Below, one piece after another: positions 1 through 32,307 of a stretch of 32,307 nucleotides of DNA (within the stretch, counting starts at the first letter, position 1; each line of letters starts with the position of its first letter). The translations under genes were made by a program, and so were the position numbers. The notes beneath the pieces were generated by a model. The model was not told where the DNA came from and did no database searches. It worked only from the letters and a program-made list of their open reading frames with translations. Origin of the DNA: Sheuella sp. (GTDB lineage Bacteria; Pseudomonadota; Gammaproteobacteria; Burkholderiales; Burkholderiaceae_B); assembly GCA_030650995.1 (NCBI GenBank), contig JAUSCY010000079.1, positions 1 to 32,307 on the forward strand. Reading direction: 5' to 3'.

Positions 1-1
1 T

Positions 2-733
2 TCAATTCGTGTCACGCGTGATCAGCATTTCAATTTTTTACCTGGTCAATTCGCGCGGCTTGGGCTTGCACTTGATCCGGACCAACCGCAGACGCCTACA
101 GAATGGCGTGCGTACTCCATGGTTTCGCATCCGGACCAAAACGAACTGGAATTTTTTTCTGTCGTTGTTCCAGACGGAAAATTCAGCCCCGCACTCGCCC
201 GCCTAGAGCCTGGCGAAGCACTCTGGATTGATAAAACCAGTTTTGGATTCCTGACCCTTGAGCGTTTCACGGACGGTGAGGATCTCTGGCTGATCGCCAC
301 AGGCACAGGACTGTCAGCCTACCTGTCCATGTTGCGCGACCCACAGACCTGGGAGCGCTTTAAACACGTGGTCGTGATTCATGGCGTGCAATACGCTAAT
401 GAGCTCGCATACAGGGATGAAATTCTTGAAATGGTGGCAGAGCACGCTCCAGGTCAATTGCGATACATACCGATTACCTCCCAGGAACCCACGGCGCCTA
501 AGCTTTCACCTGCCCTGCAATCTCTCACGCCCCCTGCACGGATCACGACCCTGCTTGATAATGGCGAACTGGAGCATCGGATCGGCATCTCACTGGATCC
601 CTCCCGCTCGCGCGTCATGCTCTGTGGAAATCCAGCCATGGTGACTACTATGCGTGCGAGCTTAAGCAATATGGGCTTTGCACCGGGCAGACGCGGTGTA
701 GCGGGAAATTTAGCTGTGGAAAACTACTGGTAA
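2..733 (+). CDS. fpr: Ferredoxin-NADP reductase, 5' truncated by window edge
   Basis: This is the C-terminal part (about 243 codons) of a plant-type ferredoxin/flavodoxin-NADP(+) oxidoreductase, a cytoplasmic FAD enzyme moving electrons between NADPH and ferredoxin or flavodoxin. The frame is open from base 2, so the true start lies upstream of the window; the ATG at 119 is internal. Visible motifs are RAYSMVS (the RxYS FAD-binding motif), GTGLSAYLSM (NADP-binding loop), CGNPAMV, and a C-terminus ending in VENYW, like the aromatic C-terminus of Escherichia coli Fpr. It stands alone; phaZ follows after about 200 bases. The family call is secure; the physiological partner is not visible here, although an RnfB-like ferredoxin lies 1.5 kb downstream. 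Confidence 0.9.
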   Translation, partial: SIRVTRDQHFNFLPGQFARLGLALDPDQPQTPTEWRAYSMVSHPDQNELEFFSVVVPDGKFSPALARLEPGEALWIDKTSFGFLTLERFTDGEDLWLIATGTGLSAYLSMLRDPQTWERFKHVVVIHGVQYANELAYRDEILEMVAEHAPGQLRYIPITSQEPTAPKLSPALQSLTPPARITTLLDNGELEHRIGISLDPSRSRVMLCGNPAMVTTMRASLSNMGFAPGRRGVAGNLAVENYW

Positions 734-934
734 ACCCCATCGCTAGCTGATTCTTAGACACCATATATAGGTATCTTGTCTGAATATGACCCAAGTTCTA
801 GTGAATCACGTGGCAGATATGCTACATTTGCTGCAATGCAACATGAACATTCGCTGAAACTAGAGCCTAATCACTCGAGTCTAACCATTATCTGGCGATA
901 ATTAATTCTCCAGAACAACCATTGGAACGCTTAC

Positions 935-2161
935 ATGCTTTATCAACTGCATGAAATGCATCGGGCCATGATGTCTCCCCTTGCGGCATTCACAGATGTT
1001 GGATCCAAATTATTCACCCACGCGATTAGTCCCTTTGCTTACACTCCGATGGCCAGGCAATTAGCTGCAGGCTATGAGTTAGTGCACAGACTGGGTAAAA
1101 AATTCGAAAAACCAGAGTGGCAATTACCATTTACGGAAGTCAACGGAAAATCCGTCGCCGTAACAGAAGAAATTTCTCTATCTCTGCCATTTTGTAATTT
1201 GCTGCATTTCAAACGAGACCTGCCTGAAAAGGCCCGCTCCGCAGATCCCAAGTTGCTTTTGGTTGCACCAATGTCCGGTCATCACGCAACATTATTACGC
1301 GATACCGTACGCGCGCTGTTGCCCAATCATGAGATTTACATCACGGATTGGACTGATGCCCGTATGGTCCCGCTTGCGGCCGGATCATTTGGTCTGAATG
1401 ATTACGTGCGCTACGTACAGCAATTTATTCGTCACCTGGCCCCTGACCTGCATGTCATGTCTGTTTGCCAGCCGACTGTCCCTGTGCTGGCCGCGATCTC
1501 TCTGATGGCTAGCAGCAAAGACCCCTGTTTGCCGCGCAGTATGACAATGATGGGCGGACCGATCGATCCTCGATGCTCCCCAACACAGGTCAACCGACTC
1601 GCCACCAACAAACCCTTTGACTGGTTTGAAGAAAAACTGATTCACACTGTACCTTCGCAATATCCAGGTGCAGGTCGTCGTGTCTACCCAGGATTTCTGC
1701 AACATGCCGGGTTCATTTCAATGAATCCAGATCGCCACCTCAAAGCGCACTATGATTTTTATCTCGATCTGATGCGTGGAGACGATGATGATGCAGAAGC
1801 TCATCGCCGTTTTTACAATGAGTACAACGCGGTACTGGATATGTCGGCGGATTTCTATCTCGATACAATCAAAATGGTCTTCCAGGACTTTGACCTGCCA
1901 AATGGAACCTGGGTCGTTGATGGTCAACTCGTCAAACCAGCCGACATCAAGAACGTAGCGCTGTTCACGATCGAAGGCGAGTTAGACGATATCTCAGGCG
2001 AAGGACAGACGCGCGCCGCGCACGACTTGTGTTCAGGCATTCCTGCCAAACATAAGCAACACTACACAGCACCTGAATGCGGTCATTATGGTATTTTTTC
2101 AGGCCGCCGCTGGCGTACGACGATCTGCCCTAAAATTGCAGAGTTCATACGTCGGGTTTAA
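935..2161 (+). CDS. phaZ: Intracellular poly(3-hydroxybutyrate) depolymerase
   Basis: The 408-residue product matches in length and style the intracellular PHB depolymerases of Ralstonia/Cupriavidus (PhaZ1 type, about 419 residues), which mobilise amorphous PHB granules to hydroxybutyrate. These enzymes use a Cys-Asp-His triad rather than Ser. Here the nucleophile is probably C178 in the motif VCQPTVP, with the acid at D351/D352 in GELDDISG and the base at H384 in ECGHYGIFSG. The conserved APMSGHHATLLRDTV region is present near residues 111-125. There is no signal peptide, as expected for the intracellular type. An intrinsic terminator follows the stop codon, so it is probably monocistronic. 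Its own promoter should lie in 734-934, where I saw no clear motif. Confidence 0.93.
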   Translation: MLYQLHEMHRAMMSPLAAFTDVGSKLFTHAISPFAYTPMARQLAAGYELVHRLGKKFEKPEWQLPFTEVNGKSVAVTEEISLSLPFCNLLHFKRDLPEKARSADPKLLLVAPMSGHHATLLRDTVRALLPNHEIYITDWTDARMVPLAAGSFGLNDYVRYVQQFIRHLAPDLHVMSVCQPTVPVLAAISLMASSKDPCLPRSMTMMGGPIDPRCSPTQVNRLATNKPFDWFEEKLIHTVPSQYPGAGRRVYPGFLQHAGFISMNPDRHLKAHYDFYLDLMRGDDDDAEAHRRFYNEYNAVLDMSADFYLDTIKMVFQDFDLPNGTWVVDGQLVKPADIKNVALFTIEGELDDISGEGQTRAAHDLCSGIPAKHKQHYTAPECGHYGIFSGRRWRTTICPKIAEFIRRV

Positions 2162-2183
2162 TTCTTTAGAATGAAAATCTGAA

Positions 2184-2216
2184 AAACGGGGGCCTCGTGC
2201 TCCCGTTTATTTTTTT
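2184..2216 (+). terminator. Intrinsic terminator after phaZ
   Basis: The left arm AAACGGGGG (2184-2192) pairs with CTCCCGTTT (2200-2208), with one G-T wobble and a 7-base loop, and is followed by a run of T at 2210-2216. A GTG inside this hairpin (2197) is open in the rnfB frame but is unlikely to be used as a start. Confidence 0.8.
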
Positions 2217-2247
2217 AAACACATTCATTCCTTTTTCGCTGCACCCG

Positions 2248-2898
2248 ATGCTTGCTGATCGTATCAATCAACTTCTGCCACAAACGCAGTGCACCAAGTG
2301 CGGCTATCAAGGCTGCAAGCCTTACGCCCAAGCGATCGCCAATGATGGGGTTGCGATTAATCGTTGCCCGCCAGGAGGTGACGCAGGGATTGAGAAACTC
2401 GCACAGCTACTAGAATTGCCATTATTAAAACTTGATACAACATGTGGTGAACACGTGCCCTTGCAGGTCGCCGTGATTGAGGAACAGTTTTGTATTGGAT
2501 GCACGCTTTGTATTCAGGCTTGTCCCGTCGACGCAATCCTTGGTGCAAACAAATTCATGCATACGGTGATCGCCTCAGATTGCACTGGCTGTGACTTGTG
2601 CATCGCTCCCTGTCCCGTAGACTGTATCAAGATGGTTCCGGTCGAATCCGCCCGACTATGGACAACAGCCGATGCGACGCAAGCCCGGCTGCGCTATGAG
2701 GGCCGCCAGGCTCGCATAGCTGAGATGACAGCAACCAATATCCGTAACGAGGCGATTGTGAATAGTGGGACAGAACATTGCGTTGAGGCGGACTCCCCAA
2801 GACCTGATACCAACATTTCAGCTTCGGAAAAAACAGACAAACAGGCAGCCATTGCTCAAGCTCTGGCGCGTGCGCGGGCAAGACGCAGTGCGCCCTAG
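2248..2898 (+). CDS. rnfB: RnfB/RsxB-type iron-sulfur electron transfer protein
   Basis: The product (216 residues from the ATG at 2248) begins with the RnfB-type cluster domain (C15, C18, C23, C40 in CTKCGYQGC and RCPPGG) followed by two ferredoxin 4Fe-4S motifs, [14 protein letters not shown] and [14 protein letters not shown]. It lacks the N-terminal membrane helix of classical RnfB and ends in an Ala/Arg-rich low-complexity tail. The frame is open back to a GTG at 2197, but that codon lies inside the phaZ terminator, so the ATG giving [14 protein letters not shown] is preferred. No rnfACDGE genes are nearby. Stand-alone RnfB-like proteins next to nth are common in Burkholderiales. The likely role is soluble electron transfer; the partner is unknown. 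Confidence 0.87.
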
Positions 2899-2985
2899 CA
2901 AGCGTACAGCACTGAATTAACTTTATCCCTCGAAACAACGATTCGCCCTCCTAGTCGCACAGGGCAAGATTTCACGGAGTCACTG

Positions 2986-3621
2986 TTGAATCCACAAAAA
3001 CGACGCGAGATATTCACCCGCTTTCGGGCGGCAAATCCAAAGCCACAAACTGAGCTGGAATATAGCAATGACTTTCAGCTGCTGATTGCGGTGCTATTGT
3101 CGGCCCAGACCACAGATAAGGCCGTTAATATCGCCACGCGCAAGTTTTTCCCCACACACAAAACACCGCAAAAGATGTTTGCAATGGGACAAGACAAACT
3201 GGCCGAGTTTATAAAGACCATTGGCCTTTATAAGACCAAAGCTAAAAACGTCATTGCCACCTGCAAAATCCTGATTGAACAGCACAATGGCAAAGTACCC
3301 GAGGACCGCGAAGCACTCGAGGCTTTACCAGGAGTCGGGCGCAAAACAGCCAATGTCGTGCTTAATACTGCTTTTGGACACCCCACTATCGCAGTCGACA
3401 CACACATTTTCAGAGTATCAAACCGCACCAAAATTGCCCCGGGAAAGGATGTTGTCGCTGTAGAAAAGGGGCTGGAAAAGTTCATCCCTACTGAATTCAA
3501 AATCGATGCGCATCACTGGCTGATTTTGCATGGTCGCTACATTTGCGTTGCCCGCTCGCCAAAATGCACACAGTGCGGCATCTCAGATTTGTGTGAATTC
3601 AGGGCAAAAACAAAAAAATAA
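2986..3621 (+). CDS. nth: Endonuclease III (DNA glycosylase/AP lyase)
   Basis: The 211-residue protein is full length for Nth, which excises oxidised pyrimidines and cleaves abasic sites in base excision repair. It has the helix-hairpin-helix LPGVGRKTANVVL (about 114-126) containing the catalytic Lys, the catalytic Asp in VDTHIFRV, and the C-terminal 4Fe-4S signature C-x6-C-x2-C-x5-C (CVARSPKC, CTQC, CGISDLC). The start is a TTG at 2986 supported by ACGGAG at 2974-2979; this gives the usual MNPQKRREIF beginning. It lies 88 bases after rnfB, on the same strand, and may be co-transcribed with it. Confidence 0.95.
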   Translation: MNPQKRREIFTRFRAANPKPQTELEYSNDFQLLIAVLLSAQTTDKAVNIATRKFFPTHKTPQKMFAMGQDKLAEFIKTIGLYKTKAKNVIATCKILIEQHNGKVPEDREALEALPGVGRKTANVVLNTAFGHPTIAVDTHIFRVSNRTKIAPGKDVVAVEKGLEKFIPTEFKIDAHHWLILHGRYICVARSPKCTQCGISDLCEFRAKTKK

Positions 3622-3636
3622 CTGCACGTACCTATG

Positions 3637-3660
3637 ACAAACCCCCATTGAGGTTTTTGT
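3637..3660 (+). terminator. Weak hairpin after nth
   Basis: ACAAACC (3637-3643) can pair, with a two-base bulge, with GGTTTTTGT (3652-3660). CTGCA (3622-3626) and TGCAG (3661-3665) could extend the structure. The T run lies within the stem rather than after it, so terminator activity is uncertain. Confidence 0.3.
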
Positions 3661-3723
3661 TGCAGGTGCGTAATAATCCTAATTCGCATTAAAAATCATT
3701 TAAATCCTCGAATAAGATTCCGA

Positions 3724-4497
3724 ATGAAAGACATCATTCTTGAGACGGACGGCCTGACGAAAGAGTTTCGTGGCTTTGTAGCTGTTAATAACGTGTCACT
3801 ACGTGTAGAACGCGGACATATTCACGCGCTGATCGGCCCCAACGGAGCAGGCAAAACGACCTGTTTTAACTTGCTGACTAAGTTTTTGTCGCCTACGCGT
3901 GGCAAAATTGCCTTCAATGGCATAGACATTACTGGTGATAAGCCTGCGCAAATTGCCCGGCGCGGCATTATCCGCTCATTTCAGATTTCAGCCGTTTTTC
4001 CGCATCTGTCCGTACTTGAAAATGTACGTATCGGTCTGCAGCGCCAGACTGGACTGTCTTTTCATTTCTGGAAAAGCGAAAACATTTTAAATAAGCTCAA
4101 CGATCGGGCCCAGGAGCTTCTCGAGCAAGTTGATCTCGGTCAGTTTGCTAATGAGATTACCGGCAGCCTTCCCTACGGGCGTAAACGTGCGCTCGAAATC
4201 GCCACCACACTGGCGATGGAACCAGAAATGATGCTGCTCGACGAGCCGACTCAGGGCATGGGACACGAGGACGTTGACCGTGTGACCCAGCTCATTAAAC
4301 GTGTCAGCGTGGGACGCACCATTTTGATGGTCGAACACAATATGGGCGTGGTATCTTCGATTGCTGACACCATTACAGTACTTGCCCGTGGTGCGGTTCT
4401 GGCAGAAGGTAACTATGCCCATGTATCTCGCGATCCATCCGTGATGGAAGCCTATATGGGTACCACTGACGGTGAACTCGAAGGAGCACATGCATGA
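3724..4497 (+). CDS. livG: Liv-type ABC transporter ATPase (LivG family)
   Basis: This 257-residue ATPase belongs to the LivG group that powers uptake of branched-chain amino acids, amides or related small molecules. It shows Walker A GPNGAGKTT, Q-loop SFQISAVFPHLSV, Walker B MMLLDEPTQGM and the switch His in MVEHNM. The signature region reads LPYGRKRALEIA rather than LSGGQ, a deviation seen in part of this family. It is the first gene of a livGFKHM operon and its TGA overlaps the livF start (ATGA at 4494-4497). The substrate cannot be read from the sequence. The symbol names the family, not leucine specificity. Confidence 0.88.
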   Translation: MKDIILETDGLTKEFRGFVAVNNVSLRVERGHIHALIGPNGAGKTTCFNLLTKFLSPTRGKIAFNGIDITGDKPAQIARRGIIRSFQISAVFPHLSVLENVRIGLQRQTGLSFHFWKSENILNKLNDRAQELLEQVDLGQFANEITGSLPYGRKRALEIATTLAMEPEMMLLDEPTQGMGHEDVDRVTQLIKRVSVGRTILMVEHNMGVVSSIADTITVLARGAVLAEGNYAHVSRDPSVMEAYMGTTDGELEGAHA

Positions 4498-5204
4498 GCA
4501 CTCCCGCTCTTGAAATTTCAGGCTTGAACGCCTGGTATGGCGAATCGCACATCCTGCACGGCGTGGATATCTCCGTTAATAAAGGCGAAGTTGTCACGAT
4601 CCTCGGGCGAAACGGCGCTGGCCGCACAACAACCATGCGTGCGATCCTCGGATTGACGGGTTCACGTAAAGGCTCTATCCGCATTCACGGCACCGAATCC
4701 ATTGATATGGAAACGTTCAAAATCGCTCACCTAGGTCTAGGTTACTGCCCAGAGGACCGGGGGATTTTTGCCAGTTTGTCCTGCGAAGAAAATCTGTTGC
4801 TGCCGCCTCCAGTCGGACCTCTGGGTGGTGGCATGTCGCTGTCTGAAATCTATGAAATGTTTCCGAATCTGCTCGAGCGCCGGAATTCACCCGGCACGCG
4901 CCTGTCTGGCGGAGAACAGCAGATGCTAGCCGTTGCGCGTATTTTACGTACGGGTGCCAATCTGCTGTTGCTCGACGAGATTTCCGAAGGTCTTGCACCT
5001 GTCATCGTCCAGGCGCTCGCACGCATGATCAAAATGCTTAAATCAAAGGGCTACACAATTGTGATGGTAGAGCAAAACTTCCGTTTTGCAGCGCCCTTAG
5101 CTGATCGCTTTTATGTCATGGAACACGGACAAATTGTCGAGCACTTCGAAGCCTCGGAGTTAAAAGAGAAACAGTCTGTCTTAAACGAATTGCTGGGTGT
5201 GTGA
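4494..5204 (+). CDS. livF: Liv-type ABC transporter ATPase (LivF family), unusual Walker A
   Basis: The 236-residue second ATPase of the operon matches LivF throughout (signature RLSGGEQQMLAVARIL, MVEQNFRFA switch region). Two catalytic motifs deviate. Walker A reads GRNGAGRTTT, so the P-loop Lys is Arg (bases near 4611-4640), and the residues after Walker B read LLLLDEISEGLAP instead of LDEPTEGLAP. The rest of the gene is intact, with no frameshift, so it is probably functional, perhaps with the partner ATPase carrying more of the hydrolysis. Start and stop are translationally coupled to livG by a 4-base overlap. Confidence 0.87.
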   Translation: MSTPALEISGLNAWYGESHILHGVDISVNKGEVVTILGRNGAGRTTTMRAILGLTGSRKGSIRIHGTESIDMETFKIAHLGLGYCPEDRGIFASLSCEENLLLPPPVGPLGGGMSLSEIYEMFPNLLERRNSPGTRLSGGEQQMLAVARILRTGANLLLLDEISEGLAPVIVQALARMIKMLKSKGYTIVMVEQNFRFAAPLADRFYVMEHGQIVEHFEASELKEKQSVLNELLGV

Positions 5205-5301
5205 TTACATGCGGCTGATCGCCGCATGATCAGACAATTGAGAATATTGAATTACTTTAATCACAAATAAATTATTTGCTGATTTTCTTCTGGAGCTTCA
5301 C

Positions 5302-6510
5302 ATGAAATTAAAAACACTTGCAGCCTTAATGATGGCCGGCTTTGGCGTTGTTGCGCAACCTTCTGTTGCAGCGATTTCTGATGATGTCATTCGAATTGGC
5401 ATTATCTCCGACATGTCTGGCGTCTACGCTGACGTCGATGGCCCCGCTGGTGTTGAAGCCATTCGCATGGCAATCGCTGATGCTGGTGGTGAGATCAACG
5501 GCAAAAAAATTGAGTTACTGACCGCCGACCACCAAAACAAAGCAGACCTCGCATCATCCAAAGCACGCGAATGGTTTGACCAGCAAAAACTCGACATGCT
5601 GATTGGTGGCACCAACTCGGCGACGAACATTGCGATGGCTGCCGTTGCTGCTGACAAGAAAAAACCATTCATCTCGATTGGCTCTGCTTCGTCAGACATG
5701 ACCAACAAAGCCTGCACCCCTTACACCGTTCACTGGGCCTATGACACCGTAGCATTGGCGCGCGGCACCGGCGGCGCTGTTGTAAAAGACGGCGGTAAGA
5801 CATGGTTTTTCCTGACGGCAGATTATGCTTTCGGCCATGCGCTTGAGCGTGATACAGCAGCAGTTGTGAAAGCAGCGGGTGGTGAGATCAAAGGTCAGGT
5901 CCGCGCGCCATTGTCGACCGGTGACTTTTCTTCATACATGCTGCAGGCTCAATCGTCCGGCGCAAAGATTCTCGGCTTAGCGAATGCGGGTGGCGACACC
6001 ATCAACTCGATCAAGGCAGCCAATGAGTTTGGAGTCACAGCGACGATGAAACTCGCAGGCCTGCTGATTTTCATCAACGACATTCACGCTCTGGGCTTGA
6101 AAGCGACCCAAGGCATGTATCTGACCGATGGTTGGTACTGGGATCAGTCCGATGCTTCGCGTGCCTGGTCAAAAAAGTTTGAAGAAAAAATCAAACGCAA
6201 GCCCTCCATGCTTCAAGCTGGCGATTACTCTGCTGTCTCGTTTTATCTGAATGCGGTCAAAGCAACCGGTTCCGATGACGCAGACACCATCATGAAGTGG
6301 ATGAAATCGAACAAGATCAATGATTTCTTCGCAACCAATGGCTATGTGCGCGAAGATGGCCGTATGGTGCATGATATGTTCCTGATGCAGGTGAAAACAC
6401 CAGCTGAATCGAAAGGACCATGGGACTACTACAAAATCATCGAAACACTGCCGGGCGACAAAGTCTACGCAAGCCTTGCTGAGTCAACTTGCTCTTTCAT
6501 CAAAAAATAA
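5302..6510 (+). CDS. livK: Periplasmic substrate-binding protein, Liv/type I fold
   Basis: The 402-residue product starts with a signal peptide (MKLKTLAALMMAGFGVVAQ, probable cleavage after the Ala-Ala near residue 24). The mature type I periplasmic-binding fold starts DDVIRIGIISDMSGVYADVDGPAG. Such proteins deliver the ligand to LivH/LivM. Typical family blocks are visible (TNSATNIAMAAVA, PFISIGSASSDMT, TADYAFGHALERD, NDIHALGLKATQG). GGAG at about 5293 supports the ATG at 5302. The gap of about 97 bases from livF may carry its own RNA-processing or promoter signal, as binding proteins are often made in excess. The ligand is not determinable; amino acids, short amides or aromatic acids are possible. 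Confidence 0.88.
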   Translation: MKLKTLAALMMAGFGVVAQPSVAAISDDVIRIGIISDMSGVYADVDGPAGVEAIRMAIADAGGEINGKKIELLTADHQNKADLASSKAREWFDQQKLDMLIGGTNSATNIAMAAVAADKKKPFISIGSASSDMTNKACTPYTVHWAYDTVALARGTGGAVVKDGGKTWFFLTADYAFGHALERDTAAVVKAAGGEIKGQVRAPLSTGDFSSYMLQAQSSGAKILGLANAGGDTINSIKAANEFGVTATMKLAGLLIFINDIHALGLKATQGMYLTDGWYWDQSDASRAWSKKFEEKIKRKPSMLQAGDYSAVSFYLNAVKATGSDDADTIMKWMKSNKINDFFATNGYVREDGRMVHDMFLMQVKTPAESKGPWDYYKIIETLPGDKVYASLAESTCSFIKK

Positions 6511-6585
6511 GTTTTGAGCAGTCGGGTTTCCTGCTAGACCGCGGGAAACCCACTCTGACATTACCAGACTCTATTTGACTCAAAT

Positions 6586-7476
6586 ATGATAACTACAATT
6601 TTTGGAATTCCGATCCAGGCATTCCTCGGACAACTCCTCCTGGGATTGGTCAACGGATCGTTCTACGCCATTCTTTCTCTTGGCCTGGCCGTGATTTTTG
6701 GTCTGCTCAACGTCATCAATTTTGCCCATGGCGCGCTTTACATGCTGGGCGCCTTTCTGGCCTGGATGGGAATGTCCTACTTTGGCTTGAACTATTGGCT
6801 AATGTTGGCGCTGGCTCCTATTCTGGTGGGCCTTTTCGGTATTGTCATCGAGAAGTGCTTGCTCAAGCATCTCTATAAGCTCGATCATCTATATGGATTG
6901 TTGCTGACGTTTGGTATTACCTTACTGCTTGAAGGTCTGATGCGCAGCATTTATGGCGTATCAGGTCAGCCATACTCAACACCAGAGGCATTGCGCGGCG
7001 CAACGAACCTAGGTTTTATGGTGCTGCCAAATTACCGGGCCTGGGTTGTATTGGCCTCGGTCGTTGTCTGTCTGATTACCTGGTTTGTCATTGAGCGTAC
7101 ACGTCTGGGTGCCTTGTTACGTGCTGGCACCGAAAATCCAAAATTAGTAGAGGCATTTGGCGTCAACGTGCCGCTGATGATTACGCTGACTTACGGATTT
7201 GGTGTGGCTCTGGCCGGCTTCGCTGGTGTGCTGGCCGCCCCTGTCCTGCAAATCTCTCCACTGATGGGGTCTAACCTGATCATTGTGGTTTTTGCGGTAG
7301 TGGTGATTGGCGGTATGGGCTCAATACTCGGTGCGATCGTCACGGGTCTGGGGTTGGGGGTGATCGAAGGCTTGACTAAAGTATTTTGGCCCGAGGCCTC
7401 AAGCACTGTGGTTTTCATCATTATGGCTATTGTCCTGTTCGTGCGTCCCGCCGGGCTCTTCGGGAAAGAAAAATGA
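6586..7476 (+). CDS. livH: Liv-type ABC transporter permease (LivH family)
   Basis: The 296-residue inner-membrane permease has about eight hydrophobic segments and the LivH-type motifs LVNGSFYAILSLGLAVIFG (N-terminus), NFAHGALYMLGAF, and VVIGGMGSILGAIVTGLGLG near the C-terminus. The GGMGS block is the usual ATPase coupling region. Its TGA overlaps the livM ATG (7473-7476), so the two permeases are translationally coupled and presumably form the heterodimeric channel. Confidence 0.9.
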   Translation: MITTIFGIPIQAFLGQLLLGLVNGSFYAILSLGLAVIFGLLNVINFAHGALYMLGAFLAWMGMSYFGLNYWLMLALAPILVGLFGIVIEKCLLKHLYKLDHLYGLLLTFGITLLLEGLMRSIYGVSGQPYSTPEALRGATNLGFMVLPNYRAWVVLASVVVCLITWFVIERTRLGALLRAGTENPKLVEAFGVNVPLMITLTYGFGVALAGFAGVLAAPVLQISPLMGSNLIIVVFAVVVIGGMGSILGAIVTGLGLGVIEGLTKVFWPEASSTVVFIIMAIVLFVRPAGLFGKEK

Positions 7477-8477
7477 ATCGTCAAACGCTCGGATATATTG
7501 TTTTCCTCGGTTTTCTGCTGGCAGTACCCGTGATCGGTGTTTATCCGGTCTTTGCCATGAAAATCATGTGTTACGCCCTGTTTGCCTGTGCATTCAATTT
7601 GCTGCTCGGCTTTACTGGACTGCTGTCGTTTGGCCATGCCGCGTTTCTTGGAACTGCTGCCTATGCTTCGGGACATGCCATGAAAGTCTGGGGCTTTTCA
7701 CCAGAAACCGGTATTGTGTTCGGTGTGGTGATGGCGGGCGTTCTCGGACTCGCCATGGGTGCGCTCGCGATTCGTCGCAGTGGTATTTATTTCGCCATGA
7801 TCACGATGGCACTGGCTCAGATGGTGTTCTTCTTTTTCCTGCAGGCTAAATTCACTGGTGGTGAAGACGGCCTCCAGGGCGTTCCACGCGGCACGCTCTT
7901 TGGTCTGCTGGATCTCAAGAGCGACTTCAATCTGTACTATGTCGTGCTGGCAATCTTCATCTTTGGTTATTTCGTCATCTGGCGCACGGTCCACTCGCCC
8001 TTTGGTCAAGTACTGAAAGCAATTCGCGAAAATGAGCCACGCGCTATTTCACTTGGCTACGACGTTGAGCGATTCAAGCTTCTGGCCTTCGTACTCTCTG
8101 CCATGCTCGCCGGTCTCGCTGGCTCAACCAAGATGCTGATTTTTGTTTCAGCGACGCTTTCAGATGCAACCTGGCAGATGTCGGGCCTGGTGATTCTGAT
8201 GACGCTCGTAGGCGGCATGGGCACCTTGGTAGGACCGGTTTTAGGCGCATTTATTGTGGTGCTGCTTGAAAACAAAGTCGGTGATTTCGGTGCATCGTTA
8301 GCGAAGATGACCGGCTTGGACTGGTTCAACCGTCTGGGTGAATCTGTCACGATCGTAATTGGCCTGATCTTCGTCATCTGTGTACTGGCGTTCCGTAAGG
8401 GATTAATTGGTGAATTCAATGCCTGGATGGATCGCCGTAAAGGCATAGTATCTTCAGCACCGGGTGCGAATCATTAA
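7473..8477 (+). CDS. livM: Liv-type ABC transporter permease (LivM family)
   Basis: The 334-residue permease is hydrophobic throughout with LivM motifs: GFTGLLSFGHAAFLGTAAY near the start, AIRRSGIYFAMITMALAQMVFF, AIRENEPRAISLGYDVERFKLLAF, and VGGMGTLVGPVLGAF. The frame is open upstream to an ATG at 7386 inside livH. The ATG at 7473 is preferred because it overlaps the livH stop and gives the typical short N-terminus. It is the last gene of the first liv operon and is followed by a strong terminator at 8511. Confidence 0.9.
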   Translation: MNRQTLGYIVFLGFLLAVPVIGVYPVFAMKIMCYALFACAFNLLLGFTGLLSFGHAAFLGTAAYASGHAMKVWGFSPETGIVFGVVMAGVLGLAMGALAIRRSGIYFAMITMALAQMVFFFFLQAKFTGGEDGLQGVPRGTLFGLLDLKSDFNLYYVVLAIFIFGYFVIWRTVHSPFGQVLKAIRENEPRAISLGYDVERFKLLAFVLSAMLAGLAGSTKMLIFVSATLSDATWQMSGLVILMTLVGGMGTLVGPVLGAFIVVLLENKVGDFGASLAKMTGLDWFNRLGESVTIVIGLIFVICVLAFRKGLIGEFNAWMDRRKGIVSSAPGANH

Positions 8478-8510
8478 GCATCCGAGCTGAAAGCATCTGA
8501 ACGTATTGAA

Positions 8511-8538
8511 CGCAGACCCAATGGTCTGCGTTTTTTTT
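8511..8538 (+). terminator. Strong intrinsic terminator of the first liv operon
   Basis: CGCAGACC (8511-8518) and GGTCTGCG (8523-8530) form a perfect 8-bp stem with a four-base loop, followed directly by eight T residues. Confidence 0.93.
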
Positions 8539-8645
8539 GGGGTGACTAAGCACTCTGCTCATAGGGTATTCACGCATCGTAACTCGTGAAAACCCTATAT
8601 AAGATAACTGCACATCAATCAGGCTTGAGCCATCTAGGAATTCAG

Positions 8646-9518
8646 ATGAATATTAGAAATCTTTTTAAACTCAGCGTTGCTGCAGTAGCCATTACATCTT
8701 TGTCTGCTTTCAGCCTCTCTGCAGTGCAGGCTCAAACCCCAGCAGCACCTGCTGCTGCGCCAGTCGCCAAACCAAAGGTTGAAATGCAATGGCTGGGTCA
8801 GGCTGGTTTTCGTATCACCTCACCCGGTGGCAAACTGATCGTGATCGACCCGTGGATCAAGGGCGGCCCTAAGGCCCCTGCGAACTACAAAGCCGATCTT
8901 GCTTCGATAGGTAAGATTGAGCTGCTGCTTGTCACCCACGCCCACGTCGATCATCTGGGTGATGCGCCTGAACTCGCCAAGATCAACAACACCAAACTCT
9001 ACGGCCCTGCAGATATGGTGACACCACTGATTTTGCTTGGAGTCCTACCTGCTGAGTTAGGACATCGATTTAACAAGACTGGTGCAGTCAAACCCTTACC
9101 TGGCATTAAAGTCACGGCTGTCCAGGCAGAACACTCCTCGCTGTTAGTACTGCCAAACCCTACTACCAACAAACCAGAACCTCACCCGGCAGGTGAAGCG
9201 ATGGGTTACATCATCGAGCTGGAGAATGGCTTCAAAATCTGGCATATGGGTGATACGGGCTTGTTTGGCGACATGAAATTTATTGCTGAGCATTACAAAC
9301 CGGATCTGGTCTTAATCCCGATCGGAGGCAATTTCACCATGGCCCCAGAAGATGCAGCCTTTGCTCTTAAAACCTGGATCAAACCAAAAGTCGTCATTCC
9401 CATGCATTACAACTCCAATCCACTGACCCCAGGCACACTGGCTGAATTCACTGCCGCAATGAAAGGCAGCACGATCAAAATCGTACCGATGACAGAAGGC
9501 CAGACAGTTTCCTTCTGA
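8646..9518 (+). CDS. Exported metallo-beta-lactamase-fold hydrolase (UPF0173-like)
   Basis: The 290-residue product has an N-terminal signal peptide (residues 1 to about 35, ending SAVQA-Q) and an Ala/Pro linker. The mature domain is a metallo-beta-lactamase fold of the UPF0173 metal-dependent hydrolase type (MQWLGQAGFRI, IDPWIKGGP). The zinc motif is THAHVDHLGD. Further metal ligands are probable in AEHSS, HMGDTGLFGD and the C-terminal PMHYN. An upstream ATG at 8586 is in frame, but the ATG at 8646 is preceded by AGGAA with a 5-base gap and begins the signal peptide, so it was chosen. Family members are mostly cytoplasmic; the signal peptide suggests a periplasmic role. The substrate is unknown. 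It has its own terminator. Confidence 0.85.
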   Translation: MNIRNLFKLSVAAVAITSLSAFSLSAVQAQTPAAPAAAPVAKPKVEMQWLGQAGFRITSPGGKLIVIDPWIKGGPKAPANYKADLASIGKIELLLVTHAHVDHLGDAPELAKINNTKLYGPADMVTPLILLGVLPAELGHRFNKTGAVKPLPGIKVTAVQAEHSSLLVLPNPTTNKPEPHPAGEAMGYIIELENGFKIWHMGDTGLFGDMKFIAEHYKPDLVLIPIGGNFTMAPEDAAFALKTWIKPKVVIPMHYNSNPLTPGTLAEFTAAMKGSTIKIVPMTEGQTVSF

Positions 9519-9540
9519 ATCATTTAATTGCGCATGCATA

Positions 9541-9579
9541 AAAAAATCCGGACCGCCTGTACTCGTCCGGATTTTTTTT
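9541..9579 (+). terminator. Intrinsic terminator after the UPF0173-like gene
   Basis: AAAAAATCCGGAC (9541-9553) and GTCCGGATTTTTTTT (9565-9579) form a long stem with an 11-base loop and a T-rich end. The A-rich left arm would also allow function on the minus strand. Confidence 0.9.
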
Positions 9580-9602
9580 AATCTAAAAATATCGAGAGAC
9601 AA

Positions 9603-10349
9603 ATGAATAAAGTCATGATGGTAACTGGAGCAGGTCGCGGCATTGGTGCGCAGATCGCGCTTCTCGCAGGCAAATCCGGCTATGACGTCGGGGTGAATTA
9701 TCAGCACAGCAAAGACGCTGCGATGGAGATTGTCAGACAGATACAGGCCTCTGGTAGCAGAGCGGTCGCAATTCAGGGAAACGCCGGAAACACTGACGAT
9801 GTGACACGGATGTTCAAAGAACTGGATGAGCAACTCGGTACGCTGGATGTATTGGTAAATAATGCAGGCATCCTTGCAAGCTATCGTGTTGACGATCTGG
9901 ACGTAGAGAACCTGATTAAAACTTTCGAAGCTAATGTCTTCAGCGCCTTTTACTGCTCACGTGAAGCTGTCAGGCGTATGTCTACTGCGCACGGTGGTCG
10001 TGGAGGCATCATCATCAATATGTCCTCAGTTGCCGCACGCATGGCGGCTGTAGCGGGTGGGACGGTGTACTGCGCCTCCAAGGGTGCCATGGATGCGTTC
10101 AATCACTCGCTGGCAAAAGAGGTCGCGTTAGAGGGCATCCGGGTCAACGCAGTTCGACCTGGATTAATTGATACAGAAATTCATGCGCCACGAGGGGGAT
10201 TGGAAAAAATGCACGAGTTAGCCAAGACCGGAGTCCCAATGGGTCGCACAGGCTTACCGCAAGAAGTTGCAAAAGCCGTGCTCTGGTTAGCTTCAGACGA
10301 TTCGTCCTATACACACGGATCCGTACTCGATGTGGCGGGTGGCCGCTAA
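9603..10349 (+). CDS. Short-chain dehydrogenase/reductase (SDR family)
   Basis: This 248-residue classical SDR has the cofactor motif TGAGRGIG (about 8-15), NNAG (about 85-88), the catalytic Ser in INMSSVAARM and the YxxxK pair in YCASKGAMDAF. The NYQHSKDAA stretch after the second strand suggests NADP(H) preference, though this is a guess. The C-terminus SVLDVAGGR is typical of FabG/YgfF-like oxidoreductases. The alcohol or ketone substrate cannot be assigned. It sits alone between a terminator and the convergent glycosyltransferase gene. Confidence 0.87.
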   Translation: MNKVMMVTGAGRGIGAQIALLAGKSGYDVGVNYQHSKDAAMEIVRQIQASGSRAVAIQGNAGNTDDVTRMFKELDEQLGTLDVLVNNAGILASYRVDDLDVENLIKTFEANVFSAFYCSREAVRRMSTAHGGRGGIIINMSSVAARMAAVAGGTVYCASKGAMDAFNHSLAKEVALEGIRVNAVRPGLIDTEIHAPRGGLEKMHELAKTGVPMGRTGLPQEVAKAVLWLASDDSSYTHGSVLDVAGGR

Positions 10350-10377
10350 GGTCACTTGGCCAATAATGACCACATCC

Positions 10378-11496
10378 CTAGCGACTGCCTGCGATATCAG
10401 GGGAACAAACAGATTTGACTGATATCGTATCCAGTCGCTTTGAGACCTGATTAAATATTTCATCTGGACTTGGATTTTTTAACCAGACCAACGTATCAAT
10501 CATGCGTTGGGTAGCGGTCTCCCACGAAAATAGCTTCGCTTGGTCGAGCGCCGAGGAACGACTCAGACGCAGCGCCTTTATACAGGCCCGATGAAGGTTT
10601 TCGTCAAGTACGCCAGCAGAGCTTTCACCAATGACATTGAGAGGACCAGCAACAGGGAAAGCCGCAACAGGCAACCCACAAGCCAACGCTTCAAGCATGG
10701 CCAGACCAAAGGTATCAGTAACACTTGGGAAAACAAAAACATCTGCCTGGCTATATAACTCAGCGAGCGCATCCTGGGTCAACACACCCAGATAACGGAC
10801 GCTCGGATAGTTATGTAGCAATTTAAGTGCCAGAGGACCTTCACCAGCTACCCATTTCTGTCCAGGTAAATCAAGTTTCAAAAAAGCTTCAATATTTTTT
10901 TCTATCGCGAGACGACCGACGTATAAAAATACTGGTTCATGCGCATTAATTGATTTTTGAATGGGGCGGGGAAAAAAAGTTGAATGATCCACTCCTTGCG
11001 CCCATTGCACCACATTAGAAAAACCATTTTTTAACAAATTCCTTTTGATCGTCGGAGTCGGTGCAAGCACGCCTGATGATGCAGAATGAAACTTACGAAA
11101 TATTTTATAGATCAAGGATGTAGGGATGCCCAGCCTTGCGTGCATAAACTCAGCAAAATGCGTATGGTAAGTAGTGGTAAATTGCCATCCATTTTTTAAT
11201 GCCGCTTTACGAGCTGCCCAACCCAAAGGGCCTTGCGTCGCAATATGCATGGCATCAGGATTAAACTCTTTAATGATGATCTCGACGCGCTTTGAGGTCG
11301 TTAAAGATAAACGCATCTCAGGATAAAGCGGAAACGGCAGTGTTTTAAATTGCGCAGGCGTTAATAATTCGACAGCAATTCCCATTTTCTCAAGCTGCAC
11401 AATGGAATGACTGATCGCTCTGACTACACCACTAACCTGAGTTGCTGCTGCGTCAGAAACAATCAGGAGACGTTCAATGACTGGTAGCGACATCAT
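10378..11496 (-). CDS. GT4 lipid glycosyltransferase, Agt-like (glycosyltransferase 1)
   Basis: The 372-residue GT4 enzyme (GT-B fold) has an N-terminal acceptor domain with HIATQGPLGWAARKAA, and a donor-binding domain with FLYVGRLAIEKN and the E-x7-E region FPSVTDTFGLAMLEALACGLP. It overlaps the 3' end of the PlcP-type gene by 23 bases. The start chosen is the ATG at 11496 (or 11493), just after AAAGGAG; the frame is open further upstream inside plcP. In phosphate-starved bacteria, PlcP followed by Agt converts phospholipids to diacylglycerol and then to glycosyl- or glucuronosyl-diacylglycerol. This arrangement makes that role very likely here. The sugar donor is not known. Similar GT4 proteins include mannosyltransferases and SQD2, so that remains an alternative. 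Confidence 0.82.
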   Translation of the reverse strand: MMSLPVIERLLIVSDAAATQVSGVVRAISHSIVQLEKMGIAVELLTPAQFKTLPFPLYPEMRLSLTTSKRVEIIIKEFNPDAMHIATQGPLGWAARKAALKNGWQFTTTYHTHFAEFMHARLGIPTSLIYKIFRKFHSASSGVLAPTPTIKRNLLKNGFSNVVQWAQGVDHSTFFPRPIQKSINAHEPVFLYVGRLAIEKNIEAFLKLDLPGQKWVAGEGPLALKLLHNYPSVRYLGVLTQDALAELYSQADVFVFPSVTDTFGLAMLEALACGLPVAAFPVAGPLNVIGESSAGVLDENLHRACIKALRLSRSSALDQAKLFSWETATQRMIDTLVWLKNPSPDEIFNQVSKRLDTISVKSVCSPDIAGSR

Positions 11497-12289
11497 CCAG
11501 CTCCTTTGGCGAGTGCGAGGTGCGATAAGGCCAGAAAACAACTTTAAGCTCACCCGATTCAGTTTCAATGATCGCCGACAGACTCTCTACCCAGTCACCG
11601 TCGTTGCAATACAAAATTCCATCTATGTCACGAATCTCTGGCTTATGAATGTGGCCACACAACACACCATCAAAGCCGCGACGCCTGGCTTCGTGAGTCA
11701 GGTTTTCTTCAAAAGCCGTGATAAAGGAAACGGCATTTTTTACTTTAGTTTTTAAAAATTGGGATAAAGACCAATACGAAAGACCACACTTATGCCGGGC
11801 GTGATTAAACCAGTTATTCAAATTCAAAATGACCGAATACAGACTATCGCCAAGGTAAGCCAACCACTTCGCATGCTGAATAATCCCATCGAACAGATCA
11901 CCATGTGTGATCCACAAAACACGACCATCGAGCAATGTGTGGGTTGTATCGTCAACAATTTTTATATCACCAAATGCCATACCGAGGAATTGACGAATCA
12001 CTTCATCATGATTTCCCGCAATGTATGTCACTTGCGTTCCTTTACGGGCTTTACGAAGTATTTTCTGTACTACATCGTTATGACTTTGTTTCCAATACCA
12101 GCTTTTCTTAAGTTGCCAACCGTCAACAATGTCACCAACAAGATATAGGTAGTCGGATTCATTCCACTTTAAAAAATCCAGTAAATAATCAGCTTTACAA
12201 CCTGAAGTACCCAAATGGATATCTGAAATCCATATCGCTCTGTGACGCATGGGACGTTGGTCTAATTCATGGGGCTCAGGTGGTTTCAT
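11474..12289 (-). CDS. plcP: PlcP-type phospholipase C (calcineurin-like metallophosphoesterase)
   Basis: The 271-residue protein carries the five metallophosphoesterase motifs: SDIHLG (D23, H25), GDIVDGW (D53), GNHDE (N93, H94), THGD (H129) and GHIHKPE near residue 210. Blocks such as KKSWYWKQSHNDVVQK, LRKARKGT and CNDGDWVES match the PlcP family, often annotated as UDP-2,3-diacylglucosamine diphosphatase. PlcP of Sinorhizobium meliloti hydrolyses phosphatidylcholine and related lipids to diacylglycerol during phosphate limitation. The ATG at 12289 is preferred over a TTG at 12298. It is co-transcribed with an Agt-like glycosyltransferase and preceded by PHO-box-like repeats. An LpxH-like hydrolase is the alternative, disfavoured by the neighbour gene and regulation. 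Confidence 0.86.
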   Translation of the reverse strand: MKPPEPHELDQRPMRHRAIWISDIHLGTSGCKADYLLDFLKWNESDYLYLVGDIVDGWQLKKSWYWKQSHNDVVQKILRKARKGTQVTYIAGNHDEVIRQFLGMAFGDIKIVDDTTHTLLDGRVLWITHGDLFDGIIQHAKWLAYLGDSLYSVILNLNNWFNHARHKCGLSYWSLSQFLKTKVKNAVSFITAFEENLTHEARRRGFDGVLCGHIHKPEIRDIDGILYCNDGDWVESLSAIIETESGELKVVFWPYRTSHSPKELDDVATSH

Positions 12290-12313
12290 GAGTATCAATG
12301 CTGAACCGTTTAT

Positions 12314-12353
12314 TTGACAACCTCATTACACCTATGTGACGGTTTAGTGACCC
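12314..12353 (-). promoter_or_regulatory. PHO-box-like tandem repeats upstream of plcP
   Basis: Read on the minus strand, the core GGGTCAC-TAAA-CCGTCAC (12353 down to 12336) is a near-consensus PHO box with two 7-bp half-sites and a 4-bp spacer. Two weaker half-sites continue in the same 11-bp phase: GTGTAAT (12331-12325) and TTGTCAA (12320-12314). The core is about 46 bases upstream of the plcP ATG. PhoB binding is inferred from the pattern and from the function of the operon. Confidence 0.75.
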
Positions 12354-12361
12354 TACAGCAC

Positions 12362-13072
12362 TCAGCCCGAAAATTTACAGTGTTCGATCAGTACAAAATC
12401 AGCTCCGCGCTCAGGCTCAGCAAAGATAGCCAGAGAATCAAACATGCAATCAGGTAAAAATTCAAACTGATCACGCGCGCACTGCATGATTGACTGAATC
12501 TGTAGCTCTGAACAATCCCTTAATGGCCCTGTCAGCGAGAGATGAAAGCGAAAATGCTCAAGGACGTGTGGATACCCCCATCTCAACAGCATCGAGTCCT
12601 TTGCAAGACTCAAACCGGCGGTGCGACGACGTAACAACTCATCTGGTGGCAAAGGTGCAGAAAGAGTATGCAACTGCGTCACACATGCTCTTTCAACTCT
12701 ACAAATATCGGTGACATCTCCAGCCGGAGTAAGTGCCAGAAAATCATCCAGTCGACTCACATGTAATTTAGGTAATCTGAAAGGTTTGATTTGCGAGCAG
12801 ATCATCACCAAGGCATCTTGGAGTTGCTTAAAGCTTGCATCGGCACGTAAAGAAAAAGGAGCCTTCATCGTGGCATGCCAGCCGTACCGGCGCGGTGCAG
12901 AGGTCAGCTGGCTGAACTTTTCGGGTGCGATCAATGCTGGGCATGTCTGGCTCAGTGCAAGCTGTCGATTCGAACAACGCCCGAGCCAATGGCTGCCAGC
13001 ATTCCACCAATCACTATCTGATTGAGGCGCAAAATAAATTGCATAGCGATAAATATTTTTTAACATAGTCAT
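12362..13072 (-). CDS. Phosphonate-operon 2H phosphoesterase (DUF1045)
   Basis: The 236-residue product matches the DUF1045 'phosphonate metabolism protein' family (starts KNIYRYAIYFAP; contains RYGWHATMKAPF and FRFHLSLTG). The two H-x-T/S motifs, H66-A-T68 and H177-L-S179, define the 2H phosphoesterase superfamily, whose members hydrolyse cyclic phosphates. It is divergent from phnG. No phnP is present in the window, so it may do the PhnP step: opening 5-phosphoribosyl 1,2-cyclic phosphate made by C-P lyase. The start is uncertain: ATG at 13072 or 13066. The frame is open to 13105, but that start would lie inside the PHO-box array. Family call firm; reaction inferred. Confidence 0.83.
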   Translation of the reverse strand: MTMLKNIYRYAIYFAPQSDSDWWNAGSHWLGRCSNRQLALSQTCPALIAPEKFSQLTSAPRRYGWHATMKAPFSLRADASFKQLQDALVMICSQIKPFRLPKLHVSRLDDFLALTPAGDVTDICRVERACVTQLHTLSAPLPPDELLRRRTAGLSLAKDSMLLRWGYPHVLEHFRFHLSLTGPLRDCSELQIQSIMQCARDQFEFLPDCMFDSLAIFAEPERGADFVLIEHCKFSG

Positions 13073-13098
13073 CAGATTTGAAAATTTAAGGCAAACGC

Positions 13099-13160
13099 GT
13101 GTCATATAAATGAAATAACCGCGTCATCTATTTGTTATGTGACTGTCACTAAACATACAC
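13099..13160 (+). promoter_or_regulatory. Six-fold PHO-box-like array upstream of phnG
   Basis: Seven-base half-sites occur every 11 bp: GTGTCAT (13099), ATGAAAT (13110), GCGTCAT (13121), TTGTTAT (13132), CTGTCAC (13143) and CATACAC (13154), separated by four-base AT-leaning spacers. The sites at 13099, 13121 and 13143 are closest to CTGTCAT/C; the alternating ones are degenerate. A possible -10 element, TAAGAT, lies at 13171-13176, ten bases after the last half-site, which is the spacing expected when PhoB replaces -35 recognition. Transcription of phnGHIJKLM under PhoB is inferred. Confidence 0.72.
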
Positions 13161-13230
13161 ACTGGATATTTAAGATGGTTGACTTCGTTGTAACCGCAAT
13201 GAACTCAATTTCTTAAACAATATCAGGCCT

Positions 13231-13731
13231 ATGTTGCAATCTGCTGACAGCACGACTCAAACCTGCAGTGAGACTCGCTCACAATGGATAGCACTACTCG
13301 CACGGGCTCCCATCAATCTTCTTGAACAAGCGCTTGGAGATCAATCTGATGAGCAACCTGAGTGGCTGAGAAAACCGGAAACCGGTCTCATGATGATAGA
13401 AGCCAGAGCAGGCGGTACAGGAGAGCGGTTTAATCTTGGCGAGATCAGTATTACCAGATGTGCATTGAGATTAAATGACAGCCGAGCTGATGCTCCTGTT
13501 GGCATTGCCTATGTACTGGGACGCTCACACAAACACGCCAGGCTGGCAGCCATGCTAGATGCCATGTTTTTGACGATGGCTGATCCGTCATCCAAAGAAA
13601 AAATACTCGCTCCAATCAAACAACATCTGCAGGAACAGCGTACCAGCCGCGAGCGACGTACTGCAACAAGCAAAGTCGAGTTTTTTACTATCGCGAGAGA
13701 GTCCGGCACCAATGATGAGTCAGAGGAATAA
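13231..13731 (+). CDS. phnG: C-P lyase core subunit PhnG
   Basis: This 166-residue protein (E. coli PhnG is about 150) is part of the PhnGHIJ core complex. With PhnI, PhnH and PhnL it attaches the phosphonate to C1 of the ribose of ATP, displacing adenine. Recognisable blocks are RSQWIALLARA, TGLMMIEARAGGTGERFNLGEISITRCALRL and the His-bearing YVLGRSHKHARLAAMLDA. It is the first gene of the phnGHIJKLM operon; phnH starts two bases after its stop. A strong ribosome-binding site is not obvious before the ATG at 13231. Confidence 0.95.
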   Translation: MLQSADSTTQTCSETRSQWIALLARAPINLLEQALGDQSDEQPEWLRKPETGLMMIEARAGGTGERFNLGEISITRCALRLNDSRADAPVGIAYVLGRSHKHARLAAMLDAMFLTMADPSSKEKILAPIKQHLQEQRTSRERRTATSKVEFFTIARESGTNDESEE

Positions 13732-13733
13732 GC

Positions 13734-14387
13734 ATGCCAACCATTGATCTATCAAAAGTCGGCGCGGGATTTAATGATCCAGTTCATGACAGTCAGCAGG
13801 TTTTCAGGAATTCTCTTCAGGCTCTATCCCATCCCGGAGAGATTGTTGGACTAACAATCCACAAAGGAATCCTGAAACACACTCAACCAAGTGCTGCCGC
13901 ACTATTGCTTGCACTGCTCGATTCAGATAGTCGCCTATGGACAACGCCGACTATCGCTGCGAGTGACACAGCACACTGGATTGTTTTTCATACTAATTGC
14001 AAGCTTGTTACAAACCCTGCCGAGGCTGACTTTGCATGGATTGAAAGCATAGAAGACTTACCAGAATTAAGCAGTTTTAATCAAGGTACAGATGAGTATC
14101 CCGAACTTTCAACGACTTGTCTGATCAATGTTACCGGCTTTGAAAGCGATACAGACGCACAACAGAATTTGACACTACAGGGACCGGGAATTCCTGACAC
14201 CCGCCAACTATCCCTGGGTTCTGTTTCTATTACACAACTCAATCACTTTCTCAGCCAGTGGCGTGCCAACAAACTGCTCTTTCCAAAAGGAGTAGATGTT
14301 TTTCTTTGTGCACCCCATCAAATTGCAGGTTTGCCGCGAACAGTACATCTGTCGCGGACTGAATCGACTCCATTCAATAAAGGCTGA
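13734..14387 (+). CDS. phnH: C-P lyase core subunit PhnH
   Basis: The 217-residue product matches PhnH, a structural partner of PhnG, PhnI and PhnJ in the carbon-phosphorus lyase core. Characteristic stretches are the N-terminal GFNDPVHDSQQVFRNSLQALSHPGEI, the central LLALLDSDSRLWTTP, and near the C-terminus FPKGVDVFLCAPHQIAGLPRTV. It is slightly longer than the E. coli protein (about 194), mainly through a looser middle region around residues 130-150. Two bases separate it from phnG and two from phnI, so the genes are tightly co-translated. Confidence 0.95.
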   Translation: MPTIDLSKVGAGFNDPVHDSQQVFRNSLQALSHPGEIVGLTIHKGILKHTQPSAAALLLALLDSDSRLWTTPTIAASDTAHWIVFHTNCKLVTNPAEADFAWIESIEDLPELSSFNQGTDEYPELSTTCLINVTGFESDTDAQQNLTLQGPGIPDTRQLSLGSVSITQLNHFLSQWRANKLLFPKGVDVFLCAPHQIAGLPRTVHLSRTESTPFNKG

Positions 14388-14389
14388 AT

Positions 14390-15553
14390 ATGTACGTTGC
14401 CGTAAAAGGTGGTGAACAAGCCATCCTCAATAGTTACCGCCTACTTGAAACACAACGCAGGGGTGATCTGACTGTACCGGAATTAAGCATTGCCCAAATC
14501 ATGCAGCAGATGAAACTTGCTGTTGATCGTGTGATGACAGAAGGTTCTGTTTATGACAAGGAACTCGCGGCGCTCGCAATTAAACAAGCGAGCGGAGACC
14601 TGATAGAAGCGATATTTCTGCTCAGGGCCTATCGCGCAACCCTTCCCCGTTTAGGGTCAACCAAACCCCTCAATACAGGAAAGATGCAGCTTGATCGGCG
14701 CATCTCTGCAACATTCAAGGACTTGCCTGGTGGCCAGATTCTTGGGCCTACTTACGATTACACGCAAAGATTACTGGATTTCTCTCTACTCGCGTCTCAA
14801 GACGATATTGCTTCTTCACAAGCAGCAGTAGCGAATCAAATGCAGAACATCAACCATGCGTCAGCAGAAGAATCACATGTAGAGGCGTGCAAACAAACTA
14901 CTGCAACAAAAGTAATCGAATTACTCAATCAGGAAAATCTGATTGAAAAATATCCAGTACCTCCTGGTGATCCCGCCCCAAATGATTTAACACGCAAACC
15001 CGTGAAATTCCCGGCAGACCGTGCGACCCGCTTGCAAAACCTCGCAAGAGGTGACGAAGGATTCCTCTTATCCATGGCCTACTCTACACAGAGAGGATAT
15101 GCGCATAGCCATCCCTTTGTGGGTGAAATCCGACTAGGAACATTAGAGATTGAAATTGAACCCGAAGAGCTTGGCTTTGTTATCTCTATTGGTGATATTG
15201 AAGTGACCGAGTGCGAAATGGTGAATCAATTCGCAGGCAGTAAAAAGGAACCCCCGAAATTCACACGCGGCTATGGACTAGCCTTTGGTCATAGCGAAAG
15301 AAAAGCAATGGCGATGAGCCTTGTTGATCGCTCTCTCAGAGCTGCGGAGCTCGGGGAAGAAGTCAAATCACCAGCACAAATGCCTGAATTTGTTCTCTCG
15401 CACAGCGATAGTCTCGAGGCATCAGGCTTTGTACAGCATCTTAAATTGCCGCATTACGTCGACTTTCAGGCTGAACTGGATTTAGTCAGAAAAATGCGTG
15501 CCCACTCAACCCAGCAATCAGATAAAGATAATGAGGTTGAGCGCAATGCCTAA
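14390..15553 (+). CDS. phnI: C-P lyase core subunit PhnI
   Basis: PhnI (387 residues here, about 354 in E. coli) is the nucleosidase component that enables exchange of adenine on ATP for the phosphonate. Family hallmarks are MYVAVKGGEQAILNSYRLLE at the start, SAEESHVEACKQT, the MAYSTQRGYAHSHPFVGEIRLG block, and ECEMVNQF followed by TRGYGLAFGHSERKAMAMSLVDRSL near the C-terminus. A variable low-complexity stretch after residue 140 and a polar tail explain the extra length. Its last eight bases overlap the preferred phnJ start. Confidence 0.95.
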   Translation: MYVAVKGGEQAILNSYRLLETQRRGDLTVPELSIAQIMQQMKLAVDRVMTEGSVYDKELAALAIKQASGDLIEAIFLLRAYRATLPRLGSTKPLNTGKMQLDRRISATFKDLPGGQILGPTYDYTQRLLDFSLLASQDDIASSQAAVANQMQNINHASAEESHVEACKQTTATKVIELLNQENLIEKYPVPPGDPAPNDLTRKPVKFPADRATRLQNLARGDEGFLLSMAYSTQRGYAHSHPFVGEIRLGTLEIEIEPEELGFVISIGDIEVTECEMVNQFAGSKKEPPKFTRGYGLAFGHSERKAMAMSLVDRSLRAAELGEEVKSPAQMPEFVLSHSDSLEASGFVQHLKLPHYVDFQAELDLVRKMRAHSTQQSDKDNEVERNA

Positions 15554-16460
15554 TTTATTGAATTCCGAAAATACTCAGGCTACAGGCGAGGATAGTTTTG
15601 TCGGGGATAGCTTTAACTTTGCCTATCTGGACGAGCGCACCAAGCGCATGATCCGGCGTGCCATCCTTAAAGCAGTAGCGATTCCGGGTTATCAGGTCCC
15701 TTTTGGTTCGCGTGAAATGCCTCTGCCCTACGGCTGGGGCACTGGTGGTATCCAAGTCACAGCATCAATCATCGGTCAGTCAGACGTGCTGAAGGTCATT
15801 GACCAAGGGTCTGACGATACGGTCAATGCTGTGAATATCCGTCGATTTTTTCAACGTACAACGCAAGTGTCGATCACGACACGCACATCAGAAGCAACAT
15901 TAATTCAAACCCGTCACCGGATACCTGAACATCCACTGAACGAAAATCAAATCCTCGTTTATCAGGTTCCTGTCCCTGAACCCATGCAGTGGTTAGAGCC
16001 GCGCGAGAGTGAAACACGTACCTTGCATGGCTTGGCAGAGTATGGGCTCATGCACGTAGAGCTCTATGAAGACATCTCACGATACGGTCATATCGCTACA
16101 ACTTATGACTATCCCGTACTCGTCAATGATCGTTACATCATGTCGCCCTCGCCTATCCCGAAATTTGATAATCCCAAAATGCATATGAATCCAGCCTTAC
16201 AACTATTCGGTGCTGGCAGGGAAAAACGTATTTATGCTGTTCCGCCTTACACAAAAGTAGAAAGTCTGGGTTTTGAAGACCATCCCTTCGAAATACAGAA
16301 GTGGGATGCAGTCTGTGAGCTCTGTCAGGCGTCAGACAGCTTTCTCGATGAAGTCATTACAGATGATCAAGGTACGCGTATTCATGTTTGCTCAGACTCT
16401 GACTACTGTCAGACCAGGCAAGACGAACAGCAAGTCAGTCATAGTCAGGCACAGCTATGA
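15546..16460 (+). CDS. phnJ: C-P lyase radical SAM subunit PhnJ
   Basis: PhnJ is the radical S-adenosylmethionine enzyme that cleaves the carbon-phosphorus bond of ribose-1-phosphonate-5-phosphate, giving the alkane and 5-phosphoribosyl 1,2-cyclic phosphate. The product (304 residues; E. coli about 281) carries the conserved core FNFAYLDERTKRMIRRAIL, and the C-terminal cysteines in CELC and CSDSDYC are spaced C-x2-C-x21-C-x5-C as in E. coli. Those residues supply the iron-sulfur ligands and the catalytic Cys. The N-terminal extension is poorly conserved, so the start is uncertain: the ATG at 15546, with GAGG at 15533-15536, is preferred; 15531 and 15498 are alternatives. Confidence 0.96.
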   Translation: MPNLLNSENTQATGEDSFVGDSFNFAYLDERTKRMIRRAILKAVAIPGYQVPFGSREMPLPYGWGTGGIQVTASIIGQSDVLKVIDQGSDDTVNAVNIRRFFQRTTQVSITTRTSEATLIQTRHRIPEHPLNENQILVYQVPVPEPMQWLEPRESETRTLHGLAEYGLMHVELYEDISRYGHIATTYDYPVLVNDRYIMSPSPIPKFDNPKMHMNPALQLFGAGREKRIYAVPPYTKVESLGFEDHPFEIQKWDAVCELCQASDSFLDEVITDDQGTRIHVCSDSDYCQTRQDEQQVSHSQAQL

Positions 16461-17242
16461 ATAACCAGCATAGCCAGCCTCTGCTCGAAGTCAGGGGTAT
16501 TGCAAAAAGCTACGGCGAACGCGTAGCACTTAACCACGCAAGTTTCGACTTATGGCCAGGCGAGGTCCTGGCGATAGTCGGAGAGTCGGGTTCAGGAAAA
16601 ACGACCTTATTAAATGCCATTTCTGCCAGACAGATGCCTGACCGCGGCGAAGTGAAGTTTATGAATAGAAACGGTGAGGCACTCGACGTATATGGGCTGA
16701 GTATTGCACAGCAAAGACTTCTCGCACGAACGGACTGGGGATTTGTCCATCAGCATGCAGCGGATGGCTTGCGTATGGATGTCTCGGCCGGGGCAAATGT
16801 GGGCGAGCGCTTAATGGCGTTAGGCGAAAGGCACTATGGCAAACTCAGAACAATCGCGCAGCAATGGCTTGAACGCGTTGAAATTGATCCCTCCAGGATT
16901 GATGACACGCCAACGGGATTCTCAGGTGGTATGCGACAGCGACTTCAGATCGCGCGCAATCTGGTAACAGAGCCCAGACTGATATTCATGGATGAGCCGA
17001 CCTCTGGACTCGATGTGTCCGTTCAGGCGAAATTACTCGATTTACTGAGAAAGCTCACTCAGACCATGCACCTCTCAGCACTGATCGTGACGCATGATCT
17101 CGCAGTTGCGAGACTCATTTCGCATCGAATGATCGTCATGCAAAACGGAAATATTGTTGAGGAAGGCCTCACCGATCAGGTGCTGGATGATCCTCAACAT
17201 CCCTATACACAGCTGCTGGTTTCATCGGTACTTCAAGCATGA
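16457..17242 (+). CDS. phnK: C-P lyase associated ABC-type ATPase PhnK
   Basis: The 261-residue ATPase of the PhnK family docks on PhnJ in the C-P lyase complex instead of working in a membrane transporter. Motifs seen: Walker A GESGSGKTT, signature FSGGMRQRLQIARNL, Walker B LIFMDEPTSGLDVSV, switch His VTHDLAVARL and the C-terminal DDPQHPYTQLLVSSVL shared with oligopeptide-type ATPases. It overlaps phnJ by ATGA (16457-16460) and phnL likewise (17239-17242). Confidence 0.94.
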   Translation: MNNQHSQPLLEVRGIAKSYGERVALNHASFDLWPGEVLAIVGESGSGKTTLLNAISARQMPDRGEVKFMNRNGEALDVYGLSIAQQRLLARTDWGFVHQHAADGLRMDVSAGANVGERLMALGERHYGKLRTIAQQWLERVEIDPSRIDDTPTGFSGGMRQRLQIARNLVTEPRLIFMDEPTSGLDVSVQAKLLDLLRKLTQTMHLSALIVTHDLAVARLISHRMIVMQNGNIVEEGLTDQVLDDPQHPYTQLLVSSVLQA

Positions 17243-17955
17243 CACAACACCTACTCCAACTCAGCAATGTCGCTAAGTCCTTTACTTTGCATAACCAGAA
17301 TGGCGTGACGCTTAATGTCCTCGAAGAGGTGAACTTCTGCGTCGATGCAGGCGAGTGTGTCGTACTTGATGGTCCATCCGGAATGGGGAAAAGTACATTA
17401 TTAAAATTGATTTATGCGAACTATCGTGCGACTCGCGGAAATATCATTTTAAATCGCCACGCATGTCCACCCATTGATTTAACCCAGGCAAAAGCAAGAG
17501 AGCTGATACAGCTCAGAAAATCTGCTATTGGCTATGTCAGTCAGTTTCTAAGAGTCATCCCCCGCGTCAGCGCATTGGATGTGGTCGCGGAACCATTGAC
17601 TGAGGATACGGACAACACTGCGGCAGTGATAAAACATGCCCGTGATCAAGCAGCGCAATGGCTCACACGCCTGAGGATCCCAGAAAGATTATGGGATCTG
17701 CCCCCAGCAACTTTTTCTGGTGGTGAGCAGCAGCGTATCAATATCGCGCGCAGCATGATCAAACCGCGGGTACTACTTTTACTGGACGAGCCGACAGCCT
17801 CGCTTGATCCAGACAATACACAGACAGTCATCGAGATGATTCAGGAAACAGTAGCTGCAGGTACTGCTGCAATCGGAATTTTTCACGACCAGAAGGTAGG
17901 AAATAGTGTTGCTACGCGCCACATCAGTCTGGACACTTTCAGGAAACAAACATGA
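17239..17955 (+). CDS. phnL: C-P lyase associated ABC-type ATPase PhnL
   Basis: The 238-residue PhnL-type ATPase acts with PhnGHI in forming ribose-1-phosphonate triphosphate. It shows Walker A DGPSGMGKST, a Q-loop in GYVSQFLRVIPRVSALDVVAEPL, signature FSGGEQQRINIARSMI, Walker B VLLLLDEPTASLD and the switch His in IGIFHDQ. It is translationally coupled on both sides by four-base overlaps with phnK and phnM. Confidence 0.94.
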   Translation: MTQHLLQLSNVAKSFTLHNQNGVTLNVLEEVNFCVDAGECVVLDGPSGMGKSTLLKLIYANYRATRGNIILNRHACPPIDLTQAKARELIQLRKSAIGYVSQFLRVIPRVSALDVVAEPLTEDTDNTAAVIKHARDQAAQWLTRLRIPERLWDLPPATFSGGEQQRINIARSMIKPRVLLLLDEPTASLDPDNTQTVIEMIQETVAAGTAAIGIFHDQKVGNSVATRHISLDTFRKQT

Positions 17956-19109
17956 GTAGTCAGATTATATTTAAAAACGCACGCATCATTCTGAAAGATG
18001 AAGTGATATTAGGCTCGCTTTCAAGCACCAACGGCATCATTGATTCAATTGATTCGGGTAACACCACAAGTAAGCATGGCATTGATTTTGAGGGCGATTA
18101 CCTCATGCCTGGCATGGTAGAAATGCATACCGATAATTTTGAACGCCATCTCATGCCGCGTCCAAAGGTGAGCTGGGCTGAAATTCCAGCGCTCCTTGCG
18201 CACGATGCAGAAATTGCATCTGCTGGAATTACAACAGTATTTGATGCGCTGGGAGTTGGAGACGCGGACACAGACAACGTCCGGGGCAAGGGCTGGAATG
18301 AGGTACTCACCGCATTGACTAATTGCGCCAATGAGGATCTCCTTCGAGCGGATCACTACATTCATGTCCGCTGCGAGCTGCCCGCTCCAAATACGATTGA
18401 GTTATTTGAAGCGTTCATTGATCATCCTAGACTTTCACTGATCTCGCTGATGGACCATACACCCGGTCAAAGGCAATGGGAAGATGTAGAAAAAGCCAGA
18501 ACCTATTACACAGGTAAAAAGGGCTGGAGTCAGGCTAAATTTGAGCATCAGGTATCGCATGCATTCAAACTACAGGAAATGTATAGCGAGCCTCATCGAA
18601 AATATTTTGTTGAGTACTGCCAGAAAAATAATATTCATCTGGCGAGCCATGACGATACAACTGTTGAGCATGTGAGACAGGCGCATAGCGAAGGCGCCAG
18701 CATGTCTGAATTCCCCACCACCATGCAAGCTGCGCAAACTGCGCATGCGTTAGGGTTGCTCAACGTCATGGGTGGGCCGAACGTTGTACGCGGGGGATCT
18801 CACTCTGGCAATGTTGCCGCATCGGATTTAGCGCGTAATCATTTGCTCGATATTATTTCTTCGGACTATGTTCCGGGCAGTCTGATCAGCGCAGTATCTA
18901 GACTGGTGAGTGATCAAACTCTTACTCTCCCAGAAGCTATTGCGACTGTCACCACCAACCCTGCCCGCGCTACAGGACTCAATGATCGTGGATTAATTGA
19001 AACCGGACTGCGTGCTGATGTTGTTCGCATGCGCATGGTAGACATCCCTCAAACAGGCAAGCAGGCTGTCATCAAAACAGTATGGAAAAAAGGGCAACAA
19101 ATTATTTAA
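17952..19109 (+). CDS. phnM: Ribose-1-phosphonate 5-triphosphate pyrophosphohydrolase PhnM
   Basis: The 385-residue amidohydrolase-superfamily enzyme removes pyrophosphate from ribose-1-phosphonate-5-triphosphate, giving the PhnJ substrate. Metal-ligand motifs are MVEMHTDNFERHLMPRP (about 55-71), a middle LISLMDHTPGQRQW with its conserved KKGWSQ region, HLASHDDTTVEHV (about 234-246) and the C-terminal VTTNPARATGL. The length equals the family norm (about 378). It ends the first phn operon; a 100-base gap with PHO-box-like repeats separates it from phnC. No terminator is evident, so read-through into phnCDE is possible. Confidence 0.95.
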   Translation: MSSQIIFKNARIILKDEVILGSLSSTNGIIDSIDSGNTTSKHGIDFEGDYLMPGMVEMHTDNFERHLMPRPKVSWAEIPALLAHDAEIASAGITTVFDALGVGDADTDNVRGKGWNEVLTALTNCANEDLLRADHYIHVRCELPAPNTIELFEAFIDHPRLSLISLMDHTPGQRQWEDVEKARTYYTGKKGWSQAKFEHQVSHAFKLQEMYSEPHRKYFVEYCQKNNIHLASHDDTTVEHVRQAHSEGASMSEFPTTMQAAQTAHALGLLNVMGGPNVVRGGSHSGNVAASDLARNHLLDIISSDYVPGSLISAVSRLVSDQTLTLPEAIATVTTNPARATGLNDRGLIETGLRADVVRMRMVDIPQTGKQAVIKTVWKKGQQII

Positions 19110-19141
19110 TTGCATCTCTGCTGCTGCTCTGTGCAATAAAT

Positions 19142-19170
19142 CTGTCTTTTAACTGTCAACACACAGTCAC
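19142..19170 (+). promoter_or_regulatory. Triple PHO-box-like half-sites upstream of phnC
   Basis: Three half-sites are phased by 11 bp: CTGTCTT (19142-19148), CTGTCAA (19153-19159) and CAGTCAC (19164-19170), with spacers TTAA and CACA. A weaker GTGCAAT at 19131 keeps the same phase. CATACT at 19181-19186, ten bases downstream, is a plausible -10 hexamer. This suggests phnCDE and the HD gene have their own PhoB-dependent promoter. Confidence 0.75.
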
Positions 19171-19215
19171 ATGCGTTGAGCATACTGAATATCTATTCAA
19201 CTAGTGAGGTTCGCC

Positions 19216-20085
19216 ATGGGCACAGCGCTCTCAATCGAACAGCTTAATAAACGTTTTATTCCAGGCAGAGCAGCGCTTAATCAGATCAATATTTCCGTCG
19301 ATCACGGTGAAATGATTGCACTGATCGGTGCATCAGGCTCAGGAAAATCAACGTTATTAAGACATATCGCAGGCTTGATTCCTGCAGATTCCGACTCCGT
19401 CTCATGCATCAGAATTAACGGTGAATGCGCACAGGAAAAAGGAAAGATTTCCAATAAGATCCGGCATATCCGTAAACGTGTAGGATTTATATTCCAGCAG
19501 TTTAATCTGGTCGATAGACTACCCGTTCACACCAACGTACTGATAGGACTACTGCACAGCCTTCCGCTTTGGAGGAGTTTATTTGGACTGTTTAACGCAA
19601 GCGAAAGAGCGAAAGCTTACGATGCATTAAAGCGTGTAGGTATCGCGGAATGCCACGCGCAGCGTGCATCGACGCTCTCAGGTGGCCAGCAACAAAGGGC
19701 TGCCATTGCAAGAACTCTGGTTCAAGGTGCGGATCTTATTCTGGCCGATGAGCCCATCGCTTCTCTGGATCCTGAATCTTCCCGCAATGTGATGGACATC
19801 CTTTCACGCATCAATCGTGAAGATGGCAGCACAGTGATTGTTTCACTGCACCAAGTTGAGATCGCGATCAGATATTGCCCACGTGTCATCGCTCTGCATA
19901 AAGGCAGCGTTGTCTATGATGGCCCTTCGTCGAACCTTACACCGGATTTACTGCGCTCCCTGTATGGCGTGCAGGTAGATGAGATCTTAAGCACCCAATC
20001 CCTCCATACGCCCACTCCAATAAAACCCGCAGCACATTCGCAGCCTTTTGACAAAGAAGTAACCCGACTTGTTCAAGTTGCTTGA
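19216..20085 (+). CDS. phnC: Phosphonate ABC transporter ATPase PhnC
   Basis: The 289-residue ATPase energises phosphonate uptake through PhnE. It carries Walker [10 protein letters not shown], the PhnC-type stretch [22 protein letters not shown], signature [17 protein letters not shown], Walker [16 protein letters not shown] and switch His SLHQVEIA. The frame is open to a GTG at 19204, but the ATG at 19216 follows GAGG with six bases between and begins the conserved domain closely, so it was chosen. A C-terminal extension of about 35 residues after the ATPase core is variable. Confidence 0.94.
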
Positions 20086-20112
20086 TTTATAAACTTTTAT
20101 CAAAGAAATCTC

Positions 20113-21072
20113 ATGATCAAAAAAATACTATTTACCTCGATACTCGGATTCACGATGATGGCTACCAGTCAGATTGCTCTGGCTGAAGACATCAATTTTG
20201 GTTTTATTTCAACAGAGTCATCGCAGAACCTGAAAGCTGAATGGCAGCCAATTTTAGATGCGTTGCAAAAGCAGACTGGTCTGACGGTGAAAGCCTTTTT
20301 CGCCTCAGACTATGCAGGCATTATTGAAGGTATGCGCTTTAATAAAGTTCAAGTCGCATGGTTTGGTAACAAATCGGCGATGGAAGCAGTCGATCGCTCA
20401 AATGGCGAAGTCTTTGCACAGAAAGTCAACGCAGACGGCTCGCTGGGCTATACCTCACACCTGATCGTAAACAAAGCCAGCAATATCAATAATATTGATG
20501 ATATGTTCAAAGTTGGAAAGTCGATCAGCTTCGGCAATGGAGACCCTAATTCAACTTCAGGCTATCTGGTTCCAGGGTTTTATGTTTTTGCTCAAAACAA
20601 AATTGATCCAAAAACATTTTTTAAAGTTGTACGCGGTGCAAACCACGAAACAAATGCATTGGCTGTTGCCAACAAGCAAGTTGATGTAGCAACTAACAAT
20701 AGCGAAAACCTTAATATCTTGAAAAAAAGAGCACCTGAAAAATTTGATCAAATCAAAATTATCTGGACCTCACCGCTGATTCCCTTAGACCCGCTAGTTA
20801 TGCGTAAAGATCTGCCAGAAGCCACGAAAAAGAAAATCAAAGACTTCTTCTTTAATTACGGCACGACTAATCCTGAAGAACAGGCTGTATTAGTAAAGAT
20901 GGGCAATCTCAAGGGTTTCAAAGAATCAACGGACGCTCAACTGATCCCGATTCGTCAGCTTGAGTTATTCAGTCAGCGTAACAAAATCGAGGCTGACACA
21001 ATACTCAGTGACAACGATAAAAAGGCCAAAACCGCAGAAATCGATGTCAAACTCGAAGCATTAAAGAAATAA
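20113..21072 (+). CDS. phnD: Periplasmic phosphonate-binding protein PhnD
   Basis: The 319-residue product has a signal peptide (residues 1-24, cleavage after QIALA before EDINFGF) and the PhnD fold: [51 protein letters not shown] and [17 protein letters not shown], the last being the region that coordinates the phosphonate group. It captures phosphonates such as 2-aminoethylphosphonate in the periplasm for PhnCE. A Lys-rich C-terminus is present. It lies 27 bases after phnC. Confidence 0.94.
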
Positions 21073-21077
21073 TCATC

Positions 21078-21872
21078 ATGCCAGCTACCCACACAATTTC
21101 TCAATACTCTCCCCATGTCAAACGTAACTGGGGTTGGCAATTAACCTGGGTAGTTGTCGTTTTACTGTTAGCCGCATCCTGGCAAGGTGCCGAGATGCGG
21201 CCAATGGAATTAATACGCGACTCGGGAAACATGGCGACCTATGCTCGCGATTTTTTTCCACCCAACTTTAGTGACTGGCGCCTCTATCTCGACGAGATGC
21301 TTATCACCGTTCAGATCGCCCTCTGGGGAACTGCTCTCGCAGTCGTAACAGCGATTCCACTGTCATTACTTGCCTCCTCGAACATTGCTCCTGTGTGGGT
21401 CACACAGCCAATGAGAAGACTCATGGACGGTTGCCGTGCGATAAATGAAATGGTATTTGCCATGCTATTTGTCGTGGCCGTTGGACTCGGACCTTTTGCA
21501 GGTGTGCTCGCATTATGGATCCACACAACCGGCATCCTTGCCAAACTATTTTCTGAAGCAGTCGAAGCCATCCATCCTGAACCTGTCGAGGGGATCCGAT
21601 CGACAGGTGCAAGCGCTTTGCACGAGATTATTTACGGGGTGATCCCACAAGTCATCCCCCTGTGGGTATCTTTTGCGCTGTACCGCTTCGAGTCAAATGT
21701 ACGCTCTGCCACAGTCGTTGGCATGGTGGGGGCGGGTGGTATAGGTGTCATCCTGTGGGACATCATGCGCAGCTTTCAGTATGCACAAACCACAGCGGTC
21801 ATCATCATCATCATTCTGACTGTTACCGTGATCGACCTGGTTTCCTCACTGATCAGAAAAGCACTTATTTAA
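21078..21872 (+). CDS. phnE: Phosphonate ABC transporter permease PhnE
   Basis: The 264-residue inner-membrane permease has about six hydrophobic segments. Binding-protein-dependent transport motifs include ISLITVQIA-like [19 protein letters not shown], the characteristic [27 protein letters not shown], and the EAA-type coupling loop [25 protein letters not shown]. Only one PhnE is encoded, so it would act as a homodimer. It starts five bases after phnD. Confidence 0.94.
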
Positions 21873-21886
21873 GAGGATCATCACTC

Positions 21887-22453
21887 ATGGCTCTGACACT
21901 CAACGATATAACGACCTTACTCACGACACAAGGCGATAAACAATACGGAGGCGAAGCGGTCTCTCAGCTAGAGCACGCTTTGCAATGTGCGTACCTCGCC
22001 GAATGCGCGCAGGAGTCCGATGAGACCATTGTTGCTGCCCTGCTGCATGACATTGGACATCTGCTCTCTGCAGGTAAAAGCATTACGCTGAGTAGTGCTT
22101 TGATATCTAGTACTGATTCAACCGATGATCTGCATCAATACATCGCACTGCCTTTTATTCGAACTTTGTTTTCTGATGCCGTGCTTGAACCAATCAAGCT
22201 GCATGTAGATGCTAAAAAATATCTATGTGCGGTGGATAAAAGCTACTGGTCGACACTTTCAGAAGCTTCAAAGAAAAGTCTTGAGATTCAGGGTGGGATT
22301 TATTCTGATCAAGAAGCCTTGAATTTTGAGGCAAGTAATTATGGGCAACACGCTATTCGATTGCGTCGCTATGACGACTCGGCCAAAATACCGGGTGCAC
22401 TGACCCCAGCACTAGATCACTATCTGAACATCATGCATCGCGTTGCTATTTGA
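21887..22453 (+). CDS. PhnZ-like HD-domain phosphonate oxygenase
   Basis: The 188-residue HD protein matches the HDIG family associated with phosphonate degradation operons; its best known member, PhnZ, is a mixed-valence di-iron oxygenase cleaving (R)-1-hydroxy-2-aminoethylphosphonate to glycine and phosphate. All expected residues are visible: Y20 and E23 (as PhnZ Y24/E27), H30, H54-D55, H83, H106 and D163/D164 as metal ligands. The ATG at 21887 follows AGAGGA; a longer open frame to 21662 overlaps phnE and is not used. It is the last gene after phnCDE. No PhnY hydroxylase is present, so the exact substrate is unsure. Confidence 0.85.
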   Translation: MALTLNDITTLLTTQGDKQYGGEAVSQLEHALQCAYLAECAQESDETIVAALLHDIGHLLSAGKSITLSSALISSTDSTDDLHQYIALPFIRTLFSDAVLEPIKLHVDAKKYLCAVDKSYWSTLSEASKKSLEIQGGIYSDQEALNFEASNYGQHAIRLRRYDDSAKIPGALTPALDHYLNIMHRVAI

Positions 22454-22469
22454 TTAATTTTTATAAAAT

Positions 22470-23663
22470 TTAAATCGTAGGGATCCCCACCAGCGATCTA
22501 AAAATTCCTTCAGTACGTGCCACGACAGAGTTCCAGTCATGGTCAACAGCTGTCTGACGGGACTGATTGCGAATCCTTGTCCTCAGCTCAACATTCTGCA
22601 GGACACGCGTGCAAGCATCGACCAGGCCTTGCTCATTCTGGATACTAATCAACATGCCATTATGTTCGTGCTGAATCAACTGCCCTGCGGCAGCATGATC
22701 ATAAGCAATCACTGCTAAGCCGCTCGCCATCGCCTCAATCGTTACGTTGCCGAAGGTTTCTGTCAAACTTGGAAATATAAATAAATCTGCGCTTGCGTAG
22801 TGTTCCACCAGGGATTTACCCGTTTTCTGTCCCGTAAATATAGCCTCAGGACAACTTATCTCAAGCGCATGTCTGAGTGGACCATCACCTACAACGACTA
22901 GTTTGACGGGTAAATTTTTAGCCTGCAACGCATGAAAGCATCGCATGACCATATTAAGATTTTTTTCTACGGCAAGTCGACCTACTGACAACAAAACCTG
23001 AGTATCAGGCGTCACGCCCCAGCTATCCCTCAAGGCCTGCGAGCGAAATTCTGGTGAAAAATGTTCGGTGTCTACACCACGGGGTACAACCATTAACTTT
23101 TCAAATCCGATTTTTGATAGTTCAGCCATCAGGCCTTGTGTAGGCACCATTGTGCAGTGCGTTGAATTATGAAACTTACGCATATAGGAAACAATAGCGC
23201 CCTTGAGCCATCCGAAACCGTAAAACTGGCTGTAAGCATGAAAGTTCGTGCGGAAGTCAGAACTGGTTGGAATATTCAGTTTTCTGGCTGCACGTGCCGC
23301 AGACCATCCCAGCGGTCCTTCAGTCGCAATATGAACCAGATCTGGACGCTGCTTAAGCCAAAGCTTCTGCAATGCTCCTTGCGCAGGCAAGCCTAAGCGC
23401 AATTGTTTGTACATTGGTATAGGAGCACCACGCATGAGCACTTCCTGAAAACCATTTTCCATCAGAGGCGAGCCATCCAGGCGATGCTTAGGCCTGACCA
23501 GCATCAAGCTATGCCCGCGCGCCCTTAACCCCTCTACTATTTTTGAAATTGTATGAGCCACCCCATTGATATCTGGAGGATAAGTCTCAGTCACGACTGC
23601 TATTCTCAAGCTGGGTTGTGCGGGATAGAAACGGTCAATCTGGAGGGGATCAAAATCCGACAT
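22470..23663 (-). CDS. GT4 glycosyltransferase 2, Agt/SQD2-like
   Basis: The 397-residue GT4 enzyme shows an N-terminal Rossmann domain starting LRIAVVTETYPPDINGVAHTI, the block HIATEGPLGWSAARAA, VPRGVDTEHFSP, VLLSVGRLAVEKNLNMV and FPSLTETFGNVTIEAMASGL with the donor-binding Glu pair. It is a paralogue of glycosyltransferase 1 (shared HIAT-GPLGW, RKFH and GVD blocks). It is convergent with the phn operon and has PHO-box-like sequence upstream. Related enzymes are Agt glycolipid synthases, SQD2 sulfolipid synthase and mannosyltransferases. The likely role is to glycosylate diacylglycerol or extend a glycolipid made by glycosyltransferase 1. Confidence 0.82.
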   Translation of the reverse strand: MSDFDPLQIDRFYPAQPSLRIAVVTETYPPDINGVAHTISKIVEGLRARGHSLMLVRPKHRLDGSPLMENGFQEVLMRGAPIPMYKQLRLGLPAQGALQKLWLKQRPDLVHIATEGPLGWSAARAARKLNIPTSSDFRTNFHAYSQFYGFGWLKGAIVSYMRKFHNSTHCTMVPTQGLMAELSKIGFEKLMVVPRGVDTEHFSPEFRSQALRDSWGVTPDTQVLLSVGRLAVEKNLNMVMRCFHALQAKNLPVKLVVVGDGPLRHALEISCPEAIFTGQKTGKSLVEHYASADLFIFPSLTETFGNVTIEAMASGLAVIAYDHAAAGQLIQHEHNGMLISIQNEQGLVDACTRVLQNVELRTRIRNQSRQTAVDHDWNSVVARTEGIFRSLVGIPTI

Positions 23664-23706
23664 CTTTGCTCTTTTTGCTGAGATGCTCCAACTGTAATGA
23701 ATGAAT

Positions 23707-23724
23707 ATAACGTTTCAATGACAA
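23707..23724 (-). promoter_or_regulatory. PHO-box-like pair upstream of glycosyltransferase 2
   Basis: On the minus strand, TTGTCAT-TGAA-ACGTTAT reads from 23724 to 23707. Ten bases downstream lies TACAGT (about 23696-23691), a fair -10 hexamer, with the ATG at 23663. The second half-site is degenerate (4 of 7). Confidence 0.55.
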
Positions 23725-23741
23725 TCATATTTTTTTATTGA

Positions 23742-23792
23742 CTGACTTATTTTTGACAAATAACAGCAATATGAATGTCACTAAAAATTCAT
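23742..23792 (+). promoter_or_regulatory. PHO-box-like array upstream of the DUF962-like gene
   Basis: Half-sites in 11-bp phase on the plus strand are CTGACTT (23742), TTGACAA (23753), CAGCAAT (23764), ATGTCAC (23775) and AATTCAT (23786). The best is ATGTCAC followed by TAAA, the same spacer seen upstream of plcP and phnG. TATGAA at 23770-23775 could be a -10 element for the first pair. The segment 23742-23759 also reads as a pair on the minus strand (TTGTCAA-AAAT-AAGTCAG) and could serve both divergent genes. Confidence 0.5.
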
Positions 23793-23883
23793 GTTTACGC
23801 AGCATTGGTCTGAAATAATTTCATCTGATTTTTCAATGCCAACATTCGAACTATCAAAATCTGAAATTATAAAAAGGACCATC

Positions 23884-24492
23884 ATGAAAGAACTGCTTGA
23901 GACGCTCAGGTTGCAGCGCTGGGATGATCATCGCTACTACCACCATAGTCGCATCAACCAGAGTTTGCATCTGGTCAGCGCATTGTCGTTTTTAGTTTCC
24001 TATGTTTTATTGTTTATTAATCCAGTGATTGCCGCACTACTCGCATGGCTGGTATCCATGACAACACGTCAGGCAGGTCATTTTTTCTTTGAACCAAGGG
24101 GCTACGATCATGTCAATCAGGCTAGCCATGCGCATAAGGAAATGATCAAAGTAGGCTACAACCTTCACCGTAAGATTGTTTTGTTGAGTATCTGGGCAGC
24201 TATACCCATCATCGCTTATTTTGCTCCCCAGTATCTGACATGGGCAGTGCCTGAGGCCTACGAGGATTCTTTTATACGCATAGTCGGTATGGCATGGCTG
24301 TTTTTAGGCGTTGCGGGCTTATTGTTCAGAGCCATTCAATTATTTTTGAAGGAAGACTTCAAAAGCGCACTCGCCTGGGTCATCAAAATCCTGACCGATC
24401 CATTCCATGATGTGTTGCTTTATTACCGTTCGCCTCTCTATCTCATGAAAGGCGAACTGATCGATCCCATGCCGCACGTGCAATCACATTAA
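23884..24492 (+). CDS. Membrane protein, Mpo1/DUF962-like
   Basis: The 202-residue product has about four hydrophobic segments (near residues 25-60, 90-113 and 130-155). His/Asn/Glu residues are arranged YYHHSRINQSLHLVSA and RQAGHFFFEPRGYDH, which resembles the DUF962/Mpo1 family, whose yeast member is a membrane Fe(II) dioxygenase acting on 2-hydroxy fatty acids. Two further His lie in NQASHAHKEM and one in DPFHDVLLYY. The ATG at 23884 is preferred because AAAGGA lies five bases upstream; the frame is open to 23791. It sits divergent from glycosyltransferase 2 behind PHO-box-like repeats. A lipid-modifying or fatty-acid-oxidising role is inferred, not shown. Confidence 0.6.
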   Translation: MKELLETLRLQRWDDHRYYHHSRINQSLHLVSALSFLVSYVLLFINPVIAALLAWLVSMTTRQAGHFFFEPRGYDHVNQASHAHKEMIKVGYNLHRKIVLLSIWAAIPIIAYFAPQYLTWAVPEAYEDSFIRIVGMAWLFLGVAGLLFRAIQLFLKEDFKSALAWVIKILTDPFHDVLLYYRSPLYLMKGELIDPMPHVQSH

Positions 24493-24496
24493 GTGT

Positions 24497-26161
24497 CTAG
24501 CGCCAGTACTGACTCAACATTTCTCTCAGTATCTGGCGCTTGATATGCTTATTAGTCTGACCTGCAGGTGTCCACCACCAGCCATCCGCGGACATGCGCT
24601 GAGCAGCACGAACGAAACGCTCAGTCAGTGCATCAAAGTCTTCCTCGGTGAAGTTCAAACTGAAAATCAGTCGTCCTGTACCGACCCAGCTCAACGCAAT
24701 GCCTTCACTACGCATATAAAACTGAAGCATCCAGTTGTAGCGGCTCGGTATGTCAAACAATATGATCCAGACCGTCGACATCGCTTCAACGCGCAATGGC
24801 AGCCCGTTTTGTTTGAATTGATTATTCAGTCTGGCCTTTCTGGTAAGCCAGGTTTCTTCAAGCACCCGATAGGTCTGCCGGACCGCCTCTGTATCCATCC
24901 TATTGAGGAATACGTTCATCGCTCCCATCACGTAGGGGTGAGCGTTAAACGTCCCGCGGGCAAAACAAATATCTGCAGGTCGGTCATTTCTGAATCGCGT
25001 CATCCATTTATCTTTACCGCAAACAACGCCTATCGGCAGTCCGCCTGCCAGAGTTTTTCCGTAAGTCACCACATCCGCTTCAATACCGAAATATTCCTGT
25101 GCCCCACCCCGCGCGAGACGGAACCCCATAAATACTTCATCAAAAATCAGAACAATATTTTTAGCCGTACATATTTCTCGCAGGGCTTTGAGCCACATGG
25201 TATAGGCTTGTCTGTCGAAGTAAGCGGTGCGACTGCCATCAATGGCCGTATTGTCTGTCGGAGCCGATTGGTTTGGTTGCATGGCCTGCAAGGGGTTCAC
25301 CAGCACGCAGGCAATATCTTGACGATTGCGCAACACACGCAAGGTGTTCGCATGCATCTCGCGCAATGTCAGCGTATCTTTGGACGGTGGCATTGGATTT
25401 CCAGGCCCTGGCTGCACGTCATCCCACCAGCCGTGATAGGCACCCGTGAATCTTACGATTTTATTTCGCCCGGTCTGATAGCGTGCAACCCTCACAGCCT
25501 GCATCACAGCTTCTGTACCCGACATATGAAAGGAAACTTGGTCTTTGTTCGAAATTGCACACAGCTTTTGAATATTTTCCAGCACACAGGGGTGATAGGC
25601 TCCCAGTACCGGGCCGAGTGCGTGGGCTCGACGACTGCCCTCCTCTATGCAGGACTTATAAAAATCCTGACCGAACACATTCACTCCATAAGAACCGGTC
25701 ACATCAATCAGACGCACGCCATCCATATCGATAAGCCATACGCCATTACTACTTTGCATATAACTGCCAATTTGAATGTGTTGTTGCAATACATCACGAA
25801 ACTGGTATGGCACACGGTACTGACTGATGAATTGCAAGTCTGCAATCATTTTTTTGGACTCCGCAGTTTGTCGCAAAGTCAGAGGGCTGCGTTGCGTCAA
25901 CGCCTGTCCGAGCACGGTCAAACCAAGCTGTCTTTTCTGTCTGATTTCGGCTGGTGCCCCATCGATATCAAACCATCGTTCAGCCGGGTAGGAATACCCG
26001 GGAATGCGACGTGTAATACGTTTCGCCCATCTCAAGTGACCGCCAAGCGAAGGGTTTTTTGCAAGCGAAAGTTGCAATCTTTGCCATGCTTTGCGCATCA
26101 GCTGGAGGAATGCGGCAAGCACCACCAGACCGACAAGAATATTTACAAATGAAACGGTCAT
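24497..26161 (-). CDS. Membrane-anchored class III PLP aminotransferase
   Basis: The 554-residue product begins with one hydrophobic helix (residues about 4-22) followed by a basic stretch and a roughly 110-residue extension. Then comes a class III aminotransferase of the glutamate-1-semialdehyde aminomutase type. Active-site features are intact: SGTEAV (214-219), AYHGWWDD (241-248), DEV (341-343) and the PLP-binding K369 in TYGKTLAGGLPIG. The anchor and extension are absent from HemL, so it is not the tetrapyrrole enzyme. It ends four bases from the convergent DUF962-like gene and faces psd across a 67-base gap. A role in amino-lipid headgroup formation fits the setting but is conjecture. 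Confidence 0.75.
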   Translation of the reverse strand: MTVSFVNILVGLVVLAAFLQLMRKAWQRLQLSLAKNPSLGGHLRWAKRITRRIPGYSYPAERWFDIDGAPAEIRQKRQLGLTVLGQALTQRSPLTLRQTAESKKMIADLQFISQYRVPYQFRDVLQQHIQIGSYMQSSNGVWLIDMDGVRLIDVTGSYGVNVFGQDFYKSCIEEGSRRAHALGPVLGAYHPCVLENIQKLCAISNKDQVSFHMSGTEAVMQAVRVARYQTGRNKIVRFTGAYHGWWDDVQPGPGNPMPPSKDTLTLREMHANTLRVLRNRQDIACVLVNPLQAMQPNQSAPTDNTAIDGSRTAYFDRQAYTMWLKALREICTAKNIVLIFDEVFMGFRLARGGAQEYFGIEADVVTYGKTLAGGLPIGVVCGKDKWMTRFRNDRPADICFARGTFNAHPYVMGAMNVFLNRMDTEAVRQTYRVLEETWLTRKARLNNQFKQNGLPLRVEAMSTVWIILFDIPSRYNWMLQFYMRSEGIALSWVGTGRLIFSLNFTEEDFDALTERFVRAAQRMSADGWWWTPAGQTNKHIKRQILREMLSQYWR

Positions 26162-26206
26162 ATAGCTACGCCTTATCGAGTGATTTACTTTTCAAACCTC
26201 CTTTTT

Positions 26207-26224
26207 ATGACTCTTGGATGACGG
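26207..26224 (-). promoter_or_regulatory. Possible PHO box upstream of the aminotransferase
   Basis: On the minus strand CCGTCAT-CCAA-GAGTCAT (26224 to 26207) has the 7-4-7 PHO-box layout and lies about 46 bases before the aminotransferase ATG. No convincing -10 hexamer is seen at the expected distance (TTTGAA at 26196-26191 is poor), so the call is tentative. Confidence 0.42.
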
Positions 26225-26228
26225 ATTG

Positions 26229-27164
26229 ATGAACATCAGAGCAACTATTCAAAAAATATTTTCTCAGGAGGATCTGAATTTCCTCCTGACCAACCGTATT
26301 CCCAGGCAGTCCGCGACACATTTCATCGGCTGGTTCAGTCAGATCAGAGTGCCCTGGATTCGCGATCTATCAATTTATGTCTGGAAACTTTTTACAGAAC
26401 TGGATTTAAGTGAAGCTAAAAAAGATAAATTTGATAGCTTGCACGATTGCTTTATCCGGGAACTGCGTCCTGGCGCAAGACCGGTCGACAATGATCCAAA
26501 AATACTGACCAGCCCATGTGACGCGATTGTTGGCGCTTGCGGCCAGGTTGTGAACGGCCAGGTTTTTCAGGCTAAAGGCTTTCCCTACACACTCAGCGAT
26601 TTGTTTGGACATGAAACTGACACAAGCCAGTGGCAAGATGGTGAGTATGTGACCTTACGGCTGACCTCTTCGATGTACCACCGGTTCCACGCTCCCTATG
26701 ACGGCTCGATGCTTCGTGTGAATTACATTTCTGGCGATACATGGAACGTCAATCCTGTCGCTCTCAAACGTATAGAAAAATTATTCTGTAAAAATGAGCG
26801 AGCGTTGTTATCCCTGGAGATCGGCGAACAGCGTTACCCGATTGCGCTGGTTCCCGTTGCAGCAATTCTGGTCGCTAGCATTCGTTTACACGGAATTGAC
26901 ACGCAGTTCCGCTCTGGCTGGACCGGTGAGAAAAACTTTAATTGCAATGTTCAATTTAAAAAGGGCGAAGAGCTTGGATGGTTTCAGCATGGATCGACCA
27001 TCATTGTTTTCGCACCAAAAGGTTTTACCTTAGCTGACAACATTAGCCCTGGACAGCACATCAAAATGGGGCAAGCTTTGATGGCGATGCCATTACTGAC
27101 TGAACATAGCTCTCTGCATACCCCCTTCTCATCCACGCACTCAGACGGAAATCTTCTCTCTTGA
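26229..27164 (+). CDS. psd: Phosphatidylserine decarboxylase proenzyme
   Basis: The 311-residue product matches the longer bacterial Psd form, which makes phosphatidylethanolamine at the inner membrane. The pyruvoyl-forming site is HGST (254-257, Ser256), where E. coli has LGST. The other catalytic residues are visible in SPCDA (D98) and MYHRFHAPYDG (H151, H154). The N-terminal NFLLTNRIPRQSATHFIGWF is typical. The frame is open to a TTG at 26214; the ATG at 26229 is preferred, although its ribosome-binding site is weak. Its stop overlaps the lplT start, so synthesis of phosphatidylethanolamine and lysolipid handling are coupled. Confidence 0.92.
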   Translation: MNIRATIQKIFSQEDLNFLLTNRIPRQSATHFIGWFSQIRVPWIRDLSIYVWKLFTELDLSEAKKDKFDSLHDCFIRELRPGARPVDNDPKILTSPCDAIVGACGQVVNGQVFQAKGFPYTLSDLFGHETDTSQWQDGEYVTLRLTSSMYHRFHAPYDGSMLRVNYISGDTWNVNPVALKRIEKLFCKNERALLSLEIGEQRYPIALVPVAAILVASIRLHGIDTQFRSGWTGEKNFNCNVQFKKGEELGWFQHGSTIIVFAPKGFTLADNISPGQHIKMGQALMAMPLLTEHSSLHTPFSSTHSDGNLLS

Positions 27165-28462
27165 ACCGCGGCTTTTATCTTGTCATTGCGGCCCAGACGC
27201 TTTCCTCACTAGCGGATAACGCGCTATTTATCGCAGCTATCGCACTTATTCAACAACTTGATGGTCCTGTCTGGGTGCCACCGATGATCAAATGGGGCGT
27301 TGCGGCAAGCTTTGTTTTGCTAGCTCCATTTGTAGGAGCGTTTGCCGATGCATACCCCAAAGGCAGAGTCATGTTCATCACCAATGCGCTCAAGGTGGTG
27401 GGCTGCCTGCTGATGTTCTGTTATGGCATTTTCGGACTATCCACCACAGGCCAGATTATGTTGATCTGTTTTGCTTACTCGATCGTAGGCATGGGCGCTG
27501 CGGCCTACTCACCTGCGAAATATGGGATCGTCACTGAGATGCTACCTCCGGGGCTACTAGTAGCCGGAAATAGCTGGATAGAGGGAATGACGGTGATTTC
27601 CATCATCATTGGCGCGGTCCTCGGTGGCGTATTAATCTCCCCTGTGGTCTCTGATTTCTTACTCAGTCACCCAAGTTTAAGTGGATGGTTAAACACTCCT
27701 GCGGAGACTGCAATTTTCATGATCAGTTTCCTGTATGCAGGGGCTTCAGTCATGAATTTATTCATTCCTAATACGCATATTCGTTACCCTGTGCAGTCTA
27801 AAAATCCAATCCGACTGATCAGTAACTTTAAAAATTATATTTGTATTTTGTGGCGTGACTCACTGGGTCAGATCTCATTATCTGTCACCACACTATTCTG
27901 GGGCGCAGGTGCCACGCTCCAATTGATTGTGATCGAATGGAGTCGTCAAAATCTCGGCTACCGCCTGGATCAGTCTTCAATCCTGATGGGCGTGGCCGCA
28001 CTTGGAACGGTAGTCGGTGCAATCGCTGCTGCCCGCGTGCCTCTTAAAGCCTCACTCAGCGTTTTACCCGTCGGTGTAGCAATGGGACTTGTCGTATTGG
28101 TGATGCCGTTTATTTATAATATTTGGGCGGTATACAGTCTGTTGCTACTGGTCGGCGTACTCTCCGGTTTCTTTGTTGTACCCATGAATGCATTACTTCA
28201 GCATCGCGGCCATGTTTTATTATCGGCAGGCCACTCCATCGCTGTTCAAAACTTTAACGAACAGTTAAATATCTTGCTCATGGTCTCGCTCTACTCACTC
28301 ATGCTCTGGCTGGAAATTCCAATCAATCTGATCGTGGTGCTTTTTGGATTATCGGTTGCGGGACTCATGATCGTTATCATTTTATGGAGTCGTGCAAATA
28401 TAAAAAGAAAGCCCGACCTCCTGGAGGAAATCGGGCAAGATGGCTGGGGTAAGGCTATATAA
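27161..28462 (+). CDS. lplT: Lysophospholipid transporter, MFS family (LplT)
   Basis: The 433-residue, twelve-helix MFS protein matches LplT, which flips lysophosphatidylethanolamine across the inner membrane for re-acylation. Family features are GFYLVIAAQTLSSLADNALFI at the start, the APFVGAFADAYPKGRVMF loop, GMGAAAYSPAKYGIVTEMLP and, near the C-terminus, QNFNEQLNILLMV. The start is a TTG at 27161 overlapping the psd TGA. No aas acyltransferase gene is adjacent, unlike in E. coli. The 3' end contains the terminator of the opposing liv operon. Confidence 0.9.
   Translation: MNRGFYLVIAAQTLSSLADNALFIAAIALIQQLDGPVWVPPMIKWGVAASFVLLAPFVGAFADAYPKGRVMFITNALKVVGCLLMFCYGIFGLSTTGQIMLICFAYSIVGMGAAAYSPAKYGIVTEMLPPGLLVAGNSWIEGMTVISIIIGAVLGGVLISPVVSDFLLSHPSLSGWLNTPAETAIFMISFLYAGASVMNLFIPNTHIRYPVQSKNPIRLISNFKNYICILWRDSLGQISLSVTTLFWGAGATLQLIVIEWSRQNLGYRLDQSSILMGVAALGTVVGAIAAARVPLKASLSVLPVGVAMGLVVLVMPFIYNIWAVYSLLLLVGVLSGFFVVPMNALLQHRGHVLLSAGHSIAVQNFNEQLNILLMVSLYSLMLWLEIPINLIVVLFGLSVAGLMIVIILWSRANIKRKPDLLEEIGQDGWGKAI
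28402..28436 (-). terminator. Terminator of the second liv operon, inside the lplT 3' end
   Basis: Read on the minus strand, GCCCGA (28436-28431) pairs with TCGGGC (28416-28411), with inner CTCC/GGAG pairing, and is followed by TTTCTTTTTA (28410 onward). It lies within the last codons of lplT, 40-65 bases after the livF stop. Confidence 0.75.
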
Positions 28463-28474
28463 ACGAATCAAAAA

Positions 28475-29251
28475 TTACTCTTCGTGTTTCCCCAGCCCCA
28501 GATAGCTCTCAATCACTCTGGGATTGCCCGCCAGATCTTTAGCCGGGCCTTCAAGCACCACAGCGCCTGTTTCCAGTACGTAACCATAGTCCGCCACTTG
28601 CAACGCTGCGCGGGCATTTTGCTCTACCAGCAAAATCGACACTCCCGTCTGCCGCAGTCGCGCGATGATATGAAAAATTTCTCGCGTAATTCGTGGCGCA
28701 AGCCCCAGGCTAGGCTCATCGAGCATGAGTAACTGAGGCTTGGCCATCAAGGCACGTCCGACCGCCAACATCTGTCGCTCACCACCAGACAAGGTTCCGG
28801 ACTGTTGCTGGTAACGCTCTTTCAGTCTTGGAAACAATTCATACACTTCATCAAGCGTTGACATCCAGTCTTTCTCACCTGCACGATAGCGTCTGAAACC
28901 ACCGAGCATCAGATTGTCCTGAACAGACATGCTGGAGAACAATTCCCGTTTTTCAGGAACCAGAGACATGCCTACCGATACACGTCGCTCCACTTCCCAG
29001 GTGCTCACCTCTTGCCCCAGGTACAGAACACTTCCTGCCGCCTGCCCGACTAAGGGTAAGGCACCCATGATTGCATTGAGCATGGTCGACTTACCCGCAC
29101 CATTGGCACCAATCACGGTCACAATACTGCCGGCAGGTACGATCAGATCGGTTTGCGTCAGCGCCGTGACCTTGCCGTAACGTGCAGTCAAGCCTTTGAC
29201 CTCAAGCAAACGCTTAGACTGATCATGCCTCTGATTCATAGTTTGACTCAT
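28475..29251 (-). CDS. livF: Liv-type ABC transporter ATPase (LivF family), second system
   Basis: The 258-residue ATPase has fully canonical motifs: Walker A GANGAGKST, signature LSGGERQMLAVGRALM, Walker B LLMLDEPSLGLAP and VEQNARAAL. This contrasts with the Arg-bearing P-loop of the first system. A polar N-terminal extension of about 14 residues precedes the domain; a second ATG at codon 5 is an alternative start. It overlaps the livM-livG fusion stop by four bases and closes the minus-strand operon. Confidence 0.92.
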   Translation of the reverse strand: MSQTMNQRHDQSKRLLEVKGLTARYGKVTALTQTDLIVPAGSIVTVIGANGAGKSTMLNAIMGALPLVGQAAGSVLYLGQEVSTWEVERRVSVGMSLVPEKRELFSSMSVQDNLMLGGFRRYRAGEKDWMSTLDEVYELFPRLKERYQQQSGTLSGGERQMLAVGRALMAKPQLLMLDEPSLGLAPRITREIFHIIARLRQTGVSILLVEQNARAALQVADYGYVLETGAVVLEGPAKDLAGNPRVIESYLGLGKHEE

Positions 29252-31101
29252 GCTGTCGCCCCTGTATGCTGAGTAGACGCTACACTCTTTGGCGATGGAT
29301 CAATATCCAGATCATCATCAATCCCACCCAGATAGGCCTCAAGGACGGCCGGATTATTTTGAATCTCAGCAGGCAAACCCTCAGCGAGCTTGGTTCCGAA
29401 ATCCATCACCACCAGATGATTAGTCAGGCGCATCACAAAATCCATATCGTGTTCGACTAGCAGGATGCTCATGCCGCCTTCGCGCAAAGCACTCAGCACT
29501 TTGGCTAAATCCTGTTTTTCCTTGTAACGCAAGCCTGCCGCAGGTTCATCGAGCAACAATAATATCGGGTCGCAGGCCAGTGCACGCGCGATTTCCAGGA
29601 TGCGCTGCTGACCCAGGGCCAGATTACCCGCCTGTTCATATAAATAATCACCCAGTCCGACGCGCTTGAGCTGAACGGCCGCCTCATGGAGCAATTGCGC
29701 TTCGCGCGCACGGTCCAGATGAAGTGTGCCTTCAATCACGCCTACATTGCTGCGCAAGTGCGCACCGAGCGCGACGTTTTCAAGCACGGACATGTTGGCC
29801 AGTAACTGAACGTGCTGAAACGTGCGGCCAACACCACGCTTGGCAATATCACGGGCGGTCAGGGAGTCTGTGCGAGATCCCATAAACGTCACACTTCCCC
29901 GCGTGGAGGGCAGTACGCCGGAAATCAAATTAAAGGTTGTACTCTTACCAGCACCGTTCGGGCCAATCAAGCCAACAATCTCACCCGCACGTACTGAAAA
30001 GCTGATGTCATTGACCGCAACCAGGCCACCGAACTCTTTGCGAATCGCATCGACCACTAAAACTGTTTCGCCAGATTTCGGACGTGCCCGCATTGGTAAA
30101 GCAGGTGCCTCTGGCGGGGCAGGACGATTACGCTGTGTGCTGTTGCCACCAAACACACGTGTCCACAGCCCGAGAAAAATCGGCCATAGCCCATCACGTG
30201 CATACTGCAACATGATGACCAGTAAGACACCAAATACAATCAGTTCAAAATTCGCAGTAGTGTCTAATAATTTAGGCAGCACATTCTGAATCTGATCGCG
30301 CAGTGTGATGATCAAAGCTGCTCCCAGAATCGCGCCCCACACATAACCTGCCCCGCCCACTACTGCCATAAATAAATATTCGATGCCATGGTTCAATCCG
30401 AAAGGACTCGGACTCACCGCGCGCTGCATATGCGCGTACAACCAGCCCGACAAACAAGCCAGCAAAGCCGCATAGATAAATATGATGATTTTGTAGGCAG
30501 CAGTATTGACACCAAAGGACTCGGCCATCGCCGCACCGGATTTCAGCGCCCTGATCGCTCGGCCCGGACGCGAATTCAATAAATTACTGGTTGCCCAGAT
30601 TGCCAGTAACACCAGCAACCAGATCAGCAGATAAATATTGCGGCCTGGAGCCAGCGAAATCCCAAAGATGGACAGTGGCTCGATCCCCGATATGCCATCG
30701 TGCTTGCCTAACCATTCGATATTGCCGAATAGGTAATAAAGTGAAAGCCCCCAGGCGATTGTGCCAAGCGGCAGATAGTGTCCGGACAGGCGTAAAGTAA
30801 TCGCCCCCAGAAAAAATGCGAGCCCAGCGGTCAGTAGTAAACCAATCATCAGCGCAATCCAGGGTGAACCACCATAGCGCGTCGTAAACCAGGCTGTCGT
30901 ATATGCACCGATCCCCACAAAGGCTGCCTGACCAAACGAAGTCAGGCCTCCCACACCCGTCAATAGCACCAATCCCAGCACAACAAGGCTAGCGAGTCCG
31001 ATGTAATTAAGCTGAGTAATCCAGAACTCGGGGGTGATCGGCAGCAGTGGCAATGCGATCAGTAGCGCTATAAAAGCCACCAGAAATTTGCGATGATTCA
31101 T
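29248..31101 (-). CDS. LivM-LivG fusion: ABC permease joined to ATPase
   Basis: The 617-residue protein joins a LivM-type permease (residues 1 to about 315, with GVGGLTSFGQAAFVGIGAY and VVGGAGYVWGAILG) through a Pro/Arg-rich linker (about 320-343) to a LivG-type ATPase. The ATPase (about 345-600) has Walker A GPNGAGKST at 380-388, signature LALGQQRILEIARALA, Walker B LLLLDEPAAGL and the LVEHDM switch. The join is in frame with no disrupted motif, so it is a genuine fusion rather than a sequencing artefact. Such fusions occur in some proteobacterial Liv systems. It would tether one nucleotide-binding domain to one permease of the LivHM dimer. Confidence 0.92.
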   Translation of the reverse strand: MNHRKFLVAFIALLIALPLLPITPEFWITQLNYIGLASLVVLGLVLLTGVGGLTSFGQAAFVGIGAYTTAWFTTRYGGSPWIALMIGLLLTAGLAFFLGAITLRLSGHYLPLGTIAWGLSLYYLFGNIEWLGKHDGISGIEPLSIFGISLAPGRNIYLLIWLLVLLAIWATSNLLNSRPGRAIRALKSGAAMAESFGVNTAAYKIIIFIYAALLACLSGWLYAHMQRAVSPSPFGLNHGIEYLFMAVVGGAGYVWGAILGAALIITLRDQIQNVLPKLLDTTANFELIVFGVLLVIMLQYARDGLWPIFLGLWTRVFGGNSTQRNRPAPPEAPALPMRARPKSGETVLVVDAIRKEFGGLVAVNDISFSVRAGEIVGLIGPNGAGKSTTFNLISGVLPSTRGSVTFMGSRTDSLTARDIAKRGVGRTFQHVQLLANMSVLENVALGAHLRSNVGVIEGTLHLDRAREAQLLHEAAVQLKRVGLGDYLYEQAGNLALGQQRILEIARALACDPILLLLDEPAAGLRYKEKQDLAKVLSALREGGMSILLVEHDMDFVMRLTNHLVVMDFGTKLAEGLPAEIQNNPAVLEAYLGGIDDDLDIDPSPKSVASTQHTGATA

Positions 31102-31103
31102 TT

Positions 31104-32141
31104 TTATTCCTCATCCTCAACGTGATGCGTGGTGAGTGACCGCCAGAGCAGCACCGGAATGATCAGCGTAAAAACAATGACCTCTTTGTAAGCGCTTGCC
31201 CAGAAAGATGAAAATGCCTCAAGCAATCCGACCAGAAGCGCACCGATCGCGGCAACAGGATAACTCGCCATGCCACCGATAATGGCAGCGACAAAGCCTT
31301 TCAGTCCAATCAGAAAACCAGTGTCGTAGTAGATCGTTGTCACCGGCGCGATCAGCATGCCTGACAACGCACCGATAAACGCGGCGAGTGTAAATGTCAG
31401 GCTCCCGGACATTTTTGTACTGATACCGACCAGGCGCGCGCCGCGACGATTCACCGCAGTTGCACGTAGCGCTCTGCCGTAAAGCGTGTATCCGAAGAAC
31501 AGCCACAGCGCCACAATCATCAGTGCGCTCGTCAACACAACAAACAGACTTTGCGCTGACCACGGGCCAATACCAAAATCGATCGTACCGTCGATAAAGG
31601 CAGGTGTGCGCCAGCCTTCAGCGCCAAAGAACACCAAAGCCAGGCCCGTCAAGGCAAAGTGCACAGCCACAGATACGATCAGCAAAACCAGAATAGAAGC
31701 CTCGGCGAGGGGCTGATAAGCGATGCGATAAAGCATAGGGCCTAAAGGAATCACCATTGCCATGGAAATCAGCACATCCACCCACAATGGAAGTTTTGCT
31801 GCAGCAAGCTGAGGAATCACCCACAGCATGGCAACAGGCAGTACGACATACAGGCAAGCAGTCTTGAATAATTTACGCCAGTCTTGCGTGCGCAGCGTAT
31901 CGCGCAACTCCATCAGAAAAACAACCGTCCCTGCCAGAGGCAGCAACCACATCGTGCCGGGTGTTTTATTTTCAATCAGCATGGCCAGGGTGAGCGCGCC
32001 AAATGCGACGAACTCACCTTGAGGAATAAAGATGACACGTGTAACGGCGAACACCAGCACCAAGGCGAGTCCGAGCAAGGCGTAAATCGCACCATTGACG
32101 ATGCCGTCCTGCAACAGGATCAAAGCGATTGTGAAGTCCAT
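31104..32141 (-). CDS. livH: Liv-type ABC transporter permease (LivH family), second system
   Basis: The 345-residue permease starts [36 protein letters not shown], the classical LivH N-terminus, and ends with the [24 protein letters not shown] coupling block. It is about 40-50 residues longer than typical LivH because of an extra hydrophobic region with a short soluble loop ([17 protein letters not shown], about 77-93). AAAAGG precedes the ATG by six bases. It sits two bases upstream of the fusion gene and 71 bases after livK. Confidence 0.9.
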
Positions 32142-32162
32142 CTTTTACCTTTTCATAACAAA

Positions 32163-32189
32163 GGCGCACTCTCAAACACAGAGTGCGCC
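32163..32189 (-). terminator. Perfect 10-bp hairpin between livK and livH
   Basis: GGCGCACTCT (32163-32172) and AGAGTGCGCC (32180-32189) are perfect inverted repeats around a 7-base loop. On the minus strand only TTT follows, so it may be a partial terminator or an RNA-stabilising structure that keeps livK expression above that of the downstream transporter genes. Confidence 0.65.
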
Positions 32190-32212
32190 AGATGTATTGC
32201 AATCAATAGGGA

Positions 32213-32307
32213 TTACAGGCCCGGCTGATATACCCACTTACCACCATCAATCTTGACGATCACGCGAGCGCGATCATCAAAACCTGCATGATTGGTCGGC
32301 GTCATAT
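32213..32307 (-). CDS. livK: Liv-type substrate-binding protein, 3' end only
   Basis: The minus strand shows an open frame entering from the window edge and ending at a TAA (32215-32213). The last residues include MTPTNHAGFDDRARV and KIDGGKWVYQPGL, the usual C-terminus of LivK-type binding proteins. Most of the gene lies beyond the window. It is the first known gene of the second liv operon, upstream of livH. Confidence 0.8.
   Translation of the reverse strand, partial: MTPTNHAGFDDRARVIVKIDGGKWVYQPGL

Follow-up and report, generated by a model that had tools for sequence, protein, structure and literature searches.

Lipid remodelling by PlcP and Agt has been described in bacteria (PMC4796936, PMC9239053), and the neighbourhoods of plcP have been sorted into six types, in which the gene is accompanied by glycosyltransferase genes or by btaAB (PMC4796936). 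The text on these neighbourhoods in that report mentions no C-P lyase, aminotransferase or DUF962 gene. In the phosphatidylserine decarboxylase (Psd) of E. coli, the phosphate contacts are Tyr137, Ser166 and Val167 (PMC7952604). Here we report a locus whose most conserved part is a trio of genes that encode an aminotransferase (AT3), a DUF962 protein and a Psd homologue; the original prediction for this DNA did not single the trio out. This core trio appears to be an undescribed phosphate-starvation lipid module that probably builds a nitrogen-bearing membrane lipid. Within the open-licence PMC literature we found no description of the trio as a lipid module (an absence that is weakly tested), no papers joining plcP "lipid remodeling" (American spelling) to an aminotransferase and none on bacterial DUF962 and lipid.

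The window, a stretch of 32,307 nucleotides from a Zwartia bin (Burkholderiales), carries C-P lyase, phnCDE and lipid genes in one block at positions 10378-28462 (Table 1). Pfam and NCBIfam searches located every gene named in the original prediction where it had been placed, and the proposed island of PlcP, Agt-like glycosyltransferases and C-P lyase, with PHO-box-like sites before five units, was borne out. The complete PhnG, H, I, J, K, L and M set is encoded together; PhnG, PhnH, PhnK, PhnL, PhnM, PhnC, PhnD and PhnE all score above an NCBIfam cut-off, while PhnI and PhnJ pass Pfam cut-offs with no NCBIfam match. PhnJ contains CX2CX21CX5C, which we take to be its radical-SAM cysteine pattern. 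The HD-domain oxygenase reached 210.6 bits against 214.6 for TIGR03276, scored on an over-long frame, and DUF1045 reached 225 against 248.95 for TIGR03223; both pass their Pfam cut-offs. Neither phnN nor phnP was recognised among the scanned window genes. The metallophosphoesterase gene directly adjoins a GT4 glycosyltransferase gene, and its product scores far below the LpxH cut-offs. The likely start of agtA runs into the end of plcP, and psd and lplT overlap by 4 bases. Gene starts are the first possible start in open reading frame calling, by which the psd gene of one relative's locus (L126) was missed. The source is a freshwater bacterium, and its phosphonate-scavenging genes adjoin its phospholipid-replacement genes.

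Table 1 Features of the island, in positions of the window
Feature	Position	Strand	Evidence
agtA, GT4 glycosyltransferase	10378..11490	-	Pfam Glyco_transf_4 and Glyco_trans_1_4
plcP, metallophosphoesterase	11474..12298	-	Pfam Metallophos; motifs DxHxG, GDxxD, GNHD, GHxH
PHO-box-like repeats upstream of plcP	12313..12353	-	matched by 8/1000 shuffles
DUF1045, putative phosphonate metabolism protein	12362..13105	-	Pfam PF06299; TIGR03223 below cut-off
PHO-box-like repeats between DUF1045 and phnG	13121..13161	+	matched by 4/1000 shuffles
phnGHIJKLM, C-P lyase operon	13231..19109	+	Pfam/NCBIfam; PhnJ cysteine pattern
PHO-box-like repeats between phnM and phnC	19131..19171	+	matched by 0/1000 shuffles
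phnCDE, phosphonate ABC transporter	19204..21872	+	TIGR02315, TIGR03431, TIGR01097 above cut-off
HD-domain oxygenase, PhnZ-like	21887..22453	+	Pfam HD; TIGR03276 below cut-off
agtB, second GT4 glycosyltransferase	22470..23663	-	Pfam; belongs to conserved neighbourhood
PHO-box-like repeats between agtB and DUF962	23706..23777	-	matched by 18/1000 shuffles
DUF962/Mpo1-like membrane protein, core gene	23791..24492	+	Pfam-family likeness; constant AT3 neighbour
AT3, N-terminally anchored class III aminotransferase, core gene	24497..26161	-	PLP lysine K369
PHO-box-like site between AT3 and psd homologue	26206..26224	-	matched by 6/1000 shuffles
psd homologue, separate subfamily, core gene	26229..27164	+	catalytic residues, tree
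lplT, lysophospholipid transporter homologue	27161..28462	+	NF008397 538.6 bits vs 297

Conservation of the joint locus in relatives was found in part only. The gene order phnG, DUF1045, one open reading frame, plcP recurs in some Comamonadaceae loci, and 13 of the 22 relatives having both PlcP (match at E < 1e-20) and PhnJ, many of them fragmented assemblies, carry the pair about 3 kb apart on one contig. These observations speak for C-P lyase and lipid genes as one conserved regulon unit and the main feature of the region, as originally predicted. However, all 13 linked genomes belong to the window's own genus, and in the other nine PlcP and PhnJ lie far apart or on separate contigs. C-P lyase genes are present at just 12 of 80 AT3 loci; these named loci, 32 of them with full flanks, were taken as the best 80 from a total of 256 matches, and the sample therefore leans to close relatives. 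In Zwartia hollandica, moreover, the lipid genes adjoin phnCDE and other phosphonate-type genes instead of C-P lyase. Because of this replacement and the low count among the best 80 matches, the phosphonate part of the island is an exchangeable neighbour, and the single-regulon explanation of the locus is quite improbable.

The trio itself is found beyond the order and class of the window. Among 398 genomes, AT3 and DUF962 genes occur together in 24, each alone in one and neither in 372, and the genomes carrying each fall in the same 11 genera (the counts for the two genes were taken as one set, their genome handles agreeing). Within the best 80 of 256 AT3 matches, DUF962 lies near AT3 at 73 loci, agtB at 59 and lplT at 43. 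Outside the order, regions were taken from 20 of 30 AT3 genomes. Further company at trio loci includes OlsF, UDP-glucose dehydrogenase, a PhoX-like protein and PmtA-like methyltransferases. Two genomes (loci L207 and L208) encode AT3 and DUF962 as a single fused protein, whose DUF962 part was recognised by hhalign (99.2%, E 2.5e-19) and BLASTP (5e-20); the view that these two loci have no DUF962 was rejected on this ground. The fused gene is accompanied by a DUF3419 gene, presumably of the BtaA family, a methyltransferase gene, plcP and a GT4 gene; the DUF3419 gene adjoins it directly in L207 and, by homology, likewise in L208. No psd homologue occurs within the retrieved stretch of either fused-gene locus. 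Other candidates were set aside: L207:7004-7741, which by eye resembles a HAD-type hydrolase, as a hidden DUF962, and L189:6916-7677 as a conserved partner gene, since it looks like a spurious antisense frame with no Pfam match. For the first 520 residues of a large glycosyltransferase protein at L194, the search for solved relatives came up empty (best E 0.29), and there was a single weak metallohydrolase match (23.7 bits against 80).

Analysis of the AT3 protein showed a fold and a PLP lysine that fit a class III aminotransferase, preceded by a hydrophobic N-terminus. Among solved structures it is closest to the aminotransferase (AMT) domain of mycosubtilin synthase (6kfm, 6kfu), the best match in both sequence-profile and fold searches, over AT3 residues 97-528. 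The DUF962 protein of the window scored 22.2 bits against a cut-off of 24 for the Pfam Mpo1-like family (PF06127), and because of this shortfall we name it Mpo1-like only; 60 of 61 aligned relatives match the family at E <= 0.01. Its alignment displays conserved His, Glu and Asp residues, and a fold search with its model returned no PDB match at E <= 0.001. The mycosubtilin synthase aminotransferase domain acts on the acyl chain and not on a head group. The pair might accordingly work on acyl chains, AT3 aminating an oxo-acyl chain and the Mpo1-like protein, which is closest to the 2-hydroxy-palmitic acid dioxygenase Mpo1, oxidising a 2-hydroxy acyl chain, so that an amino-fatty-acid or sphingoid-like lipid would result. 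The set in Sphingomonas parapaucimobilis, lying about 10 kb from ACP, class I/II aminotransferase-fold and NAD(P)H-binding genes that are maybe sphingolipid genes, points the same way. The core genes of the window, however, include no acyl-ACP or acyltransferase gene, and the usual neighbours are the Psd-like decarboxylase and a GT4 glycosyltransferase, which makes acyl-chain amination unlikely.

The psd gene named in the original prediction is indeed a Psd homologue, but it is a divergent second paralogue and not the housekeeping enzyme, an assignment that we rejected. At least two Psd matches were detected in 24 of 26 AT3-positive relatives as against 2 of 35 AT3-negative ones. In a tree of 26 Psds from the named loci, 16 from the 20 other loci, that of the window and 8 long-form housekeeping Psds (short-form Psds were omitted), the cluster Psds form one clade apart from the 8 long-form enzymes. 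D98, H151 and the GST self-cleavage motif (G255-S256-T257) are invariant in 30 sequences. At the positions of E. coli Tyr137, Ser166 and Val167 the cluster enzymes carry Arg, Asn and Val, with the Arg present in 43 of 43. Since 15% of the PSD family have Arg at the position of Tyr137 (PMC7952604), the homologue may still use phosphatidylserine.

Retention of these catalytic residues, an Arg known within the family and the presence of plcP near AT3 at 45 of the best 80 of 256 matches would also suit a different arrangement, in which the Psd-like enzyme turns phosphatidylserine into phosphatidylethanolamine for PlcP and AT3 salvages the freed phosphoethanolamine. Ethanolamine-phosphate phospho-lyases do belong to the class III fold. 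AT3, however, is membrane-anchored and has AMT and aminomutase proteins as its closest matches, just 4 of the 20 loci outside Burkholderiales have plcP in the vicinity of AT3, and DUF962 would be left with no role. We therefore consider this arrangement improbable.

Evidence for a phosphate tie was sought by scoring PHO-box-like sites with a PHO-box consensus against 1000 dinucleotide shuffles per region. The repeats originally predicted before five units were recovered (Table 1); these are five of seven island regions scoring high, the remaining two, phnC/phnD and MBL/SDR, being matched by 82 and 587 of 1000 shuffles. Five flanking control regions were matched by 159, 359, 657, 884 and 937 of 1000. 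Repeat spacing is 11 bases in several of the five regions, and the genome encodes PhoB (367.7 bits against 296.2). In relatives, 50 of 57 divergent DUF962/GT promoters have a PHO-box-like site at p <= 0.05, compared with 15 of 37 controls, a raised background for these shuffle tests. Outside the order, 13 of 20 AT3 promoters have such a site (a count with no control set), and near-consensus sites stand at L189 and L190. No enrichment was observed at the psd/AT3 promoters of Burkholderiales (16 of 75), nor at the lplT, phnG, DUF1045 and agtA promoters of relatives (2/42, 0/9, 0/7 and 0/7; controls 78/381). A PlcP match is present in 43 of 61 relatives, two of them weakly (G052 and G060); with these weak rows dropped, 2 of 26 AT3-positive relatives have no PlcP match. 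Fisher values for such counts take no account of kinship among the relatives. The psd/AT3 result and these two relatives would be expected if the trio had no particular link to phosphate and owed its position to chance or to some other stress. Such an origin is very improbable in view of the sites at the DUF962/GT and out-of-order AT3 promoters, those at L189 and L190, and the plcP, btaA-like, OlsF and PhoX-like genes close by.

The explanation that we favour, at about even odds, is a phosphorus-economy locus of three layers under the control of PhoB; we infer the PhoB control, each reaction, the order of the steps and the product. In the first layer, PhnCDE and C-P lyase would import phosphonates and release their phosphate. 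In the second, PlcP would remove the phospholipid head group and AgtA and AgtB would add sugars to the diacylglycerol, giving phosphorus-free glycolipids. In the third, the DUF962 protein, as a putative metal-dependent membrane oxygenase, would form a carbonyl on a lipid, AT3 would convert this carbonyl into an amine by transamination, and the Psd-like decarboxylase, at loci that have one, would strip a carboxyl from an amino-acid-type intermediate. The end product would be a nitrogen-bearing lipid substituting for phosphatidylethanolamine. For the trio in particular, we tentatively propose that an oxygenase-transaminase pair of AT3 and DUF962, together with a re-tasked Psd, makes a new phosphorus-free amine lipid from diacylglycerol or glycolipid. 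It counts against this explanation that none of the window genes is obviously able to attach an amino-acid-type head group, that the genome gave no BtaA match, that the retrieved stretches of the two fused-gene loci show no psd homologue, that PHO-box-like sites are not enriched at the psd/AT3 promoters of Burkholderiales, and that few of the 20 loci outside the order have plcP close to AT3.

In lakes, soils and seas, bacteria can save phosphorus by remodelling their membranes. An amine lipid made by the trio, if it exists, would account for the replacement of phosphatidylethanolamine in groups with no betaine lipids; the cell would retain an amine head group despite the loss of phosphatidylethanolamine, and Proteobacteria would have one more general response to phosphate starvation besides betaine and ornithine-type lipids. 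Named strains in culture, from the genera Zwartia, Leptothrix, Sphaerotilus, Pseudorhodoferax and Sphingomonas, have the trio or parts of it, and the proposal is therefore testable. The trio adjoins C-P lyase in the Rhodoferax bins D15.bin.32 and D15.bin.5 (L116 and L120). Both bins come from phosphate-amended samples in a study of lake methane from methylphosphonate (PMC10734540), and they would tie phosphorus saving to a methane source.

Comparison with known systems places each part of the locus near, and apart from, a described counterpart. The phosphonate genes follow the C-P lyase operon with PhnCDE, having phnGHIJKLM and phnCDE in order and DUF1045 divergent from phnG, but the copy in the window is positionally tied to plcP in part of the genus. 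The Psd homologue keeps the catalytic residues and GST cleavage motif of E. coli-type phosphatidylserine decarboxylase, yet it sits in a long-branch clade of its own with Arg and Asn at two phosphate contacts. Unlike the mycosubtilin synthase AMT domain, AT3 forms a protein by itself, some 550 residues long and anchored at its N-terminus, and in two genomes it is fused to a DUF962 domain. The DUF962 protein shares a Pfam family match and several His with Mpo1, and differs in its conserved C-terminal WxxKxxTDPxxD and its constant aminotransferase companion. Betaine lipid synthesis by BtaAB is likewise a phosphorus-free nitrogen lipid pathway beside plcP, and a DUF3419 gene stands beside the fused AT3-DUF962 gene, whereas the window's own genome (91% complete) gave no BtaA (DUF3419) match. 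Finally, the island resembles PlcP-Agt lipid remodelling (PMC4796936, PMC9239053) in its plcP with following or nearby GT4 genes and in its PHO-box-like sites, and departs from it by adding LplT and the trio of AT3, DUF962 and Psd homologue.

The island lies on contig C49 of a 3.13-Mb assembly (151 contigs, 91% complete), and domain and family profile scans recovered every gene that the original prediction had named there. Two separate sets of branched-chain-type ABC transporter genes flank it. A GNAT protein encoded elsewhere in the genome matches the OlsB-type Pfam family at 115.5 bits (cut-off 22.4); judged from this match, the host may additionally produce an ornithine-type lipid.

Coordinates of the island, its flanks and features of related loci
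Feature	Sequence	Position
Island	window	10378-28462
Branched-chain-type ABC transporter set	window	3724-8477
Branched-chain-type ABC transporter set	window	28475-32141
OlsB-type GNAT	G000:C4 (own genome)	13774-14079
Genes in place of C-P lyase	L039 (Zwartia hollandica)	10465-16718
GT28 C-terminal domain protein	L039	16693-17823
GT28 C-terminal domain protein	L034	11160-12308
Large GT4-bearing protein	L194	3674-6355
Second DUF962-like gene	L115	12152-12814
Second DUF962-like gene	G1092:C1	3845529-3846110

The joint locus of C-P lyase and lipid genes was expected to be conserved in relatives. Among 61 relatives, the metallophosphoesterase PlcP was matched in 43 and PhnJ in 23; 22 genomes carry both (PlcP at E < 1e-20), and in 13 of these, all from the host's genus, a distance of about 3 kb separates the two within a single contig, while in G036 they share a contig at a distance of 0.54 Mb. 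C-P lyase genes are visible at 12 of the 80 named loci of AT3, the membrane-anchored class III aminotransferase (best 80 of 256 matches), and at 2 of the 32 of these named loci that have full flanks. In Zwartia hollandica (genome G005), of the same genus as the host, their place is taken by phnCDE, an iron-type alcohol dehydrogenase, an FAD oxidoreductase, a HAD hydrolase and an HD oxygenase, and L038, L042 and L043 resemble this locus in gene order. L114, L116 and L157 carry phnG, DUF1045, an ORF of about 200 residues (no Pfam match where scanned, in L116) and plcP, followed by AT3, DUF962 and psd. Because C-P lyase appears at so few AT3 loci and is replaced by other phosphonate genes in L039-type loci, the phosphonate genes are a recurrent but exchangeable neighbour of the lipid genes. 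The expected conservation is partly supported: it stands for the close pairs within the genus and the phnG-DUF1045-plcP order, but not for C-P lyase across AT3 loci. In some Zwartia relatives, a GT28 C-terminal domain protein with a weak MGDG-synthase match adjoins plcP or phosphonate genes.

Within 9 kb of AT3, again among the best 80 of 256 matches, psd is found at 75 loci, DUF962 (an Mpo1-like membrane protein) at 73, the glycosyltransferase gene agtB at 59, plcP at 45 and the lysophospholipid transporter homologue lplT at 43; a GT4 gene lies within 6 kb at 65. One further psd, in L126, had been overlooked by the ORF caller, and at the four remaining psd-less and the seven DUF962-less loci AT3 sits at a contig end. 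AT3 orthologues occur in 40 of 399 Burkholderiales genomes (E <= 1e-90) and, with the looser threshold of E <= 1e-60, in 11 of 369 gammaproteobacterial and 25 of 398 pseudomonadotal genomes. DUF962-like proteins (E <= 1e-15) occur in 25 of the same 398; 24 genomes have both, G908 has AT3 alone, G1030 has DUF962 alone, and the two occupy identical 11 genera, in statistics that ignore kinship among genomes. Some genomes with the trio carry a second DUF962-like gene. Many AT3 loci come from metagenome bins, and six with a Burkholderiales-type set (L088, L097, L099, L100, L124, L152) bear the names Bordetella parapertussis or Klebsiella pneumoniae, which look like mislabelling.

At 20 loci outside the order, AT3 has DUF962 as a neighbour in 17 cases, psd in 16, GT4 in 15 and plcP in 4. 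In L207 and L208 the AT3 reading frame continues into a DUF962 domain (profile comparison 99.2%, E 2.5e-19, and BLASTP 5e-20, respectively), which raises DUF962 to 19 of 20; in the remaining locus, L204, the contig stops 232 bases past AT3. The fused genes neighbour a DUF3419 gene (assigned directly in L207 and through 65% identity in L208), a methyltransferase, plcP and GT4. Fusion and co-occurrence together are strong evidence that AT3 and DUF962 work together. DUF962 residues H47, H51, H60, H97, E101, D106, D203 and D207 are among the positions conserved in both fusions and in 93% or more of 80 sequences, as would be expected of a metal site; by analogy with the Mpo1 family, the metal would be iron.

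Six outside-order loci (L194, L195, L196, L199, L200, L206) share a one-strand quartet of AT3, a large GT4-bearing protein, psd and DUF962. The large protein, of about 890-960 residues with GT4 C-terminal, might perform the job of PlcP as a fusion; its first 520 residues had no Pfam match in the four scanned, and in L194 they weakly match a CehA/McbA metallohydrolase. OlsF follows the quartet in L194 (816.1 bits, cut-off 620), as does a protein 87% identical to it in L195, and UDP-glucose dehydrogenase follows in L200. A PhoX-like protein stands between DUF962 and psd in L203, and a methyltransferase closest to PmtA, below its cut-off, adjoins DUF962 in L190 and on a Sphingomonas parapaucimobilis plasmid. 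This company points to membrane lipids and phosphate stress. The plasmid (NZ_CP155753; L209, L242) has psd, AT3, DUF962 and the methyltransferase some 10 kb from genes for an ACP, a class I/II aminotransferase-fold protein and an NAD(P)H-binding protein, perhaps sphingolipid genes.

PHO-box-like repeats, noted before five transcription units, were borne out with a PHO-box consensus and 1000 dinucleotide shuffles per region: the scores of five island intergenic regions were matched by 0 to 18 shuffles, against 159 to 937 for five flank control regions (phnC/phnD, 82; MBL/SDR, 587). The genome encodes PhoB. In relatives, at p <= 0.05, such sites occur in 50 of 57 divergent DUF962/GT promoters versus 15 of 37 control divergent promoters, with no enrichment over these controls at psd/AT3 promoters (16/75). 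Tested by gene at this threshold against a background of 78 of 381 control ORFs, sites precede agtB in 47/59, DUF962 in 56/70, plcP in 13/44, phnC in 4/11, AT3 in 20/76, psd in 17/75 and lplT in 2/42; phnG (0/9), DUF1045 (0/7) and agtA (0/7) had none. Beyond the order, the p <= 0.05 level is reached upstream of AT3 at 13 of 20 loci, a figure that stands without a control set, and the near-consensus site CTGTCATGAATCTGTCAGC is common to L189 and L190, whose genomes, both large, fall outside the class.

The host has an island Psd (phosphatidylserine decarboxylase homologue), a short-form copy (C143) and a fragment (C33). At least two Psd matches occur in 24 of 26 relatives with AT3 (E <= 1e-90) versus 2 of 35 without. 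A tree of 43 cluster Psds and 8 housekeeping enzymes of the long form splits the two groups with support 100/100 and long branches. PMC7952604 names Tyr137, Ser166 and Val167 as phosphate contacts; the Tyr137 position of the E. coli enzyme is Arg in 43/43 cluster Psds and Tyr in 8/8 housekeeping ones, and Ser166 corresponds to Asn173, constant in 30 cluster sequences. These replacements suggest that the cluster Psd may take a substrate other than phosphatidylserine, a reading kept at suggestion because, according to the same paper, 15% of the family has Arg at position 137.

The trio probably acts in lipid remodelling. Phosphonate use through PhnCDE and C-P lyase and glycolipid formation by PlcP and Agt, the first two layers of the proposed mechanism, follow established pathways. 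In a third layer, the DUF962 protein would oxidize, AT3 would aminate and the Psd-like enzyme would decarboxylate, yielding an amine lipid, a product we rate at even chances. AT3 has a hydrophobic N-terminus, its K369 is unchanged throughout 46 sequences, and its predicted model has a mean pLDDT of 88.4. By both profile and fold its nearest solved neighbours are 6kfm and 6kfu, the AMT domain of mycosubtilin synthase, with a profile score of 219.8 bits versus 154.5 for the best glutamate-1-semialdehyde aminomutase.
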